From the NCBI RefSeq assembly GCF_004768545.1, contig NZ_CP038634.1:1860001-1924000 (forward strand): 64,000 bases of DNA, written 5' to 3'. Under the pieces are notes generated by a model. It did no database searches. It saw only the letters and a program-made list of their open reading frames with translations, and was not told the DNA's origin. The position numbers and the translations under genes were made by a program. Positions 1 through 64,000 of this stretch are shown here, piece after piece; the stretch's first letter is position 1, and every line of letters begins with the position of its first letter. This stretch comes from Cupriavidus oxalaticus. GTDB lineage: Bacteria > Pseudomonadota > Gammaproteobacteria > Burkholderiales > Burkholderiaceae.

Positions 1-2923
1 CCGGCGCGCCCAGGTTGACATCCCCGGTGCGCGAGGCGATCACGGCCCCTTTGCCAGTGGCGGCGTCCTGGTCGTTCAGGATCTGCACGCCTGCGCCGAT
101 GGCAACAGCGTCCCCGAAGATGCGGTCGGTATTGGTGACCGTCGTGCCGGCCTGCACACGCACCGTGCCGCCTTCGATCAGGCCGCTGTTGGTGACTGCC
201 TCGTCGGCGCGCACGGTGTTGGCGACTTCGCCGTACAACTCCCCCGAGTTGTCGACATTGCGGGCATGTACGTCGATCGAGTTGGCGGACAGCATCTTGC
301 CGCTGTTGACGATATTGCCAGCGGTGTCGAAGGTCAGGTTCCCGCCGGCGGCGAGCGTTTTGGTGTTGGTGAAGTCGTTGGTCAGGTGGATATCAACATC
401 CCCCTTGGACCGCACTGTACCGTCGCCGGAAAGGCTATTGCCAACGATGGCGAGCCGGGTGTCGGCCGCCAGCAGGCCATCGGTGTTGGTGGTGGCGCCG
501 ACATTGAACTGCGCGGTGCCGCCCGAAGTCATCTCGCCCCGGGTGTTGTTGAACGTCGCCGAGGCGACCGTCATGGCTGTGTCGGCCCGTAGGGCACCAT
601 CGATATTGTCGATGGTGCTGGCGGCGATCCGGACGCTGCCGCCTTCCATACCTTTCGGCGCCGCGTCGGTCCCGCCGAGCGTGCTGCGGTTCACCACCGT
701 GCTCGCTTGAACGTCGAGCAGGCCGCCGGCATGGGCAAAGCCCGCCGTGTTGTCGAAGCCGCCGGTCAGGCGGATTGTCGCGTCGCCTTTCGAGGCGAGA
801 TAGCCGCTGTTGTTGGCCAGGCTCCCGGCGGTCACGTCAAGCGGCCCACCGGTAACGAACTTGCCTCCGGAGTTATCGAGGATCGTCGCATTGACCTTAG
901 CCGACTGCTGCCCGGAGACCGTCCCGGCCTGGTTGCTGAAGACCCCCGTGGCGAGCGTCAATGGCCCGTCGGCGACTGTCAGGCCACCGTTGCCGTTGTC
1001 GTACAGGTGCCCGTGCGTGTCTGCCACCAGCAGTCCGGTGGACTGCACCACACCTCCGCGGTTGTCGAAGAGGCCCGTGTCGGTTTGGACGCTGGCACCC
1101 GAGATCTCACCGGCGTTGTTCGTGAGCGCCTGGCCGCCGGTATCGGCCTTGAGCGCCTGGACTGCCGACAGTTGCCCATGGTCGTTGGTGATGGCGCCGC
1201 CGACAATGACCAAGTCCCTGGTCGCCAGGGCCTTGCCGGCGGTGTTGTCCAGAGCGCCATTCAGGGTCAGGTTGTCCTGCACGGAGCCGATCACGCCGCC
1301 GCGGTTGGCGATGGTCGCCCCAGCTACAGTCGTCGCTCCGGTGCCGGCTACGGTGGCGCAGGCATTGTCCACGGTATGCGATGCGGCGACGCGCAGTGCG
1401 CCGGCACTGGTGATGGCGCCGTTCTGGTTCAACACGGTAGCGCCGCTGACCTGGCCGCCGTTGGTGCCGGCCACGATGGCGCCGCCCCGGTTATCCACCC
1501 TGCCGCCGGCATTGACCTGCAAGGCAGTGGCTTCGAGCCGCGCGTTCTGGAGCGTGATGTCACCCGAGGCGTTCAGGGTGGCAGTGTTGTGCGCGACGGT
1601 CGTACCGTTGGACAGGTCCAGCGTTGGCGCCGACAGGTTGGAATCGGCCCCGGTGACGAGCTTGCCGCTGGACTGGATGGCGGTGCGCGCGGCAAGGCTG
1701 GCCGTGCCCGCGCCGGTGACGCTGGCATTGGCATCGACCCCGGCGCCGATGGTCCCGGTGTTCACAATACGCTCGGCGAAGCCCAGCAGATCCGTGCCGG
1801 CCGCCATCGTTCCGCTGTTGGCCAGCTGCCCCGGCGTGCTGCCATTGATGGCGCCGCGCGTAGTGATGGTGCCGGCGTTATCGATGTTGGTCCCGGCAAC
1901 GTTGGCGCCACCCTCGGACTGCAGGCGGCCACCCGGCACGATGCGCACGTCCCCATTGTTGTCCACGACGATATCGCCAGCGCGGGTTGTGATGCCGCCG
2001 CCGACATTGAAGCCGATGCCTTTTTCGGTCCCGATGAGACGTACCGAATTCGCGTACATCGACCCCAGCGCCGCCGCATCCAGCGCGAACTGCGGCGCGG
2101 CGCCCGTGCCCGCCTGCGGCGTGGCGTTGAGCGTCGAGTGGTCAATATGGTTCGCGCCTGCAATGGCGTTCAGGTGCCTGGCCCACAGTTCGGCGTTAAT
2201 GCTGATTGAGCGCGCCAGCAGATCGACCTGCGCCTGCGGGCTGGACAGGCCTGGGCCATCAATCCCGATATGGCCTTCCCGCACATCGAACCCGGTCAGG
2301 CTGCCATCGGCCCCAAACACCGGGCGCCCCGTTGAAAGCGTGAAGCGGTCTGCATTGATCACGCCGCAGCCCGAGCAGGTGATGCCCGCGGGGTTGGCCA
2401 GGACCAGGTTGGCGCGATTGCCGGCGATTTCCTGCGCCCCTAGCAATTGTGACGGATTGGGTTGCGTCACCTGAACCACGATATTGCCGGCACTGCTGTT
2501 GCCCAGCTGCACGTTGCCCTGAACCCAGCCCGCAATCCGGGTCTGCGAGTTCTGGCCGCCGTTGTTCAGCACCACGCCGGACGGGCCTACGTTGTACTGG
2601 ATGAAATTGTTGACGCTGGTTCCACCGTTGCGTTGGGGCGGGGCGATGTTCACGACCGGGACGCCATTGGACGCGACCCCGACCACCGGACGTTGCCCTG
2701 GCACATTCCTGTCCGCCTGGATCGGCAGCGTCTGCGCCGCTACGGGGACGCCCATCATTGCCGTCGTCACAGCGGTGAGCCATAGCACCGGCACGAACGC
2801 CGTTGTCGCGCCGCCGCGCGTTCCGCCATGGCGGCCCTTGGCGCATCCCGTCGCGCTTTCGCGAACTGCCACCAGCATGCCGCGAACGGCATTGAATACC
2901 AGCCGATAGAGTCTTGTGTTCAT
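1..2923 (-). CDS. Filamentous haemagglutinin-like exoprotein (TpsA), 5' part
   Basis: Open frame without stop from the ATG at 2923 to the window edge, giving the first 974 residues of a larger protein. The N-terminus (MNTRLYRLVFNAVRGMLVAV) is a typical ESPR, the extended signal peptide of large type V exoproteins, followed by a hydrophobic stretch and a signal cleavage region near VAAQT. The haemagglutination (TPS) domain follows, with the NPAGI motif at residues 177-181 and a Cys pair at 183 and 186 (CSGC). From about residue 300 the protein is built of degenerate ~20-residue repeats of the form LxNxGGxI/LxNxAGxI, which fold as a beta-helix in this family. Such proteins are exported by an outer-membrane TpsB partner and act in adhesion or contact-dependent inhibition. 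No TpsB gene is visible here; it and the functional C-terminus would lie beyond position 1. Family assignment is firm; role (adhesin or CdiA-type toxin carrier) is open. Confidence 0.9.
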   Translation of the reverse strand, partial: MNTRLYRLVFNAVRGMLVAVRESATGCAKGRHGGTRGGATTAFVPVLWLTAVTTAMMGVPVAAQTLPIQADRNVPGQRPVVGVASNGVPVVNIAPPQRNGGTSVNNFIQYNVGPSGVVLNNGGQNSQTRIAGWVQGNVQLGNSSAGNIVVQVTQPNPSQLLGAQEIAGNRANLVLANPAGITCSGCGVINADRFTLSTGRPVFGADGSLTGFDVREGHIGIDGPGLSSPQAQVDLLARSISINAELWARHLNAIAGANHIDHSTLNATPQAGTGAAPQFALDAAALGSMYANSVRLIGTEKGIGFNVGGGITTRAGDIVVDNNGDVRIVPGGRLQSEGGANVAGTNIDNAGTITTRGAINGSTPGQLANSGTMAAGTDLLGFAERIVNTGTIGAGVDANASVTGAGTASLAARTAIQSSGKLVTGADSNLSAPTLDLSNGTTVAHNTATLNASGDITLQNARLEATALQVNAGGRVDNRGGAIVAGTNGGQVSGATVLNQNGAITSAGALRVAASHTVDNACATVAGTGATTVAGATIANRGGVIGSVQDNLTLNGALDNTAGKALATRDLVIVGGAITNDHGQLSAVQALKADTGGQALTNNAGEISGASVQTDTGLFDNRGGVVQSTGLLVADTHGHLYDNGNGGLTVADGPLTLATGVFSNQAGTVSGQQSAKVNATILDNSGGKFVTGGPLDVTAGSLANNSGYLASKGDATIRLTGGFDNTAGFAHAGGLLDVQASTVVNRSTLGGTDAAPKGMEGGSVRIAASTIDNIDGALRADTAMTVASATFNNTRGEMTSGGTAQFNVGATTNTDGLLAADTRLAIVGNSLSGDGTVRSKGDVDIHLTNDFTNTKTLAAGGNLTFDTAGNIVNSGKMLSANSIDVHARNVDNSGELYGEVANTVRADEAVTNSGLIEGGTVRVQAGTTVTNTDRIFGDAVAIGAGVQILNDQDAATGKGAVIASRTGDVNLGAP

Positions 2924-3301
2924 GATGGCTCTTGTCTTGCACAGCTTCACCCGGCGAGAACACCGTCCCCGGGCACTGGCATCGCGCTGCCATCGTTGAT
3001 GTGCACCGGGCCTGGATCGCCAGCGGTCAAAGAAAAGGCGGACGGGTTGAGGTCACCGCCAGAGCAGCGGTGCACGGCAGGAGGCACGCACCGCAATGTG
3101 CAAGGGTATCGACGGCAGGCCGATAAGTTGCTGGGACGAATCCGACTTTGAGACGGGAATTTCTCAAAGGTGGGCTTGCGGCCAATCCACGAGGGGCTTA
3201 TGGCGCATGGCTACGCCGGCGCAGTGGCGAGGGAAGGAGGAAGGAAGGGGAGACGTGGCGCGGCCGGGCGAAGACTCGCCCGGCCGGATCATGCGATGTG
3301 G
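2924..3301. other. Intergenic region upstream of the haemagglutinin gene
   Basis: This 378-bp stretch carries the 5' leader of the minus-strand haemagglutinin gene and the end of the DUF1329 transcript. Apart from the hairpin at 3261-3286 I see no convincing gene. Short plus-strand frames crossing it have no family character. Confidence 0.5.
3261..3286 (-). terminator. Terminator-like hairpin after the DUF1329 gene
   Basis: Perfect 11-bp inverted repeat (CGGCCGGGCGA, loop AGAC, then its complement) starting 15 bp past the stop codon of the minus-strand DUF1329 gene. It is not followed by a clean T tract, only by a pyrimidine-rich stretch, so termination is likely but not certain. Confidence 0.5.
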
Positions 3302-4681
3302 TCAGGTACCCGATCCGCGCGCGGCGTCCGGGGAGAAGAACGCTTCGGTGAACTCAGGGCTGTTGTTCAGCTGGAACATCGGGCCTTCGTTGGTCAGGCG
3401 GTCCGCAAAGTAAGCGCCGGAAATCAGGTCATGGTAGAACACCGCGGTCGGATGATAGCGGCGCGCATCGTAGGCGTAGACCGAGGCCTGCAGGTTGGTG
3501 CGCCACAGCTGGCCGCGGCCATCGTAGTTGTCGGCGGCGAGGGCTTGCCAGGTGTCTTCGTCGAGATACAGCACGCGCTTCGCATACTGGTGCCGGAAGC
3601 CGGACTTGAGCGTTGCTTCCAGGATCCATACGCGATGCAGCTCATAACGCATCACGTCTGGGCTGGCGTGGCCGTTGGCCAGCAGGTCCTTGTACTTGAT
3701 CGACGTGCTCAGCAGCTTGTAGTTGTGGTACGGGACATAGATCTCCTTCTTGCCGACGATCTTCCAGTTGTAGCGCTCGCCGGAGCCGTTGAAGAGGCGG
3801 TCGTCATCCACGGTGCGGAAGCCGCCGGGGCCCTGCGGCTGGTCGAAGCCGAATTCCGGCGCCTGGCGCACGCGCCGCGTGCCCGGGTTGTAGATCCAGG
3901 TGCGGTTGGTGTCGGAGCCTTCCTGGTCCCACACGGCATAACCCACGATCACCTGGCCGCGGTCGCGCAGCGGCAGGTCGGTCGCCGTGCGGAAGAAGGA
4001 GCGCTCGTTGAGCGCATTGTGCGGGTCGAACTTGCCGTTGTTGCGCGGCGAGAGGATGCTGTACGAGACCCGACCCCATGCGATCGAGCCATTCGGGTAG
4101 ACCACGGCCTGGTCGTACTGCGCCTTCTCGGTGCCGACTGCCGACGAGAAGCGCTGGTTCCACAGCAGCTCCATTGCCGTCTTCGGGATCGGGTATGGCA
4201 CCTGCGGGCCCGCGTCCTTCAGGCCGTTGGCATCGCCCGTCATCTTGACGGTGGTGGCGTAGGTGCGGATGTCCTTGTAGACCGTGTCTTCGTAGCGGAA
4301 GTCGCGGTGGCTGGCGTACACCGGCATCTTGAAGGTGTCGGGGTACTTCTTGAACAGCGCCTTCTGGCCGTCGCTGAGCCGCTCCGCATACTGCGCCATG
4401 TTCTGCGCGGTGATGACGAACAGGGGTTTTTCGTCCGCATACGGGTCCGGATACCGTTCGCCGCGCTGGTATTTGACGTTTGGCGGCGTGCCCAGCCATT
4501 TGCCGGCCCATGCGGGCACATCGCCGTCCTTGCTGGCGGCCCGTTCCGCGCCCATCGGCGTCAGGTTGCCGTCAAGCTGCTTGAGGTCCTCGGGGGTGAC
4601 CTTCGCCCACGATGCCGCGGCCAGTGCCATGCTGGTCACCAGCAGGCTGCCGCGCAGCAGTCTATGTGTAGTGGATGTCAT
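3302..4681 (-). CDS. DUF1329 domain-containing exported protein
   Basis: 459-residue protein of the DUF1329 family, Gram-negative envelope proteins thought to resemble lipoprotein-sorting (LolA/LolB-like) folds and often found near lipid or aromatic catabolism genes. The N-terminus MTSTTHRLLRGSLLVTSMAL followed by AAASWA is a Sec signal peptide, so the mature protein should be periplasmic or outer-membrane associated. The ATG at 4681 was chosen because AGGAG lies 12 nt upstream and the signal peptide starts there; a longer frame to 4732 has no signal character. The characteristic conserved blocks are seen (YPNGSIAWGR, TWIYNPGTRRVRQAPEFGFD, PYHNYKL, RHQYAKRVLYLDEDTW). Monocistronic, ahead of the acyl-CoA dehydrogenase operon but separated from it by a strong terminator. 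Exact function of the family is unknown. Confidence 0.88.
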   Translation of the reverse strand: MTSTTHRLLRGSLLVTSMALAAASWAKVTPEDLKQLDGNLTPMGAERAASKDGDVPAWAGKWLGTPPNVKYQRGERYPDPYADEKPLFVITAQNMAQYAERLSDGQKALFKKYPDTFKMPVYASHRDFRYEDTVYKDIRTYATTVKMTGDANGLKDAGPQVPYPIPKTAMELLWNQRFSSAVGTEKAQYDQAVVYPNGSIAWGRVSYSILSPRNNGKFDPHNALNERSFFRTATDLPLRDRGQVIVGYAVWDQEGSDTNRTWIYNPGTRRVRQAPEFGFDQPQGPGGFRTVDDDRLFNGSGERYNWKIVGKKEIYVPYHNYKLLSTSIKYKDLLANGHASPDVMRYELHRVWILEATLKSGFRHQYAKRVLYLDEDTWQALAADNYDGRGQLWRTNLQASVYAYDARRYHPTAVFYHDLISGAYFADRLTNEGPMFQLNNSPEFTEAFFSPDAARGSGT

Positions 4682-4721
4682 TGCAGTCTCGCTCCTAGGG
4701 GAATGGCCGGCGACGTCCGTG

Positions 4722-4735
4722 CCTGTGGTCACAGG
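4722..4735. promoter_or_regulatory. Palindrome upstream of the DUF1329 gene
   Basis: CCTGTG-GT-CACAGG, a perfect 6-bp inverted repeat about 40 bp upstream of the DUF1329 start codon. Position would suit an operator, but a single copy proves nothing. Confidence 0.3.
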
Positions 4736-4811
4736 GTAGTGACGGCGCCGCAGCCGGGAATCGTTGGAACGGACTAGTGGATTTCCCTAGCCTGTGGAGC
4801 GAGGTGTAAAC

Positions 4812-4840
4812 AAAAAGAGGCCGGGTAATTACCCGGCCTC
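4812..4840 (-). terminator. Rho-independent terminator of the acyl-CoA dehydrogenase operon
   Basis: A 24-nt self-complementary hairpin (arms GAGGCCGGGT/ACCCGGCCTC, loop AATT) at 4817-4840 lies just past the stop at 4874. On the minus strand it is followed by TTTTTG, the classical intrinsic terminator arrangement. Confidence 0.85.
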
Positions 4841-4873
4841 ATAGCAACTGGCGGCCAGCGGCCGCTGGCCGGA

Positions 4874-6001
4874 TCAGGCTTCCATCACTTCGCCGAAGCG
4901 CTGCATATGGTAGTCGCTGTCGCCCAGCAACTGGTCCAGCATGGTCAGGCGCTTGAAGTAGTCGCCCACGGACAGCTCGTCGGTCATGCCCATGCCGCCA
5001 TGCAGCTGCACCGCCTGCTGGCCGACAAAGCGCCCGGCGCGTGCAACCGTCACCTTGGCAGCCGACAGCATGCGGCGGCGCGCGGCAGGATCGGTTTCGT
5101 CCAGCGCCTGCGCCGCCACGTAGGCCATCGACAGCGCCAGTTCCTTCTGCACCAGCATGTCGGCCATGCGGTGCTGCAGTGCCTGGAAGCTGGCCAGCGG
5201 CTTGCCGAACTGCTGGCGCGTGCCCAGGTATTCGCCGGTGATCTGGATCAGCTTTTCCATGGCGCCCGCGCCTTCGGCGCACAGCGCAGCGATGCCGTGC
5301 TCGAGGCCGACGCCCAGCGCCGCCAGGCCGTCGGCGGCCTGGCCCACCAGTGCGCTGGCCGGCACGGTGACGTTCTGCAGCGACAGGTCGGCGGCGCGCA
5401 GGCCGTCGATGGTGGGATAGGCGGTCACGCCCAGGCCCTTGCTGTCGCGCGGCACCAGGAACAGCGCGATCTCGTTGCTGCCGGAAACCCGTGCGGTCAG
5501 CAGGTAGGCGTCGGCGGCGGCACCGTGCCAGACCACGCTCTTGGTGCCGCTGATCACGTAGCCGTCGCCGCTGCGCTCGGCGCTGGCGCGGGCCGATTCC
5601 GGGCGGTAGCGCGTGGTCGGCTCCAGGTAGGCCAGCGTGACGATGCGTTCGCCCGAGGCGATCGCGGGCAGCCATTCCTGCTTCTGCGCGTCGCTGCCGT
5701 AGGCGTTGAGGATGGCCGCGGCCATCACGCCGCTGGGCGTGACCGGCTCCAGCACCAGGCCGCGGCCCAGCTCGCGCTGCACCACCAGCTGGCTGGCGGG
5801 GCCTTCGCCGAAGCCGCCGAAATCCGCCGGCACGGTCAGGCCCAGCACGCCCATTTCGGCGAGCTTGTTCCACACGCCGCGATCCAGGCTCTCGCCCTGG
5901 CGCGCGCTCTTGCGGCGGGCCTCGAAGGTGTATTCGGTATCGATGAAGCGACGCAGGCTGTCCGCCAGCATCTGTTGCTCTTCGCTGTAGGTAAAGTCCA
6001 T
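4874..6001 (-). CDS. Acyl-CoA dehydrogenase family protein
   Basis: 375-residue flavoprotein of the acyl-CoA dehydrogenase superfamily, which introduces an alpha,beta double bond into an acyl-CoA using FAD and electron-transfer flavoprotein. N-terminal helical domain begins MDFTYSEEQQMLADSLRRFI; the mid domain has the substrate/FAD strand region around ERIVTLAYLEPTTRY, less canonical than usual; the C-terminal helical domain holds RQQFGKPLASFQALQHRMAD and QLHGGMGMTDE. No Glu sits at the usual MCAD-type base position near the C-terminus (FKRLTMLDQLLG), common for the second member of a gene pair. It follows the 397-residue dehydrogenase with a 13-bp gap, so the two are co-transcribed and may form a heteromer, as in steroid-type dehydrogenases. 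Substrate unknown. Confidence 0.9.
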   Translation of the reverse strand: MDFTYSEEQQMLADSLRRFIDTEYTFEARRKSARQGESLDRGVWNKLAEMGVLGLTVPADFGGFGEGPASQLVVQRELGRGLVLEPVTPSGVMAAAILNAYGSDAQKQEWLPAIASGERIVTLAYLEPTTRYRPESARASAERSGDGYVISGTKSVVWHGAAADAYLLTARVSGSNEIALFLVPRDSKGLGVTAYPTIDGLRAADLSLQNVTVPASALVGQAADGLAALGVGLEHGIAALCAEGAGAMEKLIQITGEYLGTRQQFGKPLASFQALQHRMADMLVQKELALSMAYVAAQALDETDPAARRRMLSAAKVTVARAGRFVGQQAVQLHGGMGMTDELSVGDYFKRLTMLDQLLGDSDYHMQRFGEVMEA

Positions 6002-6014
6002 GTCAGCTATCCCT

Positions 6015-7208
6015 TCAGAAACCCAGGATCATCTTGGAGATGATGTTCTTCTGCACTTCGGTCGCGCCGCCGTAGATCGAGGTCTTGCGCATGTCGTAGT
6101 AGGTGGAGGCGGCGGGGGCGGCCCACTCTGGGCCGGACACCGGCTGCGTGGCGCCCGGCTCGAGCCAGTCCGGCGAATACGGCCAGGCGTTGGGGCCGGC
6201 CACTTCCATCATCAGCATGCCCAGGTCCTGCTGCACCTCCGAGCCGCGGATCTTGACGATCGACGCTTCCGGTCCGGGCGTGCCGGCGGCCTGCGTGGCG
6301 ACGCGCAGCAGCAGCATTTCCAGCGCCATGATGTCCATCTCGACGCGGGCGATCTTGTCGCGCATGCGCACGTCTTCGATCAGCGGGCGGCCGGCGCCGT
6401 CGGTGGCCTGGCTGGCGTAATGCTTGAGCTGGCGCAGCTCGCGGTGGCAGTGGCCGATGCCGGCAATGCCGGTGCGCTCGTGGCCGAGCAGGTACTTGGC
6501 GTAGGTCCACGCGCGGTTCTCTTCGCCGACCAGGTTCCCCACGGGCACTTCCACGTCCTCGAACCAGGTCTCGTTCACGTCGTGGCCGCCGTCCAGCGTC
6601 TTGATCGGGCGCACCGTCACGCCGGGCGACTTCATGTCGATCAGCAGCATGGAGATGCCTTCCTGCGCCTTGGCATCGGGATCGGTGCGCACCAGGCAGA
6701 AGATCCAGTCGGCAAAGTGGGCCATCGTGGTCCAGGTCTTCTGGCCGTTGACGATGTACTTGTCGCCGCGGCGCACGGCGCGGGTCTTCAGAGAGGCCAG
6801 GTCGGAACCGGAGCCCGGCTCGGAATAGCCCTGGCACCAGAAGTCTTCCACGCCCGGGATGCGCGGCAGGAAGCGCTGCTGCATCTCGGGACTGGCGTAC
6901 TTCATCAGCACCGGGCCGATCATGGTCAGGCCGAACGGCAGCATGCGCGGCGCGCCGGCGCGGAAGGTCTCGATTTCAAAGATCAGGCGCTGCAGCGCGG
7001 TCCAGCCGGTGCCGCCCCATTGCGTGGGCCAGGTGGGAGCGCCCCAGCCGTGGGCCTGCAGGATGCGGTGCCAGCGGACGTAGTCGTCCTTCTCGACGCG
7101 CTGGTGGTTGAGCACCTTGTTGCGGATGTCTTCCGGCAGGCTGGCCTGCACGAAAGCGCGGACTTCCTCGCGGAAGGCCTGTTCCTCGGCGGTGAAACGC
7201 AAATCCAT
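6015..7208 (-). CDS. Acyl-CoA dehydrogenase family protein
   Basis: 397-residue acyl-CoA dehydrogenase, first gene of a two-gene minus-strand operon with the 375-residue paralogue. N-terminal domain MDLRFTAEEQAFREEVRAF; conserved FAD/substrate strand WCQGYSEPGSGSDLASLKTR; YIVNGQKTWTT; C-terminal IYGGATEVQKNIISKMIL. The Gly at IYGGA replaces the Glu base of the medium-chain type, so the base must lie elsewhere or be supplied by the partner. The ATG at 7208 has GAGGGG about 9 nt upstream. It faces the CoA ligase gene across a 316-bp divergent promoter region, suggesting shared control and a role in oxidising the CoA ester made by that ligase. Substrate not identifiable from sequence. Confidence 0.92.
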   Translation of the reverse strand: MDLRFTAEEQAFREEVRAFVQASLPEDIRNKVLNHQRVEKDDYVRWHRILQAHGWGAPTWPTQWGGTGWTALQRLIFEIETFRAGAPRMLPFGLTMIGPVLMKYASPEMQQRFLPRIPGVEDFWCQGYSEPGSGSDLASLKTRAVRRGDKYIVNGQKTWTTMAHFADWIFCLVRTDPDAKAQEGISMLLIDMKSPGVTVRPIKTLDGGHDVNETWFEDVEVPVGNLVGEENRAWTYAKYLLGHERTGIAGIGHCHRELRQLKHYASQATDGAGRPLIEDVRMRDKIARVEMDIMALEMLLLRVATQAAGTPGPEASIVKIRGSEVQQDLGMLMMEVAGPNAWPYSPDWLEPGATQPVSGPEWAAPAASTYYDMRKTSIYGGATEVQKNIISKMILGF

Positions 7209-7524
7209 CTGAATGTCCCCTCGTTACGCGGGCGTCCGCTGCTGGCAAGCAACCGGTGCAGCCCTAGGTGTGCCGGCCGATTGTAGGGCGCGGGGCGTTC
7301 TCCATTGCTTTATCAATCATAAAGTCGCCCTTCGTGCCGGCGGAACCACCTGAGCCGGGTGGTGGTGGCGTGGACGAACACGGCCTTAGCCAATTCCAAA
7401 TACCGCGGCGCGCAGCCTTGCCGCAAACTGGCACGGCCTGCTCAAGTGCGTCGGGGTGCATTCCGGCGCATTTGCCGCCGGCAAGCATCGCCAACCCAGC
7501 CGTATCCCGAACGAGCCCAGCCGC
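7209..7524. other. Divergent promoter region, acyl-CoA dehydrogenases / CoA ligase
   Basis: 316-bp region between the divergent start codons at 7208 and 7525. It contains the AT-rich inverted repeat at 7308-7324. No protein-coding or RNA gene recognised. Confidence 0.55.
7308..7324. promoter_or_regulatory. AT-rich inverted repeat, candidate operator
   Basis: CTTTAT-caatc-ATAAAG, a perfect 6-bp inverted repeat, standing out by its AT content in a GC-rich divergent intergenic region. Its placement would let one regulator control both directions. The regulator is not adjacent. Confidence 0.4.
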
Positions 7525-9045
7525 ATGTCTTCCTTCCGCCCCGAATACATCCACGATATCCCCGGCCACTGGGCCGCGCAGACGCCCGCCGCGCCTTGCC
7601 TGTTCGAAAGCGGCGCGGTGATCAGCTATGGCGAACTGTGGCAGCGCATCGAAGCGGCGCGCGACTGGCTGGCGGCGCAGGGCGTGGGCGAAGGCGACCG
7701 GGTCATGATGGTCGGCGAGAACTGCAACGAGATGGTGGTGACGCTGTTCGCCAGCAGCCTGCTGCATGCCTGGCCGATCCAGGTCAACGCGCGCTTGTCC
7801 GCGCGCGAAATCGACAATATCCGCGACCACGCCCAGCCGGCGCTGGTGCTGTTCACCGGCCATGTGTCCGACGTGGCCGCCGCGCACGGTGCGCGGCTCG
7901 GCGCGCAGGCCAGCGCCTGCCCCGTCTTTGCCGACGGCATGCTCGCACTGCGCGCAGCCAGCGCGCCGGAACGCGTGGCCAGCGAACAGGCGCGCCAGGT
8001 CGCGACGCTGATCTATACCTCCGGCACCACCGGCGCGCCCAAGGGCGTGATGGTGCCGCATGTCGGCCTGACGCACTTTGCCCGCATCTCCGCCACCTCG
8101 CGCGACATGGGGCAGGCGGACGTGGCCTACGGGGCACTGCCGATGTCGCATATCTTCGGCATCGCCACGGTGCTGATGGCTACCCTTTACGCCGGTGCCA
8201 GCCTGTTCCTGCGCCCGCGCTTCGACGGCAACGACGTGTTCGAGGCGCTGGCGTCGCCCGGCGTCACCATCCTGCAAGGCGTGCCGACCATGTTCACGCG
8301 CATCCTTGCGGTGGCGGCGCAACATGGGGCAGGCCCGGGCAAGTATCCGCGCCTGCGCTACCTGTACACCGGCGGCGCGCCGCTCGATCCCACGCTCAAG
8401 CGCGACGTAGAAGCCCTGTTCGGCCAGCCGCTGCACCATGGCTACGGCATCACCGAATATGCCGGCTCGCTCTTCATCACGCGCTTGGACGCGCCGCGTG
8501 CCGACTGCTCGGCCGGGCATATCGTCGAAGGCGTCGAAATCGAGATTACCGACGATGCCGGCACGCCTCTGCCCGCAGGCGAGCGCGGCCAGATCCGCGT
8601 GCGCGGTCCCGGCGTGATGCTTGGCTACTACCGCAACGCGGAGCAGACGGCTGATGCGCTGTTGCCGGGCGGCTGGCTCAACACCGGCGACCTGGGCTAC
8701 CTGGATGCCGACGGGGCGCTGTTTATCTCCGGCCGCTCCAAGGACCTGATCATCCGCTCGGGGTTCAACGTCTACCCGATCGAAGTCGAGTCGGTGATCA
8801 ACGCCTTCCCCGGCGTGCGCCAGTCGGCGGTGGTGGGGCGCCCCGCCAGCGACGGCAACGAAGAGGTGGTCGCCTTTATCGAGACGCAGGAAGGCGCGAG
8901 CGTCGATCCCAAGGCGCTCGACGTCTACCTGCGCGAAAGCCTGGCACCGTACAAGCGCCCGGCCGAGATCCGCACCGTCGATGTCATTCCCACTACTGCC
9001 AGCGGCAAGCTGCTCAAGCAGCCGCTGCGCGCGCTGCTGGACTGA
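7525..9045 (+). CDS. AMP-dependent acyl-CoA synthetase/ligase
   Basis: 506-residue member of the ANL superfamily. It should activate a carboxylic acid to its CoA thioester via an acyl-adenylate. P-loop motif YTSGTTGAPKG begins at Tyr164; further family motifs are HGYGITEYAGS, GWLNTGDLGYLDADG, SGFNVYPIEVESVI and the C-terminal catalytic lysine in TTASGKLLKQPLR. The ATG at 7525 (MSSFRPEYIHDIPGHWA) starts the conserved fold; an in-frame ATG at 7456 would add a non-conserved low-complexity tail. It is followed by a Bug-family binding protein and is divergent from two acyl-CoA dehydrogenases, so uptake, activation and dehydrogenation of one acid are linked here. Substrate class unresolved (medium-chain or aryl/alkyl acid). 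Confidence 0.92.
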   Translation: MSSFRPEYIHDIPGHWAAQTPAAPCLFESGAVISYGELWQRIEAARDWLAAQGVGEGDRVMMVGENCNEMVVTLFASSLLHAWPIQVNARLSAREIDNIRDHAQPALVLFTGHVSDVAAAHGARLGAQASACPVFADGMLALRAASAPERVASEQARQVATLIYTSGTTGAPKGVMVPHVGLTHFARISATSRDMGQADVAYGALPMSHIFGIATVLMATLYAGASLFLRPRFDGNDVFEALASPGVTILQGVPTMFTRILAVAAQHGAGPGKYPRLRYLYTGGAPLDPTLKRDVEALFGQPLHHGYGITEYAGSLFITRLDAPRADCSAGHIVEGVEIEITDDAGTPLPAGERGQIRVRGPGVMLGYYRNAEQTADALLPGGWLNTGDLGYLDADGALFISGRSKDLIIRSGFNVYPIEVESVINAFPGVRQSAVVGRPASDGNEEVVAFIETQEGASVDPKALDVYLRESLAPYKRPAEIRTVDVIPTTASGKLLKQPLRALLD

Positions 9046-9062
9046 GCGCCTGAATCCCTTTA

Positions 9063-9089
9063 CCGGGCTGGCGTCATACGCCGGCCCGG
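9063..9089 (+). other. Strong intercistronic hairpin
   Basis: Twelve-bp stem (CCGGGCTGGCGT / ACGCCGGCCCGG, one G-U pair) with a 3-nt loop between the ligase stop and the Bug gene. No T tract follows, so it may stabilise mRNA ends or attenuate rather than terminate. Confidence 0.45.
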
Positions 9090-9119
9090 GCATTTCAGCC
9101 CTATCTGGAGGAGACAACA

Positions 9120-10091
9120 ATGAAAACCTGGACCACACTCGCGGCACTGACCACGACCCTGCTGCTGCAGGGCGCGGCCTGGGCGACGGACGCCTACCCG
9201 TCGCGGCCGGTCAAGCTGCTGGTGGGCTATGCCCCCGGCGGCCCGGTCGACACCGCCGCGCGCATCTACGCCGAGCAGCTGGGCCGCGTGCTCAAGCAGC
9301 CGGTGGTGGTGGACAACCGCGCCGGCGCCAGCGGCGCCATTGCCGCCGACATGACCGCCAAGGCGACGCCGGATGGCTACACGCTGTACTTTGTCGCCAG
9401 CCCCACCATGACCATGACTCCGCTGATCCAGCGTTCGGTCAACTTCAACCCGGTCAAGGATTTCACCTACATCGGCCTGATCACCGACTACACCAACGTG
9501 CTGCTGGTGAACAAGGACTTCCCGGCCAGGAACGTCGGCGAACTGGTCGACTACGCGCGCAAGCATCCGCAGGACGTCTCGTTCGGCTCGGCCGGCGTGG
9601 GCGCATCGAACCACCTGTCGGCGGAACTGCTGGCGCAGATGAATGGCGTGAAGATGCTGCACGTGCCGTACAAAGGCAACTCGCCGGCGATGGCGGACGT
9701 GATGAGCGGCAAGGTGACCTTCATGTTCGATATCACCGGCACCGCCATCGGCCATATCAACGGCGGCAAGGTGCGCGCGCTGGCGGTCACGTCGAAGACG
9801 CGCAATCCGGCGCTGCCCACGGTGCCGACCATGATCGAGTCGGGGCAGAAGGACTATGACCTGACTGGATGGTATGCCCTGATCGGGCCGCAGAAGCTGC
9901 CGGCGGATGTGGTCGACAAGCTGGTGAAGGCGCAGAAGGCCATCGGCGACGATCCTGCTTATCGGCAGCGGATGGCGGCGGGTGGGTATGACGTCAATGT
10001 CAGCACGCCGAAGCAGCTTGGGGATCGGATCCAGCGGGAGCTGGCGCTGTGGGGTGGGGTGGTGAAGAAGGCGGGGATTCAGGCGGATTAA
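9120..10091 (+). CDS. Bug-family tripartite tricarboxylate transporter substrate-binding protein
   Basis: 323-residue periplasmic binding protein of the Bug (TctC-like) family, which captures carboxylates for tripartite tricarboxylate transporters or acts as a sensor. Sec signal peptide MKTWTTLAALTTTLLLQGAA ends near WATDA. Family hallmarks: YPSRPVKLLVGYAPGGPVDT at the mature N-terminus, VVDNRAGASGAIAAD, TPDGYTLYFV, and the closing region near PKQLGDRI. GGAGGAGA precedes the ATG at 9120 closely. Lies 74 bp after the CoA ligase and is probably co-transcribed. No TctA/TctB membrane genes are near, as is usual for orphan Bug genes in Bordetella and Cupriavidus. The ligand may be the acid activated by the neighbouring ligase. 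Confidence 0.92.
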   Translation: MKTWTTLAALTTTLLLQGAAWATDAYPSRPVKLLVGYAPGGPVDTAARIYAEQLGRVLKQPVVVDNRAGASGAIAADMTAKATPDGYTLYFVASPTMTMTPLIQRSVNFNPVKDFTYIGLITDYTNVLLVNKDFPARNVGELVDYARKHPQDVSFGSAGVGASNHLSAELLAQMNGVKMLHVPYKGNSPAMADVMSGKVTFMFDITGTAIGHINGGKVRALAVTSKTRNPALPTVPTMIESGQKDYDLTGWYALIGPQKLPADVVDKLVKAQKAIGDDPAYRQRMAAGGYDVNVSTPKQLGDRIQRELALWGGVVKKAGIQAD

Positions 10092-10420
10092 GGGGGATTT
10101 TGGGGGCGCTACGGTTAGCTCGGCGTCCTTTCGCCGTGCCCGTGCATGGCGCCTTTGATTGTCGGCCGTTGAACCAGGCGGTTCAAACTGCGACAACATT
10201 TCACCAGTGCCACAGATCAAGTCGTGGCCCGAACCCGCAATTCTTCGCAACATGGAGCTTGGCCGCTTCTGAAACTGCCTTGACGTATCGATCCTTCACA
10301 ATCTGCGCCTTGATTGTGAACGGCAAGCGGCTCTAGACTGACTGGGCTCCTGACACAGCAGGAGCCGGGAGTGAGAACCTGGTTAACGCTACCTCGTCTT
10401 CGACCTTACGGAGGTCAGTA
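10092..10420. other. Intergenic region with inverted repeat
   Basis: 329 bp between the Bug gene and the small gene at 10421. Holds a perfect 7-bp inverted repeat (TTGAACC-aggc-GGTTCAA) at 10169-10186. Nothing else supported; composition is a little less GC-rich towards the 3' end, consistent with a promoter for the next gene. Confidence 0.45.
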
Positions 10421-10771
10421 ATGCTCCAATCCAGCCTCGAACCCGACGCCTTCATCCCGCCTCGACTAGATGATTCGCTTTCGCGTTTCAGTCCCGAAAC
10501 CCGGCGCGCAGCGCGTGAGGACGCGCTACCTGTCCCCCGGCAACTCTTGTTATTGAATCTGCTGGATCAAGCCGATGCGATTGTGCGAGGCGCGGCCTGC
10601 GTACTGACATTGGTGACACACAGCGATTGCGACGCACAGGAAGAAGGAAGCGTAGTCTTGCGGGCGACTACGCTGGATGCCTTGCGAGAGCTCTGCCGGA
10701 CCTCACTTGAATTGCTGGCCGACAGGGTAGAACAAGTCGCGGAGGGAATTGAGGACGCGATGCCCGGGTAA
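10421..10771 (+). CDS. Hypothetical protein, 116 aa
   Basis: Small protein I do not recognise with confidence. The ATG at 10421 has a good GGAGG 9 nt upstream. The N-terminal half is polar and Pro-rich, the C-terminal half is amphipathic helical (LLNLLDQADAIVRGAACVLTL and LCRTSLELLADRVEQVAEGI), without signal peptide or membrane segment. The arrangement recalls short DUF3077/DUF6124-type helical proteins of proteobacteria, but that likeness is by eye only. It stands alone between a plus-strand Bug gene and a convergent minus-strand operon. Confidence 0.6.
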   Translation: MLQSSLEPDAFIPPRLDDSLSRFSPETRRAAREDALPVPRQLLLLNLLDQADAIVRGAACVLTLVTHSDCDAQEEGSVVLRATTLDALRELCRTSLELLADRVEQVAEGIEDAMPG

Positions 10772-10866
10772 CCAATCGAGGTTGGGCGCTGATTCCCTGA
10801 GATGGCAGGCGCCCTTCATGCTCAGAGAATCAGCGCCTGCAGCATCCGCCTGCGGCCCTCGCCCCT

Positions 10867-11733
10867 TTACCCTTCTATCTCAGCCCACCCCTGCATCGCC
10901 TGCCCACCAGCATCATCGCCCGTCCAAAGCACCAGCCGGCCAGCCTGCTCCGGATCGGCCGCGCCGCCAACGGTGATGGTGTCCTGATCAAACAGCGGCG
11001 CCAGCCCCCGGAACCCAAAACGCTTCACGCGCGCCTGCGGCTGCTCGCGTGCCACCAGGTCCAGCATCAGCATGGCCTGCATCGGCCCATGCACCACCAG
11101 GCCGGGATACCCTTCAACATCGCGGGTATAGCTGCGATCGTAGTGAATACGGTGGCCGTTGAAGGTCAGCGCCGAATAGCGGAACAACATGACCGGGTCG
11201 GCCTGCAGCGTGCGCTGCCATTGCGCGGTGTGTTCCAGCCGCGGGCGCGGCGGCTGCGGCTTGGACGGGTCCGGCATGGCGCGGTAGACGATGTCGTGGC
11301 GCTCGTTGATCGCGGTCTTGCCGTTGACGGTCAGTTCATGGTCGACCGCGACGAACCACAGTTCGCCGCTGCGGCCGGTCTTGTACTGCACGTCTGCGAT
11401 GGTGGAGGTGCGCGTGACGGTATCGCCGATATGCAGCGGATGGCTGAAGGTCAGTTCGCTGCCGGCCCACATGCGGCGCGGCAGCGGCACCGGCGGCATG
11501 AAGCCGCCGAGGTGCGGGTGGCCGTCGCGGCCGATGTCGCGTTGCTGCGCGCGCGGCAGGAAATACAGCCAGTGCCACAGCGGCGGCAGCGGGCCGGCGG
11601 CGACCGCCTCGGGGTCGAGGTCGAAGGTCGCGGCCAGGCCGATCACCGGTTCGGGCGACAGCGTTTCGGTGCGCGATTCGCTGCGGCCGATCCAGCCGCG
11701 CAGGCGTTCGAGTTCGGAAGTGGCGTCAGTCAT
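10867..11733 (-). CDS. MaoC-like / FAS1-like dehydratase (acyl-CoA hydratase)
   Basis: 288-residue protein of the mesaconyl-CoA/itaconyl-CoA hydratase type, a double hot-dog MaoC-related fold that adds water to an enoyl-CoA. Visible blocks: LPPLWHWLYFLP, RRMWAGSELTFSHPLHIGDT, GRSGELWFVAVDHE, and the second hot-dog segment RYSALTFNGHRIHYDRSYTR with the hydratase His/Asp region, then YPGLVVHGPMQAMLMLDL. The ATG at 11733 gives the family start MTDATSELERLRGWIG. Last gene of a five-gene minus-strand operon with CitE, MmgE/PrpD, CoA-transferase III and acyl-CoA dehydrogenase. The same set is known from the Pseudomonas aeruginosa itaconate locus, where the homologue (Ich) converts itaconyl-CoA to citramalyl-CoA; that role is inferred here. 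Confidence 0.85.
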   Translation of the reverse strand: MTDATSELERLRGWIGRSESRTETLSPEPVIGLAATFDLDPEAVAAGPLPPLWHWLYFLPRAQQRDIGRDGHPHLGGFMPPVPLPRRMWAGSELTFSHPLHIGDTVTRTSTIADVQYKTGRSGELWFVAVDHELTVNGKTAINERHDIVYRAMPDPSKPQPPRPRLEHTAQWQRTLQADPVMLFRYSALTFNGHRIHYDRSYTRDVEGYPGLVVHGPMQAMLMLDLVAREQPQARVKRFGFRGLAPLFDQDTITVGGAADPEQAGRLVLWTGDDAGGQAMQGWAEIEG

Positions 11734-11771
11734 GGGCTTGCAGGTTCGGGGTGGACAGGAAAAGCGGGGCG

Positions 11772-12596
11772 CTATTGCGCCAGCGCCAGCAGGCGTTTCG
11801 CCTGCTCGATCACGGGCCGGTCGACCATCTTGCCATCGACCTGCACGGCATGGCTGCCGCTGGCGGTGGCTGCGAGGACGCGGCGGGCCCAGTCGAGCTG
11901 TTCTGCGCTGGGCAGGAAGCCTGCGCGCACCGCGCCCAGCTGCGCCGGGTGGATGCACAGCTTGCCGGCAAAGCCGAGTTCGCGCGCGTAGGCGACGTCG
12001 CTGGCCAGCACGGCTTCATCCTTCAGCGCGGTGGTGACGCCGTCCACCGGCGGCGGCAGCCCGGCCACGCGCGAAGCCAGCACGATGCGGGCGCGCGCGA
12101 ACGCCAGCGCGTCGCGGGTGTGGCTGCAGCCGAGGTCCACCGCATAGTCGAGCGAACCGAACGCCAGCCGTGCCACGCCGCTGGCCGTGGCCACCGTGTC
12201 GACCTGGTGCAGGCCTAGGGCGGTCTCGATGATGGCGACCAGCTCACCTTGCGGATTGATGGCGTGCAGCGCCTGCGCGATCTGTGCCAGCGCGGCGGCG
12301 TCTTCGGCCTTGGGCACCATCAGCCCGGCCAGCGCCGTGCCGGCCGGCAGCGAGCGCAGCCAGGCCAGGTCGGCGGGAAACGCGGGCGAGGCGCTGTCGT
12401 TGATGCGGACCATGGCGCGCGCGGCGGGCTTGCCCGCCAGCCACGCGCCGATCGCCTCGCGCGCGGCGGGCTTGGCGTCGGGGTGCACGGCGTCCTCGAG
12501 GTCGAGGATCATCATGTCGGGGCCCGCGGCGGCGGCCTTGTCAAAACGCTCCGGCCGGTCGCCGGGGACGAACAGGTAGGTGACGGCAGTAGTCAT
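11772..12596 (-). CDS. HpcH/HpaI aldolase / CitE-like lyase
   Basis: 274-residue member of the CitE/malyl-CoA lyase-like family, Mg-dependent enzymes that cleave or form a C-C bond in beta-hydroxyacyl-CoAs such as citramalyl-CoA. Motifs: TYLFVPGDRPERFDKA at the N-terminus (CoA/substrate Arg), DMMILDLEDAVHPD (metal-ligand region), VRIND, GLMVPKAED, AIIETALGL (metal-binding Glu), RLAFGSLDYAVDLG, and GFAGKLCIHPAQL. The ATG at 12596 (MTTAVTYLF) begins the conserved fold; a longer frame upstream would overlap the PrpD gene in another frame. Sits 10 bp after the MmgE/PrpD gene and 38 bp before the hydratase. Within this operon the best guess is a citramalyl-CoA lyase (Ccl-like) yielding pyruvate and acetyl-CoA. 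Confidence 0.87.
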   Translation of the reverse strand: MTTAVTYLFVPGDRPERFDKAAAAGPDMMILDLEDAVHPDAKPAAREAIGAWLAGKPAARAMVRINDSASPAFPADLAWLRSLPAGTALAGLMVPKAEDAAALAQIAQALHAINPQGELVAIIETALGLHQVDTVATASGVARLAFGSLDYAVDLGCSHTRDALAFARARIVLASRVAGLPPPVDGVTTALKDEAVLASDVAYARELGFAGKLCIHPAQLGAVRAGFLPSAEQLDWARRVLAATASGSHAVQVDGKMVDRPVIEQAKRLLALAQ

Positions 12597-12606
12597 GCAG
12601 CGTTCC

Positions 12607-13989
12607 TCAGCGTGCGGCGGGCAGCCAGTCGTTGACGTTGGGCGCCTGCTCCAGTGCCCACACGCGCGCGATGATGGCGCGCATCTCGGCCTCGCTGGCA
12701 CCGTTGCGGAACGCGCCCAGCTGCAGCGCCTTGGCTTCCAGCTCGGGGCGCGACAGGGTGTTGTCCGGGTCGCCCTTGGGCACGTCCACGCGTGCGGCCA
12801 GCGTGCGGCCGTCGGTGGTCTTCACCGTGACGCGGCCGATCCACTGGCGCGGGTAGGCGGCGTTGATCTCCGGGTCGAGTTCCATCGTGACCTTCTCCCG
12901 GAAGTCGACGACTTTGGCATCGGGCAGCGCGTGCTGCTCGAATTCCGCCAGGCCGGCGTGGCCGTGCACGGCGACCAGGCCCAGCACCGTGCCCATCGAG
13001 AACTTGGCCTGGTGGATGGTGACCGGGTTGACCACCGGGCCGAGCACGTCGATCGCGCCCTGGTGCACATGGGTGGTGACGCTGGCGACCTGGTCGGCGC
13101 TGAGGCCTTCGCGCTGCATCAGCACCTTGAGTGCATCGGCTGCCGGATGCGTGTGGCGGCATGAGGCAAAGAACTTGAACGAGGTCTCGGCGGTGGCCCA
13201 GCGCGTGCCCAGGCCGTCGGTCAGCGCGGCGGGATCGGCGTCGCTCGACATGCCGGCGGCCATGCCTTGCCTGCCTTCCAGGATCTGCTTCGCGCCGGTG
13301 AAGCCCGCGCGCGCCAGCCACGCCGATTGCAGGCCGTCGGCCGCGGCCTTGGCGGTGTGCAGCTGCTTGGAGTCGGCGGCGTCGCGCAGGAATTCCCACA
13401 GGCCTGCGGCCTGCGTACCGGCCGAGCCCAGCGCCTGGTTGATGCCTTCGGCATCCAGGTTGTAGAGCTTGGCCACGGCGGCAGCGGCGGCCAGCGTGCC
13501 GACGGTGCCGGTGGTGTGGAACACGGTGTAGTGCGAGCGGCCCATGAACTCGCCAATGCGGATGCCGGCCTCATAGCCGGCGATCGACGCCAGCAGCACT
13601 TCGGCCCCGGTCTTGCCTTCGGCCTGCGCCGCGGCCACCACGGCCGGGAACACCACCGCGGCCGGGTGCAGCACCGAGCCGTTGTGCACGTCGTCCTGCT
13701 CGACCACGTGCGACGAAGCGCCGTTGATCAGCGCGGCGAAGTAGGGCGAGGTGCGGCGGCGGTCGACCAGCACTTCGGCGTCGCCCTGGCCCGGACCCAT
13801 GGCGGCCGCGAATTCCTGCAGGCGGCGCACGGCCGGTGCGTCCTTGCCGGCGATGGCCGAGGCGATCCAGTCAAGGAACAGGTCCTTGGTGCGCTCGATC
13901 ACGGGCGCGGGCACGTGCGCCAGCTTGAAGTCGGCCAGGAACTGGCACAGCTGGCGGGTCGGGTAGTTGGTGTCTGCGGCTTGGCTCAT
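12607..13989 (-). CDS. MmgE/PrpD family protein
   Basis: 460-residue MmgE/PrpD protein. Known members are 2-methylcitrate dehydratase, cis-aconitate decarboxylase and iminodisuccinate epimerase, all acting on branched or C5-C7 tricarboxylic/dicarboxylic acids. Typical features: the all-helical domain with LFLDWIASAIAGKDAPAVRRL, NGASSHVVEQDDVHNGSVLHPAAVVFPA (the DD-H region of the active site), GYEAGIRIGEFMGRSHY, then FHTTGTVGTLAAAAAVAKL and ASCRHTHPAADAL. GGAG lies 6 nt before the ATG. Third gene of the operon. A PrpD homologue of unclear role also occurs in the P. aeruginosa itaconate locus, which supports a C5-dicarboxylate function but does not fix the reaction. Confidence 0.9.
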   Translation of the reverse strand: MSQAADTNYPTRQLCQFLADFKLAHVPAPVIERTKDLFLDWIASAIAGKDAPAVRRLQEFAAAMGPGQGDAEVLVDRRRTSPYFAALINGASSHVVEQDDVHNGSVLHPAAVVFPAVVAAAQAEGKTGAEVLLASIAGYEAGIRIGEFMGRSHYTVFHTTGTVGTLAAAAAVAKLYNLDAEGINQALGSAGTQAAGLWEFLRDAADSKQLHTAKAAADGLQSAWLARAGFTGAKQILEGRQGMAAGMSSDADPAALTDGLGTRWATAETSFKFFASCRHTHPAADALKVLMQREGLSADQVASVTTHVHQGAIDVLGPVVNPVTIHQAKFSMGTVLGLVAVHGHAGLAEFEQHALPDAKVVDFREKVTMELDPEINAAYPRQWIGRVTVKTTDGRTLAARVDVPKGDPDNTLSRPELEAKALQLGAFRNGASEAEMRAIIARVWALEQAPNVNDWLPAAR

Positions 13990-14076
13990 GCAGGCTCCGA
14001 TGCGGAATTGGATTTCGTGGAAATGGAAAAAGCCCGGGGCCCAGTTGCGAGATGACCGGGCGTGGTGTGTTCGATT

Positions 14077-15276
14077 TCAGATGGTCTGCTTGTCGGCCAG
14101 CGCGGCGATGTCGCCATCGGCATAGCCGAGCTCGGCCAGGATCTGCCGGCTGTGCGCGCCCAGTGCCGGCACGTCGCCCATGACAGGTTCCACGCCCGAC
14201 AGGTTGGCGGGCGGCAGCAGCGCGCCGATCGGACCGCCCGGCGTGGCCACTTCGCGCCAGCGCTGGCGTGCCTGCAACTGCGGATGGTTCCATACGCCCT
14301 CGATGTCGTTCATCGGGGCATTGGCGATCTGCGCCTCGTCCAGCAGTGCCTCGGCCTGCGCCACGGTCATCGACGCGAAGCGCTCCTCGATGATGGCGGT
14401 GAGCTCGGGGCGATTGCGCACGCGGGCCGTATTGCTGGAGAAGCGTTCGTCCTGCGCCAGTTCCCGGTTGCCGAGCACGATCTCGCAGAAGCTGGCAAAC
14501 TCGCGTTCGTTCTGCACGCTGAAGATCACGCTGCCGTTGCCGGTGCGATGCACGCCATACGGGGCGATGGTCGGATGCGAAGCGCCGAAGCGCGCCGGCG
14601 GCTTGCCGCCGTAGTGGCCGAAGTAGAGGACCTGGTTCATCCACTCGGCCATCGCCTCGAGCATGGTCACCTGCACGCGCAGGCCCTTGCCGGTGCGGCC
14701 ACGCTGCAGCAGCGCCGAAAGGATGCCGCTGTAGGCGTACATGCCGGCCGAGATGTCGGCGATCGAAACGCCGGCGCGCGACGGCTCGTTGGGGCCGCCG
14801 GTGAGGCCCACCAGGCCGGCGGCGGCCTGGATCAGCAGATCGTAGGCCTTCTTGTCGCGATAGGGGCCGGAGTCGCCATAGCCCGAGATGTCGCAGACGA
14901 TGAGCTTGTCGTACTTGCCGTGCAGGCTGTCGAAGTCCAGGCCCATGCGCGCGGCCGCTCCGGGGGCGAGGTTTTGCACCAGTACATCGGCATCAGCCAG
15001 CAGCCGGTGCAGGATGGTCTGCGCCTCTGGATCCTTCAGGTCCAGGGTCAGGCTTTCCTTGCCCCGGTTGAGCCACACAAAGTACGAGGCCTGGCCGTGC
15101 ACGGACTGGTCATAGCCGCGCGCAAAGTCGCCCACGCCGGGACGCTCGATCTTGATGACGCGGGCACCAAGGTCGGCAAGCTGGCGCGTGGCGAAGGGGG
15201 CCGCAACCGCGTGCTCCAGCGAAACCACGCGGATGCCGTCGAGCGGGCGGATGCCCTTGGAGTTATTGGGGGACAT
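14077..15276 (-). CDS. CaiB/BaiF (family III) CoA-transferase
   Basis: 399-residue family III CoA-transferase, which moves CoA between acyl-CoA and a free acid via an aspartyl-CoA anhydride. Start region GIRVVSLEHAVAAPFATRQLADLGARVIKIERPGVGDFAR is classical; the catalytic Asp is expected at Asp174 in GVSIADISAG; Gly-rich segments YGDSGPYRDKKAYD and YSGILSALLQRGRTGKG follow the family pattern. It begins 12 bp after the acyl-CoA dehydrogenase stop, so the two are co-transcribed, and precedes MmgE/PrpD by 87 bp. By synteny with itaconate loci it could be the itaconate (or mesaconate) CoA-transferase (Ict-like), with succinyl-CoA as probable donor. The acid specificity cannot be read from the sequence. 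Confidence 0.9.
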   Translation of the reverse strand: MSPNNSKGIRPLDGIRVVSLEHAVAAPFATRQLADLGARVIKIERPGVGDFARGYDQSVHGQASYFVWLNRGKESLTLDLKDPEAQTILHRLLADADVLVQNLAPGAAARMGLDFDSLHGKYDKLIVCDISGYGDSGPYRDKKAYDLLIQAAAGLVGLTGGPNEPSRAGVSIADISAGMYAYSGILSALLQRGRTGKGLRVQVTMLEAMAEWMNQVLYFGHYGGKPPARFGASHPTIAPYGVHRTGNGSVIFSVQNEREFASFCEIVLGNRELAQDERFSSNTARVRNRPELTAIIEERFASMTVAQAEALLDEAQIANAPMNDIEGVWNHPQLQARQRWREVATPGGPIGALLPPANLSGVEPVMGDVPALGAHSRQILAELGYADGDIAALADKQTI

Positions 15277-15288
15277 GCGAAAAAAACC

Positions 15289-16458
15289 TCAGAACGAACG
15301 CGGCAGTTCGAGCACGTGCTCGGCCACGTAGGACAGGATCAGGTTGGTGGAGATCGGCGCGACCTGGTACAGGCGCGTTTCGCGGAACTTGCGCTCGATG
15401 TCGTATTCGGCGGCAAAGCCGAAGCCGCCGTGCGTCTGCAGGCAGGCGTTGGCCGCTTCCCACGAGGCATCGGCGGCCAGCAGCTTGGCGATATTGGCTT
15501 CCTTGCCGCACGCCTTGCCGGCATCGAATAGCCGCGCCGCCTTGTAGCGCATCAGGCTGGCGGCCTCGACATTGACGTACGAGCGCGCGATCGGGAACTG
15601 CACGGCCTGGTTCTGGCCGATCGGGCGGTCGAACACGATGCGGTCGCGCGCATAGTTGCTGGCGCGCCCGACGAACCAGTAGCCGTCGCCGATGCACTCG
15701 GCGGCGATCAGGATGCGCTCGGCGTTGAGGCCGTCGAGGATGTATTTCAGGCCCTTGCCTTCCTCGCCGATCAGATTCGCGGCCGGCACTTCGAGGTTAT
15801 CGAAGAACAGTTCGTTGGTCTCGTGGTTGACCATATTGCGGATCGGCTTGACCGTCAGGCCCTTGCCGATGGCGTCGCGCAGGTCGACCACGAACACCGA
15901 CAGCCCGTCGGACTTGCGCTTGACCTGGTCCAGCGGCGTGGTGCGCGCCAGCAGCAGCATCAGGTCGGAGTGCTGCACGCGCGAAATCCATACCTTCTGG
16001 CCATTGACGATGTACTTGTCGCCCTGGCGCACCGCGGTGGTCTTGAGTTTGGTGGTGTCGGTGCCGGTGGTGGGCTCGGTCACGGCCATCGACTGCATGC
16101 GCAGTTCGCCCGAGGCGATGCCGGGCAGCCAGCGGCGCTTCTGTCCCTCGGAGCCGTGGCGCAGCAGGCAGCCCATCACGTACATCTGGCCATGGCAGGC
16201 GCCGGAATTGCCGCCGCTGCGGTTGATTTCTTCCATGATGACCGAGGCCGCGGTCAGCGACAGGCCCGAGCCGCCGTAGGCCTCGGGAATCAGGGCCGAC
16301 AGCCAGCCGGCCTGGGTCAGCGCCTGCACGAACCGCTCGGGAAAGGCTTCCTGCTCTTCCACGCGCTGCCAGTATGCCGAATCGAAGCCGGCGCAAAGGT
16401 CGCGCACGGCCTCGCGGATTTCGGGATACAGCAGTTCCGGATCCTGTTCTGCAAGCAT
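15289..16458 (-). CDS. Acyl-CoA dehydrogenase family protein
   Basis: 389-residue acyl-CoA dehydrogenase and first gene of the five-gene operon. Domain marks: PEIREAVRDLCAGFDSAYWQ, PEAYGGSGLSLTAASVIMEE, SMAVTEPTTGTDTTKLKTTA (FAD/substrate strand), YIVNGQKVWISR, then the C-terminal helical domain with FDRPIGQNQAVQFPIARSYV, QTHGGFGFAAEYDIERKFRE and LYQVAPISTNLI. The last motif is common in a subgroup of Burkholderiales dehydrogenases. It may oxidise a methyl-branched C5 acyl-CoA feeding the hydratase and lyase downstream; P. aeruginosa keeps a dehydrogenase in the corresponding locus as well. No regulator gene adjoins the operon, so the promoter at about 16460-16590 must be controlled from elsewhere. 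Confidence 0.9.
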   Translation of the reverse strand: MLAEQDPELLYPEIREAVRDLCAGFDSAYWQRVEEQEAFPERFVQALTQAGWLSALIPEAYGGSGLSLTAASVIMEEINRSGGNSGACHGQMYVMGCLLRHGSEGQKRRWLPGIASGELRMQSMAVTEPTTGTDTTKLKTTAVRQGDKYIVNGQKVWISRVQHSDLMLLLARTTPLDQVKRKSDGLSVFVVDLRDAIGKGLTVKPIRNMVNHETNELFFDNLEVPAANLIGEEGKGLKYILDGLNAERILIAAECIGDGYWFVGRASNYARDRIVFDRPIGQNQAVQFPIARSYVNVEAASLMRYKAARLFDAGKACGKEANIAKLLAADASWEAANACLQTHGGFGFAAEYDIERKFRETRLYQVAPISTNLILSYVAEHVLELPRSF

Positions 16459-16593
16459 GGGGAGGCCCCGTCTATTTCGAATGGGGCCATTATTCCCGAC
16501 CCCCCTGCCCGCCGAAATTCGGATTTGCGAAAGAGCGGCTTAGGGCCGCCGGAAGCGCTTGCGGCGCGCTGTGCACCTGGTTGCATAGCGCAA

Positions 16594-16616
16594 GACGCCC
16601 GGCTGTGCCGGGCGTC
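16594..16616 (-). terminator. Terminator-like hairpin below the 24-aa membrane gene
   Basis: Perfect 10-bp stem (GACGCCCGGC / GCCGGGCGTC) with a TGT loop, about 55 bp past the stop of the minus-strand mini-gene and upstream of the dehydrogenase operon. It lacks a T tract; it would insulate the two transcripts. Confidence 0.5.
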
Positions 16617-16671
16617 CGGGGGGCGCTTCAGGGGCGCTTCAAAGGCAGACGCGCGGGCCTGCGGGTGGGTA

Positions 16672-16746
16672 TCAGTGTACGAACAGCCAGATCAGGATCA
16701 GGACAAAGGCCGGGACACCAAGTAGCCAGGCAAGGATGTAGGGCAT
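16672..16746 (-). CDS. Tiny membrane protein, 24 aa
   Basis: Mini-gene below usual size cut-offs. ATG at 16746 has AGGAG 6 nt upstream; the product is one hydrophobic helix with Trp and His at the end (MPYILAWLLGVPAFVLILIW, then LFVH), ending at TGA 16672-16674. The composition is what single-span stress or envelope micropeptides of Gram-negative bacteria show. A longer reading frame through it towards 17262 looks antisense to mgtC and is not credible as its start. Flanked by a hairpin and a 200-bp upstream space carrying a TATATT box around 16790. Function unknown. Confidence 0.65.
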   Translation of the reverse strand: MPYILAWLLGVPAFVLILIWLFVH

Positions 16747-16950
16747 GGTGTAGCTCCTGTTTTGCACTAGTCGTGGTGATTCCAATATAGGGTCGGGCCC
16801 GTGGCGGCACTGTCGGGGAGGTTCCGCTTGCCGTGTAGGACGCCGCCGCACGGCCAGGTAAGGCGTAGCCGCATTCGGCTGCGGCCAGCGCCGGAGGCCA
16901 GCGGTGCGTGCTAGGCTCAGGTCTGTACCAAAGCACCTTGGGGGCGAGCG

Positions 16951-17418
16951 ATGGACGGGGTCTGGTCGGAAATCTACGGCGCCCTTCGCGCCGAATTCAG
17001 CGATTTGCCCGACGCCGGCGAAGCCACCCGCCTGCTGGTGCGGCTGACCATGGCGGTGGTGCTGGGCGGGCTGATCGGCTATGAGCGGGAGGCCTCGGGC
17101 AAGGCCGCGGGGCTGCGCACCCATATGCTGGTGGCGCTGGGCTCGGCGCTGTTCGTGCTGGTGCCGCTGCAGGCGGGCGTGCCGCTGGCGGACATCAGCC
17201 GTGTGCTGCAGGGGCTGACCGCCGGGATCGGCTTCCTGGGCGCGGGTGCGATCCTGAAACACGGCAGCGAATCCGATATCAAGGGCCTGACCACGGCAGC
17301 CAGCATCTGGATGGTGGCGGCAATCGGCGTGGCGGCCGGCCTCGGGCGCGAAACCACGGCAGTCATCGCCACGGTTTTCACGCTGGTCATCCTGCAGCTC
17401 CTGCTGCGCTTGAAATAG
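16951..17418 (+). CDS. MgtC/SapB family membrane protein
   Basis: 155-residue inner-membrane protein of the MgtC/SapB family with about four transmembrane segments. The family signature is clear: VVLGGLIGYEREASGKAAGL followed by RTHMLVALGSALFVLVP, and later GIGFLGAGAILK and GLTTAASIWMVAAIGVAAGL. MgtC proteins take part in Mg-limitation and acid-stress adaptation, in part by modulating the F1Fo ATP synthase; this short form lacks the C-terminal ACT-like domain of true MgtC, so the specific role is unknown. GGGGGCGAG precedes the ATG at 16951. Monocistronic, followed 149 bp later by a DUF2628 gene on the same strand. Confidence 0.9.
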   Translation: MDGVWSEIYGALRAEFSDLPDAGEATRLLVRLTMAVVLGGLIGYEREASGKAAGLRTHMLVALGSALFVLVPLQAGVPLADISRVLQGLTAGIGFLGAGAILKHGSESDIKGLTTAASIWMVAAIGVAAGLGRETTAVIATVFTLVILQLLLRLK

Positions 17419-17567
17419 CGCTTCGGGACACTACAGGCCGGTTCTCCCACCGGACTGCGCCAATCTCCTTTCAATGCGCGCCAGCGCACGCTGCGCCGGC
17501 GCGTACCGGCCTATGCTGCAAATGCTGTTCCGCGATGACGGGGCAGGCAGCAGGCAGGGGAGGGGGC

Positions 17568-18077
17568 ATGAAATCATCGATCCGTGACGATGCGGCGCTG
17601 GCCGCTTTCGTGGGCCCGCGCTACGCGTATTACAGCGGCCGCTGGGCCCTGGCCGAGGCGCGCGGCGGCATGTCGTGGAACTGGGCGGCGTGCCTGTTCG
17701 GCCCGTTCTGGATGGCCTACCGGCGCATGTACTGGCAAGTCGGCGTCTATGCGCTGATCGTCTGCATGGAGCCGGTGCTGCACGCGTTATTCCGCGTCGA
17801 CATGCCGCTGGCGCTGTCCCGGCCGCTGCTTTATGCGCTGGCGCTGCTGCTGGGCATGTATGGCAACCAGCTGTACCGTTGGCAGGCCGAGTCCACCATC
17901 CGGCGCCTGCGTGAATACCACTGGTCGCCGGAACTGGTCCACGATTCGCTGGCGCGCTGCGGCCGCACCAGTTGGCCGGGAGTCTTCGCCATGGGGCTGC
18001 TTCTGGCGGTCATGGCGGTCTCGCTGCGGCCGCTGGCCGGGCTGGTGGCGCACTCCACGGGGCTGGCCGCCGGCTAG
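17568..18077 (+). CDS. DUF2628 domain-containing membrane protein
   Basis: 169-residue membrane protein with the DUF2628 signature MSWNWAACLFGPFWMAYRRM followed by YWQVGVYALIV. Three or four hydrophobic segments follow the soluble N-terminal 45 residues (tail LLLAVMAVSLRPLAGLV). The ATG at 17568 (MKSSIRDDA) is preceded by GGGAGGGGG and preferred over an in-frame start at 17535. Cellular role of the family is unknown. Convergent with the LysR gene downstream; the 34-bp space between the two stops contains a triple 12-bp repeat. Confidence 0.85.
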   Translation: MKSSIRDDAALAAFVGPRYAYYSGRWALAEARGGMSWNWAACLFGPFWMAYRRMYWQVGVYALIVCMEPVLHALFRVDMPLALSRPLLYALALLLGMYGNQLYRWQAESTIRRLREYHWSPELVHDSLARCGRTSWPGVFAMGLLLAVMAVSLRPLAGLVAHSTGLAAG

Positions 18078-18081
18078 GGCT

Positions 18082-18120
18082 CGGCGCTTATACCGGCGCT
18101 TATACCGGCGCTTATACCGG
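18082..18120. repeat. Three tandem copies of a 12-bp unit
   Basis: Unit CGGCGCTTATAC is repeated three times without mismatch and followed by CGG. The array fills the space between convergent genes and its last copy supplies the TAA stop of the minus-strand LysR gene at 18112. Looks like slipped-strand duplication of the 3' end of that gene. Confidence 0.85.
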
Positions 18121-19014
18121 CTCGCGCGACGCGTCGACCAGGTACTGGATCAGGGTCTCGGCGAACTGGGGCAGCTCGCGCCCGGGGCGCCGGACCAGGC
18201 GCAGCTCGCGCTTGGCCCATTCGTCTTCCAGCTGGATAAAGCGCAGCACCTTGCGGCTGGCGTAGCGCCGCGCGCAGCTGTTGGGCACGATGGCAATGCC
18301 GGCGCCGGCCTCGACCATGCGGCACACCGCGTCGAAGCTGCCGACCTGGATGCGCAGGCTGATGCGCTTGCCCATGCCGCTGGCGATGCGGTCCAGGAAC
18401 GACTGGATCGCGCTGAACTGGTTCAGCCCGACAAAGCGGCAGGTATCGAGCAGGTCGGCGAAATGCAGCCGCTTGAACGCCGGCAGCGGGTGGTTCACCG
18501 GTGCGATCACGATCAGCTCGTCGCTGCACAGGTGCATCACGTCCAGGTCCTGGGTCGCGACTTCACCCGCCACGATGCCGAGGTCGGCTGCGCCCGCGCT
18601 GATGGCCGACACGATTTCCTGCGACAGATGCTCTTCCAGTTCGATATCGATGTCGGGATTCTCGGTCAGGAAACGCGACACGCCGGTGGCGAGGAAGGAA
18701 TTGGTGGCGGTGGTATTGGCCAGCAGCCGCACGCGCCCCTTGATGCCCTTGGCATAGGGGCGCAGGTCTGCGTGCAGGCATTCCAGCTCGCGGAAGACTT
18801 CGCGCGCATGGCGCAGCAGCGCATCGCCCGCCGGGGTGAGGCGCACGCCCTTGACCTGGCGGATCAGCAATTGTGTCTGGAACGCCTCTTCCAGCTGCTT
18901 GATCCGGGTGCTGGCCGCCGGCAGCGACAGGAAGCTGCGCTCGGCGGCGCGGGTGAGGTTTTCCGTCTCGCCGACGTTCAGGAAAAGGCGCAGATCGGTC
19001 AGGTCGTAATGCAT
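18112..19014 (-). CDS. LysR family transcriptional regulator
   Basis: 300-residue LysR-type regulator. N-terminal winged helix-turn-helix at residues 1-60 (LTDLRLFLNVGETENLTRAA ... RIKQLEEAFQTQLLIR), linker, then an inducer-binding domain with RVRLLANTTATNSFLATGVS, DLGIVAGEVATQDLDV and GIAIVPNSCARRY. Divergent from the SDR/CoA-transferase pair across 274 bp, the standard arrangement for a LysR activator of the neighbouring operon, so SDR-CoA-transferase control is the obvious inference. The final codons EPV and TAA lie inside a 12-bp tandem repeat. The effector is unknown. Confidence 0.92.
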   Translation of the reverse strand: MHYDLTDLRLFLNVGETENLTRAAERSFLSLPAASTRIKQLEEAFQTQLLIRQVKGVRLTPAGDALLRHAREVFRELECLHADLRPYAKGIKGRVRLLANTTATNSFLATGVSRFLTENPDIDIELEEHLSQEIVSAISAGAADLGIVAGEVATQDLDVMHLCSDELIVIAPVNHPLPAFKRLHFADLLDTCRFVGLNQFSAIQSFLDRIASGMGKRISLRIQVGSFDAVCRMVEAGAGIAIVPNSCARRYASRKVLRFIQLEDEWAKRELRLVRRPGRELPQFAETLIQYLVDASREPV

Positions 19015-19288
19015 GGGCTTCCGTCAGGCCAAAGGCCACTTTTGTGATTCGTGAATTCCAAAGACGCGGGTGCCAATTTATCGTATCCCACGTGGCATTG
19101 ACATCCGGAATGACAGCACTCGGGCGTCGCCGGTCGCGCCGTGCCGATAATCGCACCGGAATTTGGACCGGACCGGCATGTGAACGGCGAATCCGGACGA
19201 TCATCGCGCCGTACGCACGGTGATCACCCCGCCCACGGCGGCAGTGACCGGACGACAGGATTTCAGAAGATTTCAGAGGAGCAAGGCA

Positions 19289-20203
19289 ATGAGCGGTTTG
19301 ATGGCAGGCAAGGTCGCGCTGGTGACGGGCGCGGGTGGCGGGATCGGGCGCGGCATCGCGCTGGCAATGGCCGCCGCCGGGGCCAAGGTGGTGGTCAATG
19401 ACCTGGGCGTGTCGATGACCGGCGAGGGTGGCGACACCGGCCCCGCGCAGCGCGTGGTGGAAGAAATCCGCGCCGCCGGCGGCGAGGCCGTGGCCAACAC
19501 CGACAGCGTCTCGACCTGGAACGGCGCCAACGCCATCGTGCAGTGCGCGCTGGACAATTTCGGCCGCATCGACGCGGTGGTCAACAACGCGGGCAACCTG
19601 CGCGACCGCATGTTCTTCAAGATGAATGAAGAAGAATGGCGCTCGGTGATCGACGTGCACCTGCACGGCACCTTCTTCGTCAGCCGCGCCGCCGCCAGCT
19701 ACTTCAAGGACCAGGAGAGCGGTGCCTACGTGCACATGACCTCGACCTCGGGCCTGATCGGCAACCTGGGCCAGGCCAACTACTCGGCGGCCAAGCTGGG
19801 CATCGCCGCGCTGTCGAAGTCGATCGCGCTGGACATGCAGCGCTTCAACGTGCGCTCGAACTGCATCGCGCCGTTCGCGTGGAGCCGCATGACCAGCTCG
19901 ATCCCCGCTGAAACGCCGGAAGAGAAGGCCCGTGTCGCCAAGCTGCAGAAGATGGAAGCCGGCAAGATCGCCCCCGTGGCGGTGTACCTGGCCAGCGACG
20001 CCGCGTCCGAAGTCAACGCCCAGATCTTCGCGGTGCGCGCAAACGAGATCATGCTGATGAGCCAGCCGCGCCCGGTGCGCTCGGTGCACATGAGCGAAGG
20101 CTGGACCCCGGAGAGCGTGGCCGAGATCGCCATGCCGGCGATGCGCAACAGCTTCTTCAAGCTGGAGCGCTCGCCCGACGTGATCGGCTGGGACCCGATC
20201 TGA
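19289..20203 (+). CDS. Short-chain dehydrogenase/reductase (3-hydroxyacyl-CoA type)
   Basis: 304-residue NAD(P)-dependent SDR. Cofactor motif TGAGGGIG near the N-terminus, NNAG, catalytic Ser in MTSTSG and YSAAK (Tyr165, Lys169) are intact. Length and the long insertion after the Rossmann start (NDLGVSMTGEGGDTGPAQRVVEEI) match the hydroxyacyl-CoA dehydrogenase domain of peroxisomal multifunctional enzyme type 2, so a 3-hydroxyacyl-CoA substrate is likely. Start chosen at 19289 because AGAGGAG precedes it at good distance; an upstream start at 19220 would add unconserved residues. The stop is separated by one base from the next ATG, so translational coupling with the CoA-transferase is expected. 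Confidence 0.9.
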   Translation: MSGLMAGKVALVTGAGGGIGRGIALAMAAAGAKVVVNDLGVSMTGEGGDTGPAQRVVEEIRAAGGEAVANTDSVSTWNGANAIVQCALDNFGRIDAVVNNAGNLRDRMFFKMNEEEWRSVIDVHLHGTFFVSRAAASYFKDQESGAYVHMTSTSGLIGNLGQANYSAAKLGIAALSKSIALDMQRFNVRSNCIAPFAWSRMTSSIPAETPEEKARVAKLQKMEAGKIAPVAVYLASDAASEVNAQIFAVRANEIMLMSQPRPVRSVHMSEGWTPESVAEIAMPAMRNSFFKLERSPDVIGWDPI

Positions 20204-20204
20204 G

Positions 20205-21458
20205 ATGGCGGGGGCGCAATCGCTGCCCGGCACCGCCCGCGGCGCCCTCCAGGGCGTGCGGGTGCTTGACCTGTCGCGCATCCTGGCCGGACCGTGGTGC
20301 GCGCAGAACCTGGCCGACCTGGGGGCCGAGGTCATCAAGGTGGAGCGCCCCGGCGCCGGCGACGACACCCGTTCGTGGGGGCCGCCCTGGCTGCCCGATG
20401 CGAACGGCCAGCCGTCGCGCGACGCCACCTACTTTGCCGGCGCCAACCGCGGCAAGCAGTCGGTGACGCTGGATATCGCCAGCCCGGAAGGGCAGGCGAT
20501 CGTGCGCGAACTGGCGGCGAAGTCGCAGATCGTGCTGGAGAACTACAAGGTCGGCGACCTGAAGCGCTACGGGCTGGACTATGACAGCCTGAAGGCGGTC
20601 AACCCGGCGATTGTCTATTGCTCGATCACGGGCTACGGCCAGACCGGGCCGAGCGCGCACAAGCCCGGCTACGACTTCATCTTCCAGGGCCTCGGCGGCC
20701 TGATGAGCGTCACCGGCGAGCGCGACGACTTGCCCGGCGGCGGGCCGCAGAAGGTCGGCGTCGCGGTGGTCGACATGCTGACCGGCATGTATGCCACGGT
20801 GGCGGTGCTGGCCGCGCTGCGCCATGCGGAACGTACCGGCGAGGGCCAGCATATCGACATGGCGCTGCTCGACGCGGTGGTGGCGGTCGGTGCCACGCCG
20901 ATCATCGCCCAGCGCGTGACCGGCAAGGCCATGCCGCGCTTTGGCAACGCGCACGCCAACATGGTGCCCTACCATGTGTTCGCCACCGCCGACGGTTACA
21001 TGATCGTGGCGGCGGGCAACGACGGGCAGTGGCAGGCCTACTGCCGCGGCATCGAACGCCCTGACCTGGCGGCCGACGAGCGCTTTGCCACCGGCCCCGG
21101 CCGCATCGTCCACCGCGAGACGCTGGTGCCGATGCTGGAGGCGCACATGCGCACGCGCGAGACCGCCCACTGGGTCCAGGCGCTGGAGGCGCAGGGCATC
21201 CCGTGTGGGCCGATCAACGACTACGGCCAGGTGCTGGAAGACCCGCAGGTGCGGCACCGCGAGCTGCAGGTCGACCTGGTGCGCGACGACGGCAGCCTGT
21301 GCCCGACGGTCAAGAGCCCGTTGCGGCTGTCGGCAACGCCGGTGCAGTACGATGCGCCGCCGCCGCGGCTGGGACAGCATACCGGGCGCGTGCTGGAAGA
21401 CGTGCTGGGTTTGTCCGCCGCACGCATTGCCGCGCTGCGGGAGCAGGGCGTCATCTGA
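20205..21458 (+). CDS. CaiB/BaiF (family III) CoA-transferase
   Basis: 417-residue family III CoA-transferase. N-terminal GVRVLDLSRILAGPWCAQNL and ADLGAEVIKVERPGAGDDTR are textbook; the catalytic Asp is Asp190 in GVAVVDMLTGMYA; EGQHIDMALLDAVVA and GIPCGPINDYGQV match the family C-terminal domain. Translationally coupled to the SDR (one-base gap), and both lie opposite a LysR regulator. The pair would transfer CoA to an acid and oxidise a hydroxyl on its CoA ester, either in activation or in product release. Donor and acceptor are unknown. Confidence 0.92.
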   Translation: MAGAQSLPGTARGALQGVRVLDLSRILAGPWCAQNLADLGAEVIKVERPGAGDDTRSWGPPWLPDANGQPSRDATYFAGANRGKQSVTLDIASPEGQAIVRELAAKSQIVLENYKVGDLKRYGLDYDSLKAVNPAIVYCSITGYGQTGPSAHKPGYDFIFQGLGGLMSVTGERDDLPGGGPQKVGVAVVDMLTGMYATVAVLAALRHAERTGEGQHIDMALLDAVVAVGATPIIAQRVTGKAMPRFGNAHANMVPYHVFATADGYMIVAAGNDGQWQAYCRGIERPDLAADERFATGPGRIVHRETLVPMLEAHMRTRETAHWVQALEAQGIPCGPINDYGQVLEDPQVRHRELQVDLVRDDGSLCPTVKSPLRLSATPVQYDAPPPRLGQHTGRVLEDVLGLSAARIAALREQGVI

Positions 21459-21471
21459 AGCACAGGTCCCC

Positions 21472-21494
21472 GGGGGCGCCTGCACAAGGCCCCC
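21472..21494 (+). terminator. Weak terminator-like hairpin
   Basis: Inverted repeat GGGGGC ... GCCCCC with an 11-nt loop, 14 bp past the CoA-transferase stop. No T tract. Confidence 0.3.
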
Positions 21495-21550
21495 GCATCG
21501 CCTAGGCTGTTTCCAGGGCGCAGCGCGCGCCTAACTCCCGGAGACAGCAC

Positions 21551-21757
21551 ATGGATGAGGAAACCTTCAACCTCAGCATCCGCAAGTTCCTCAAGGTCGT
21601 CGGCGTCAGTTCCCAGCGCGAGATCGAGCAGGCGATCGCCCAGGCCATTGCCGATGGCACCATCTCCGCCACCGGACGCTTTCCGGTGACGATGACGCTG
21701 GAACTGCCGGCGGCAAAGCTCAAGGCGAAATTCGACGGCGAGATCCAGCTTGAATAG
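21551..21757 (+). CDS. DUF6494 family protein, 68 aa
   Basis: Short soluble protein starting MDEETFNLSIRKFLKVVGVS then SQREIEQAIAQAIADG, a pattern I associate with DUF6494 proteins of proteobacteria. GGAG sits 8-9 nt before the ATG. The first 45 residues are helical and amphipathic, the last part forms two beta strands (FPVTMTLELPAAKL, KAKFDGEIQLE). No function is known. It ends 6 bp before the stop of the convergent AraC-type gene. Confidence 0.78.
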   Translation: MDEETFNLSIRKFLKVVGVSSQREIEQAIAQAIADGTISATGRFPVTMTLELPAAKLKAKFDGEIQLE

Positions 21758-21763
21758 CGCGGC

Positions 21764-22960
21764 TCAGGCGGGCTCCAGCTCGCCGCGCATCCCCCGCAAC
21801 CGGTACTCGCCTGGCGCCACCCCGGTCCACTTCTTGAACGCGCGATGGAAGGTGCTCGGCTCCGAGAAGCCGAGCCGCAGCGCCACTTCCTGCAGCGTCA
21901 TGCCGGGGTGTTCCAGCATACCGATGGCGACATCGCGGCGCAGGCTGTCCTTGATGCTCTGGTAGCCGCGGCCCTCGTCGCGCAGCCGGCGGCGCAGCGT
22001 CTGCGGCGTCAGCCGCAGCATCTGCGCCATCTGCTCGAGCGATGGCAGTTCGTCGCTCAGATGCGAGCGCAGGTGCTGGCGGATGCGTTCGGCCAGGCAG
22101 CAGCTGTCGCGGTAGCGGATCAGCAGGTTGCGCGGCGCTTCCTGCAGGAAGGCGCGCAGGCTGTCGCCGTCCTGCATCACCGGCAGGCGCAGGCAGGCGG
22201 CATCGAAATGCAGCGCCGTGAACGGCTGGCCGTAGTGCACGGCGGTCTTGAACACGCGTTCGGTGTCGCTGCCGCCCTGCGGGCGTTCGTTGGCCAGGTC
22301 GACGCGGAGCAGCGGGATATGCTGCGCCACCAGCCAGCTCACCAGCGCATAGCCCTGGAACACGAAGGTCGATTCCGCGAAGCTGCGGCAGGCGGAGGTC
22401 GGTGCGCGCCGCTGCAGCCGGATGGAGGCAACCCTGCCGTCGGCGCTGACATGCAGGCGCGGTGTAAAGGCATCGAGATGCAGCCGGTACAGGCGCATGG
22501 CGGCGTGGATCGCGTCTTCCAGCGTGGCGCAATGGATCATGGCCCGCGCCGCCTGGGCAAACGTGCCGGGCGGGACCGGCCGCTCCAGCAGCCCCCACAG
22601 CTCGTCGCGCATGACGCGGCGCAGCGTGCGGATCAGCGCCGCGTACTGCCCCTGTGTCACGCGCGCGCTGGGCGAGGCCAGCAGCGCCGGCGAAACGCCG
22701 GCGCGGCGCAGCAATGCGTCGACGTCGTGACCGAGGCGGCGCGCACCCTGCAGGATGCGGTGCACGTGCTGGATCGCGACAGTGTGGCGTGCCGGGGCCT
22801 GGGCAGTCGTGGCTGCCACGGCTCCCTTGGCGCCCTGGGCTTGTGCCGCGCCGGTCAGGCGCGCGGCGCTGCCGGGCAGCGGACCCTGCGTCAGGGCGCC
22901 GGCGAAGTGCAGCTTGCCCGGTACTGGAGGGCGCAGCGATGGCAGGACAGCGGTGTGCAT
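21764..22960 (-). CDS. AraC family transcriptional regulator (Arabinose_bd-type N-domain)
   Basis: 398-residue AraC-type regulator. The N-terminal ~270 residues match the variable ligand-sensing domain found in OruR/ArgR-like AraC proteins (HVHRILQGARRLGHDVDALLR, LWGLLERPVPPGTFAQAARA, ERVFKTAVHYGQPFTALHFD). The C-terminal double helix-turn-helix spans the last ~100 residues (LEQMAQMLRLTPQTLRRRLR and GMTLQEVALRLGFSEPSTFH followed by RAFKKWTG). Start at 22960 has GAGGAG at good spacing; the frame runs open to 23392 but without conservation. Divergent from the Bug gene at 23239, so it probably controls the Bug, ligase, Bug, hydratase operon. Confidence 0.9.
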   Translation of the reverse strand: MHTAVLPSLRPPVPGKLHFAGALTQGPLPGSAARLTGAAQAQGAKGAVAATTAQAPARHTVAIQHVHRILQGARRLGHDVDALLRRAGVSPALLASPSARVTQGQYAALIRTLRRVMRDELWGLLERPVPPGTFAQAARAMIHCATLEDAIHAAMRLYRLHLDAFTPRLHVSADGRVASIRLQRRAPTSACRSFAESTFVFQGYALVSWLVAQHIPLLRVDLANERPQGGSDTERVFKTAVHYGQPFTALHFDAACLRLPVMQDGDSLRAFLQEAPRNLLIRYRDSCCLAERIRQHLRSHLSDELPSLEQMAQMLRLTPQTLRRRLRDEGRGYQSIKDSLRRDVAIGMLEHPGMTLQEVALRLGFSEPSTFHRAFKKWTGVAPGEYRLRGMRGELEPA

Positions 22961-23081
22961 GGGTCTCCTCGTCACGTGACGCGCCGGCGCGGACATTTCC
23001 GGTCTTTGCGCCACCTTATCAAGCGCCTGCAGCACCGCACAATCGGGATTTGCCAAAGCCTGCCTTTTGCCTGAACGATTC

Positions 23082-23098
23082 GGCCAATCATTTTGGCC
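23082..23098. promoter_or_regulatory. Inverted repeat in the AraC/Bug divergent region
   Basis: GGCCAA-tcatt-TTGGCC, a perfect 6-bp palindrome about 140 bp upstream of the Bug gene and 120 bp upstream of the AraC gene. Candidate regulator site. Confidence 0.35.
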
Positions 23099-23238
23099 CG
23101 TCTGGTCATTGTCCACGCACCGCAGCATCGCGCACTCTCCGGCTAATACAAGAGAACCGGCCCGCCAGCGCGGCCAGTACCGGGTGAACCGGGGCCAGGC
23201 GCCCCAACCGCCCCGGAAAAAACCAAAGGAGACAACAC

Positions 23239-24252
23239 ATGCAGGCAAATCGTCGTGGTGCGGATCTTCGTCATGCATCGAGGCGCTTCGGTGCAGGGCT
23301 GCTGGCGGCGGTGGGCGTGGGCCTGCTGACTTCGGGCACCGCCTGGGCCGAGGCAGCCTTCCCGAGCAAGGCCGTGCGCCTGGTGGTGCCATATCCGGCC
23401 GGCGGCGCCACCGACGTGCTGGGGCGCGCGGTGGCGGATGGCCTGGGCAAGGCCTGGAAGCGCCCGGTGGTGGTGGAGAATCGCCCCGGCGCCAGCAGCA
23501 TGATCGGCTCCGAAGCGGTGGCCCGTGCCGAGGCCGACGGCCATACCGCGCTGCTGACGATTACCACGCTGGTGCAGGCGCCCAGCCTCTACGCCAAGCC
23601 GCCGTTCGACCCGGTCAAGGATTTCGTGCCGGTGTCGGAGCTTGCCACCACCAACCTCGTCTTTGCCGTGCACAGCTCGGTGCCGGCCAACAACCTGAAG
23701 GAATTCATCGAACTGGTCCGCGCCAAGCCGAAGCAGTTCTCCTACGGCTCGTACGGCACCGGCTCGAGCGGCCACCTGTACGGCGAGATCTTTAAGGAGT
23801 CGGCCAGGCTCGACATGGTGCACGTCTCATACAAGGGCGAGGCGCCGGAGCTGAACGACCTGCTTGGCGGCCAGGTGCCGGCCGCCGTCATTTCCGTGAT
23901 GGGCGCCAAGCCGCACAACGCCTCGGGCCGCTTGCGCGCGCTCGCCGTGACCGGCGCGGCGCGCTCGCCGCAACTCCCGGATGTGCCGACCTTCCGCGAA
24001 GCCGGCGTGGCCGGCATGGACGGCCAGGGCTGGTTCGGCCTGTTCCTGCCGGCGGCGACGCCGCGCGCGGTGGTCGACAAGTACGCCGCCGAGGTCAACC
24101 GCATCCTGGCCCAGCCCGAGCTGCGCAAGCGCATGGGCGAAATGGGGATCGTGCTGACCGGCAGCACGCCAGACGCCTTCGCGCAGACCGTGCAGGCCGA
24201 CTACGCCCGCTGGGGCAAGGTGATCCGTATCAACAACATCCGGCTGGACTGA
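23239..24252 (+). CDS. Bug-family substrate-binding protein
   Basis: 337-residue periplasmic binding protein of the Bug family. N-region contains ASRRFGAGLLAAVGVGLL followed by a cleavage zone near TAWAEA, possibly Tat-compatible. Mature marks: FPSKAVRLVVPYPAGGATDV, VVENRPGASSMIGSEAVA, GHTALL, YGTGSSGHLYGEIFK, and DVPTFREAGV. GGAGACAAC precedes the ATG at 23239. First gene of a plus-strand operon with a CoA ligase, a second Bug protein and an enoyl-CoA hydratase, and divergent from the AraC regulator. No membrane transporter subunits are linked. Confidence 0.92.
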   Translation: MQANRRGADLRHASRRFGAGLLAAVGVGLLTSGTAWAEAAFPSKAVRLVVPYPAGGATDVLGRAVADGLGKAWKRPVVVENRPGASSMIGSEAVARAEADGHTALLTITTLVQAPSLYAKPPFDPVKDFVPVSELATTNLVFAVHSSVPANNLKEFIELVRAKPKQFSYGSYGTGSSGHLYGEIFKESARLDMVHVSYKGEAPELNDLLGGQVPAAVISVMGAKPHNASGRLRALAVTGAARSPQLPDVPTFREAGVAGMDGQGWFGLFLPAATPRAVVDKYAAEVNRILAQPELRKRMGEMGIVLTGSTPDAFAQTVQADYARWGKVIRINNIRLD

Positions 24253-24299
24253 TTTTCCATTTTGAATTGAACCGCTTGAACCGCTCACCCCTGCTGCAA

Positions 24300-26012
24300 A
24301 TGAAGCCTGCTACAAGTACCAACCTGCCGTTCCGCTCTCCGGCCTGGCCGCCGGACCTGCCCGCCACGCTGCACACGCCGCGCACCAGCCTGTACTACAA
24401 CGTCGAGGCCGCCGCGCGCCGCTATCCGGACAAGGCCGCGATCCGGTACTTCGGCACCGCGATCTCGTACGCGCAGCTGCAGGACGAGATCGAGCGCATG
24501 GCCGGCTACCTGCAGCAGGCCTGCGGCATCCAGCCCGGCGACCGCGTGCTGCTGTTCAGCCAGAACTGCCCGCAGTTCATCATTGCCTACTACGCGATCC
24601 TGCGCGCCGAAGGCGTGGTGGTGCCCGCCAACCCGATGTGGCTGGAGGCCGAGCTGGCGCACGTGGTCTCCGACAGCGGCGCGGTTGCCGCCTTTGCCGG
24701 CAGCGAGCTGTACCAGTGCCTGTCGCCGCTGCATGGCCAGGCTTTGCGCCACGTGATCGTGCACGACTACGCCGGCATGCTGCGCGACGACGGCGGCCTG
24801 CCGGTGCCGGCATGGCTGCGCGAGCCCGCGCCGGCGCTGCGGGCGGCGCCGTCCGGCGCGATGCCGGTGGCATGGGAGACCGCCAGCGCGGCCGGGCATC
24901 GCCCGCTGCCGCACCAGGCCGGCTTCGACACGCTGTGCATGCTGGCCTACACCTCGGGCACCACCGGCAATCCCAAGGGCTGCATGCATACGCACGGCAC
25001 CATGATGACCGCCGCAGTCGGCTCGCAGATCTGGCGCAGCAGCACGCCCGAATCGGTGGTGCTGGCGGTGGCGCCGATGTTCCACCTGCTGGGCATGCAG
25101 AACTGCATGAATTCGCCGATCTACCTCGGCGCCACCGTGGTGCTGATGCCGCGCTGGGACCGTGCGCTCGCCGCCGACCTGATCGAGCGCTACCGCGTCT
25201 CGGTGTGGGGCGCGCCGCCGGCGATGATGGTGGACTTCTTCTCCCAGCCCGGCATCGCGCAGCGCGACCTGTCGAGCCTGGCCTTCCTCGGCGGCGGCGG
25301 TGCGGCCATGCCCGACGCGGTCGCGAACATGCTGCAGGAACGCTTCGGCCTGCCTTACGTGGAAGCCTACGGCATGACCGAGACCGCCTCGTTCCTCTTG
25401 TCCAACCCGCGCAACAAGCCCAAGCGCGAATGCCTGGGCATCGCCACCTTCGGCGTCGACGCGCGCGTGATCGACCCGCAGACGCTGCAGGAACTGCCGC
25501 AAGGCCAGACCGGCGAGATCGTCGCCCACGGCGGCCAGGTGATGCAGGGCTACTGGCGCAACCCCGAAGCCAACGAGGCCTCGTTCGTCGAGCTCGACGG
25601 CAAGCGTTTCCTGCGCACCGGCGACCTGGGCTTCATGGACGAAGAGGGCTACTTCTTCATGCGCGACCGCCTCAAGCGCATGATCAACGCCTCGGGCTTC
25701 AAGGTCTGGCCGGCGGAGGTGGAAAACCTGCTGTATGGCCACCCGGCCATCCACGAGGCCTGCGTGATCGCCGCGCGCGACAAGCGCCGCGGCGAGACCG
25801 TCAAGGCGGTGATCGCGCTGCGCCCCGAGGCGCGCGGCACCGCCGAGGCCGATCCCGAACGCATCATGGCCTGGTGCCGTGAGCGGCTGGCTGCCTACAA
25901 GGTGCCGCGCATCGTCGAGTTCGTCGAGGCGCTGCCCAAGTCGGGCACCGGCAAGATCCAGTGGCGCGCCCTGCAGGAACGCGAGATGCAGGCCGAAGCC
26001 CCGCGCGCCTGA
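24300..26012 (+). CDS. AMP-dependent acyl-CoA ligase (long-chain/fatty-acid type)
   Basis: 570-residue ANL-family ligase forming an acyl-CoA from acid, ATP and CoA. P-loop YTSGTTGNPKGCM starts at Tyr217; other marks are VEAYGMTETASF, LRTGDLGFMDEEGYFFMRDR, MINASGFKVWPAEVENLLY and the catalytic Lys in PKSGTGKIQWR. The ATG at 24300 was chosen over a TTG at 24267; neither has a good Shine-Dalgarno sequence, so the start is uncertain by 11 residues. Lies between two Bug genes in one operon (gaps of 47 and 34 bp). With the hydratase at the end it suggests uptake, activation and beta-oxidation-like breakdown of one carboxylic acid. Confidence 0.9.
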   Translation: MKPATSTNLPFRSPAWPPDLPATLHTPRTSLYYNVEAAARRYPDKAAIRYFGTAISYAQLQDEIERMAGYLQQACGIQPGDRVLLFSQNCPQFIIAYYAILRAEGVVVPANPMWLEAELAHVVSDSGAVAAFAGSELYQCLSPLHGQALRHVIVHDYAGMLRDDGGLPVPAWLREPAPALRAAPSGAMPVAWETASAAGHRPLPHQAGFDTLCMLAYTSGTTGNPKGCMHTHGTMMTAAVGSQIWRSSTPESVVLAVAPMFHLLGMQNCMNSPIYLGATVVLMPRWDRALAADLIERYRVSVWGAPPAMMVDFFSQPGIAQRDLSSLAFLGGGGAAMPDAVANMLQERFGLPYVEAYGMTETASFLLSNPRNKPKRECLGIATFGVDARVIDPQTLQELPQGQTGEIVAHGGQVMQGYWRNPEANEASFVELDGKRFLRTGDLGFMDEEGYFFMRDRLKRMINASGFKVWPAEVENLLYGHPAIHEACVIAARDKRRGETVKAVIALRPEARGTAEADPERIMAWCRERLAAYKVPRIVEFVEALPKSGTGKIQWRALQEREMQAEAPRA

Positions 26013-26046
26013 GGGCGGCGAAACCCGGAACAAAGAGAGACACAGC

Positions 26047-27030
26047 ATGCAGCAAAGCAGACGCAACTGGCTGGCGCAGGCCGGGACCCTGGCCGGCGCG
26101 GCCATCCTCGGCAGCACCGGCCAGGCCTTCGCCCAGCAACCGTATCCGAGCAAGCCGATCCGCCTGATCGTGCCGTATCCCGCCGGTGGCGGCACCGATA
26201 CCGTCGGCCGCCTGGTCGGCCAGCGCCTGGCCGAGATCCTGGGCCAGCCGGTGGTGGTGGAGAACAAGCCCGGTGCCAGCGGCATGCTCGGCAACGACAC
26301 CGTCGCCAAGGCGCCGGCCGACGGCTACACGCTGCTGCTGGCCATCACCGCGATGATCCAGTCGCCCAGCCTATACAAGCGCATGCCGTACGACGTGGCC
26401 AGGGACTTCACGCCGGTGTCGCTGATCGCCAAGTCCTCGGACCTGTTCGTCGTGCCCAACCGCGTGCCGGCCAGCAACATGCGCGAGTTCCTGGCGCTGG
26501 CCAAGGCAGGCAAGCTCAGCTACGGCTCCTACGGCAACGGCACCTCGTCGCACCTGCATGGCGAGCTGCTGCGCCAGCAGGCCGGCATCGACATGGCCCA
26601 TATCCCGTACAAGGGCGCCGCGCCGCTGATGAGCGACGTGCTTGGCGGGCAGGTGGATTCGGCCTTTGTCGACGTGACGTCGGCCAATCCCTACCTGGGC
26701 AGCAACAAGTTCAGGATCCTCGGCATCACCGGCAGCCAGCGCTACAAGGCGCTGCCCAATGTGCCGACCTTTGCCGAGCTGGGTTTGAAGGGCTTCGAGC
26801 CGAACGGCTGGTTCGCGCTGTTCCTGCCGTCCGGCGCGCCCAAGGACGTGACCGCCAGGCTGGCGGCCGAGACCGCGCGCATCGTGAAGCTGCCCGAGGT
26901 CTCGCAGAAGCTGGCCGGCATGGGCCTGCAGCCGGTCGGCTCGAGCCCGCAGGAACTGGCCGAGGTGGTCAGCGGCGACATGCCCAAGTGGGCCAAGATC
27001 GTGCGCGACGCCAACATCCAGCTGGACTGA
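26047..27030 (+). CDS. Bug-family substrate-binding protein
   Basis: 327-residue periplasmic Bug protein with a Tat-like leader: SRRNWLAQAGTLAGAA, cleavage expected near QAFAQQ. Mature marks: YPSKPIRLIVPYPAGGGTDT, VVENKPGASGMLGNDTVAKA, DGYTLLLAI, YGNGTSSHLHGELLRQ, NVPTFAELGLKGFEPNGWFA. The start at 26047 gives the signal peptide; upstream in-frame codons overlap the ligase gene. It is clearly paralogous to the Bug gene at 23239, the two flanking the same ligase, so a local duplication followed by divergence is likely. Confidence 0.92.
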   Translation: MQQSRRNWLAQAGTLAGAAILGSTGQAFAQQPYPSKPIRLIVPYPAGGGTDTVGRLVGQRLAEILGQPVVVENKPGASGMLGNDTVAKAPADGYTLLLAITAMIQSPSLYKRMPYDVARDFTPVSLIAKSSDLFVVPNRVPASNMREFLALAKAGKLSYGSYGNGTSSHLHGELLRQQAGIDMAHIPYKGAAPLMSDVLGGQVDSAFVDVTSANPYLGSNKFRILGITGSQRYKALPNVPTFAELGLKGFEPNGWFALFLPSGAPKDVTARLAAETARIVKLPEVSQKLAGMGLQPVGSSPQELAEVVSGDMPKWAKIVRDANIQLD

Positions 27031-27062
27031 GCGCCCACGGCACCGCATACCGGAGTCTATCC

Positions 27063-27842
27063 ATGGAAACCATCCGCTTTGCCATCGAAGACGGCATCGC
27101 CACCCTGACCCTGAACTACCCCGAGCGCAAGAACGCGCTGTCGATCCCGATGCGCGGCGAAATCGGCGAAGCCATCCGCCAGGTGCGTGCCGACGAGAGC
27201 GTGCGCGCGCTGATCCTGACCGGCGCCGGCACCGACTTCTGCTCGGGCGGCGACATCAGCTCGATGCAGGTCGAGATCGACGCGCCGCGGGGCCGCCGCC
27301 GGCTGCAGCAGGCGCACGGCTGGCTGGAAGACCTGATCCAGCTGGACGTGCCGGTCATTGCCGCCGTCAACGGCGCGGCCTACGGTGCCGGCTTCAGCCT
27401 GGCGCTGACCGCCGACATCATCCTGGCCACGCCGCGGGCGCGCTTCGGGCTGCCGTTCCTGCGCATGGGCCTGATTCCCGACTGTGGCGTCTTCTACACC
27501 TTGCCGCGGATGATCGGGCTGCAGCGCGCCAAGGCGCTGATGTTCTCGATGCGCGAGCTCAATGCCGAGGCCGCGCAAGACCTTGGCATCGTCATGGAAA
27601 TCGTGCCGGAAGAAAGCCTGGCCGGGCGCGCGCAAGCGCTGGCACGCGCCTTCACCGAGGCCTCGCCGGTCGCGGTGGGCCTGACCAAGCAGGCGCTGAA
27701 CGCGTCGCTCAACCAGGACCTGCACACCATGCTGGCGATGGAAGCGGACGGACAGGGCATCGCCTTTTCCACCGGCTATCGCCGCGAGGCCGCAGACCGC
27801 TTCATGGCCAGGCAGCCGCTGCGCTACCGCTGGCCCGACTGA
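27063..27842 (+). CDS. Enoyl-CoA hydratase/isomerase family protein
   Basis: 259-residue crotonase-fold protein. Marks: IATLTLNYPERKNALSIPMR, oxyanion-hole segments GAGTDFCSGGDISSM and AAVNGAAYGAGFSLALTADI, RARFGLPFLRMGLIPDCGVF, and the C-terminal VGLTKQALNASLNQD. The usual catalytic Glu region reads LRMGLIPDCGVFYTLPRMIG, with Asp where a second acid is often found, so hydratase versus isomerase activity is unsettled. Start at 27063 (METIRFAIEDG), 32 bp after the Bug gene, probably last gene of the operon begun at 23239. Confidence 0.9.
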   Translation: METIRFAIEDGIATLTLNYPERKNALSIPMRGEIGEAIRQVRADESVRALILTGAGTDFCSGGDISSMQVEIDAPRGRRRLQQAHGWLEDLIQLDVPVIAAVNGAAYGAGFSLALTADIILATPRARFGLPFLRMGLIPDCGVFYTLPRMIGLQRAKALMFSMRELNAEAAQDLGIVMEIVPEESLAGRAQALARAFTEASPVAVGLTKQALNASLNQDLHTMLAMEADGQGIAFSTGYRREAADRFMARQPLRYRWPD

Positions 27843-27883
27843 GCGCCGCTGCCATGTTGCTCCGCAGCATGGCGACTCACAGT

Positions 27884-27897
27884 TGTTTACGTATACA
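27884..27897. promoter_or_regulatory. Near-palindrome upstream of the acyl-CoA dehydrogenase
   Basis: TGTTTACGTATACA, symmetrical except for one position per arm, 66 bp upstream of the start at 27963. Resembles GntR/TetR-type operators in style. Confidence 0.35.
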
Positions 27898-27962
27898 GGC
27901 AGGCCGCGCGAGACGCCGCTTGCCCCTGTCGATCATCCGTCTATCCCCGTATCCGAATACTT

Positions 27963-29150
27963 ATGGCAACCCAACACCACCATGCGGCGCCCGCCGCACG
28001 CCAGACTCCCTGGATGACCGAAGACCTGGAAATGTTCCAGGACACCGTACGCCGCTTTATCGAGCGCGAACTGGCACCGAATGAAGCGCGCTGGGCCGAG
28101 CAGGGCTATATCGACCGCGACGTGTGGCGCCGCGCCGGCCAGGCCGGCCTGCTGTGCGCCAGCATCCCCGAAGAGTACGGCGGCGGCGGCGGCAACTTCG
28201 CGCATGAAGCCGTGATCACGCGCGAGATGGCGCGCGCCATCTTCACCAGCCTGGGCAACAACGTGCACAGCGGCATCGTGGCACATTACCTGCTCAACTA
28301 CGGCACCGAAGCGCAGAAGAAGAAGTGGCTGCCGCAGATGGCCAGCGGCGAGATGGTCGCGGCCATCGCCATGTCGGAACCTGGCGCCGGCTCGGACCTC
28401 AAATCGGTACGCACCCGCGCGGTGCGCGAACAGACCGCAAACGGAGACTGCTATCGCATAAACGGTGCAAAGACGTTTATTACGAACGGTTACCACGCCG
28501 ACCTCGTGTGCCTGGTCGCCAAGACCGATCCGGAAGCCGGCTCGCGTGGCGTCTCGCTGATCATGATCGAGACGCGCGACCTCGAAGGCTTCCGCCGCGG
28601 CCGCATCCTCGAGAAGATCGGACAGAAGGGCCAGGACACCGCCGAGCTGTTCTTCGACGACGTGCTGGTGCCGTGCGAGAACCTGCTCGGCGAGCAGGAA
28701 GGGCAGGGTTTTTACCAACTGATGCAGCAGCTGCCGCAGGAGCGGATGATCATCGCGCTGGGCGCGAGCGCTTCGATGCATCGCGCGATCGAGCTCACCA
28801 CCGAATACGTGCGCGAGCGCAAGGTCTTCGGGCAGGCGCTGGCCGACCTGCAGAACACCCGCTTCCGCCTGGCCGAGTGCAAGACCGAGGCCACCATCGC
28901 CTCCACCTTCGTCGACGACTGCATGATGCGCCTGATGGCGGGTACACTGGATGCCGCGACCGCCGCGATGGCCAAGTGGTGGTGCACGCAAAAGAATTGC
29001 GAGATCATCGACGAGTGCCTGCAGTTCCACGGCGGCTACGGCTACATGCTGGAATATCCGATCGCGCGCATGTACGCCAACGCACGCGTCGGCAAGATCT
29101 ACGGCGGCTCCAACGAAATCATGAAAGAGCTGGTGGCACGCACGCTCTGA
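27963..29150 (+). CDS. Acyl-CoA dehydrogenase family protein
   Basis: 395-residue acyl-CoA dehydrogenase. Marks: MFQDTVRRFIERELAPNEAR, IPEEYGGGGGNFAHEAVI, AIAMSEPGAGSDLKSVRTRA, YRINGAKTFITNG, RKVFGQALADLQNTRFRLAE, QFHGGYGYMLEYPIARMYAN and IYGGSNEIMKEL. The terminal IYGGSN places it in the isovaleryl/long-chain-like group whose base lies in a different helix from MCAD. It has its own 120-bp upstream region with a palindrome at 27884, and a strong bidirectional terminator follows. May act with the upstream ligase-hydratase operon. Confidence 0.93.
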   Translation: MATQHHHAAPAARQTPWMTEDLEMFQDTVRRFIERELAPNEARWAEQGYIDRDVWRRAGQAGLLCASIPEEYGGGGGNFAHEAVITREMARAIFTSLGNNVHSGIVAHYLLNYGTEAQKKKWLPQMASGEMVAAIAMSEPGAGSDLKSVRTRAVREQTANGDCYRINGAKTFITNGYHADLVCLVAKTDPEAGSRGVSLIMIETRDLEGFRRGRILEKIGQKGQDTAELFFDDVLVPCENLLGEQEGQGFYQLMQQLPQERMIIALGASASMHRAIELTTEYVRERKVFGQALADLQNTRFRLAECKTEATIASTFVDDCMMRLMAGTLDAATAAMAKWWCTQKNCEIIDECLQFHGGYGYMLEYPIARMYANARVGKIYGGSNEIMKELVARTL

Positions 29151-29608
29151 TGGCCGCGCGCAGTGCCAACTGCTATCAGCACTCTGCGTTTGCTGATGCG
29201 CGTCTAAGCTAATTCTGAAAGCAACACAAAAGCCGGCACAGGATGCCGGCTTTTGTGTTTCCGGTTACAAAACCGGCTGTGCACGGATCGGCGGAAAGGT
29301 GTAAGGTGTGTCACAAGCATAGTCAATGGCCCGTCGCGCGCGGGGTGCGGCACCGAGTGGAAATATCAGCCAAAAGCTGACAGCGCCACCAGCGGAATCA
29401 GGCGATAAACGCAGCGTGGAAACAAGCGTTGCGTCGATGCAAGATTCGTCAACTCGGACTCCACCATCGCCGTTATTTGACTATGATGAAGTAAAGTCTT
29501 CGCAACATTCACCGGTCGTCAAGCCGGGGTGGCGAACCGCGGAACTTGCGAAGTCTTGAAGGGTAGAACTACCTTCGCCTCGGATGTGAACTCTGACGGG
29601 AGTGAGGT
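29151..29608. other. Intergenic region upstream of prkA
   Basis: 458 bp. Contains the terminator at 29223-29260 and, in its AT-richer 3' half, the unassigned promoter of the prkA operon. I could not fit a clear sigma-70 or sigma-54 promoter. No gene recognised. Confidence 0.5.
29223..29260 (+). terminator. Rho-independent terminator after the acyl-CoA dehydrogenase
   Basis: Fifteen-bp perfect stem (AACACAAAAGCCGGC and complement) with a 7-nt loop, ending in TTTTGTGTTT. The A-rich 5' arm makes it able to work in both directions. Confidence 0.88.
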
Positions 29609-31531
29609 ATGGACATTTTCGGCCATTACGCTACGCGCTTCGAAGCCCGCAAGGAAGAGGAATACAGCATCCAGGAGTACCTGGAGATCTGCAAGAAGGA
29701 TCCGACTGCCTACGCGACCGCTGCCGAACGCATGCTCGCCGCGATCGGCCAGCCTGAACTGGTGGACACCCACCACGATCCGAGGCTGTCCCGGCTCTTC
29801 TTCAACAAGGTCATCCGCATCTATCCGGCCTTCCGCGACTTCTATGGCATGGAGGACACGATCGAGCAGATCGTCTCATTCTTCAAGCACGCCGCGCAGG
29901 GCCTGGAAGAGCGCAAGCAGATCCTGTATCTGCTCGGGCCTCCCGGCGGCGGCAAGTCCTCGCTCGCGGAGAAGCTCAAGGCGTTGATGGAACAGATCCC
30001 CATCTACGCGCTGAAGGGTTCGCCGATCCACGAGTCGCCACTGGGCCTGTTCTCGCCGGAAGAAGACGGCAAGATCCTGGAAGAGGACTACGGCATCCCG
30101 ATCCGCTACCTGAACACGATTGCCTCGCCATGGGCAGTCAAGCGCCTGCACGAGTTCAACGGCGACATCACCAAGTTCAAGGTGGTGAAGCTGCGCCCGT
30201 CGGTGCTGTCGCAGATCGCGATCTCGAAGACCGAGCCGGGCGACGAGAACAACCAGGACATCTCGTCGCTGGTGGGCAAGGTGGACATCCGCAAGCTCGA
30301 GGACTTCCCGCAGGACGATCCGGATGCGTACTCGTATTCCGGCGGCCTGTGCCTGGCCAACCGCGGCCTGCTCGAGTTCGTCGAAATGTTCAAGGCGCCG
30401 ATCAAGGTGCTGCACCCGCTGCTGACCGCGACCCAGGAAGGCAACTACAAGGGCACGGAAGGCTTCGGCGCGATTCCGTTCGACGGCATCATCCTGGCGC
30501 ACTCGAACGAGGCGGAGTGGACCACCTTCAAGTCGGACAAGAACAACGAGGCATTCCTGGACCGTATCTATATCGTCAAGGTGCCGTACGTGCTGCGCGT
30601 GTCCGACGAGGTGAAGATCTACGACAAGCTGCTGCGCTGCAGTTCGCTGTCGGCCGCGCCGTGCGCGCCGAACACGCTGAAGATGATGGCGCAGTTCGCG
30701 GTGCTGACCCGGATCAAGGAGCCCGAGAACTCCAACGTCTTCTCGAAGATGCGCGTCTATGACGGCGAAAGCCTGAAGGACGTGGACCCGAAGGCGAAGT
30801 CGTACCAGGAGTACCGCGACTACGCCGGCATCGACGAGGGCATGAACGGGCTGTCGACGCGCTTTGCGTTCAAGGTCCTGTCCAAGGTCTTCAACTTCGA
30901 CAATACCGAAGTTGCGGCCAACCCGGTGCACCTGCTGTATGTGCTCGAGCAGCAGATCGAGCGCGAGCAGTTCCCGCCGGAGCAGGAAGCCAAGCTGCTG
31001 TCGTACATCAAGGAGTACCTGACCACGCCGTTCGTGGAGTTCATCGGCAAGGAGATCCAGACCGCTTACCTGGAGTCGTACTCCGAATATGGCCAGAACA
31101 TCTTCGACCGCTATGTGGTGTTCGCCGACCTGTGGATCCAGGACCAGGAGTACCGTGATCCCAACACCGGCGAAATCCTCGACCGCAACGCCCTGAACGA
31201 CGAGCTGGAGAAAGTGGAAAAACCGGCGGGTATCTCGAACCCGAAGGACTTCCGCAACGAGATCGTCAACTTCGTGCTGCGGGCGCGGGCCAACAACAGT
31301 GGCAAGAACCCGGTCTGGACCAGCTATGAAAAGCTGCGGATGGTGATCGAGAAGCGCATGTTCTCCACCACGGAGGACCTGCTGCCGGTGATCTCGTTCA
31401 ACGCCAAGTCTTCTCGCGAAGACCAGGACAAGCACGAGAACTTCGTCAACCGCATGGTCGAGAAGGGGTACACGCCCAAGCAAGTGAGACTTCTGGTGGA
31501 GTGGTATCTGCGCGTAAGAAAATCATCGTAA
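29609..31531 (+). CDS. prkA: PrkA family serine protein kinase
   Basis: 640-residue PrkA (YeaG-type) protein. N-terminal AAA domain with Walker A GPPGGGKSS starting at Gly110, followed by the PrkA C-terminal kinase-like domain. Strongly conserved blocks: VRIYPAF-like VIRIYPAFRDFYGMEDTIEQ, ALKGSPIHESPLGLF, FPQDDPDAYSYSGGLCLANR, EGFGAIPFDGIILAHSNEAE and KNNEAFLDRIYIVKVPYVLR. In E. coli YeaG acts with YeaH in the response to sustained nitrogen starvation and stationary phase; in Bacillus PrkA affects sporulation. GGGAGTGAGG precedes the ATG. First gene of the three-gene operon with yeaH and spoVR, whose order is conserved over many bacteria. Cytoplasmic. Confidence 0.96.
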   Translation: MDIFGHYATRFEARKEEEYSIQEYLEICKKDPTAYATAAERMLAAIGQPELVDTHHDPRLSRLFFNKVIRIYPAFRDFYGMEDTIEQIVSFFKHAAQGLEERKQILYLLGPPGGGKSSLAEKLKALMEQIPIYALKGSPIHESPLGLFSPEEDGKILEEDYGIPIRYLNTIASPWAVKRLHEFNGDITKFKVVKLRPSVLSQIAISKTEPGDENNQDISSLVGKVDIRKLEDFPQDDPDAYSYSGGLCLANRGLLEFVEMFKAPIKVLHPLLTATQEGNYKGTEGFGAIPFDGIILAHSNEAEWTTFKSDKNNEAFLDRIYIVKVPYVLRVSDEVKIYDKLLRCSSLSAAPCAPNTLKMMAQFAVLTRIKEPENSNVFSKMRVYDGESLKDVDPKAKSYQEYRDYAGIDEGMNGLSTRFAFKVLSKVFNFDNTEVAANPVHLLYVLEQQIEREQFPPEQEAKLLSYIKEYLTTPFVEFIGKEIQTAYLESYSEYGQNIFDRYVVFADLWIQDQEYRDPNTGEILDRNALNDELEKVEKPAGISNPKDFRNEIVNFVLRARANNSGKNPVWTSYEKLRMVIEKRMFSTTEDLLPVISFNAKSSREDQDKHENFVNRMVEKGYTPKQVRLLVEWYLRVRKSS

Positions 31532-31568
31532 CGGCGCCGCGGAAGCAGTCTCTCAACGAGGGCAACAT

Positions 31569-32831
31569 ATGGCTACGGTCATCGATCGGCGCGAGAACGG
31601 CGGCAACAAGAGTGCCGTCAACCAGCAACGCTTCATCAAGCGCTACCGCGAACAGATTCGGCAGGCGGTGGCAAAGGCGGTGTCCGGCCGGAAGATCATG
31701 GACATCGAGCAGAGCGGCCAGGTGTCCATTCCGGTCAAGGACATCACCGAACCGATCTTCCACCACGGCCCGGGCGGCCGGCGCGAGTGGATCCACCCTG
31801 GCAACAAGAAGTTCGTCAAGGGCGATTCCTTCGACCGGCAGCAGCAGGGCGGTGGCGGGAGCGGTTCGCGGGCCAGCGACAGCGGCGAAGGCGAGGACGA
31901 TTTCGTCTTCACGCTGTCGCGCGAGGATTTCCTCAATTTCTTCTTCGAGGACATGGCGCTGCCGGACCTGGCCAAGCGCCACCTTGCCAAGATCGCCGAA
32001 GTGCGCAAGGTGCGCGCCGGCTATTCCATCGACGGCACCCCGTCCAACCTGTCGATCCTGCGCACCATGCGCAGCTCGATCGGGCGGCGCATCGCCTTGT
32101 CCAGCCCTTACCAGAAGCGCCTGCGCGACCTGGAGCTGGAGTACGCCGAGGCGCTGGACAAGGACGGCCCCTACGCCGAAGGCACGCTCGAACTGATGGA
32201 GAAGATGCGGCACCTGCGCGCCTGCATCGATCGCGTGCCCTTTATCGAGAAGCTCGACCTGCGCTACAACAACCGCGTGCTCAAGAAGCGCCCGCAGGCC
32301 CAGGCGGTGATGTTCTGCCTGATGGACGTGTCCGGCTCGATGGACGAGAGCCGCAAGGACCTGGCCAAGCGCTTCTTCATGCTGCTGTACCTGTTCCTGA
32401 AGCGCAACTACGAGCGTATCGACGTGGTGTTCATCCGGCATCACACGGTGGCCAAGGAAGTCGAAGAGGAAGACTTCTTCCACTCGCGCGAGTCCGGTGG
32501 TACCGTGGTGTCCAGTGCGCTGAAGCTGATGGTGGAGGTGGTCCATGACCGTTATCCGCCAAGCCAGTGGAACATTTACTGCGCGCAGGCCTCCGACGGC
32601 GACAACTGGGCTGGCGATTCCGAACTGTGCGGACGCCTGCTGCGCGAGTCGATCCTGCCGCTGGTGCAGTACTACGCATACGTGGAAGTGGCGTCCGAGG
32701 AACCACAGAACCTCTGGGAAGAGTATCTGACGGTCAAGGGCCAGTTCGAGCACTTTGCGATGCAGCGCATCATCGGCGCGGACGAAATCTACCCGGTGCT
32801 GCACGACCTGTTCCAGAAGCGGGCGGCTTAG
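31569..32831 (+). CDS. yeaH: YeaH/YhbH family protein (DUF444)
   Basis: 420-residue DUF444 protein, usual partner of PrkA. Starts MATVIDRRENGGNKSAVNQQ; a charged, Gly-rich linker (QQQGGGGSGSRASDSGEGED) lies at about residues 90-115. The C-terminal half has a von Willebrand A-type fold with a MIDAS motif DVSGS at Asp253-Ser257, and later GGTVVSSALKLM. The metal site suggests protein-protein interaction rather than catalysis. Located 37 bp after prkA and before spoVR, so co-transcribed. Function in E. coli is linked to nitrogen starvation and toxin-antitoxin related survival, through an unknown mechanism. Confidence 0.95.
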   Translation: MATVIDRRENGGNKSAVNQQRFIKRYREQIRQAVAKAVSGRKIMDIEQSGQVSIPVKDITEPIFHHGPGGRREWIHPGNKKFVKGDSFDRQQQGGGGSGSRASDSGEGEDDFVFTLSREDFLNFFFEDMALPDLAKRHLAKIAEVRKVRAGYSIDGTPSNLSILRTMRSSIGRRIALSSPYQKRLRDLELEYAEALDKDGPYAEGTLELMEKMRHLRACIDRVPFIEKLDLRYNNRVLKKRPQAQAVMFCLMDVSGSMDESRKDLAKRFFMLLYLFLKRNYERIDVVFIRHHTVAKEVEEEDFFHSRESGGTVVSSALKLMVEVVHDRYPPSQWNIYCAQASDGDNWAGDSELCGRLLRESILPLVQYYAYVEVASEEPQNLWEEYLTVKGQFEHFAMQRIIGADEIYPVLHDLFQKRAA

Positions 32832-32960
32832 TTGGGGCCTGCTGCCGGGGCAACCGGCAGCGAAGGCCGCAGTGAAGTCTGGTGGCAAGGCAACGCGGAC
32901 CACGCGGCGCGCCAGCGCGCGCCTGCGCGGTTGGCGCCTTGCCCGCAACAAGGGGCGAAG

Positions 32961-34505
32961 ATGGCTTATCTGTCCACGGGTTCGGAATGGACCTTCGAGC
33001 TGGTCAACCGGTATGACCGCGAGATCGCCCGCATCGCCGGCGAGTTCGGGCTGGATACCTATCCCAACCAGATCGAGATCATCACGGCCGAGCAGATGCT
33101 GGACGCCTACGCGTCGGCAGGGCTGCCGGTGGGCTACAACCACTGGTCCTATGGCAAGCACTTCCTGGCGTCGGAGCGCAGCTACCAGCGCGGCCACATG
33201 GGCCTGGCTTACGAGATCGTCATCAACTCCAACCCCTGCATCGCCTACCTGATGGAGGAGAACACCATGCCGATGCAGGCGCTGACGATCGCGCATGCCT
33301 GCTACGGCCACAACTCCTTCTTCAAGGGCAACTACCTGTTCCGCACCTGGACCAACGCGGACGCCATCGTCGATTACCTGCTGTTCGCCAAGAACTACGT
33401 GGCCGAGTGCGAACAGCGCTACGGCGAACAGGAAGTGGAACTGCTGCTCGACTCCTGCCATGCCTTGCAGAACTACGGGGTGGACCGCTACAAGCGGCCC
33501 AAGAAGCTCTCCATCACCGAAGAGAAGGCGCGCCAGGCCGATCGCGAGAACTACCTGCAGATGCAGGTCAACGATCTGTGGCGCACGCTGCCCAAGCATC
33601 GCCCGCACGCGCTGACGGCCGACGAAGAGGCGCCGGAAATGACGTTCCCGCCCGAGCCGCAGGAGAATCTGCTGTACTTCATCGAGAAGAACGCGCCCAA
33701 GCTGGCGCCGTGGCAGCGCGAGATCGTGCGCATCGTGCGCAAGATCGCGCAGTACTTCTACCCGCAGCGCCAGACCAAGGTGATGAACGAAGGGTGGGCA
33801 ACGTTCTGGCACTACACCATCATCCACCAGCTCTACGAAGAAAAGCTGGTCAACGATGCCTTCATGATGGAGCTGCTGCAGGCGCACACCAACGTGATTT
33901 ACCAGCCGCCGTACCACAGCCCGTATTACAGCGGGTTGAACCCGTACACGGTGGGCTTCCTGATCTTCCAGGACCTGCGCCGCATGTGCGAGAACCCGAC
34001 CGACGAGGACTACCGCTGGGCGCCGGAGATCGCCGGCAGCGACTGGCGCACGACGCTGGACTTTGCGATGCGCAATTTCAAGGACGAGAGCTTCCTGCTG
34101 CAGTTCCTGTCGCCGCGCGTGATCCGCGAACTGAAGCTGTTCTCGGTGCTGGACGACGACCGCGAGGGCAAGCTGCGCGTCACCGCCATCCACGACGACG
34201 AGGGCTATCGCGCGATCCGCCAGCTGATGGCGGCGCAGTATGACCTGTCGACCATGGAGCCCAATATCCAGGTCACCAATGTCGATATCGGCGGCGACCG
34301 TTCGCTGACGCTGCGCCACCTGCAGAATGACCGCCGGCCGCTGGCGCACAATTTCGACGAAGTGGTGCGGCACGTGACGCGGCTGTGGGGCTTTACCGTG
34401 CGCCTGGAAGTGGCCTATGAAGACGGGCGCACCGAACTCAAGTACGAATGCAAGCCGGAGCGCCGGCACCGCAAGTCGCACAGCGGGCTGAGCCTGGCCG
34501 CGTGA
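32961..34505 (+). CDS. spoVR: SpoVR family protein
   Basis: 514-residue SpoVR-family protein (E. coli YcgB type). Family blocks: STGSEWTFELVNRYDREIAR, YPNQIEIITAEQMLDAYASA, GLPVGYNHWSYGKHFL, LMEENTMPMQALTIAHACYG, HNSFFKGNYLF, MNEGWATFWHYTIIHQLYEE and PYTVGFLIFQDLRRMCENPT. The start at 32961 has AGGGGCGAAG upstream; in-frame codons back to 32832 are not conserved. Third gene of the prkA operon, separated by 129 bp from yeaH, and ended by a terminator shared with the convergent dehydrogenase gene. In Bacillus SpoVR is needed for spore cortex formation; in non-sporulating proteobacteria the role is unknown. Confidence 0.95.
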   Translation: MAYLSTGSEWTFELVNRYDREIARIAGEFGLDTYPNQIEIITAEQMLDAYASAGLPVGYNHWSYGKHFLASERSYQRGHMGLAYEIVINSNPCIAYLMEENTMPMQALTIAHACYGHNSFFKGNYLFRTWTNADAIVDYLLFAKNYVAECEQRYGEQEVELLLDSCHALQNYGVDRYKRPKKLSITEEKARQADRENYLQMQVNDLWRTLPKHRPHALTADEEAPEMTFPPEPQENLLYFIEKNAPKLAPWQREIVRIVRKIAQYFYPQRQTKVMNEGWATFWHYTIIHQLYEEKLVNDAFMMELLQAHTNVIYQPPYHSPYYSGLNPYTVGFLIFQDLRRMCENPTDEDYRWAPEIAGSDWRTTLDFAMRNFKDESFLLQFLSPRVIRELKLFSVLDDDREGKLRVTAIHDDEGYRAIRQLMAAQYDLSTMEPNIQVTNVDIGGDRSLTLRHLQNDRRPLAHNFDEVVRHVTRLWGFTVRLEVAYEDGRTELKYECKPERRHRKSHSGLSLAA

Positions 34506-34534
34506 TCGCCTGATCCTTCGCAGTGCTTGCCACG

Positions 34535-34574
34535 CGCGTTGCCTGAAACCTCAGGCAATGCGCGTTTTCATTTT
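34535..34574 (+). terminator. Terminator of the prkA operon
   Basis: Twelve-bp stem (CGCGTTGCCTGA, loop AACC, near-complementary arm with one wobble) followed by TTTTCATTTT on the plus strand. The T run touches the stop codon of the convergent dehydrogenase-like gene. Confidence 0.75.
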
Positions 34575-35557
34575 CACTCGCACCATCCACGCACCAGTTC
34601 GACCGCCCGGCTGTCCGTGCCGTCGAGCACCGCCTCGCCCAGCACGCGGCTCCACCAGCGCTCCGACCCGTCCGCCACGCGCCACGCATGCAGCCGGCGC
34701 GTGCAGAGCTGCAGGTCGTATTCCTCCGTGATCCCGATCGCGCCGTGCACCGCATGGGCGATGGCCGCCACTGGCGTGACGGCATCGCTGGCGAGCAGCT
34801 TGCCGAGCGCGGCGCGCAGGCGCTCGGGCTGGCCGGTGGTGCTGGCGCAGGCCAGCTGCGCCGCCACGCGCGCTGCCGCCACATGCTCGGCCATCTCGCT
34901 GACCTGATGCTGGATCGCCTGGAACTTGCCGATGGCGCGGCCGAACTGCTGGCGGTCGTTGGCGTACTGCAGCGTCAGGTCGAGCACCCGCGACAGCGCC
35001 CCGGCCAGCTGGACCGCGTGCAGGCAGGCGCCGAGTGTGCGCAGCGTGCCGGGCGCCAGCCGGAACGCAGCCGGCATGGCCGCCTCCGGGCGCGGCAGCC
35101 GCAGGGTCAGGTCGGCGTGCGCGCCGGTGAGTTCGGCGCGCGCGTCGGCCGCCGGCAGCAAGAGGCAACGCTCGCCGTCCTGCACCAGGAACCACCGGGC
35201 ATGGCGCGCATCGGCGACGAGCGCAGCGGGCGCGCCGTCGTCGAAGCCCGCCAGGGCGATGGGTCCGTCGGGCAGGGCGATGCCCTGCGCGTGCAGCAGG
35301 GCGCGGGCGAAGATGGTCTGCGCCAGCGGCAGCGGCAGGACATGGCGGCCGGTGACGAACAGCACGGGGGCCAGTTCAGGCAGCGGCAGCGCGGCGCCGC
35401 CGGCGGCCTCGGGCAGCAGGCAGTCGGCAAAGCCGCTGTCGCGCAGAGTTTGCCACAAGGGAGAGGGATCGGCCTGCCGTTCCAGCGCGCGGACCGTGGC
35501 GGGCGTGCAGCAATCGCGCAGCAGCGCGTCGAGGGCGTCGGAGTAAGCGTTATGCAT
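34574..35557 (-). CDS. Acyl-CoA dehydrogenase-like protein, reduced subunit
   Basis: 327-residue acyl-CoA dehydrogenase relative, shorter than the usual 380-400. The N-terminal helical domain is loose (MHNAYSDALDALLRDCCTPA), the middle FAD/substrate strand motif seen in the paralogues is absent (PLPLAQTIFARALLHAQGIA, LAGFDDGAPAALVADARHAR), while the C-terminal helical domain is recognisable (YANDRQQFGRAIGKFQAIQH, HAVHGAIGITEEYDLQLCTR). That is the pattern of the non-catalytic or half-site partner in alpha2beta2 dehydrogenases (FadE heteromers of steroid metabolism). Follows the full-length dehydrogenase by 48 bp, fitting a heteromer. Substrate unknown. Confidence 0.85.
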   Translation of the reverse strand: MHNAYSDALDALLRDCCTPATVRALERQADPSPLWQTLRDSGFADCLLPEAAGGAALPLPELAPVLFVTGRHVLPLPLAQTIFARALLHAQGIALPDGPIALAGFDDGAPAALVADARHARWFLVQDGERCLLLPAADARAELTGAHADLTLRLPRPEAAMPAAFRLAPGTLRTLGACLHAVQLAGALSRVLDLTLQYANDRQQFGRAIGKFQAIQHQVSEMAEHVAAARVAAQLACASTTGQPERLRAALGKLLASDAVTPVAAIAHAVHGAIGITEEYDLQLCTRRLHAWRVADGSERWWSRVLGEAVLDGTDSRAVELVRGWCE

Positions 35558-35605
35558 GATGGGTCTCGTCGGGGGGGCAGGACGTCGGGACGGTGCGGCG
35601 GGTCT

Positions 35606-36790
35606 TCAGCGCAGGCCGAGGCCGCGCGCGATCATGCCGCGCAGGATCTCGCGCGTGCCGCCGCGCAGCGAATACGACGGGGCGATCTGCGTGACGTAGG
35701 CCAGCGTGCGATAGAGCGCGCCGTCGGCGGCCAGTGCCGCTTCGTCGCCGAGCGCCGCTTCCACCAGCGCGGGGACCGATTGCTCGAAGGTCGTGCCCAG
35801 GTCCTTGACCAGTGCGGCCTCGACCACGGGGCTTTCACCGGCCGCCAGGCGCGCGGTCACCGCCAGCGACATCGCGCGCAGCACCGCCAGGTGCCCGGCA
35901 AGGCGGCCCGCGGTCACGGTGTCGCGCCGTGCCGGCGGCAGGCGGCGCATGGCGTCGAGCCAGGTGTCGAGCAGCACCACGCTGGAGTACAGCCGCTCGG
36001 GGCCGCTGCGCTCGAACGCGAGTTCGGCGTTGACCTGCTCCCAGCCGCTGCCGTCCTGGCCGACCAGCGCATCCGGGGCCAGCGCGACGTCGTCGAAGGT
36101 GACCTCGGAGAAGTGCGCATCGCCGGCCAGGTCGTGGATCGGCCGTACCGAGACGCCGGGCGCGTGCAGGTCGACGATGAACTGCGACAGGCCCGCCTGC
36201 CGGTCCTGCGGCGTGCCCGAGGTGCGCACCAGCGCGATCATGAAGTGGCAGCGGTCGGCGTTGGTCGTCCAGATCTTGCGGCCGGTCAGGCGCCACGAGC
36301 CATCGGGCTGGCGCACGGCGCGGGTCGTCACGCTGGCGAGGTCGGAGCCGGAGTTCGGCTCGCTCATGCCGATGCAGAAGAACGCCTCGCCGCGGCAGAT
36401 CGCGGGCAGGTAGCGGGCCTTCTGCGCGTCGCTGCCGTAACGCAGGATCAGCGGGCCGCTCTGGCGGTCGGCGATCCAGTGCGCCGACACCGGCGCGCCG
36501 CAGGCCAGCAACTCCTCCACCAGCACGAAGCGCGAGTAAGGATCGAGGCCGGCGCCGCCGTATTGCGCCGGCAGCGTAATGCCGACCCAGCCGCGCGCCG
36601 CAAGTGCGCGGCTGAACGCCGCATCGAACCCCATCCACGAGCGCGCGCGGGTTTCCGGCGGCAGGGCGGGCAGGTGCTCGTCAAGAAAGGCGCGGACCTC
36701 GGCGCGGAACGCGAGCGCGTGCGGCGGCAGGGGCGTCAGGTCGAAGGTGGATAGCAAGGCGGTCACGGTGAAGTCCGGTAGCTGTGGCAC
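35606..36790 (-). CDS. Acyl-CoA dehydrogenase family protein
   Basis: 394-residue dehydrogenase with an intact core: HALAFRAEVRAFLDEHLPAL, LPAQYGGAGLDPYSRFVLVE, FCIGMSEPNSGSDLASVTTR, WRLTGRKIWTTNADRCHFMI, and C-terminal YSLRGGTREILRGMIARGLG. The start is GTG at 36790 with AGGG about 9 nt upstream; an internal GTG at 36766 is also possible. It pairs with the reduced subunit at 34574 and follows a LuxR-type regulator in the same direction. The 174-bp upstream region has an inverted repeat (36879-36896) and A/T-rich stretch suited to a promoter. Confidence 0.88.
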   Translation of the reverse strand: MPQLPDFTVTALLSTFDLTPLPPHALAFRAEVRAFLDEHLPALPPETRARSWMGFDAAFSRALAARGWVGITLPAQYGGAGLDPYSRFVLVEELLACGAPVSAHWIADRQSGPLILRYGSDAQKARYLPAICRGEAFFCIGMSEPNSGSDLASVTTRAVRQPDGSWRLTGRKIWTTNADRCHFMIALVRTSGTPQDRQAGLSQFIVDLHAPGVSVRPIHDLAGDAHFSEVTFDDVALAPDALVGQDGSGWEQVNAELAFERSGPERLYSSVVLLDTWLDAMRRLPPARRDTVTAGRLAGHLAVLRAMSLAVTARLAAGESPVVEAALVKDLGTTFEQSVPALVEAALGDEAALAADGALYRTLAYVTQIAPSYSLRGGTREILRGMIARGLGLR

Positions 36791-36878
36791 GCGAGCCCTG
36801 CGGAACGCGGCGGCGGCTGCCTTGCATTCCGGATGGCTCAGGGTGGGCCACAGCGTAGTTCACGCGTCGAGCGCCAGT

Positions 36879-36896
36879 CCAATATTGATTTATTGG
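36879..36896. promoter_or_regulatory. AT-rich inverted repeat upstream of the dehydrogenase pair
   Basis: CCAATA-ttgatt-TATTGG, perfect 6-bp arms, 90 bp upstream of the dehydrogenase start. AT-rich within GC-rich surroundings. Candidate site for the LuxR-type regulator encoded next door. Confidence 0.4.
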
Positions 36897-36964
36897 GAAG
36901 CGATACCGATTCGATATGGAGGTGCCCCCCGGCCGGGTCACCCTTGGGGGCCGGTGCCAGTGCT

Positions 36965-38158
36965 TCAGGCCGTCCCCGCTCGCGGCGTACGCGGCCGGAC
37001 CGCCGAGGTCACCCCGGCGCGTTCGAGATTGACGCCCGGCAGCAGGTGCAGCAGGCGCACCAGCTCGGACTGGCGGTGCGTGCCGGTCTTGCGCAGCGTA
37101 TCGCGGATATGCACGCGCACCGTATGCGGCGACAGGAACTCGCGCTCGGCGATTTCATTCAGCGTCTCGCCGGCGGCGAGACGGACGGCGATGATGCTTT
37201 CCTTGCGCGACAGCCCGAACAGCGAGGCCAGCACGCCCGCATCGAGCACCGCGCGCGATTCCGAATTGCCGAACAGCATCATCGCGGCCGGCAATTGCCA
37301 CGGGCCTTCCACCGGCTGGCGCGAGACCAGCGGCGTGACGATGATCGGCACCGGCTGCCCGCCGGAGGTGATGTGCATCCAGGAGCCCGACGCGGCTTCG
37401 GCGCCGCGGCCGCGCATGGCGCCGTCGAGCAGCTTGCGCAGCACCGCCTGCAGCGTGTCGCTGTGGGCGCGCAGCACGCCGTCCTGCAGCGACAGGTGGC
37501 TGTCGGCCTGCACCAGCGCCTCGGCCCAGCTGTTGGCGTAGCGCACGCGCAGGTCGGCCTGCAGCACCATCACGCCAAAATCCAGGGTATCGAGCCCGGC
37601 CAGGCCAAGGCTGGCCAGCCCGCTCAGTTCAAAGTTGCGCTGCTGCATGCGCGCGGCACGCACCCAATGCGGCATGACGTGGGCCAGGCGCCGCTCGCGC
37701 TGGCCGGCGCTGATGCTGCCCGCGCTGGTGCCGCTCATCAGTACGCAGACCTCGGCGTTCTCGACCAGGCGGATGCCATGTTCGAGTCCGCTGCATGCCA
37801 GCGTGGAGACTGGACGCTCGGCCACGGCGCCATCGTGAGAGGCCGTGTGCAGCGGCGCGCAGGCGGGGCTGTCAGGCGTGTCGGCCGGCATACAGCAGGC
37901 GCCGGCGTAGGGCAGCTCGAGCGGATTGGGCAGCCAGCCGCCAACGCTTGCGCCGTTGGTGAAGCAGCCGTGGGGCGTGACGCCCAGGCGTGCATGGCCG
38001 GCGAGCTTGTCCCAGATCAGGTAACGCGGGCTGCCGGTGGAGGTGTACCGGGAGAAAAGGTCGAGTGCCGCCGGCATTGCCGCAACGTCCAGCGCGGACT
38101 CGTAGATCGAGTCGACCAGACGATGGAAGTCCTCGTCCGTAGTCGGGTGTTCGCCCAT
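36965..38158 (-). CDS. LuxR family (helix-turn-helix) transcriptional regulator
   Basis: 397-residue regulator with a C-terminal LuxR-type HTH (LSRKESIIAVRLAAGETLNE, IAEREFLSPHTVRVHIRDTL and RKTGTHRQSELVRLL). The long N-terminal part shows no classical autoinducer or response-regulator receiver domain; it has PAS-like segments (LDFGVMVLQADLRVRYANSW). Similar large LuxR regulators occur beside lipid or aromatic catabolism genes in Burkholderiales. Start at 38158 (MGEHPTTDEDFHRLVDSIYE) rather than a longer frame to 38314, because GGGGGGA precedes it and similarity begins there. Probably regulates the dehydrogenase pair downstream. Confidence 0.88.
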   Translation of the reverse strand: MGEHPTTDEDFHRLVDSIYESALDVAAMPAALDLFSRYTSTGSPRYLIWDKLAGHARLGVTPHGCFTNGASVGGWLPNPLELPYAGACCMPADTPDSPACAPLHTASHDGAVAERPVSTLACSGLEHGIRLVENAEVCVLMSGTSAGSISAGQRERRLAHVMPHWVRAARMQQRNFELSGLASLGLAGLDTLDFGVMVLQADLRVRYANSWAEALVQADSHLSLQDGVLRAHSDTLQAVLRKLLDGAMRGRGAEAASGSWMHITSGGQPVPIIVTPLVSRQPVEGPWQLPAAMMLFGNSESRAVLDAGVLASLFGLSRKESIIAVRLAAGETLNEIAEREFLSPHTVRVHIRDTLRKTGTHRQSELVRLLHLLPGVNLERAGVTSAVRPRTPRAGTA

Positions 38159-38638
38159 GTTCACATTCCCCCCGGCGGCAAACGCCTCCTGCTTGTGCCA
38201 CGGCAAGTGGCCACTTTCTTTTGTGTTATCGGTGCCGCTCTGGCGTTCTGTACCTGCGCCGATACGGCTCGCAGCGGTCCCGTCAGGCTCATCCGGCGCG
38301 CTGCGATAAGGCAATCATGCCAAACAATGTTGTTTCTTTTGTCCCCCGTGTCGGGAGGGAAAACACGGATTGCAGGCATAACACTTAGCTGGGGCCATAC
38401 CAAATTGCTGCTTTGCAGCGTATGGGAGGTCGGGCGCACTACCGACTTGTGAGGCGTGATGGTAATGCGGGTGACGAGAACGCCGAAATTTTCAGCACGG
38501 AAATAGTGCCGGGCGTTTCACACACGCCACACGTGTCCAGAATGTTGGCGGCAAAAAGACCCCGTTGCCGGGCCGAGAATAGGTTGCCATACCCGTTTCT
38601 GCGAACGGGCCGGTTCGAACCGGCATTCGAACCGGCTG
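38159..38638. other. Intergenic region between mscS-like and luxR-like genes
   Basis: 480 bp. The left part is the LuxR-type gene's leader and contains AAACAA-TG-TTGTTT at 38322-38335, an inverted repeat that may be an operator. The right part ends in the hairpin cluster at 38592-38636. A short plus-strand frame at 38413 lacks coding character. Confidence 0.5.
38592..38636 (-). terminator. Hairpin cluster after the MscS-type gene
   Basis: Two adjacent hairpins: CCCGTT-tctgcg-AACGGG (38592-38609) and the 16-nt palindrome GCCGGTTCGAACCGGC (38609-38624), followed by another copy of the arm TTCGAACCGGC. It starts right after the channel gene's stop. No T tract, so it may be a processing or termination site. 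Confidence 0.45.
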
Positions 38639-40984
38639 CTATGGCGCCGCCGGGTTCGCTTGCTCGTCGCCCCCCACCTGCAGCCCTTTGCCATCGACCT
38701 GAATGGTCAGGCTGGGCGATGCCATGCGGATGCCGTGGGCGTCGAAGTTGCGCTTCAGGCGTGCATTGAACGCGCGCGTGATTTCCGCCTGCGTCAGCGG
38801 CCGGGTCTTGAACTGTGCCATCACCACCGGCCCGCTCGGGTCGAAGCGGTCCAGGCCGAGGATGTCCAGCCCCGACATCAGGTTGCGCGAGTAGCGGAAA
38901 TCTCGCGCGATTTCCGTGCCGGTGGTGCGGATCAGCTCGAGGGCGCGGTCGAGGTCGCTGTGGTAGCTGATGCCGATGCTGAACACGGCATAGCCATAGC
39001 CGCGCGACAGGTTCTTGACCGCCTTGATCTGGCTGTACGGCAGCGTATGCAGCGCGCCGCGTCCGTCGCGCAGCTTGACCGTGCGGATGGTCATACCTTC
39101 GACCACGCCGGCATGGTCAGGCAGCTCGATCGAGTCGCCGATGGCGATAGAGTCCTCGACCACGATAAACAATCCGGTGATCAGGTCCTGCACCAGGCTC
39201 TGCGCCCCGAAGCCGATCGCCAGCCCGACCACCCCCGCGCCGGCCAGCAACGGTGTCACGTTGACGCCCAGGTTGGCCAGCACGGCAATCACCGCGATCA
39301 GCAGCAGCCCGATGAACGAGGCATTGCGCACCAGCGGCAGGATGGTCTTGGCGCGCAGGCTGGGCTGCGCGCCGCGTCCATGCGCGGGCGACAGCGTCTG
39401 CGTGATGGCGGTGTCGATCAGCAGCCAGACCAGCCAGGCCAGCAGCACGGTGCTGGTCACGCTGAACACGGTCTCGGTGATATGGCGGCCCGCTGCGGAA
39501 GATTCCGCCAGCTGCATCAGCGACGTGTCCCAGACGCGCATCACCATGGCAAGAAATACCACCCAGATCGCCACCCGCAGCAGCGCCATGGCGAAGCGGC
39601 CAAAGCGCTGCACATAGGCCGAGCGCCGGCGGTCGCGGAAGCGGGGCGGCCGTGCCGTTGCCTTGGGCGAGCGCCTGGCGACCATCGTCAGCAGCAGTGC
39701 CGCCACGAACAGCGCGACCGAAGCCACGGTGCGGCGCAGGAATACATCGGCGTGGCCGGCGGCGAGCAGCGTGCCGATCACCGACGCGACCACCACCGCG
39801 AGCACCGGCAAGTGCCAGGCCTGGCCGATCAGCCGCAGCAGGTCGGTCAGGCCCGGGTGGGACTGGCGGAAGGCCAGCGGCCGGTGGCTGATCAGCTGGC
39901 CGATCTGGCGACTGAAAACGAGCGCGAACACGCCGATGCCCAGTGCTGCGGCGATATTGGCCGTGGTCGACACCAGCGCGGCGAGGTTGGTGCCGAGCAC
40001 CGCGACGACGCGGCTGTCGGTGGCGCTGTCGCCCAGGGCCGCCAGTGCGCCGGTGCAGAACAGCAGCCACGGCGAGCGCGCCAGCAGCTGCCGGACCGCA
40101 AGCTGGCGGTGCGCGGTGCGGAACAGGACGAAGATGACCTGGCACATCGCGGCGGCGACGGCACCCGCCACGATGGCGTATGCGACCAGCACCGCGGCCA
40201 CGGCTGCTGGCGACTGCGCGAAGGTGCGCGTCGCCATCAGCAGCGTGATGCCGAATGCGATCACCCAGGGCCCGATATGCCGCAGCATGAAGACGCCGAC
40301 ATCCACCCAGGACGGCACCTCGGGCAGCCTGGCGCGCTCGGTACGCGGGCGCGGCGGCGCGCGCCGGCGCCGGATGCGATGGCCGATCTCCCACAGGCCC
40401 CAGCCGCTCGCCGCCCATACCGCCAGCACCAGCGCGAATTCGCGCAGCGATTCCAGCCCCGAGCGGGTGCCCCGGTGGGTCAGCGCGGCGCGCCATTCCT
40501 CGCCTGCGAAGCGCGAGCGCCAGCCCCAGTATTGCCACGGGCCGCGGTCCTTGCGCAGGTGCGTGTCGACTTCGTCGAGCACCTCGGCCACGGCTCCGAT
40601 CAGCCCGGGTGCCGAAGCGCCGGCCGCAGCGGCGGACGCCGGCGCCGGCGCCACCGCGGAAGCGTCCAGGCCGCGCCGCAAGGCCTGCAATTGGCCGACC
40701 AGCGCGCGCCGTTCGCGATCGTCCTGCAGTGTTGCGATGACCTGGTCGAGCGACTGCGCCAGCGGCACGCTGGCCGGGGCCGCCGGCGCGCTGGCCGGCG
40801 CCGGAGCGGGCTTGGCCGGTGCCAGCAGGGTGGCAAGCGGGCCTGCCGCCATAGCGGGCGCTGGAACCGTACAACACAGCAGTGCGAGCGCCAGCAGCGC
40901 GGCATGCATGGCCAGGCTCGCACCTGGCGTGAGCCGGCGTGGCCACATCGATCGGGAGGGGGCGTTGCGATCGGGTTTGCGCAT
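38639..40984 (-). CDS. Mechanosensitive ion channel (MscS family), large form
   Basis: 781-residue inner-membrane protein. Signal-like N-terminus MHAALLALALLCCTVPAPAM (within the first 50 residues), then a Pro/Ala-rich periplasmic stretch and coiled segment (LDQVIATLQDDRERRALVGQ), about nine to eleven transmembrane helices, and the MscS pore domain: LLAGAGVVGLAIGFGAQSLV, QDLITGLFIVVEDSIAIGD, followed by the cytoplasmic beta domain (HTLPYSQIKAVKNLSRGY). Size and layout fit the YnaI/YbiO-like MscS proteins that release solutes on hypo-osmotic shock. Start at 40984 (MRKPDRNAPS) has no strong ribosome site; a frame running open to 42115 crosses a real gene and is ignored. Divergent from the SDR at 41306. 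Confidence 0.92.
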   Translation of the reverse strand: MRKPDRNAPSRSMWPRRLTPGASLAMHAALLALALLCCTVPAPAMAAGPLATLLAPAKPAPAPASAPAAPASVPLAQSLDQVIATLQDDRERRALVGQLQALRRGLDASAVAPAPASAAAAGASAPGLIGAVAEVLDEVDTHLRKDRGPWQYWGWRSRFAGEEWRAALTHRGTRSGLESLREFALVLAVWAASGWGLWEIGHRIRRRRAPPRPRTERARLPEVPSWVDVGVFMLRHIGPWVIAFGITLLMATRTFAQSPAAVAAVLVAYAIVAGAVAAAMCQVIFVLFRTAHRQLAVRQLLARSPWLLFCTGALAALGDSATDSRVVAVLGTNLAALVSTTANIAAALGIGVFALVFSRQIGQLISHRPLAFRQSHPGLTDLLRLIGQAWHLPVLAVVVASVIGTLLAAGHADVFLRRTVASVALFVAALLLTMVARRSPKATARPPRFRDRRRSAYVQRFGRFAMALLRVAIWVVFLAMVMRVWDTSLMQLAESSAAGRHITETVFSVTSTVLLAWLVWLLIDTAITQTLSPAHGRGAQPSLRAKTILPLVRNASFIGLLLIAVIAVLANLGVNVTPLLAGAGVVGLAIGFGAQSLVQDLITGLFIVVEDSIAIGDSIELPDHAGVVEGMTIRTVKLRDGRGALHTLPYSQIKAVKNLSRGYGYAVFSIGISYHSDLDRALELIRTTGTEIARDFRYSRNLMSGLDILGLDRFDPSGPVVMAQFKTRPLTQAEITRAFNARLKRNFDAHGIRMASPSLTIQVDGKGLQVGGDEQANPAAP

Positions 40985-41305
40985 GGCTGGATGTCCGCAC
41001 CTGGCCCGGCGTGACGCTGCCGGCGGAGGCGCGGGAATGAACGTCGATCGCGCCACTGTAGCGCATCGGCGGTGCCGGGTGACGCACCGCCGCATCCGGC
41101 ACGTCGGGCCACCCCGGGTCCACGTCTGGGTCCACGTCGGAACCATTCGTCGCTTCGGACGATGCGTCGCTTGCGCCGATCCACGAATCTCGAACCCACT
41201 CCGGCGTGGGCATTTCGGCGCCCGCCGGCCACTCTCAGATCGCGGGCGCGCGCACCAGAACCGGTGGCCCGTCCGGCCAGCAACAAGACACAAGGGAAAG
41301 ACGGC
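40985..41305. other. Divergent region, MscS-type gene / SDR
   Basis: 321 bp between two divergent starts. It contains a tandem duplication of GGGTCCACGTCT/G at 41116-41139 and two copies of CGTCGCTT around 41148-41173. No gene recognised. Confidence 0.5.
41116..41139. repeat. 12-bp tandem duplication
   Basis: Two head-to-tail copies of GGGTCCACGTC followed by T or G. Probably a replication-slippage product. Confidence 0.6.
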
Positions 41306-42088
41306 ATGGAACTCAATGCATCGGTATCGGCAGTGATCACGGGCGGCGCCTCGGGCCTGGGCGCGGCAACGGCGCGCGCGCTGGCGGCGCACGGCGTGCG
41401 CGTGGCGCTGTTCGACCTCAACGCCGAGAAGGGCGAAGCGCTGGCGCGCGAACTGGGCGGCGTGTTCTGCCAGGTGAACGTGACCTCGGAAGCTGAAGTC
41501 GAGGCCGGCTTCGCCAGGGCACGTGCCGCCATCGGCCAGGAGCGCATCCTGGTCAACTGCGCCGGCACCGGCAATGCCATCAAGACCGCGTCGCGTTCCA
41601 AGGAAGCGCCGGACCAGATCAAGCACTTTCCCTCCGATGCCTTCGAACGCATCATCCAGATCAACCTGATCGGCACCTTCCGCTGCATCGCGCGCTCGGC
41701 GGCCGGCATGCTGACGCTGGACACCGCGGGCGGCGAGCGCGGCGTGATCATCAGCACCGCATCGGTGGCGGCGCAGGATGGCCAGATGGGGCAGGCCGCG
41801 TACTCGGCGTCCAAGGCCGCCGTGGTCGGCATGACGCTGCCGATCGCGCGCGACCTCGCGGGCGAGGGCATCCGCGTCAATACCATCCTGCCGGGCATCT
41901 TCAATACGCCGCTGCTGCAGGGCGCGGCCGAGAACGTCAAGGCCGCGCTGGCCGCTTCGGTGCCGTTTCCCAAGCGCCTGGGCCAGCCGGAAGAGTTCGC
42001 CTCGCTGGCCGTCGAGATGTGCCGCAACGGCTATTTCAACGGCGAATCCGTGCGGCTGGACGGCGCCATCCGGATGGCGCCGCGCTGA
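41306..42088 (+). CDS. SDR, 3-hydroxyacyl-CoA dehydrogenase type II-like
   Basis: 260-residue short-chain dehydrogenase. TGGASGLG cofactor motif, NCAG in place of NNAG, Ser in ISTASV and YSASK (Tyr166, Lys170) are present. The sequence pattern (SVSAVITGGASGLGAATARA, IQINLIGTFRCIARSAAGML, PGIFNTPLLQGAAENVKAAL, PKRLGQPEEFASLAVEMCRN) closely matches the HSD17B10-like 3-hydroxyacyl-CoA dehydrogenase type II group, NAD-dependent enzymes that also handle branched 2-methyl-3-hydroxy-acyl-CoAs. Start at 41306 (MELNASVSAV) follows AAGGGAAAG. Probably in operon with the following CoA ligase (37-bp gap). Confidence 0.9.
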   Translation: MELNASVSAVITGGASGLGAATARALAAHGVRVALFDLNAEKGEALARELGGVFCQVNVTSEAEVEAGFARARAAIGQERILVNCAGTGNAIKTASRSKEAPDQIKHFPSDAFERIIQINLIGTFRCIARSAAGMLTLDTAGGERGVIISTASVAAQDGQMGQAAYSASKAAVVGMTLPIARDLAGEGIRVNTILPGIFNTPLLQGAAENVKAALAASVPFPKRLGQPEEFASLAVEMCRNGYFNGESVRLDGAIRMAPR

Positions 42089-42125
42089 GCGAAGCGGCCT
42101 GGATGGAATCAACACGGAGACGCGG

Positions 42126-43709
42126 ATGGATTTCAGCTACCTGAGCACGCTGCCCGATGCCGTGCGCCATTTCGCCGGACTGCGGCCCGACGCGGTGGCA
42201 TATGCGTTCGAGGGCCGCCAGACTACCTACGCCGACTTCGAGCGCAATACCGACCGGGTCGCGCAGGCGCTGCTGGCCGAGGGTATCCACGCCGGCGACC
42301 GCATTGCCTATATCGGCAAGAACAGCGACCACTACTTCGAACTGCTGCTCGGCGCGGCCAAGGCTGGCGTCGTCACCACTCCGGCCAGCTGGCGCCTGGC
42401 GCCGCCGGAGATCGAGTTTATCGTCGGCCATTGCGACGCGGTGGTGCTGTTCGTCGGGCCGGAATCGGCGGCGATGGCAAAGTCGCTGCTGCCGGCGCTG
42501 CCGATGGTGCGCACGGTGGTGCTGATGGAGCCGTGCGCCGACGGCGGCGATGCCCCTTGCTACACCGACTGGCGCGACGCGCAGCCGGCCACGCCGCCGG
42601 CACACCGGCCGGCGCCGCACGACGTGGTGCTGCAGCTGTACACCTCTGGCACCACCGGGCGGCCCAAGGGCGCGATGCTGACGCACCGCAACCTGACCAT
42701 CGGCACCGAGGTCAGCGAGCGCGAAGGCATTGCCTGGTCGCACTGGACGGCCGACGATATCTCGCTGGTGGCGATGCCCGTCGCGCATATCGGCGGCTCG
42801 GGCTGGGGACTGCGCAATCTGCTGTCTGGCGCCAAGGGCGTGGTCGCGCGCGAATTCGACCCGCGCGCGGTGCTGGATTTCATCGAGCACGAGCGCGTCA
42901 GCAAGCTGTTCATGGTGCCGGCGGCCATGCAGATCGTGCTGCGCGATCCGCGCGCGCGCCAAGTGGATTACTCGCGGCTGAAGTACCTGCTGTATGGCGC
43001 CGCGCCGATTCCGGCGGCGCTGCTGCGCGAGGGCATCGAGGTGTTCGGCTGCGGCTTCGTGCAGCAGTACGGCATGACCGAGACCACCGGCACCATCGTC
43101 GCGCTGCCGCCCGAGGACCACACCACCGAAGAGGTGCCGCGCATGCGTGCCGCGGGCAAGCCGCTGCCAGGCGTGGAAATCAAGGTGGTCGACTATGAGG
43201 GGCGCGGGCTGGGTCCCGATGAAGTCGGCGAGATCGTGGTGCGCTCGCAGCACAACATGGCCGGCTACTGGAAGCAGCCCGAGGAGACCGCGCGCACCAT
43301 CGACGCCGATGGCTGGCTGCGCACCGGCGACGCGGGCTACATGGATGCGCAGGGTTACCTGTACATCCACGACCGCGTCAAGGACATGATCATCAGCGGC
43401 GGCGAGAACGTCTATCCGGCCGAGGTCGAAAGCGCGATCTACGGCCACCCGCAGGTGGCTGACGTGGCCGTGATCGGCGTGCCGGACGAGAAGTGGGGCG
43501 AAGCGGTGAAGGCCATCGTCGTGCTGAAGCCGGGACAATCGCCCGATCGCGACGGCATCATCGCGTGGACGCGCCAGCGGCTGGCCGGCTTCAAGGTGCC
43601 GAAGAGCATCGAGTTCGTCGACGCGCTGCCGCGCAATCCGTCCGGCAAGCTGCTGCGGCGCAAGCTGCGCGAGCCGTTCTGGGAGGGGATGAACCGGCAG
43701 GTGAACTGA
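42126..43709 (+). CDS. AMP-dependent fatty-acyl-CoA synthase/ligase
   Basis: 527-residue ANL ligase. P-loop LYTSGTTGRPKGAM with Tyr172; FVQQYGMTETTGTIVALPPE, GWLRTGDAGYMDAQGYLYIH, DMIISGGENVYPAEVESAIY and the catalytic Lys in NPSGKLLRRKLRE. The pattern resembles FadD3/FadK-type fatty-acyl or steroid side-chain ligases. It lies 37 bp after the SDR, a pair that would activate an acid and oxidise the 3-hydroxyacyl-CoA formed later. Convergent with the DUF421 gene. Confidence 0.92.
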   Translation: MDFSYLSTLPDAVRHFAGLRPDAVAYAFEGRQTTYADFERNTDRVAQALLAEGIHAGDRIAYIGKNSDHYFELLLGAAKAGVVTTPASWRLAPPEIEFIVGHCDAVVLFVGPESAAMAKSLLPALPMVRTVVLMEPCADGGDAPCYTDWRDAQPATPPAHRPAPHDVVLQLYTSGTTGRPKGAMLTHRNLTIGTEVSEREGIAWSHWTADDISLVAMPVAHIGGSGWGLRNLLSGAKGVVAREFDPRAVLDFIEHERVSKLFMVPAAMQIVLRDPRARQVDYSRLKYLLYGAAPIPAALLREGIEVFGCGFVQQYGMTETTGTIVALPPEDHTTEEVPRMRAAGKPLPGVEIKVVDYEGRGLGPDEVGEIVVRSQHNMAGYWKQPEETARTIDADGWLRTGDAGYMDAQGYLYIHDRVKDMIISGGENVYPAEVESAIYGHPQVADVAVIGVPDEKWGEAVKAIVVLKPGQSPDRDGIIAWTRQRLAGFKVPKSIEFVDALPRNPSGKLLRRKLREPFWEGMNRQVN

Positions 43710-43746
43710 GCCTGGCTCCCTGTCCCGCGAGCGGGGCGGGGAGCAT

Positions 43747-44238
43747 CTACTTCTTCTTGATCACGCTGACCTTGCCATCCGCCTCCAGGTACAGCGCCTT
43801 GATCTCCTCGAGCTTTTCTACCCCCTGCTCGCGATATTTGGCTTCCAGCTCGTCGTCGGTGATCGATTCGCGCCGCATGTTTTCTTGCAGCCTGGTGCCG
43901 TCGCGCACGAGCAGGATTTTCTTCGCTTCGGCAAAGCGCTGGAACGTGGGGAAGTGGTAGGCCAACAGGTCGATCAACCGGTTCCACGCAATCAGCGTGA
44001 CGACCAGCAGCATGGCGTCGGCAACGCCTTCACCCTTGCCGGCCATGCCGTTCTGCGCCGCGTCGGCAACGATCACGACCAGAAGCAGGTCGGCAATGCC
44101 CATCGAGCCGATGTCGCGCCGCACGACGAAACGGAACAGCAGGAACAGCGCCCAGTACATCACCGTGCCGCGAACGACGATCTCGAGTGGCGAGACGGTG
44201 AAGAAGAGCGCTTCGCGCCAGTCGAACGAGAAGTCCAT
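43747..44238 (-). CDS. DUF421 (YetF-type) membrane protein
   Basis: 163-residue protein of the DUF421/YetF family. Three transmembrane helices (PLEIVVRGTVMYWALFLLFR, DLLLVVIVADAAQNGMAGKG, AMLLVVTLIAWNRLIDLLAY) then a cytoplasmic domain (KKILLVRDGTRLQENMRRES, ITDDELEAKYREQGVEKLEE, VSVIKKK). Start at 44238 (MDFSFDWREALFF). Family members in Bacillus affect spore germination; the general function is unknown. Stands alone between the ligase and the Bug gene, on the minus strand. Confidence 0.88.
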   Translation of the reverse strand: MDFSFDWREALFFTVSPLEIVVRGTVMYWALFLLFRFVVRRDIGSMGIADLLLVVIVADAAQNGMAGKGEGVADAMLLVVTLIAWNRLIDLLAYHFPTFQRFAEAKKILLVRDGTRLQENMRRESITDDELEAKYREQGVEKLEEIKALYLEADGKVSVIKKK

Positions 44239-44394
44239 GCCCGAAACACAGCAACTTCCGGACCACTTTGCAGCGATGGCGCTTGTGCACGCCACGCCGC
44301 CGCGCTGACGGTAATTCTTGCAGCGGCTGCGTACGGATTGCCGTCGCGCAGCCGGGCGGGCTCCTGCTTCCGCAGGAAGCCGCCGGTGCGAGGA

Positions 44395-45381
44395 TCAGTC
44401 GGCCTGGATGCCGAACTCCTTCACGATCTTCGTATAGCGCGTGGTATCCGCGGCGATCAGCTTCGACAGCGCGGCCGGCTCGCCGCCCGCCGGCGTGACC
44501 GCGATGGTGGCCATGCGCGACACCACGTCGGGCATCTTCAGGATGTCGTTGACGTGCGTATTGAGCGTTCGCACCACGTCGGCGGGCATGTTCTTCGGAC
44601 CCAGCAGCGCCTGCCAGGCGCCGATCTCGACATCCTTGTAGCCCAGCTCCGCCAGCGTCGGCACGTTGGGCGCGAACGGCGAGCGCTTCAGGTCCGCCAC
44701 CGCCAGCGGCACCAGGCTGCCGTTGCCCACGTACTGCGCCACCGCGCCGTAGGTGACGTAGGTCACCGGCACCTGCCCGCCGATCACGTCGACAATGGCG
44801 GGCGCCAGGCCGCGATACGGCACCTGGCTGATCTTGATGCCGGCGGACTTGTTGAACAGTTCGCCCATGATGTGCATCGGCGAGCCGTTGCCCGGCGTGG
44901 CATAGGTTTCCACCTTGCCCGACTTGGCGCGTGCCACCAGGTCGCTGACCTTGGTGATGCCGGTGCCCTTGTTGACCACCACGAACAGGGACTGCGTGCC
45001 GATCTGCGAGATCGGCGTGAAGTCATGCTGCACGTCGTAGCTGGCGCCGGTGCCGGCCTTCAGCACCAGCGGAGCGATGGCGACCGTGTTGGGCGCCAGC
45101 AGCAGCGTGTAGCCGTCGGGGTTGGCGCGCGCGACATAGGCGCTGCCGATCGTGCCGGCGGCGCCGGTGCGGTTTTCCACCACCACCGACTGCTTCAGCC
45201 GCGGTGCCAGCTTTTCCGCGAACATGCGGGCCAGTACGTCGACATCGCCGCCGGCCGGATACGCAACGACGATGGTGATGGGTTTGTTCGGGTACGCGCC
45301 CTGGGCCAGGGCGGCGCCGGTGCAAAGCACGGTGGTGGCGGCGGCCAGCGTGGCCAGGACTTTGCGGCGTGCAGACTTCAT
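44395..45381 (-). CDS. Bug-family substrate-binding protein
   Basis: 328-residue periplasmic Bug protein. Signal peptide MKSARRKVLATLAAATTVLC with cleavage near ALAQGA. Mature marks: YPNKPITIVVAYPAGGDVDV, VVENRTGAAGTIGSAYVARA, DGYTLLLAPNTVAIAPL, YATPGNGSPMHIMGELFNKS, NVPTLAELGYKDVEIGAWQA. It follows the porin by 118 bp on the same strand, so porin and receptor are probably one transcript, entry plus capture of the same solute. Its sequence is close to the Bug protein at 61384 (shared GSPMHI-GE, NVPTLAELGYKDV, GAWQ/H), which suggests that both bind the same or related compounds of the 44-64 kb catabolic region. GAGG stands 9 nt before the ATG. Confidence 0.92.
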   Translation of the reverse strand: MKSARRKVLATLAAATTVLCTGAALAQGAYPNKPITIVVAYPAGGDVDVLARMFAEKLAPRLKQSVVVENRTGAAGTIGSAYVARANPDGYTLLLAPNTVAIAPLVLKAGTGASYDVQHDFTPISQIGTQSLFVVVNKGTGITKVSDLVARAKSGKVETYATPGNGSPMHIMGELFNKSAGIKISQVPYRGLAPAIVDVIGGQVPVTYVTYGAVAQYVGNGSLVPLAVADLKRSPFAPNVPTLAELGYKDVEIGAWQALLGPKNMPADVVRTLNTHVNDILKMPDVVSRMATIAVTPAGGEPAALSKLIAADTTRYTKIVKEFGIQAD

Positions 45382-45499
45382 GATGTTCAGACCTCGGTAA
45401 GACTTGGCGCCCGGCGGGGGCCGGGGGCCAACATGGCTGGTGAAGCGGCTGGTGAAGCCCGGCGCGCGGCGCCGGGGCATGGTGGCCAACTCAGCCGAC

Positions 45500-46594
45500 T
45501 CAGAAGATGTGCTTGATGCCCAGCATCGAGCCCCACTGGTTCGCGCCGGGGCGGGGGTTGGAGCCGGGCGAACCACCGCTCACCGACATGGCGAGCTGGC
45601 CGTCGTTATTGATATAGCCCGCGGTGGCGTAGACCGAGGTGCGCTTGCTGAAACTGTATGTCGCACGCAGCGCGTAGAGCATGGCCTCGTTGTCGCTGCC
45701 GTGGTAGTTCAGGAAGTAGACCTGGCCGGCCAGGTTGACCGCCGGAGTGATGTCGTAGGAGACGCCGGCGTAGTACAGGTCGCTGATCGGCGTCGGGCTG
45801 CCTTCGTTGTCGCGGCGGATCCAGCCGGCGCCAAGCTTGGTGTTCTTCAGCAGCATGTAGCCGCCCAGCGACAGGCGGTCGTCGGTCAGGTTGCTGTTGG
45901 TCAGGCCGCCGAAGGCGCCGGGGCCGCCGCGCTGCGAATCGTAGGCTGCGATCAGGCCCCAGGTCTTGCTGTCATAGCCGATCATGGCCGACCACTCGCG
46001 GCAGGCCTTCTTGTCGGCCGGGTTCTCGCCGGCGCAGTTGGTGCCGGCCGGGCTGGGGCCGGCGTTGACCGCGTCGCGGCCGAAGCTGTAGGTGGCACCG
46101 ACCACGAAGCCGTTGAAGTTGGCCTTGTATGCGACCGCGTTGTCGGCGCGCGTGTTGGGCAGGTAGTTGTCGAGCGAGCCCGAGCCGTACACGTTCGGCC
46201 CGAGGATATCGCTGTCGAGGATGGCCCAGAACAGCATCGTGTACTGGCGGCCGAACGACAGCTGGCCATACTGGTTGCTCAGGCCGACCAGCGCCTGGCG
46301 CCCGAACAGGCGGCCGCCCTGGTTGGCGTTGCCCGTGTCCGGCGAAAAGCCCGATTCCAGCACGAACAGGCCCTTCAGCCCGCCGCCGAGGTCTTCCGTG
46401 CCGCGGATGCCCCAGCGCGACGGCACCGTGGCGGTGTTGTTGGGCATGCGCACCAGGCTGTCGCCGTTGGCGCCGACATTGCTCACGTACTCGACACCGC
46501 TATCGATGACGCCGTACAGCGTCACCGACGATTGGGCCGAGGCCAGCAGGGGGGAAGCCGCGAGCAGCGCCGCGGCGGTTCGTGCAAGTTTCAT
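45500..46594 (-). CDS. Outer-membrane porin (Burkholderiales trimeric type)
   Basis: 364-residue porin of the Gram-negative Porin_4 type. Signal peptide MKLARTAAALLAASPLLASA then the typical first strand QSSVTLYGVIDSGVEYVSNV, constriction-loop motif near ILGPNVYGSG, and C-terminal strand ending with Phe (GSMLGIKHIF). Inner signature GIRGTEDLGGGLKGLFVLES is canonical. It forms 16-strand water-filled channels for small acids. Upstream, 176-191 bp before the ATG, lies a copy of the GTTTTATATATGGAAC palindrome (46770), placing the porin-Bug unit in the proposed shared regulon. Confidence 0.93.
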   Translation of the reverse strand: MKLARTAAALLAASPLLASAQSSVTLYGVIDSGVEYVSNVGANGDSLVRMPNNTATVPSRWGIRGTEDLGGGLKGLFVLESGFSPDTGNANQGGRLFGRQALVGLSNQYGQLSFGRQYTMLFWAILDSDILGPNVYGSGSLDNYLPNTRADNAVAYKANFNGFVVGATYSFGRDAVNAGPSPAGTNCAGENPADKKACREWSAMIGYDSKTWGLIAAYDSQRGGPGAFGGLTNSNLTDDRLSLGGYMLLKNTKLGAGWIRRDNEGSPTPISDLYYAGVSYDITPAVNLAGQVYFLNYHGSDNEAMLYALRATYSFSKRTSVYATAGYINNDGQLAMSVSGGSPGSNPRPGANQWGSMLGIKHIF

Positions 46595-47173
46595 CTACCA
46601 GTTTCCTTCCGTTTTTCCGTCTTGTAATCGTCTTTGTGGTCCGGGCCGCTGCGATGGCGCCCGGGTTTCAGGGCAGGCTTGTTATTGGCAGGGTGTTCTC
46701 CTCTTGTGGATCCCGCAGGCTGTCAAAAGCCGCAGTGTCTAGCAAAAATGCTGCCATAGCCGCTTTTGTGTTTTATATATGGAACATCAAACAACATAAG
46801 AAACGTTGAGCAAAATATAGCCGCGAGTTTCCAAAAGCTGTGAGGAGGGTTATCCCTAGTGCGGCAAGGCGACGACGCGCCGGACAGCCGCTGGCTGCAC
46901 CCGCGCAGGGCCGGGCGTGCGCACGGGCGGTGCATCGGCACTGCGCGGCGCGCGCCACCGGCGGCCCGGTCGCCCAGGCGTCTTGCCGCACCGGCAAAGG
47001 CGCTGCGCCGGATGCCATGGGCCAAGGCCTGCCGCACCCTGCAAACCGGCGCGTGCACCAGGCCGGCGCGTTGACGTTTCCGTGTCGGATAGGCCTATCG
47101 TTTACCCTCATCCCGTTTCCCGAGGCGCACGCCTATGCTTCAAAAGTTTTATTCGCAAACCTAAGTTTTATAT
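46595..47173. other. Divergent control region, porin / alpha-beta hydrolase
   Basis: 579 bp without a supported gene. It has two AT-rich ends, each containing one copy of the 17-bp sequence GTTTTATATATGGAACA (46770 and 47165), around a GC-rich core at about 46860-47090. This is the control region for two divergent units. Confidence 0.75.
46770..46785. promoter_or_regulatory. Candidate operator, copy 1 (porin side)
   Basis: GTTTTATATATGGAAC, an imperfect palindrome GTTYYATATATRRAAC, identical to copy 2 including the next base. On the minus strand it overlaps a TATATA box that could be the porin -10 element. Confidence 0.65.
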
Positions 47174-47180
47174 ATGGAAC
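47165..47180. promoter_or_regulatory. Candidate operator, copy 2 (hydrolase side)
   Basis: Same 16-bp GTTTTATATATGGAAC. It covers the annotated ATG of the hydrolase at 47174, so a protein bound here would block the initiation region directly. Confidence 0.65.
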
Positions 47181-48061
47181 AAAATCAGCCCCCCATTCCT
47201 CCTCAGCCGGATCGGCAGCTACTGGAGGCCCTGAGCAGCGGGTTTGCGGAACGCGTGGTGACGGTCGACCGCGGTGCGCAGGTGACCTACCGCAGCGGCG
47301 GGACCAGCGGGCCCGCCATCGTGCTGCTGCACGGCATCAGCTCCGGCGCGGCCTCGTGGCTGCCTTGCGCCAGCCTGCTGGCGGCGCAGGCGCGCGTGAT
47401 CGCCTGGGACGCGCCGGGTTATGGCAACTCGACGCCGCTGGCGCAGGCGCGCCCGCTGGCATCGGACTACGCGCTGCGGCTCGATGGCTTGCTGCAGACG
47501 CTGGGCATGCAGCCGGCGCTGATCGTCGGCCATTCGCTGGGTGCGCTGATGGCCGCGGCCTATGTCGCGAACGCGCGCAACCTGCCGGCGCGGCTGTTGC
47601 TGCTGAGCGTGGCGCAGGGCTATGGCGCGGCGGGCAAGGAGGCGCAGGCGCAGCAGGTGGCCCAGCAGCGGCTGGCGGCGCTGGATACGCTTGGCGTTGA
47701 AGGGCTGGCGCAACGCGGGCCGGCCCGGCTGCTGAGCGAGCTGGCCGATGCCGGCGCGCAGGCGTGGGTGCAGTGGAATATGCAGCGGCTCAACCCGGAC
47801 GGCTATCGCCAGGCGGTGGCGATGCTGTGCGGCGACGATATCGACCGTTATCTGTCGCGCCGTCCGGCGTCACTGCCCACGCGCATTGCCTGCGGCAGCC
47901 GCGACGTGGTGACCACCCCGCTGGCCTGCGGCACGCTGGCCGAACGCTTCGACCTGCCGCTGGCGCTCATCCCCGACGCCGGCCATGCCTGCTACATCGA
48001 GCAGGCCGCCGCGACCGCGCGGCTGATCCGCTCGGCGCTGCCGCCCCAAGGCGACGCCTGA
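47174..48061 (+). CDS. Alpha/beta hydrolase
   Basis: 295-residue alpha/beta-hydrolase. VLLHGISSGAASW oxyanion region, nucleophile elbow GHSLG with Ser121, and catalytic His271 in AGHACYIEQ; Asp expected in CGSRDVVTTP. The fold and length suit a C-C bond hydrolase (meta-cleavage product hydrolase type) or an esterase/lactonase. The ATG at 47174 lies within a candidate operator and lacks a Shine-Dalgarno sequence; a tandem GTG around 47260, just before VTVDRGAQVTYRSGG, is a possible true start, or the transcript is leaderless. It is divergent from the porin and precedes the Rieske operon by 240 bp; likely function is hydrolysis of a ring-fission product or substrate ester of that route. Confidence 0.87.
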   Translation: MEQNQPPIPPQPDRQLLEALSSGFAERVVTVDRGAQVTYRSGGTSGPAIVLLHGISSGAASWLPCASLLAAQARVIAWDAPGYGNSTPLAQARPLASDYALRLDGLLQTLGMQPALIVGHSLGALMAAAYVANARNLPARLLLLSVAQGYGAAGKEAQAQQVAQQRLAALDTLGVEGLAQRGPARLLSELADAGAQAWVQWNMQRLNPDGYRQAVAMLCGDDIDRYLSRRPASLPTRIACGSRDVVTTPLACGTLAERFDLPLALIPDAGHACYIEQAAATARLIRSALPPQGDA

Positions 48062-48166
48062 CCCTACCCGGCGCCGCCAGCCGCTTGGCGCCGCTCCCTT
48101 GGCGCGCCGCTTGCGCCACCTGGCTCCGGCTTCGCGGGTTTACCCCAGTCAATTTTTACGGTTGTG

Positions 48167-48195
48167 TTGTCTATAGTCGTACCTGTGTTCAATAT
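48167..48195 (+). promoter_or_regulatory. Putative sigma-70 promoter of the Rieske operon
   Basis: TTGTCT (48167-48172), 17-bp spacer, CAATAT (48190-48195). The predicted start, about 48202, coincides with the next palindrome. Confidence 0.5.
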
Positions 48196-48203
48196 CTAAA
48201 CCA

Positions 48204-48223
48204 GTGTTTCATTAGTAAAACAC
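48204..48223. promoter_or_regulatory. Candidate operator, copy 3 (Rieske operon)
   Basis: GTGTTTCATTAGTAAAACAC, arms GTGTTT/AAACAC. Read on the other strand it agrees with copy 4 at 17 of 20 positions. Placed at the predicted +1 of the operon, a usual repressor position. Confidence 0.7.
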
Positions 48224-48301
48224 GACGGGCGCAAAAGCAGGTCGCGCCCGGGCGGCGTCGGAACACGGTCCCCCAAGCTGCAAGACATGGAGCAAAGCGC
48301 A

Positions 48302-48607
48302 ATGGAAAGCCTCTCGTACAACCCGAACCTGGTGCCCTGGGAGCGTCCGGCGCCGAACAACGTCGCAGGCAAGGGCCATATCGAACAACCCGGCAAGGTT
48401 GCCAACATTGTCTGGCAGACCCGCGCCACCGCGCCGAGCGCCTACGAGAACGCGCTGGGCGACGCGCTTGAGGCCGCCTTCGAAGGCGGCGCGCAGAACC
48501 CGCAGGACATCGTGCGCGCGTTCAACGCCGCCGGCTTCCTGGGCGTCGACGGCCAGCCATGGACCGAAGAGCGCTTCCTCTCCGAAATGCGCCGCCTGGG
48601 CGCCTGA
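48302..48607 (+). CDS. Small protein with recombinase-like helix-turn-helix
   Basis: 101-residue protein, first gene of the Rieske operon. Start at 48302 has GGAG upstream; an in-frame ATG at 48287 would add five residues. Begins MESLSYNPNLVPWERPAPNN; the C-terminal 60 residues are helical, ENALGDALEAAFEGGAQNPQ then DIVRAFNAAGFLGVDGQPWT and EERFLSEMRRLGA, resembling the short recombinase-type HTH proteins that accompany Rieske oxygenase genes in Burkholderiales. It carries no recombinase catalytic domain. It might modulate the oxygenase or its expression; this is a guess from context. Confidence 0.78.
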   Translation: MESLSYNPNLVPWERPAPNNVAGKGHIEQPGKVANIVWQTRATAPSAYENALGDALEAAFEGGAQNPQDIVRAFNAAGFLGVDGQPWTEERFLSEMRRLGA

Positions 48608-48641
48608 ACCGCGTCCGCATCGCGACCATAGCGAGAACAAC

Positions 48642-49712
48642 ATGGAATCGAACAAGCAAGCCCGCGCCGAAGCCCGCCTGAACACCGGCCTGCGCAACTA
48701 CTGGTACCCGGTCGCCGCCTCGTGGGCGGTGAGCCATGCCCCGATCGGCATCACCCGCCTGAGCCAGAACATCGTGCTGTGGCGCGACGGCGCCGGCCAG
48801 GTCCACGCGCTGGAAGACCGCTGCCCGCATCGCGGCGCGCGCCTGTCGATGGGCTGGAACCTGGGCGACCGCGTCGCCTGCTGGTACCACGGCGTGGAAG
48901 TCGGCGGCGACGGCCAGGTCAAGAGCGTGCCGGCGGTGGAAAGCTGCCCGCTGGAAGGCCGCACCTGCGTGCGCAGCTACCCGGTGCAGGAAAAGGCCGG
49001 CGCGATCTTCCTGTGGTTCGGCGACCAGGCCCCGCAGGGCGAAGGCAGCCCCGACGAGCTGCGCCTGCCGGAAGAACTGGTCAGCGAAGAACACAGCAAC
49101 TTCCTGTGCGTGGCGCACTGGGACTGCAATTACCGCTACGCCATCGACAACGTGATGGACCCGATGCACGGCGCCTACCTGCACGCGGTGTCGCACTCGA
49201 TGGCATCCGGCGAGAAGTCCGCCGTGATGCAGATCCGCGAGACCGAGCACGGCCTGGTGTTCGAGAAGACCGGCCAGCGCGGCGTCAACTTCGACTGGGT
49301 GGAGTTCGGCGAGACCGGCACGCTGTGGCTGCGCCTGGCGATCCCGTACCGCGCCAAGGTCGGCCCCGGCGGCCCGTTCGGCATCGTCGGCATGGCCACG
49401 CCGGTGGATGAAGACCACTGCATGGTGTTCTTCTGGCGCACCCGCCACGTGCAGGGCTGGGAGCGCGACGTGTGGCGCTTCCTGTATCGCAACCGCCTGG
49501 AGCAGCTGCACTGGGACGTGCTGGAGCAGGACCGCGTGGTGCTGGAAATGATGGCCCCCAACGCACGCGACCACGAGATGCTGTACCAGCACGACGCCGG
49601 CATCACGCGCGTGCGCCGTCTGCTGAAGCGCCGCGCCGACCAGGAAATCGCCGACGAGCCGGTGGCGATGCTCAAGCCCACGCAAGCCGCCGGAGCCGCC
49701 AGCCATGCCTGA
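48642..49712 (+). CDS. Rieske non-haem iron oxygenase, alpha subunit
   Basis: 356-residue terminal oxygenase. Rieske 2Fe-2S ligands C-x-H-x16-C-x2-H at Cys61, His63, Cys80, His83. Catalytic mononuclear Fe motif NVMDPMHGAYLH gives Asn170/Asp173, His176 and His181, the standard N/D-x2-H-x4-H arrangement. Length and form (start LNTGLRNYWYPVAASWAVSH) resemble VanA/phthalate oxygenase-like one-subunit oxygenases served by a VanB/PDR reductase, and that reductase is present at 57805. It could hydroxylate, dihydroxylate or O-demethylate an aromatic acid. Start at 48642, 34 bp after the small HTH protein; its TGA overlaps the next ATG by 8 bp. Confidence 0.93.
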   Translation: MESNKQARAEARLNTGLRNYWYPVAASWAVSHAPIGITRLSQNIVLWRDGAGQVHALEDRCPHRGARLSMGWNLGDRVACWYHGVEVGGDGQVKSVPAVESCPLEGRTCVRSYPVQEKAGAIFLWFGDQAPQGEGSPDELRLPEELVSEEHSNFLCVAHWDCNYRYAIDNVMDPMHGAYLHAVSHSMASGEKSAVMQIRETEHGLVFEKTGQRGVNFDWVEFGETGTLWLRLAIPYRAKVGPGGPFGIVGMATPVDEDHCMVFFWRTRHVQGWERDVWRFLYRNRLEQLHWDVLEQDRVVLEMMAPNARDHEMLYQHDAGITRVRRLLKRRADQEIADEPVAMLKPTQAAGAASHA

Positions 49713-50478
49713 GGCCATCACCAACAACGCTCTGCTGGCCGGCCGCAAGGTGCTGGTCACCGGCGCCGCACGCGGCCTCGGGCTGGCCTTCGCGAAGTCG
49801 CTGGCGGAAGCCGGCGCCAGCGTGGCCATGGCCGACATCCTGGCCGAACGCCTGCAGCAGGAAGCCGATGCGCTGCGCGCCCGCGGCCTGAAGGTGGTGC
49901 CGGTCCTGCTGGACCTGTCGGACCCCGCCTCGGTGCAGGCTTGCGCCGATGCCGCGGTGAAGGCACTGGGCGGCCTCGACGGGCTGGTCAACAACGCCGC
50001 CGTGACCGACTCGGGCGGCCGCGATGCCAGCGCCATCGACATCGCCACCTGGGACCGCGTGATGAATGTCAACGTGCGCGGCACCTGGCTGATGACTTCC
50101 GCCTGCCTGCCGGCGCTGCGCGCCAGCGGCCGTGGCGCGGTGGTCAACCTGGCCTCGGACACGCCGCTGTGGGGCGCGCCCAACCTGCTCGCCTATGTGG
50201 CCAGCAAGAGCGCCATCATCGGCATGACCCGTTCGCTGGCGCGCGAGCTGGGCCGCGACCAGATCACTGTCAACGCGGTGGCCCCGGGCCTGACGCTGGT
50301 GGAAGCCACCGAGTACGTGCCCCAGCACCGGCACGACCTGTACCGCGAGCAACGCGCGATCTCGCGCGAGCAGCTGCCCGACGATGTCTGCGGCGCGGTG
50401 CTGTTCGCACTGTCCGACCTTGCCCGTTTCGTGACCGGCCAGACGCTGGCGGTCAACGGCGGCTTTGTCATGCATTGA
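49705..50478 (+). CDS. Short-chain dehydrogenase/reductase
   Basis: 257-residue SDR with intact motifs: TGAARGLG, NNAA, NLASD with Ser, and YVASK (Tyr164, Lys168); ends with the family tail QTLAVNGGFVMH. It overlaps the oxygenase stop by 8 bp and is thus translationally coupled. In a Rieske dioxygenase route this position would suit a cis-dihydrodiol dehydrogenase that rearomatises the ring; oxidation of another alcohol is also possible. NAD(P)-dependent and cytoplasmic. Confidence 0.9.
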   Translation: MPEAITNNALLAGRKVLVTGAARGLGLAFAKSLAEAGASVAMADILAERLQQEADALRARGLKVVPVLLDLSDPASVQACADAAVKALGGLDGLVNNAAVTDSGGRDASAIDIATWDRVMNVNVRGTWLMTSACLPALRASGRGAVVNLASDTPLWGAPNLLAYVASKSAIIGMTRSLARELGRDQITVNAVAPGLTLVEATEYVPQHRHDLYREQRAISREQLPDDVCGAVLFALSDLARFVTGQTLAVNGGFVMH

Positions 50479-50513
50479 TCCGAAATCCACTGAAGAAAAC
50501 CGAAGGAATCCAA

Positions 50514-51050
50514 ATGAGCGATCTTTCCCAACAGCAAAACATCAAGCGTTCCTGGGACCAGCCGGACGGCGCCTCGTTCGACCAGTGGATGGAAAGCCGC
50601 GTGGCGCGCTTCTCCACGCGCAAGTACGACTGGGACGCGCTGAAGTTCCAGGCCGACTACGACCCCAAGTACCGCCGCGCGCAGATGCGCTACCTGGGCA
50701 CCGGCGGCACCGGCGTGGCCGCGGACACCAACACCGTGCCGTCGGAGCACTTCACCTTCTCCACCATGATCATCCCGGCCGGCCATGAAGGCCCGTCGCA
50801 TATCCACACCGACGTGGAAGAGGTGTTCTTCGTCCTGCGCGGCAAGATCAAGCTGATCCTGGAAAAGGATGGCGAGCGCTTCGAGACCGTCCTGACCGAC
50901 CGCGACCTGGTCTCGGTGCCGCCGGGCGTGTATCGCGAGGAAATCAATATCGGCGAGGAAGACGCGCTGATGTGCGTGATGCTCGGCGCCAAGAAGCCGG
51001 TCACGCCGACCTACCCGCCCGAGCACCCGCTCGCGAAGATCAAGCGCTGA
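50514..51050 (+). CDS. Cupin domain-containing protein
   Basis: 178-residue single-cupin protein. Motif 1 is seen as GPSHIHTDVEEVFFVLRG with metal-ligand candidates His96, His98 and Glu102. Motif 2 reads VPPGVYREEINIGEE: the His expected after P-x-G-x2 is Arg141, so one canonical metal ligand is missing. The N-terminal 60 residues are charged and not cupin-like. In catabolic clusters such proteins act as dioxygenases, isomerases or ligand sensors; which applies is unknown. Start at 50514 follows GAAGGAATCCAA. Confidence 0.85.
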   Translation: MSDLSQQQNIKRSWDQPDGASFDQWMESRVARFSTRKYDWDALKFQADYDPKYRRAQMRYLGTGGTGVAADTNTVPSEHFTFSTMIIPAGHEGPSHIHTDVEEVFFVLRGKIKLILEKDGERFETVLTDRDLVSVPPGVYREEINIGEEDALMCVMLGAKKPVTPTYPPEHPLAKIKR

Positions 51051-51081
51051 TGCGCCATCGGCCTGTTCGCACGCACTGACC

Positions 51082-51933
51082 ATGAGCACCAACGCCATCC
51101 CGACGACGCCAGCCGCCAACGAAACCCCGGACAAGTACATCGTCCCGGGCCTGGAGCGCGGGCTGCGCCTGCTCGGCGAGTTCAGCAGCAAGGACCGCAC
51201 CATGTCGGCCGCCGAACTGGCGCGCCGCCTGAAGGTGCCGCGCTCCACCGTGTTCCGCCTGCTGGCCACGCTGGAAATGCTGGGTTTTGTCGAGCGCGCC
51301 GATGGCGGCCGCGATTTCCGGCTGGGCATGGCGGTGCTGCGGCTGGGGTTCGAGTACCTGGCGTCGCTGGAGCTGACCGAACTGGGCCGCCCGCTGCTGG
51401 AGCGGCTGCGCGACGAGATCGGCTATCCGACCAACCTGGTGGTGCGCGACGGGCGTTCGATCGTCTACGTGGCCAAGGCGGTGTCGCCGCGGCCCTTCGC
51501 CAGCTCGGTCAACGTCGGCACGCGGCTGCCCGCGCATGCCACGGTGCTGGGCCGGGTGCTGCTGGAAGACCTGCCGCTGGCGGAACTGCACGCGCTGTAT
51601 CCGGAGGCGCAGCTGGAAGTGTTCTCAGACAGCACGCCGCGCACGGTCGATGCGCTCTTTGCCATCGTCCAGCGCGACCGCGAGCGTGGCTACGTGCTGC
51701 AGGAAGGCTTTTTCGAATCGAGCATCTCGACCATTGCCGCGCCGGTGCGCGACCGCACCGGCAAGGTGGTGGCGGCGCTGGGCGCCACCATCCCCGCTGC
51801 GCATATCGATCCGGAACAGCTGGACGCGATGGTGGAGAAGGTGAGGAGCACAGCGGGCGAGCTGTCGCGCCTGCTTGACTACCGGCTGTCGCTGCACAGC
51901 GCCGGCAAGGTCGTGAATCTGTATCGGGAGTGA
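51082..51933 (+). CDS. IclR family transcriptional regulator
   Basis: 283-residue IclR-type regulator with N-terminal winged helix-turn-helix (MSAAELARRLKVPRSTVFRL, LATLEMLGFVERADGGRDFR) and the C-terminal effector domain (GYPTNLVVRDGRSIVYVAKA, GTRLPAHATVLGRVLLED, GYVLQEGFFESSISTIAAPV). IclR proteins often control aromatic-acid catabolism and bind palindromes of about 15 bp with AT-rich centres. It is embedded inside the operon, an autoregulated arrangement. It is one candidate for binding the GTTTTAnnnATRRAAC sites at 46770, 47165, 48206 and 61273. Confidence 0.92.
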   Translation: MSTNAIPTTPAANETPDKYIVPGLERGLRLLGEFSSKDRTMSAAELARRLKVPRSTVFRLLATLEMLGFVERADGGRDFRLGMAVLRLGFEYLASLELTELGRPLLERLRDEIGYPTNLVVRDGRSIVYVAKAVSPRPFASSVNVGTRLPAHATVLGRVLLEDLPLAELHALYPEAQLEVFSDSTPRTVDALFAIVQRDRERGYVLQEGFFESSISTIAAPVRDRTGKVVAALGATIPAAHIDPEQLDAMVEKVRSTAGELSRLLDYRLSLHSAGKVVNLYRE

Positions 51934-51938
51934 GGACA

Positions 51939-52742
51939 ATGTCCATGATTGAACTCGGCGGCAAGGTTGCCGTCGTTACCGGCGGGTCCTCCGGCATCGG
52001 GCTGGCGACCGTCGAACTGCTGCTCGAAGCGGGCGCCGCCGTCGCCATGTGCGGCCGCGACGAAGCCCGCCTGCGCAGCGCCGAAGCGCAGTTGCGCGAG
52101 AAATTCCCCGGGTGCCGGCTCCATGCCGCCACCTGCGACGTGCTCAAGCCGGAACAGGTCGCCGCCTTCGCGGCCGACGTGCAGCAGAAGCTCGGCAATG
52201 TCGACATGCTGGTCAACAACGCCGGCCAGGGCCGCGTGTCCACCTTCGCCAATACCGAAGACGCGGCCTGGATGGACGAACTGCAGCTCAAGTTCTTCTC
52301 GGTGATCCACCCGACGCGCGCCTTCCTGCCGCAGCTGGAGAAGTCGGGCCAGGGCGCGATCGTCTGCGTCAACTCGCTGCTGGCGCAACAGCCCGAGCCG
52401 CACATGGTGGCGACCTCCGCCGCGCGCGCCGGCGTGCTGAACCTGGTGCGCTCGATGGCCACCGAGTTCGCGCCCAAGGGTGTCCGCGTCAACGGCATCC
52501 TGATCGGGCTGGTCGAATCGGGCCAGTGGCGCCGCCGCTTCGAGGCGCGTCCTGAAGCAGACCGCCACCTGGACTGGGCCGCGTGGACCGCGCGCCTGGC
52601 CCAGCAGAAACATATTCCCCTTGGCCGCCTGGGCCTGCCCGTCGAGGCAGCCCGCGCCATCCTGTTCCTTGCCTCGCCGTTGTCTTCGTACACCACGGGC
52701 AGCCATATCGATATCTCCGGAGGACACTCCCGTCATGCCTAA
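51939..52742 (+). CDS. SDR-fold protein with altered active site
   Basis: 267-residue SDR. Cofactor motif TGGSSGIG and NNAG are normal, but where the catalytic YxxxK is expected the sequence reads TSAAR (Thr159, Arg163), and Ser of CVNS remains. The same change is known from a subgroup of SDRs, so it may be ancestral rather than damage, but it argues against a standard dehydrogenase mechanism. Starts at 51939 or 51945, with GGAGTGAGG upstream. Its stop overlaps the start of the ThDP gene by 8 bp (52735-52742). Function unknown; a reductase, lyase or structural partner of the ThDP enzyme is conceivable. Confidence 0.87.
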   Translation: MSMIELGGKVAVVTGGSSGIGLATVELLLEAGAAVAMCGRDEARLRSAEAQLREKFPGCRLHAATCDVLKPEQVAAFAADVQQKLGNVDMLVNNAGQGRVSTFANTEDAAWMDELQLKFFSVIHPTRAFLPQLEKSGQGAIVCVNSLLAQQPEPHMVATSAARAGVLNLVRSMATEFAPKGVRVNGILIGLVESGQWRRRFEARPEADRHLDWAAWTARLAQQKHIPLGRLGLPVEAARAILFLASPLSSYTTGSHIDISGGHSRHA

Positions 52743-54444
52743 TCAACACCAGTACGAACAACAGCAGGTCACCGTCGGCTGCGCCATCACGGCGTTTCTC
52801 GAGCAGTGCGGGGTCAAGGCCGCGTTCGGCGTGATCTCGATCCACAACATGCCGATCCTCGACGCCATGGGCGAGCGCGGCCACATCCGCTTCGTGCCGG
52901 CACGCGGCGAAGCGGGCGGCACCAACATGGCCGACGCCTACGCCCGCACCACCGGCGGCCTGGGCGTGTGCCTGACCAGCACCGGCACCGCCGCGGGCAA
53001 TGCCGCCGGCGCCATGGTCGAAGCGCTGACCGCCGGCACGCCGATGCTGCATATCACCGGCCAGATCGAGACGCCGTACCTGGACCAGAACCTGGCCTAC
53101 ATCCACGAAGCGCCGGACCAGCTCACCATGCTGAAGGCCGTGTCGAAGGCCGCCTTCCGCATCCGCAGCGCCGACACCGCGATCAGCACCATCAAGCTGG
53201 CGGTGCAGACCGCGCTGACGGCGCCGACCGGCCCGGTCAGCGTGGAGATCCCCATCGACATACAGGCCGCGCTGATCGACCTGCCGGCCGACCTGCAGCC
53301 GCTGCCGGTGCCTAAGCATGTGCCGTCGGCGCACGCGCTGGACGCGCTGGCCGAGCGCCTGGTGAATGCCAAACGCCCGCTGCTGTGGCTGGGCGGCGGT
53401 GCCCGCCACGCCAGCAAGCAGGTGCAGCGCCTGCTGGACCTGGGCTTCGGCGTGGTCACCAGCACGCAAGGCCGCGGCATCGTGGCGGAAGACGATCCGC
53501 GCTCGCTGGGCGCCTACAACCTGCACAAGCCGGTCGAGGCCTTTTACCAGACCTGCGACGCGATGCTGGTGGTGGGCTCGCGCCTGCGCGGCAATGAAAC
53601 GCTGAAGTACGAACTGAAGCTGCCGCGCCCGCTGCTGCGCATCGACGCCGATCCCGCCGCCGAAGGCCGCTGCTACCAGAGCGATTACTTTGTCAGCGGC
53701 GATGCCGCGCTGGCGCTGGACGCGCTCGCAGACCGGCTCGAAAAGCGCATGAATGTCGATCCGGCCTTCGCCGCCGACCTGCGCCGCGCGCATGACGTCG
53801 CCGTCAACGGCCTGGTCGATGGCCTGGGCCCGTACTCGGCACTGGTGCAGGCGCTGCAAGGCGCAGTCGGCCGCAACTTCAACTGGGTGCGCGACGTGAC
53901 CGTGTCGAACAGCACCTGGGGCAATCGCGAACTGCGCATCTTCGACTCGCGCGCCGGCGTGCATGCGCTGGGCGGCGGCATTGGCCAGGGCCTGGCCATG
54001 GGCATCGGCGCCGCGATCGGCGCGGCGGCCACCGCGTCGGGCAAGAAGACCTTCACGCTGGCCGGCGACGGCGGCTTCATCCTGAACCTGGGTGAGCTGG
54101 CGACTGCCGTGCAGGAACGTGCCGACATGGTCATCGTGCTGATGAACGACAAGGGCTACGGCGTGATCAAGAACATCCAGGACGCGCAGTACGGCGGCCG
54201 CCGCCACTACGTCGACCTGCATACGCCCGACTACGCCGCGCTGGCCAGGTCGCTGTCGCTGCGCCATGCGCGCGTCAGCAGCCTGGCCGAAGTCGGCGCC
54301 GCGCTGGAGCAGGCCACGGTGGAGCCCGGCCCGTTCCTGCTGGAAATCGACATGCTGTCGATCGGCAGCTTCAAGACCGTGTTTGCCGGCCCGCCGGTGA
54401 ACAAGGAAACCCCGGCTTCGGAACAGGCCACCGTCAGCGCCTGA
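52735..54444 (+). CDS. Thiamine diphosphate-dependent enzyme (acetolactate synthase/decarboxylase-like)
   Basis: 569-residue three-domain ThDP enzyme. Pyr-domain catalytic Glu59 in PARGEAGGTNMADAYAR; central transhydrogenase-like domain (LLWLGGGARHASKQVQRLLD); PP-domain ThDP-Mg motif GDGGF at Gly444-Asp445 with Asn471 in LMNDKGYGVIK. Such enzymes decarboxylate 2-oxo acids or join C-C bonds. FAD-binding cannot be judged. In the operon it lies after the atypical SDR and before the aspartate-dehydrogenase-like gene. A benzoylformate- or oxo-acid-decarboxylase-like role, giving an aldehyde for the neighbouring aldehyde dehydrogenase, is a sensible inference but unproven. Confidence 0.9.
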   Translation: MPNQHQYEQQQVTVGCAITAFLEQCGVKAAFGVISIHNMPILDAMGERGHIRFVPARGEAGGTNMADAYARTTGGLGVCLTSTGTAAGNAAGAMVEALTAGTPMLHITGQIETPYLDQNLAYIHEAPDQLTMLKAVSKAAFRIRSADTAISTIKLAVQTALTAPTGPVSVEIPIDIQAALIDLPADLQPLPVPKHVPSAHALDALAERLVNAKRPLLWLGGGARHASKQVQRLLDLGFGVVTSTQGRGIVAEDDPRSLGAYNLHKPVEAFYQTCDAMLVVGSRLRGNETLKYELKLPRPLLRIDADPAAEGRCYQSDYFVSGDAALALDALADRLEKRMNVDPAFAADLRRAHDVAVNGLVDGLGPYSALVQALQGAVGRNFNWVRDVTVSNSTWGNRELRIFDSRAGVHALGGGIGQGLAMGIGAAIGAAATASGKKTFTLAGDGGFILNLGELATAVQERADMVIVLMNDKGYGVIKNIQDAQYGGRRHYVDLHTPDYAALARSLSLRHARVSSLAEVGAALEQATVEPGPFLLEIDMLSIGSFKTVFAGPPVNKETPASEQATVSA

Positions 54445-54457
54445 GGAGAGCAGAAAA

Positions 54458-55258
54458 ATGCTGCATGTGTCCATGATTGGGTGCGGTGCGATCGGCCGGG
54501 GCGTGCTTGAGCTGCTCAAGAGCGATCCCGACGTCGCCTTCGACGTGGTGATCGTGCCCGAGAGCGCGATGGACGAGGCCCGCGGCGCGCTGTCCGCGCT
54601 GGCGCCCAGCGCCCGCGTGGCCACGCACCTTGACGACCAGCGCCCCGACCTGCTGGTCGAGTGCGCCGGCCACCATGCGCTGGAAGAGCACATCGTGCCG
54701 GCGCTGGAGCGCGGCATCCCGTGCATGGTGGTGTCGGTGGGCGCGCTGTCCGAGCCCGGCATGGCCGAGCGGCTGGAAGCGGCGGCACGCCGTGGCGGCA
54801 CGCAGGTGCAGCTGCTGTCCGGTGCCATCGGCGCCATCGACGCGCTGGCCGCGGCGCGCGTCGGCGGGCTGGATGAAGTGATCTACACCGGCCGCAAGCC
54901 GGCGCGCGCCTGGGCTGGCACCCCGGCCGAGAAGCTGTTCGACCTGGATGCGCTGACCGAGGCGACGGTGATCTTCGAAGGCACGGCGCGCGACGCCGCG
55001 CGCCTGTACCCGAAGAACGCCAACGTCGCCGCCACGGTGTCGCTGGCCGGCCTCGGGCTGGATCGCACTGCGGTGAAGCTGCTGGCCGATCCGCATGCGG
55101 TGGAGAACGTGCATCACGTGGAAGCGCGCGGGGCGTTTGGCGGGTTCGAGCTGACGATGCGGGGCAAGCCGCTGGCGGCGAATCCGAAGACGTCGGCGCT
55201 GACGGTGTTCAGCGTGGTGCGGGCGCTGGGCAACCGCGCGCATGCGGTATCGATCTAG
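54458..55258 (+). CDS. Aspartate dehydrogenase-like protein (NadX family)
   Basis: 266-residue NAD(P)-dependent protein of the L-aspartate dehydrogenase family. N-terminal Rossmann motif SMIGCGAIGRGVLELL; centre GAIGAIDALAAARVGGLDEV; family signature YPKNANVAATVSLAGLGLDR. Known family members convert L-aspartate to iminoaspartate or oxaloacetate, for NAD synthesis or nitrogen metabolism. No nadA or nadC is nearby, and it is buried in a catabolic operon (13 bp after the ThDP gene), so its substrate may be a ring-cleavage-derived amino or oxo dicarboxylate. Confidence 0.88.
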   Translation: MLHVSMIGCGAIGRGVLELLKSDPDVAFDVVIVPESAMDEARGALSALAPSARVATHLDDQRPDLLVECAGHHALEEHIVPALERGIPCMVVSVGALSEPGMAERLEAAARRGGTQVQLLSGAIGAIDALAAARVGGLDEVIYTGRKPARAWAGTPAEKLFDLDALTEATVIFEGTARDAARLYPKNANVAATVSLAGLGLDRTAVKLLADPHAVENVHHVEARGAFGGFELTMRGKPLAANPKTSALTVFSVVRALGNRAHAVSI

Positions 55259-55297
55259 TTCCGGCAGCCACGCCCCACAGACTTAGCAGGCAACGAC

Positions 55298-56776
55298 ATG
55301 AACCCACAAGAAGTCCTCCCCATCTGCATCGCCGGCGAATGGCGCCTCGGCACGGGCGACCGCTACGGCACGCGCTATCCGGCGACCGGCGAGGTCGTCG
55401 CAGAACTGAATGCCGCCAGCCCGGCTGACGTGGAAGAAGCCGTGCAGGGCGCGCACCATGCCTTCCTTACCAGCGGCTGGGCCCAGCGCAAGCCGCACGA
55501 GCGTGCCGCTGTGCTGTACCGCGTGGCCGAACTGATCCGCGCACAAGCCGAGCCGCTGGCACAACGGCAGCGCCTGGACAACGGCAAGCCCATCAGCGAA
55601 ACGCGCGCCCTGGTCGCCAGCGCAGCCGGCACCTTCCAGTTCTTTGCCGCCGCCTGCGAAACGCTGGAAGAAACCATCACGCCGCAGCGCGGCGACTGCC
55701 TGACCATGAGCGTCTACGAGCCGATGGGCGTGGTCGCGGCGATCACGCCGTGGAACTCGCCGATCGCCAGCGAGGCGCAGAAGATGGCCCCCGCGCTCGC
55801 CGCCGGCAATGCCGTGGTGGTCAAGCCGGCCGAAGTCACGCCGCTGATGGCACTGGAACTGGCGCGCATTTGCGAAGAAGCCGGCGTGCCCAAGGGCCTG
55901 ATCAGCGTGCTGCCGGGCAAGGGCTCGGTGATCGGTGATGCCATCACCAAGCATCCGCTGGTGCGGCGCGTGTCGTTCACCGGCGGCACTACCACCGGCA
56001 AGCACATCGCGCATATCGCCGCCGACAAGATGATGCCGGTGTCGCTGGAGCTGGGCGGCAAGTCGCCGACCATGGTGTTCGACGACGCGGACCTCGACCA
56101 CGCGGTCAACGGCGTGCTGTACGGCATTTTCAGCTCGTCGGGCGAGTCGTGCATCGCCGGCTCGCGCCTGTTCGTCGCGCGTTCGCAGTATGAGCCGTTC
56201 ATCGACCGCCTGGCGGCCGCCGCTTCGCACCTGCGCGTTGGCGACCCCGCCGATGAACGTACCCAGATGGGCCCCCTGATCACCGACCGCCACCGCGACA
56301 GCATCGAATCGTACGTCGCGACCGGCGTGCACGAAGGCGGCCAGCTGCGCACCGGCGGCGTGCGTCCCGACGTGGCCGGCCTGCCCAACGGCTACTTCTA
56401 CACGCCCACCATCATCGAAGGCCTGGATAACAACGCCCGCATCTGCCAGGAAGAGATTTTCGGGCCGGTGCTGGTGGCGATCCCGTTCGACGACGAGGAC
56501 GACCTGATCGGACAGGCCAACGACAGCGTCTACGCGCTGGCCGCCGGCATCTGGACGCGCGACTACAAGCGCGCCTGGCGCGTGGCCCGTGCGGTGCAGG
56601 CGGGCAATGTGTGGATCAACACCTACAAGCAGTTCTCGATCTCGACGCCGTTCGGCGGCTGGCGCGACAGCGGCCTGGGCCGCGAGAAGGGACGGCTGGG
56701 CATCCTGCAGTACATGGAGCAGAAAAGCGTGTACTGGGGCCTGAACGAACAACCGCTGCCGTGGGCCAGCCACTGA
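55298..56776 (+). CDS. Aldehyde dehydrogenase
   Basis: 492-residue NAD(P)-dependent aldehyde dehydrogenase with catalytic Glu251 in LELGGKSP and Cys285 in SGESCIAGSR; cofactor region ITPWNSPIASEAQKMAPALA and GKGSVIGDAI. C-terminal marks FGPVLVAIPFDDEDDLIGQA and NVWINTYKQFSISTPFGGWR. Similar to hydroxymuconic-semialdehyde, betaine-aldehyde and related dehydrogenases. In this operon it may oxidise an aldehyde from the ThDP enzyme or a ring-fission semialdehyde. Starts at 55298. Confidence 0.93.
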   Translation: MNPQEVLPICIAGEWRLGTGDRYGTRYPATGEVVAELNAASPADVEEAVQGAHHAFLTSGWAQRKPHERAAVLYRVAELIRAQAEPLAQRQRLDNGKPISETRALVASAAGTFQFFAAACETLEETITPQRGDCLTMSVYEPMGVVAAITPWNSPIASEAQKMAPALAAGNAVVVKPAEVTPLMALELARICEEAGVPKGLISVLPGKGSVIGDAITKHPLVRRVSFTGGTTTGKHIAHIAADKMMPVSLELGGKSPTMVFDDADLDHAVNGVLYGIFSSSGESCIAGSRLFVARSQYEPFIDRLAAAASHLRVGDPADERTQMGPLITDRHRDSIESYVATGVHEGGQLRTGGVRPDVAGLPNGYFYTPTIIEGLDNNARICQEEIFGPVLVAIPFDDEDDLIGQANDSVYALAAGIWTRDYKRAWRVARAVQAGNVWINTYKQFSISTPFGGWRDSGLGREKGRLGILQYMEQKSVYWGLNEQPLPWASH

Positions 56777-56799
56777 GCCCGGCAGGCAGGAGAGAAGCA

Positions 56800-57774
56800 A
56801 TGATCAAGGTATTGGGAATCGACGAGATCGTCTACGGCGCGGATGACTTTGACGCCTGCCGTGGCTTTTTCTCGGACTGGGGCCTGGCCATCAAGCGCGA
56901 TGACGCGCAGGGCCTGGACTTCGAAACGCTGAACGGCTGCCGCGTGCTGGTGCGCCGCATCGACGATGCTTCGCTGCCGCCTGCGATCGAGGCCGGCCCG
57001 ACGCTGCGCGAAGTGGTGTGGGGCGTCGAGTCGCAGGCATCGCTCGACCATCTGGCTGACGCGATCGCCGATGCGCCGGGCTTCGTGAAGCAAGGCGAAG
57101 GCGCCACGCTGCGCATCGGCTGCACCGACCCGAACGGCCTGGCGGTGCGCTTCCAGGTCACGCGCAAGCATGACGTGCAGGTCGAATGCGCGCTGATGAA
57201 TACGTGGAACGACAAGCCGCGCCTGAACCAGCGCAGCCCGATCTACGACCACGCCACGCCGATCGAAGTCGGCCACGTGGTGTTCTTCGTGAAGGACGTC
57301 AAGGCCACCGAGCAGTTCTATGTGGAGAAGTTCGGCTTCGTGCCGTCGGACCGCTACCCGGACCGCGGCGCGTTCCTGCGCTGCACCGCGGATGGCGGCC
57401 ACCACGACCTGTTCCTGCTACAGCTGCCGGAACCGAAGAGCGGCCTGAACCACGTCGCCTTCACCGTGCGCGACATCCATGAAGTCTTCGGCGGCGGCAT
57501 GCATGTCTCGCGCAAGGGCTGGGACACGCAGCTCGGCCCGGGCCGGCATCCGATTTCCTCGGCCTACTTCTGGTACTTCAAGAACCCGGCCGGCGGCCTG
57601 ATCGAATACTACGCCGATGAAGACCAGCTCGACGAGCACTGGGAGCCGCGCGCCTTCGAGCCGGGTCCGACCATGTTCGCCGAATGGGCGATCGAGGGCG
57701 GCATCGACGGCAACACCCGCCGCCAGAAGAACGCAGGCGGCCCGGCAGGCAAGTTCCTGACCGAGAAGCGGTAA
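56800..57774 (+). CDS. VOC-family extradiol dioxygenase-like protein
   Basis: 324-residue two-module VOC protein, the length of type I extradiol dioxygenases (catechol 2,3-dioxygenase class). The first module has no obvious metal ligands; the second carries the 2-His-1-carboxylate triad: His159 (GHVVFFVKD), His218 (LNHVAFTVRD) and Glu269 (GGLIEYYADED). That arrangement supports Fe-dependent meta-cleavage of a catecholic ring. Starts at 56800 after AGGCAGGAGAGAAGC. It stands between the aldehyde dehydrogenase and the Rieske reductase, consistent with ring cleavage after Rieske and SDR steps and with the alpha/beta hydrolase at 47174 as the next enzyme. The ring substrate is unknown. Confidence 0.88.
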   Translation: MIKVLGIDEIVYGADDFDACRGFFSDWGLAIKRDDAQGLDFETLNGCRVLVRRIDDASLPPAIEAGPTLREVVWGVESQASLDHLADAIADAPGFVKQGEGATLRIGCTDPNGLAVRFQVTRKHDVQVECALMNTWNDKPRLNQRSPIYDHATPIEVGHVVFFVKDVKATEQFYVEKFGFVPSDRYPDRGAFLRCTADGGHHDLFLLQLPEPKSGLNHVAFTVRDIHEVFGGGMHVSRKGWDTQLGPGRHPISSAYFWYFKNPAGGLIEYYADEDQLDEHWEPRAFEPGPTMFAEWAIEGGIDGNTRRQKNAGGPAGKFLTEKR

Positions 57775-57804
57775 GAGAGAGAAGCGCGACAGAAGGAAGC
57801 AGCA

Positions 57805-58761
57805 ATGAGTGCCCACCAGTCCCTGACCCTGCGCGTCCAGGCCATGCGTTTTGAAGCGCGCGGCGTGGTCAGCATCGAACTCCAAGATCCCGAAGGCAAG
57901 ACCCTGCCCGAGTACAGCCCGGGCGCCCATATCGACCTGCACCTGGGCAATGGCCTGGTGCGCAGCTACTCGCTGTGCGGCGCGCCGGAAGCGCGCAACC
58001 GCTACACCGTGGGCGTGCTGCTGGACCGCGGCAGCCGCGGCGGCTCGCGCTACGTGCATGAGCAGCTGCGCGTGGGTGCCACGCTGACGGTGGGTGCGCC
58101 GCGCAACAACTTCGAGCTGGACGAGAGCGCCGCGCATACCGTGCTGGTGGCCGGCGGCATCGGCGTCACGCCGATCGTCTGCATGGCGCGCCGGCTGGCG
58201 GAGCTGGGCAAGTCGTTCACGCTGATCTACTGCGCCCGTTCGCGCGCCGAGGCGGCATTCGTCGAACCGCTGTCGGCCTATGGCGATGCGGTGCGCTTCC
58301 ACTTCGACGACGAAGCGGGCGCGCCGCCGGACCTGAAGGCGATGCTGGGCGGACAGGACGCGCAGACGCATTTCTATTGCTGCGGCCCGGGCCCGATGCT
58401 GAATGCGTTCGAGGCCGCATGCGAGGCGCATGCCTACCCCAATGTCCATATCGAGCGCTTTGCCGCCGACCCGTCGACCGAGGCGGTGCAGGAGGGCGAA
58501 TACGTGGTGCAGCTGTCGCGCACCGGCTCGCTGGTCAAGGTGCCGTCGGGCAAGTCGCTGCTCGATGCGCTGCTCGATTCCGGCGTGGAGGTCGAGTACA
58601 GCTGCCGCGAAGGCGTGTGCGGCTCGTGCGAAACCGCCGTGCTGGAAGGCTGCCCGGACCACCGCGACAGCGTGCTGAGCAACAGCGAGCGCGCCAGCAA
58701 CAAGACCATGATGGTATGCGTGTCCGGGTGCAAGGGCAGCAAGCTGGTGCTGGACTTGTAA
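57805..58761 (+). CDS. Rieske oxygenase reductase, PDR/VanB type
   Basis: 318-residue oxidoreductase: FMN domain with RSYSL at Arg53-Leu57, NAD domain (VLVAGGIGVTPIVCMARRLA, FYCCGPGPMLNAF), and C-terminal plant-type 2Fe-2S ferredoxin with Cys267, Cys272, Cys275 and Cys305. This order (FMN, NAD, ferredoxin) defines phthalate dioxygenase reductase and VanB. It should pass electrons from NADH to the oxygenase encoded at 48642, 8 kb upstream in the same operon. Starts 30 bp after the VOC gene. Confidence 0.95.
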   Translation: MSAHQSLTLRVQAMRFEARGVVSIELQDPEGKTLPEYSPGAHIDLHLGNGLVRSYSLCGAPEARNRYTVGVLLDRGSRGGSRYVHEQLRVGATLTVGAPRNNFELDESAAHTVLVAGGIGVTPIVCMARRLAELGKSFTLIYCARSRAEAAFVEPLSAYGDAVRFHFDDEAGAPPDLKAMLGGQDAQTHFYCCGPGPMLNAFEAACEAHAYPNVHIERFAADPSTEAVQEGEYVVQLSRTGSLVKVPSGKSLLDALLDSGVEVEYSCREGVCGSCETAVLEGCPDHRDSVLSNSERASNKTMMVCVSGCKGSKLVLDL

Positions 58762-58792
58762 TTCGCGATTGCTCGTTCCGAGAGTGTTTTCG

Positions 58793-58832
58793 CCCCTCTC
58801 CCGCGCGCGGGAGAGGGGCGGGGGAGAGGGCC
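58793..58832. repeat. REP-like palindromic element, left copy
   Basis: A 26-nt near-perfect palindrome (arms CCCCTCTCCCGC) at 58793-58818 followed by a GGGGGAGAGGG tail. Same structure as the right copy, in inverse orientation. Confidence 0.7.
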
Positions 58833-58925
58833 AGCGCTGGCCGCAGCCAGCGCGTTGCCAGGTCCCGATTTCCTCATCCAAGGCCGCCGGGCAAGCCGGG
58901 CGTATGCCGCCTGCAGCGCCTGCCC

Positions 58926-58961
58926 TCTCCCCAAACCCCTCTCCCGCAAGCGGGAGAGGGG
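58926..58961. repeat. REP-like palindromic element, right copy (inverted)
   Basis: CCTCTCCCC then AAA and a 26-nt palindrome (arms CCCCTCTCCCGC, centre AA) at 58936-58961. It is the left copy reversed, so the pair forms a BIME-like unit around about 110 bp in the gap between the reductase and the MFS gene. Confidence 0.7.
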
Positions 58962-58994
58962 AGCAACCCCCGAAGAATCAAACCGAGAAGTACC

Positions 58995-60455
58995 GTGTTC
59001 ACACAGAGACAAGACGCAGCGTCCCCCGGCGCACCGGTGGCCGCCACCGCAGGTATCGTGACCACGGCCGACAGCGCCGGCCAAAGCGCTGCGGCTGCCC
59101 GCAGCGGCCCGGTCACGCGCGGCAACATCGTCGCCCGCATTGAACGCATGCCGGGCAACGCCATGCATATCCGCGCCCGGCTGCTGATCGGCCTGGCCAC
59201 CTTCTTCGACGGCTTCGATGTCATCGCCATTGCCGCCACGCTGCCGCTGCTGATCGCGCAATGGTCGCTGACGCCGGCGCAGATCGGGGTCCTGATCGCC
59301 GCGCCGTCGGTCGGCCAGCTGGTCGGCGCGCTGCTGTTCCCGGGGCTGGCCGAGCGCTTCGGCCGGCTGCGCTCGATCGGCTGGAGCGCGGGCATCATCG
59401 GCCTGATGAGCATTGCCTGCGGCTTCGCGCCGTCGTTCGAGATCTTCCTGCTGCTGCGCATCGTGCAGGGCCTGGGCCTGGGCGGCGAGCTGCCGGTGGC
59501 CGCCACCTATATCAATGAAGTCACACGCGCGCATGGCCGCGGCCGCTTCGTGCTGCTGTACGAGGTGGTGTTCCCGATCGGCCTGATGGTGTCCAACGGC
59601 GTCGGCGCCTGGCTGGTGCCGCACTACGGCTGGGAGGTGATGTACTTCATCGGCGGCGTGCCGCTGGTGCTGTTCTTCATCCTGAAGCGCGTGATCCCGG
59701 AATCGCCGCGCTGGCTGGCCGAGAAGGGCCGCCTGGAAGAAGCCGACGCGGCGCTGCGTGCGTTCGAGGCACGCGCCAGGGGACCGCTGCCGCCGCCGCA
59801 GAATGCCAGCGCCTATGACCGCATGACCCAGCATCCGCGCCGGCGCGTGCGCGACCTGGTCAGCAAGGCCTACCTGGGCCGCACGATCGCGGTGTGGATG
59901 CTGTGGGCAACCTGCGGCTTTATCCAGTACGGCCTGTCGACCTGGCTGCCCACGGTCTACAAGACCGTCTACCACGCGCCGCTGCAGCTGGCGCTGAACC
60001 TGGCCGCGGGCGCCTCGGTGCTGGGCGTGGTCGGCTCGCTGGTGTGCGCGATGATCGTCGACAAGGTCGGCCGCAAGCCGGTGATCAACGTGTCGTTCCT
60101 GCTGTGCGCGCTGTCGCTGGTGCTGGCCGGCGTGTTCCACGCCGCGTCGGTGTATGTGGTGGCGACCTTCTGCGCGCTGGCGATGGGCTTTTTGGCCAGC
60201 GGCTTTATCACCGCCTATGTCTATACGCCCGAGCTGTACCCGACCAGCGTGCGCGCGATGGGCTGCGGCCTGGGCGGCGCCTGGCTGAAACTGGCCGCGA
60301 TCTTCGCGCCGACGCTGATCGCCGGCACCATCGGCAACGGCACCCTCAACGTGGCGTTCTTCGCGCTGGCCGTGGTGCCCGCGCTGGCAGCCGTCACCGT
60401 TCACTTCTTCGGCATCGAGACCAAGGGGCAGGTGCTGGAGGAACTGGAGGTCTGA
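58995..60455 (+). CDS. MFS transporter, aromatic acid:H+ symporter type
   Basis: 486-residue major facilitator with 12 predicted helices. First helix contains the DGFD motif (TFFDGFDVIAIAATLPLLIA) typical of the AAHS family (PcaK/BenK/VanK). Cytoplasmic loop motif LAERFGRLRSIGW and the centre loop (PESPRWLAEKGRLEEADAAL) are canonical. Start assigned to GTG at 58995, because the cytoplasmic N-terminus runs from there; the extension of ~55 residues before the first helix is long, and an ATG at about 59148 remains possible. Last gene of the Rieske operon, separated from the reductase by the repeat pair. It should take up an aromatic or heteroaromatic acid. Confidence 0.9.
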   Translation: MFTQRQDAASPGAPVAATAGIVTTADSAGQSAAAARSGPVTRGNIVARIERMPGNAMHIRARLLIGLATFFDGFDVIAIAATLPLLIAQWSLTPAQIGVLIAAPSVGQLVGALLFPGLAERFGRLRSIGWSAGIIGLMSIACGFAPSFEIFLLLRIVQGLGLGGELPVAATYINEVTRAHGRGRFVLLYEVVFPIGLMVSNGVGAWLVPHYGWEVMYFIGGVPLVLFFILKRVIPESPRWLAEKGRLEEADAALRAFEARARGPLPPPQNASAYDRMTQHPRRRVRDLVSKAYLGRTIAVWMLWATCGFIQYGLSTWLPTVYKTVYHAPLQLALNLAAGASVLGVVGSLVCAMIVDKVGRKPVINVSFLLCALSLVLAGVFHAASVYVVATFCALAMGFLASGFITAYVYTPELYPTSVRAMGCGLGGAWLKLAAIFAPTLIAGTIGNGTLNVAFFALAVVPALAAVTVHFFGIETKGQVLEELEV

Positions 60456-60485
60456 ACGGGCGCGTGCTTGTCCCGTTTATCTTTG

Positions 60486-60521
60486 AAGGCCGCGCCGGGA
60501 TCCGGGGCGGCCTTTTTCTTT
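60486..60521 (+). terminator. Rho-independent terminator of the Rieske operon
   Basis: Stem AAGGCCGC/GCGGCCTT with an inner CCGG-CCGG stem in the loop, followed by TTTTTCTTTT on the plus strand, between the MFS gene and the convergent MarR gene. Confidence 0.8.
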
Positions 60522-60543
60522 TGCTGTGCGACCTGGCGCTGCG

Positions 60544-61059
60544 CTATCCCTGCGCCCGCAGCAGCTTGCGCAGCCCCTGATAAACCGCCTCCCTTTCCTG
60601 CGGCGACAGCATCCGGATCACTTCTGCCTGGCCCTTGCGTGCCAGCGGCATCACCTGGTCGTGCAGCGTCGAGCCGGCCTCGGTGATGGCGCAGATCAGC
60701 TTCTTGCGCGGCGTGTTGCCGGCCGAAGTCAGGCGTACCAGCCCGCGGTCTTCCAGCAGCCGCAGCGTGCGGCTGACCAGCGCCTTGTCCGAGGTCGATT
60801 GCGTGACCAGCTCGGAGAAGGGCAGTTCTTTCGCATGCGCCAGCAGCGCCAGGATGCGCCACTCCGGCACGGTCAGGCCGAACTGCTCGGCGTAGGGCTT
60901 GGTGACGGTGCTGCGCAGCGCGGTCACCAGCTGGCTCAGCATGGTGGTCAGGAAATTGTCGACAGTCAGGCCGTTGCCGGCCTCGTCGAGATCGGTCCAG
61001 GGGCTGGCGGTCAGTTCTGGCGCGGGCTGGCCCTGGGCGGGCGCGGCGTCACGGGGCAT
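60544..61059 (-). CDS. MarR family transcriptional regulator
   Basis: 171-residue MarR-type winged-helix protein: dimerisation helices, HTH LPFSELVTQSTSDKALVSRT then LRLLEDRGLVRL and wing TSAGNTPRKKLICAITEAGS. AGAGGAC precedes the ATG at 61059. It lies divergent from the Bug-molybdenum hydroxylase unit, and the 324-bp space holds copy 4 of the palindrome (61271-61290). MarR repressors of aromatic catabolism bind 16-20 bp AT-rich palindromes in exactly such settings, so this is the leading candidate for the shared operator; the internal IclR is the alternative. Confidence 0.9.
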   Translation of the reverse strand: MPRDAAPAQGQPAPELTASPWTDLDEAGNGLTVDNFLTTMLSQLVTALRSTVTKPYAEQFGLTVPEWRILALLAHAKELPFSELVTQSTSDKALVSRTLRLLEDRGLVRLTSAGNTPRKKLICAITEAGSTLHDQVMPLARKGQAEVIRMLSPQEREAVYQGLRKLLRAQG

Positions 61060-61218
61060 GCGGTCCTCTTGTCTGGGGTCTGCCGGCAGGTTGGTCGGGG
61101 CCGGTGGGCGGGCCAGATTGTCTCACAGGCCGCAGCGAGTCCGGTGCCAATGTCTCGTCATTACCACCAGAAAAAATCAATGAGCGAATATAAAAAGTCA
61201 ATTGGTGTTTTCAGTAAG

Positions 61219-61247
61219 TTGAGTTGTCAATATTTGCCACCTACAGT
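61219..61247 (+). promoter_or_regulatory. Putative sigma-70 promoter of the Bug/molybdenum hydroxylase unit
   Basis: TTGAGT (61219-61224), 17-bp spacer, TACAGT (61242-61247). The palindrome follows at about +17. Confidence 0.45.
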
Positions 61248-61270
61248 AGTCACGTTCCTGATGTGAACAT

Positions 61271-61290
61271 GTGTTTTACCAATAAAACAA
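61271..61290. promoter_or_regulatory. Candidate operator, copy 4 (marR/Bug region)
   Basis: GTGTTTTACCAATAAAACAA, with inner palindrome GTTTTACCAATAAAAC (61273-61288). Closest relative is copy 3 on the opposite strand. Confidence 0.7.
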
Positions 61291-61383
61291 CCGCAGTGTT
61301 GTGATCCATAAGCCAACCCTGTTTCGCGGTGTGCACAACAGCCCACCTCCAACGCCGCGACTGCGCCCCCTCAGGAGCTGTTG

Positions 61384-62373
61384 ATGAGACATGATCGCCC
61401 CCGCCGCCATTTTCTCGCCGCCACTGCCATGGCCGCGCTCGCACTTGCCGCGGGCAGCGCGGTGGCCGCGCCCTATCCGGCAAAGACCGTGACCATGGTC
61501 GTCGCCTATCCGCCCGGCGGCGATACCGACGCCATGGCGCGGCTGTATGCCGACAAGCTGTCCGCGCGCCTGAAGCAGCCGGTGATCGTCGAGAACCGTC
61601 CCGGCGCCGGCGGGGTGGTCGGCGCCAGCTTTGTCAGCCGGGCGCCCGCCGACGGCTACACGCTGCTCTACACGCCGAACCCGTTCACGCTCGCGCCGAT
61701 GGTGCTCAAGCTGGCGCCGGCCGCCAGCTACGACCCGCTGCACGGTTTCACGCCGGTGATCCAGACAGCGGTGCAGGCGGTGCTGCTGGTGGCCAACCCG
61801 GCCGCTGGTGTCAAGACCCTGCCGGAAATGATCGCGGCGGCCAGGGCGGGCAAGACCTTCACCTACGGCAGCCCGGGTGCCGGGTCGCCGATGCACATCG
61901 CCGGTGAAATGCTGAACCGCGCCGCCGGCGTGAAGATCCAGCACGTGCCGTACAAGGGCGTGGCGCCGGCGGTCAACGACGTGGTGGCGGGGCATGTGAA
62001 CTTCGCCTACGTCACGCTGGGTCCGGTGGCCCAGTACATCAACACTGGCCGGCTGATCCCGCTGGCGATCACGGACGCGAAGCGCTCGCCGCTGCTGCCC
62101 AACGTGCCGACGCTGGCCGAGCTTGGCTACAAGGACGTGGTAGTCGGTGCCTGGCATGGCGTGATGGCGCCAAAGGGCACGCCGCCGGAAGTGGTCAAGG
62201 TGCTGAACCAGCAGCTCAATGACGTGATCCGCCTGCCCGACGTGGCCGAGAAGATGGCCACGTTCGGTGCCATCCCGGTGGGCGGCGCGCCGGCCGCGCT
62301 CGACAAGGTCAATGCGGGCGACTACGAGCGCCTGGGCAAGGTGATCCGCGACCTCGGCATCACCGCGGAGTGA
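61384..62373 (+). CDS. Bug-family substrate-binding protein
   Basis: 329-residue periplasmic Bug protein with a twin-arginine-like leader (RPRRHFLAATAMAALALAAG, cleavage near VAAPYP). Mature marks: YPAKTVTMVVAYPPGGDTDA, VVGASFVSRAPADGYTLLY, YGSPGAGSPMHIAGEMLNRA, NVPTLAELGYKDVVVGAWHG. ATG at 61384 has CAGGAG 7 nt upstream; an adjacent TTG is rejected. Close paralogue of the Bug protein at 44395, and under the same candidate operator. Gap of 62 bp to the molybdenum hydroxylase gene suggests one transcript. Confidence 0.93.
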   Translation: MRHDRPRRHFLAATAMAALALAAGSAVAAPYPAKTVTMVVAYPPGGDTDAMARLYADKLSARLKQPVIVENRPGAGGVVGASFVSRAPADGYTLLYTPNPFTLAPMVLKLAPAASYDPLHGFTPVIQTAVQAVLLVANPAAGVKTLPEMIAAARAGKTFTYGSPGAGSPMHIAGEMLNRAAGVKIQHVPYKGVAPAVNDVVAGHVNFAYVTLGPVAQYINTGRLIPLAITDAKRSPLLPNVPTLAELGYKDVVVGAWHGVMAPKGTPPEVVKVLNQQLNDVIRLPDVAEKMATFGAIPVGGAPAALDKVNAGDYERLGKVIRDLGITAE

Positions 62374-62435
62374 GAGCAGCCAGCGCATCGATTCATGCAA
62401 CACGCTATTTGCAGCACGACACGCAGGAGGCCGGC

Positions 62436-64000
62436 ATGAGCAAGGCCATCGTGGGAACGTCCACGCCGCAGGTGACCGCGCGGGAAAAGGTCATGGGGCG
62501 CGCGCAGTATGCCGGCGACATCAAGCTGCCCGGCATGCTGCACGCCAAGGTGCTGCGCAGCCCGCACCCGCATGCGCGCATCGTCGGCATCGACACGTCG
62601 GCGGCGCGCGCATTGCCCGGCGTGAAGCTGGTGGTAACGGGACACGACGTGCCCACCCGCAGCTGGGGCCCGCACCGCAAGGAACAGCGCATCCTGGCCT
62701 GCGGCGTGGTGCGCCACGTGGGCGAGGAAGTGGCGGCCGTGGCGGCAGTCAGCGACGAGGTGGCGCGCGATGCGCTGGACCTGATCCGCGTCGAGTATGA
62801 ACCGCTGCCGGCATTGCTGACGCCGGCAGCGGCGCTGGCCGAAGGCGCGCCTGAGCTGCACCCCGGCACGCGCAATATCGGCCACCAGATGCGGATCGAA
62901 CGCGGTGACGTGGAAGCGGGCTTCGCCGGCGCCGCCGTTGTGTATGAGGCCACCTACGACATGCATTCGCAGTACCCGGGCTACCTGGAGCCGATGGCGT
63001 CGGTCGCGGCGCAGGACGGCAACGGCCGGCTGACGCTGTGGGCCTCGACCCAGTCGGTGTTCCTGGCTCGCATGCGGCTGGCCGAGGCGCTGGACCGGCC
63101 GGTGTCGACCATCCGCGTGGTGCAGGCCACCACCGGCGGCGGCTTTGGCGCCAAGATCGTCGAGGAGAACAACAGCCTGATCTGTGCGTTCCTGGCCAGC
63201 AGGCTGGACCGGCCGGTGCGGCTGGTCAACAGCCGGCTGGAGGACTTCCAGGGCGCGCGCGCCAGCGTGCCGATGACGGTCTGGTTGCGCATGGGCCTGT
63301 CCGCGGACGGCATGATCGTGGCCAAGGACGTGCGCATCACCGCCGAGTGCGGCGCGTATGCCGGCCTGGCCGGCGACGTGATGCATGTCACCGCCATGCG
63401 CAGCGACAACATGCACCAGGTGCGCAACGTGCGCTCGCACGCGGTGATGGCCTATACCAACAACCCGCCGCGCGGCGCGTTCCGCGGCTTCGGCGGCCAG
63501 CAGATGCAGTTTCCGCTGAACTGCCACCTGACGGTGCTGGCCGGCATGCTCGGCATCGACCCGATTGAAGTGCACAAGCGCAATGCGATTCCCGCCGGCG
63601 CGACCAGCGTGCATGGCTGGAAGATCAGCAGCACCGGCATGGCCGAGTGCCTGGAGATGACGCGCAAGGCGATCGGATGGGATCAGAAGCGCGCCACCCT
63701 GAACTTCGCCGCGCGCGGCACCGGCACGCGCCGGCGCGGCGTCGGCATCGCGGCGGCGATGCATGTCAGCGGCAACCGTACGCTGGGCAACTGGGACGGC
63801 TCGACTATCCTGCTCAAGCTCAACGAAGACGGCCGCGTGATGCTGCAGACCAGCGAATGCGACATGGGGCAGGGCGCCAACACCATGCTCAGCCAGATCT
63901 GCGCGCAGGAGCTGGGCATCCCGCTGTCGCACGTGACGGTGATGGTGCCCGACACCGACACCGCACCGTTCTGCCTGGGATCGCTGGCGTCGCGCGTGAC
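62436..64000 (+). CDS. Xanthine dehydrogenase-family molybdenum-binding subunit, 5' part
   Basis: First 521 residues of a large molybdopterin-binding subunit; the gene runs off the window. AGGAGG stands just before the ATG. Family marks: VTAREKVMGRAQYAGDIKLP, HAKVLRSPHPHARI, then VGEEVAAVAAVSDEVARDAL, TGGGFGAKIVEENNSLICAF, NPPRGAFRGFGGQQMQFPLN and SECDMGQGANTMLSQICAQE. The last is the Moco-binding glutamine region. Relatives hydroxylate xanthine, aldehydes, CoA thioesters or N-heteroaromatics such as nicotinate and isoquinoline. FAD and 2Fe-2S partners are not upstream and would be expected beyond 64000. In this locus it could attack a heteroaromatic ring. Confidence 0.92.
   Translation, partial: MSKAIVGTSTPQVTAREKVMGRAQYAGDIKLPGMLHAKVLRSPHPHARIVGIDTSAARALPGVKLVVTGHDVPTRSWGPHRKEQRILACGVVRHVGEEVAAVAAVSDEVARDALDLIRVEYEPLPALLTPAAALAEGAPELHPGTRNIGHQMRIERGDVEAGFAGAAVVYEATYDMHSQYPGYLEPMASVAAQDGNGRLTLWASTQSVFLARMRLAEALDRPVSTIRVVQATTGGGFGAKIVEENNSLICAFLASRLDRPVRLVNSRLEDFQGARASVPMTVWLRMGLSADGMIVAKDVRITAECGAYAGLAGDVMHVTAMRSDNMHQVRNVRSHAVMAYTNNPPRGAFRGFGGQQMQFPLNCHLTVLAGMLGIDPIEVHKRNAIPAGATSVHGWKISSTGMAECLEMTRKAIGWDQKRATLNFAARGTGTRRRGVGIAAAMHVSGNRTLGNWDGSTILLKLNEDGRVMLQTSECDMGQGANTMLSQICAQELGIPLSHVTVMVPDTDTAPFCLGSLASRV

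Follow-up and report, generated by a model that had tools for sequence, protein, structure and literature searches.

Paired palindromic operators at a Rieske oxygenase locus of Cupriavidus oxalaticus and their probable IclR-type regulators

A catabolic locus of Cupriavidus oxalaticus, putatively for the degradation of aromatics, carries four similar 16-bp palindromes within the 64,000-nucleotide stretch of DNA that was analysed as a whole (the window), which raises the question of whether these sites belong to a single regulon and which protein recognizes them. With a probability of roughly 0.78, they are operators of one regulon controlled by the IclR-family protein of the locus (IclR1) together with its paralogue IclR2, which probably act as repressors.

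Presence, rarity and pairing of the palindromes

A preliminary description of this DNA had placed the four 16-mers at 46770, 47165, 48206 and 61273; all coordinates and strands proved correct, and the copies at 48206 and 61273 are, as reported there, identical at 17 of 20 positions (compared by eye). That description also considered the sites unlikely to arise by chance, in agreement with a genome scan (7,968,737 bases) using its consensus, which yielded five exact matches including these four. When up to two mismatches are allowed, the window, which has a G+C content of 67.3%, contains 10 strand-wise matches against 0.24 expected, a number reached by none of 100 shuffles. Chance and base composition as the origin of the sites are ruled out by these window shuffles and genome counts as well as by the permuted matrices described below.

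At each of the four sites, a second, more degenerate 16-bp palindrome precedes the first by exactly 19 bp in the direction of the gene, so that every palindrome reported previously is half of a pair, a feature that had been overlooked. The paired pattern has four exact matches in the whole genome, all of them at these sites. The fifth match to the single consensus (C2:2389945) lacks a partner at 19 bp and was, being unpaired, judged unrelated; its flanks encode an apparent DeoR-type regulator and an ABC transporter ATPase, as read from translations only. Across 46 non-redundant contexts, obtained by collapsing similar ones and leaving out sites near locus ends, the mean partner score is +9.5 at exactly 19 bp and does not exceed -2.8 at any other offset between 16 and 55. 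The partner attains at least 8 bits in 28 of these contexts and is weak (below 8 bits) in the other 18. The operator would thus comprise two 16-bp palindromes with centres 19 bp apart, that is, about two helical turns, a spacing which suggests two IclR dimers bound side by side on one face of the DNA.

The positions of the sites relative to their genes are given in the table below. The previous assignment of each copy to a place upstream of a transcription unit does not hold for the copy at 47165, which contains the ATG of the hydrolase gene and hence overlaps the start of that gene. Directly in front of the MFS gene, no operator of at least 9 bits was found. Beyond the window end, the Bug/TctC gene is followed by the molybdenum hydroxylase genes and by IclR2 (C1:1927118-1927903), which lies just downstream of the window, shares 82% identity with IclR1 and had escaped notice in the preliminary description. 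IclR1 matches HTH_IclR with 59.1 bits (cut-off 22) and IclR_C with 120.9 bits (cut-off 24), and both domains of IclR2 likewise exceed the curated cut-offs.

Features of the locus (window positions; bp distances in gene direction)
Feature	Position	Strand	Remarks
TctC/Bug substrate-binding protein	44395..45576	-	ORF start uncertain
Porin gene	45500..46594	-	Gram-negative porin, PF13609
Porin-Bug double operator	46770..46804	-	main palindrome 46770-46785, partner 46789-46804
-10-like box TATATT	46814..46819	-	9 bp before porin-Bug operator
GGGATAACCC box	46847..46856	-	begins 52 bp before porin-Bug operator
-10-like box TATGCT	47134..47139	+	6 bp before hydrolase operator
Hydrolase double operator	47146..47180	+	partner 47146-47161, main palindrome 47165-47180 with ATG at 47174
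Alpha/beta hydrolase gene	47174..48061	+	
GGGTTTACCCC box	48136..48146	+	begins 51 bp before Rieske operator
-10-like box TATAGT	48172..48177	+	9 bp before Rieske operator
Rieske operon double operator	48187..48221	+	partner 48187-48202, main palindrome 48206-48221
Small HTH_62 (PF20552) protein	48302..48607	+	Rieske operon gene 1
Rieske oxygenase, VanA/DdmC-like	48642..49712	+	
SDR (49705-50478) and cupin (50511-51050) genes	49705..51050	+	
IclR-family regulator IclR1	51082..51933	+	proposed binder
Remaining Rieske operon: SDR, ThDP enzyme, aspartate dehydrogenase-like, aldehyde dehydrogenase, VOC/extradiol-type protein, ferredoxin reductase	51930..58761	+	
MFS transporter	59157..60455	+	start approximate
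MarR-family regulator	60544..61059	-	disfavoured binder
Weak promoter-like pair (by eye)	61219..61247	+	TTGAGT 61219-61224, 17 bp, TACAGT 61242-61247
Bug/molybdenum-hydroxylase/IclR2 double operator	61254..61288	+	partner 61254-61269, main palindrome 61273-61288
Bug/TctC protein	61384..62373	+	

Conservation of sites and regulators

Comparison with relatives, a check proposed by the preliminary description, found the sites kept at orthologous promoters. Pairs with the 19-bp spacing are found again at the corresponding promoters of Cupriavidus, Ralstonia, Herbaspirillum, Collimonas, Klebsiella and Acinetobacter, and more weakly at those of Caballeronia. In 46 IclR loci (883,163 bp; L055-L057, with 28-30% identity, are not part of these counts), 87 sites reach at least 20 bits, at least one of them counted twice owing to the overlap of L010 and L054, while 100 permuted matrices yield a mean of 2.0 and a maximum of 52, none attaining 87; a site is present in 44 of the 46 loci. 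The IclR2 promoters of L024, L025 and L026 feature no recognizable site. The linkage of the four units, as it had been proposed, is thereby upheld: they share an operator that is confined to the units concerned, with exact pairs at these four sites only, and that is conserved at orthologous promoters.

The distribution of sites and regulators was followed in a family set of 200 genomes, from which 13 regions were fetched. The paired pattern occurs in 84 genomes, and a pair of at least 20 bits in 53, 50 of which encode an IclR relative at E<=1e-70 (missing in G138, G155 and G208). In the genus of the window, a pair whose main copy reaches at least 20 bits is present in all 18 IclR-bearing genomes and in none of the four devoid of IclR; the corresponding figures in genus g24 (Ralstonia, according to an identical site sequence) are 15 of 15 and 0 of 1. 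Outside these two genera the link between site and IclR is loose, and it is there that all 49 genomes without a 20-bit pair are found among the 99 with an IclR relative at E<=1e-70. Moreover, the co-occurrence is partly trivial because sites and IclR genes reside in one inherited cluster.

The case for IclR is therefore carried mainly by the exclusion of MarR and of a third IclR gene, and by distant loci. In the latter, IclR is 41% (Klebsiella), 35% (Acinetobacter) and 56% (Caballeronia) identical, and within each 19-21 kb stretch the top-scoring pair lies close to a promoter and exceeds all 200 Markov shuffles; the strict paired pattern has no match in any of L116-L118. The annotation of the Klebsiella and Acinetobacter stretches, whose gene tables may be incomplete, lists no regulator other than IclR. 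The recognition-helix letters of these two IclR proteins differ although the sites are similar.

Candidate binding proteins and mode of action

The preliminary description had named either the MarR or the IclR protein as the expected binder, of which the distribution of sites and genes across genomes favours IclR and speaks against MarR. MarR as the binder, which appears very improbable, would agree with the divergent orientation of its gene to one of the four sites and its occurrence in 18 of the 22 genomes of the genus, which are also the only 18 of the 200 family genomes to encode it. Across genomes, however, the sites do not co-occur with the MarR gene: they are found in 16 genomes that encode IclR but not MarR (G211 and 15 of g24), and in all 10 genomes of Ralstonia, Herbaspirillum and Collimonas that were queried, where IclR is encoded and a MarR orthologue is missing. 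Conversely, G199, the only genome with MarR and without IclR, has no such site, and no stretch surrounding relocated or IclR-less MarR genes exceeds 11.9 bits (3.5-10 kb around the relocated copies in L069/L111 and L112); where MarR lies on another contig, the sites remain with the Bug/IclR units and none is near MarR. MarR, whose search covered 21 of the 46 loci, was thus rejected as binder on gene distribution and site-free relocated copies. Even less credible is the third IclR-type gene (C1:1928991), which is near the locus in the genome of the window and in L104-L106 and L108. At E<=1e-40 it was found in only two of 14 genomes queried (one at 75% identity, one at 34% with internal stops), and it is missing from eight of the 10 site-bearing genomes of Ralstonia, Herbaspirillum and Collimonas, a distribution on which it was rejected.

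Two further assignments were considered. The palindrome TTGAGTTGTCAA (61219), within which TTGAGT of the weak promoter-like pair is located, is unsupported as a MarR site since it is absent from L069, L111 and L112 and has been retained in C. pauculus at the IclR2 promoter (L049). A tie between the third IclR gene and the GGGTTAACCC box is likewise unsupported, as G010 lacks the gene and its locus L028 has the box. In G199 (L109), a single TTGA-N4-TCAA about 140 bp upstream of MarR is either due to chance or a possible MarR site.

With respect to the mode of action, the position of the operator just after the -10-like box, which the preliminary description had not remarked upon, points to repression without proving it. 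A TATANT-like box (5/6 or better) ending 6-9 bp before the operator gave 29 hits among 36 non-redundant contexts, similar ones again being collapsed, so that the pair probably covers about +1 to +35, the position of a repressor. An IclR that binds the double operator as activator, or that switches between both roles, is an unlikely though not negligible alternative, for which PobR and PcaU, activators of the IclR family, provide precedents. The Rieske promoter shows no good -35 hexamer by eye, and a sigma-70-type promoter scan of 46400-48400 found none (0.3 expected), so an activator may be needed. Furthermore, Herbaspirillum and Collimonas possess a second pair upstream of the -10-like box. 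In the window, however, each promoter has a single pair, located downstream of this box where an activator would be unusual, and the distinct GGGTTAACCC-type box near -51 would be a better candidate activator site than the operator pair. At 61219..61247 of the plus strand the promoter scan listed nothing, the TTGAGT/TACAGT pair being below threshold.

Taken together, sites, pairing, spacing, conservation, IclR link and position after the -10-like box are features of the sequences themselves, while binding by IclR, its repressor role, an inducer and the pathway substrate are what we infer from them, the evidence for binding being comparative. Bound IclR is predicted to block initiation or early elongation from the pair that in most contexts starts 6-9 bp after the -10-like box. 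A pathway compound would release IclR and thereby open all four units together, namely porin and Bug for uptake, the hydrolase gene, the Rieske operon with iclR inside it, and the operon for Bug, molybdenum hydroxylase and IclR2; control of the system by its substrate, as previously suggested, would be of this kind. More tentatively, the 19-bp double palindrome may represent an old operator code throughout beta- and gammaproteobacteria, belonging to an IclR repressor clade that travels together with a catabolic pathway as yet undescribed (Rieske oxygenase, aspartate dehydrogenase-like protein, ThDP enzyme and in places molybdenum hydroxylase). Two IclR dimers might then bind cooperatively just after the -10 box, the upstream second pair in Herbaspirillum and Collimonas might allow looping, and the operator in Cupriavidus holds the start codon of one target.

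Relation to known systems

Systems in which IclR-family regulators control aromatic catabolism are already known, with PcaR, PcaU, PobR, MhpR and HmgR as examples. The present locus resembles this group in the HTH_IclR and IclR_C domains and in the placement of the regulator gene inside a catabolic operon, and differs in its tandem 16-bp palindromes at 19 bp, its four promoters and its two paralogous IclR genes. Relatives in the PDB include a Pca-regulon regulator (8eju), a p-hydroxybenzoate hydroxylase activator (5hpf) and TtgV (2xrn). TtgV is an IclR-family repressor of an efflux pump, whose long operator accommodates more than one dimer, with several half-sites under one promoter. Family and multiple half-sites are thus alike, whereas the target of TtgV is an efflux pump.

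A similarity in gene order to PA3501-PA3515 of Pseudomonas aeruginosa was considered and not confirmed, the ThDP family being found in none of 14 control genomes. The annotations of the module in Klebsiella, Acinetobacter and Caballeronia give no pathway name. The analysis names a precise operator and a likely regulator for a catabolic module distributed from soil Burkholderiales to Klebsiella and Acinetobacter; the operator may serve to find uptake and accessory genes of the module in other genomes, and the IclR protein may be used as a sensor to identify the pathway substrate. The closest counterparts are operons of Klebsiella pneumoniae (NZ_CP129771) and Acinetobacter baumannii (CP040048), which according to annotation comprise largely the same gene set (Rieske/SDR/cupin/hydrolase/aspartate dehydrogenase/ALDH/VOC) plus IclR. 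They, too, feature a paired operator, at the Rieske/ferredoxin promoter, and they differ in gene order, in having a ferredoxin subunit gene and in an IclR that is only 35-41% identical.

Paired operators and promoter layout

The four 16-mers had been located exactly in the preliminary description, and the whole-genome scan that it proposed returned five exact matches to their consensus GTTTTANNNATRRAAC in 7,968,737 bases, four of which are the window sites within the locus. The fifth (L059 3946, corresponding to 2389945 on contig C2 of the window's genome, G000) is unpaired and flanked by genes that appear, judged from translations and not from a family search, to encode a DeoR-type regulator and an ABC transporter ATPase. 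What had been overlooked is the paired architecture of the operator: exactly 19 bp upstream of each main palindrome, in gene direction, lies a second, degenerate palindrome (the partner), leaving a 3-bp gap between the two (see the table). The corresponding pattern GTTY-N15-GTTYNANNNNTNRAAC, which was composed after the four sites had been seen, has four exact matches in the whole genome, namely the window sites themselves; with one mismatch allowed, 6 and 5 matches are found on the two strands, exact ones counted, versus 2 and 3 for the reversed control.

Coordinates of operator pairs and accompanying elements (window positions unless a stretch, L, is named)
Feature	Position	Strand	Sequence or type
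Pair, site 1	46770	minus	GTTTCTTATGTTGTTT.GAT.GTTCCATATATAAAAC
Pair, site 2	47146		GTTTTATTCGCAAACC.TAA.GTTTTATATATGGAAC
Pair, site 3	48187		GTTCAATATCTAAACC.AGT.GTTTCATTAGTAAAAC
Pair, site 4	61254		GTTCCTGATGTGAACA.TGT.GTTTTACCAATAAAAC
GGG/CCC box	46847-46856 and 48136-48146; also L018, L019, L024, L028, L042, L106, L107		GGGTTAACCC-type
Two-pair promoters	L040 4782-4900; L041; L045; L047; L050 5965-6101 and 7570-7705
Divergent IclR/aldehyde dehydrogenase pair	L100 5547, L101 5062, L102 4933, L103 4726
HTH_62 gene	48302-48607		PF20552
Palindrome before Bug gene	61219-61230		TTGAGTTGTCAA

When the promoters of 36 non-redundant contexts are aligned, a TATANT-like box ends 6-9 bp before the pair in 29 matches, as opposed to 15 at all other offsets combined, which would place the pair probably at about +1 to +35. 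An IclR protein bound there would be expected, from this position, to act as a repressor. Of the 36 contexts, 13 also have a GGG-N3..5-CCC box whose first base lies 49-52 bp ahead of the operator; its combination with TATAG at about that spacing matches twice in the genome, at the porin and Rieske promoters, a number that is no evidence in itself, since three matches were obtained with the reversed control. The ATG of the hydrolase gene falls inside the main palindrome (47165-47180 in the window) in 16 Cupriavidus loci, counting that of the window, and visual inspection revealed no Shine-Dalgarno sequence.

Herbaspirillum and Collimonas have promoters with two operator pairs, one on either side of a -10-like box and with main copies 82-103 bp apart, an arrangement in which DNA looping is possible.

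Conservation at related and distant loci

A scan with the IclR protein (gene 51082-51933) yielded 49 loci, 46 of which (L009-L054) hold relatives at 72-98% identity from Cupriavidus, Ralstonia, Herbaspirillum, Collimonas, Duganella and other Burkholderiaceae, many of the Cupriavidus loci being close relatives; the remaining three reach 28-30%. With a matrix derived from the window sites, 87 sites of at least 20 bits were detected in the 883,163 bases of these 46 loci, at least one being counted twice owing to the overlap of L010 and L054 on one contig, compared with a mean of 2.0 (sd 6.8, maximum 52) for 100 column-permuted palindromic matrices. Sites are present in 44 of the 46 loci, and in the two others, L025 and L026, the sequence ends before reaching the Rieske promoter. 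Among 46 non-redundant contexts, including those of the window, the mean partner score peaks at +9.5 for offset 19, ahead of -2.85 for the runner-up, offset 21, and 28 contexts have a partner of at least 8 bits.

Conservation at orthologous promoters, named in the preliminary description as a check, is borne out by the gene maps of related loci, where sites precede the porin, hydrolase, HTH_62-Rieske, MarR/Bug and IclR2 genes, IclR2 being an 82%-identical paralogue just beyond the window; a recognisable site is absent from the IclR2 promoters of L024-L026. In Herbaspirillum and Collimonas, sites also precede an SDR operon and, according to translations, an apparent ABC or MFS transporter gene.

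Largely the same gene set occurs in public records of Klebsiella pneumoniae, Acinetobacter baumannii and Caballeronia, with IclR identities of 41%, 35% and 56%, respectively. The strict pattern has no match in these three; the highest-scoring pair in every 19-21 kb stretch lies close to a promoter. Scored against equal base frequencies and compared with 200 first-order Markov shuffles each, the Klebsiella pair GTATTAAATAAGAAAC.AGA.GTTTCATATATGAAAC attains 33.4 bits (shuffle maximum 18.1), the Acinetobacter pair GTTTTGAAAATCAAAT.TAT.GTTTTGTATATAAAAC 27.4 bits (21.3), and the Caballeronia pairs 18.9 and 17.9 bits at two divergent promoters (12.7).

Several further features were observed in passing. 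Ahead of the Rieske oxygenase gene, Cupriavidus, Ralstonia, Klebsiella and Caballeronia all have the gene for a small HTH_62 protein. In G211 (L107 8096-10805), the paired operator described above precedes a molybdenum hydroxylase that, from translations only, appears to have two subunits, as compared with three in the window's genome. The palindrome in front of the Bug gene is conserved and does not accompany the MarR genes relocated in L069, L111 and L112; TTGA-N4-TCAA has one match in the window and 13 in 883 kb of related loci. Elsewhere, an aldehyde dehydrogenase gene and a different IclR gene (24-29% identity) are divergently oriented, and the region between them contains a pair with 19-bp spacing, built around GTTCAATCTATTGAAC or a closely similar sequence.

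The candidate regulator

The preliminary description expected either MarR or IclR as the binder; the IclR part stands as a prediction from sequence, whereas MarR is disfavoured, given sites without MarR and, in G199, MarR without sites of this kind. A MarR orthologue (at least 68% identity) was found in 11 of 21 genomes queried, every one Cupriavidus; in ten Ralstonia, Herbaspirillum and Collimonas genomes (including L031, titled Burkholderiaceae and placed with Ralstonia on its site sequences) MarR matches do not exceed 30%, yet all ten carry sites of at least 20 bits. Across 200 family genomes, MarR was detected in 18, all within the window's genus. Of the 22 genomes of this genus, the 18 with IclR all have a pair whose main copy reaches at least 20 bits, and the four lacking IclR have no such pair. 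In two of these four, G180 and G199, a different pair (18.6 and 16.8 bits) is located next to an aldehyde dehydrogenase gene and another IclR gene (26-28% identity). In genus g24, judged to be Ralstonia from identical site sequence, 15 of 16 genomes carry both IclR and the pair, the remaining one carries neither, and MarR occurs in none.

On sequence grounds, the discordant genomes decide between MarR and IclR: G211 has IclR but lacks MarR, and sites are present; G199 has MarR but lacks IclR, and sites of the window's kind are absent; in G128 and G152 MarR lies on another contig, where its surroundings score no higher than 11.9 bits, and the sites remain with IclR2. The relocation result is repeated by C. 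pauculus in named records (L049 versus L069), although identical MarR coordinates indicate that L069 and G152 are probably one genome. A third IclR-type gene near the locus, beyond the window, was excluded as binder because it is absent from eight of the ten site-bearing non-Cupriavidus genomes.

The tight link between IclR and the pair holds for the window's genus and g24, not for every IclR relative. The paired pattern occurs in 84 of the 200 family genomes. A pair of at least 20 bits is present in 53, of which 50 also contain an IclR relative at E<=1e-70, with G138, G155 and G208 as the three exceptions; conversely, 49 of the 99 genomes with such a relative, all outside the two genera, have no pair of 20 bits. 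Among the matches listed, IclR relatives of other genera are 52-64% identical. These family-wide counts leave the odds on IclR unchanged, the case for it being built on the window's genus, g24 and the discordant genomes. Co-occurrence by itself is weak evidence for binding, since sites and IclR are inherited together in one cluster; the exclusion of other regulators carries more weight in arguing for the predicted binding by IclR.

IclR-family regulators of aromatic catabolism are well known, and domains as well as PDB relatives confirm that the window's protein belongs to this family, to which it adds a new member whose predicted double operator is clearly defined.
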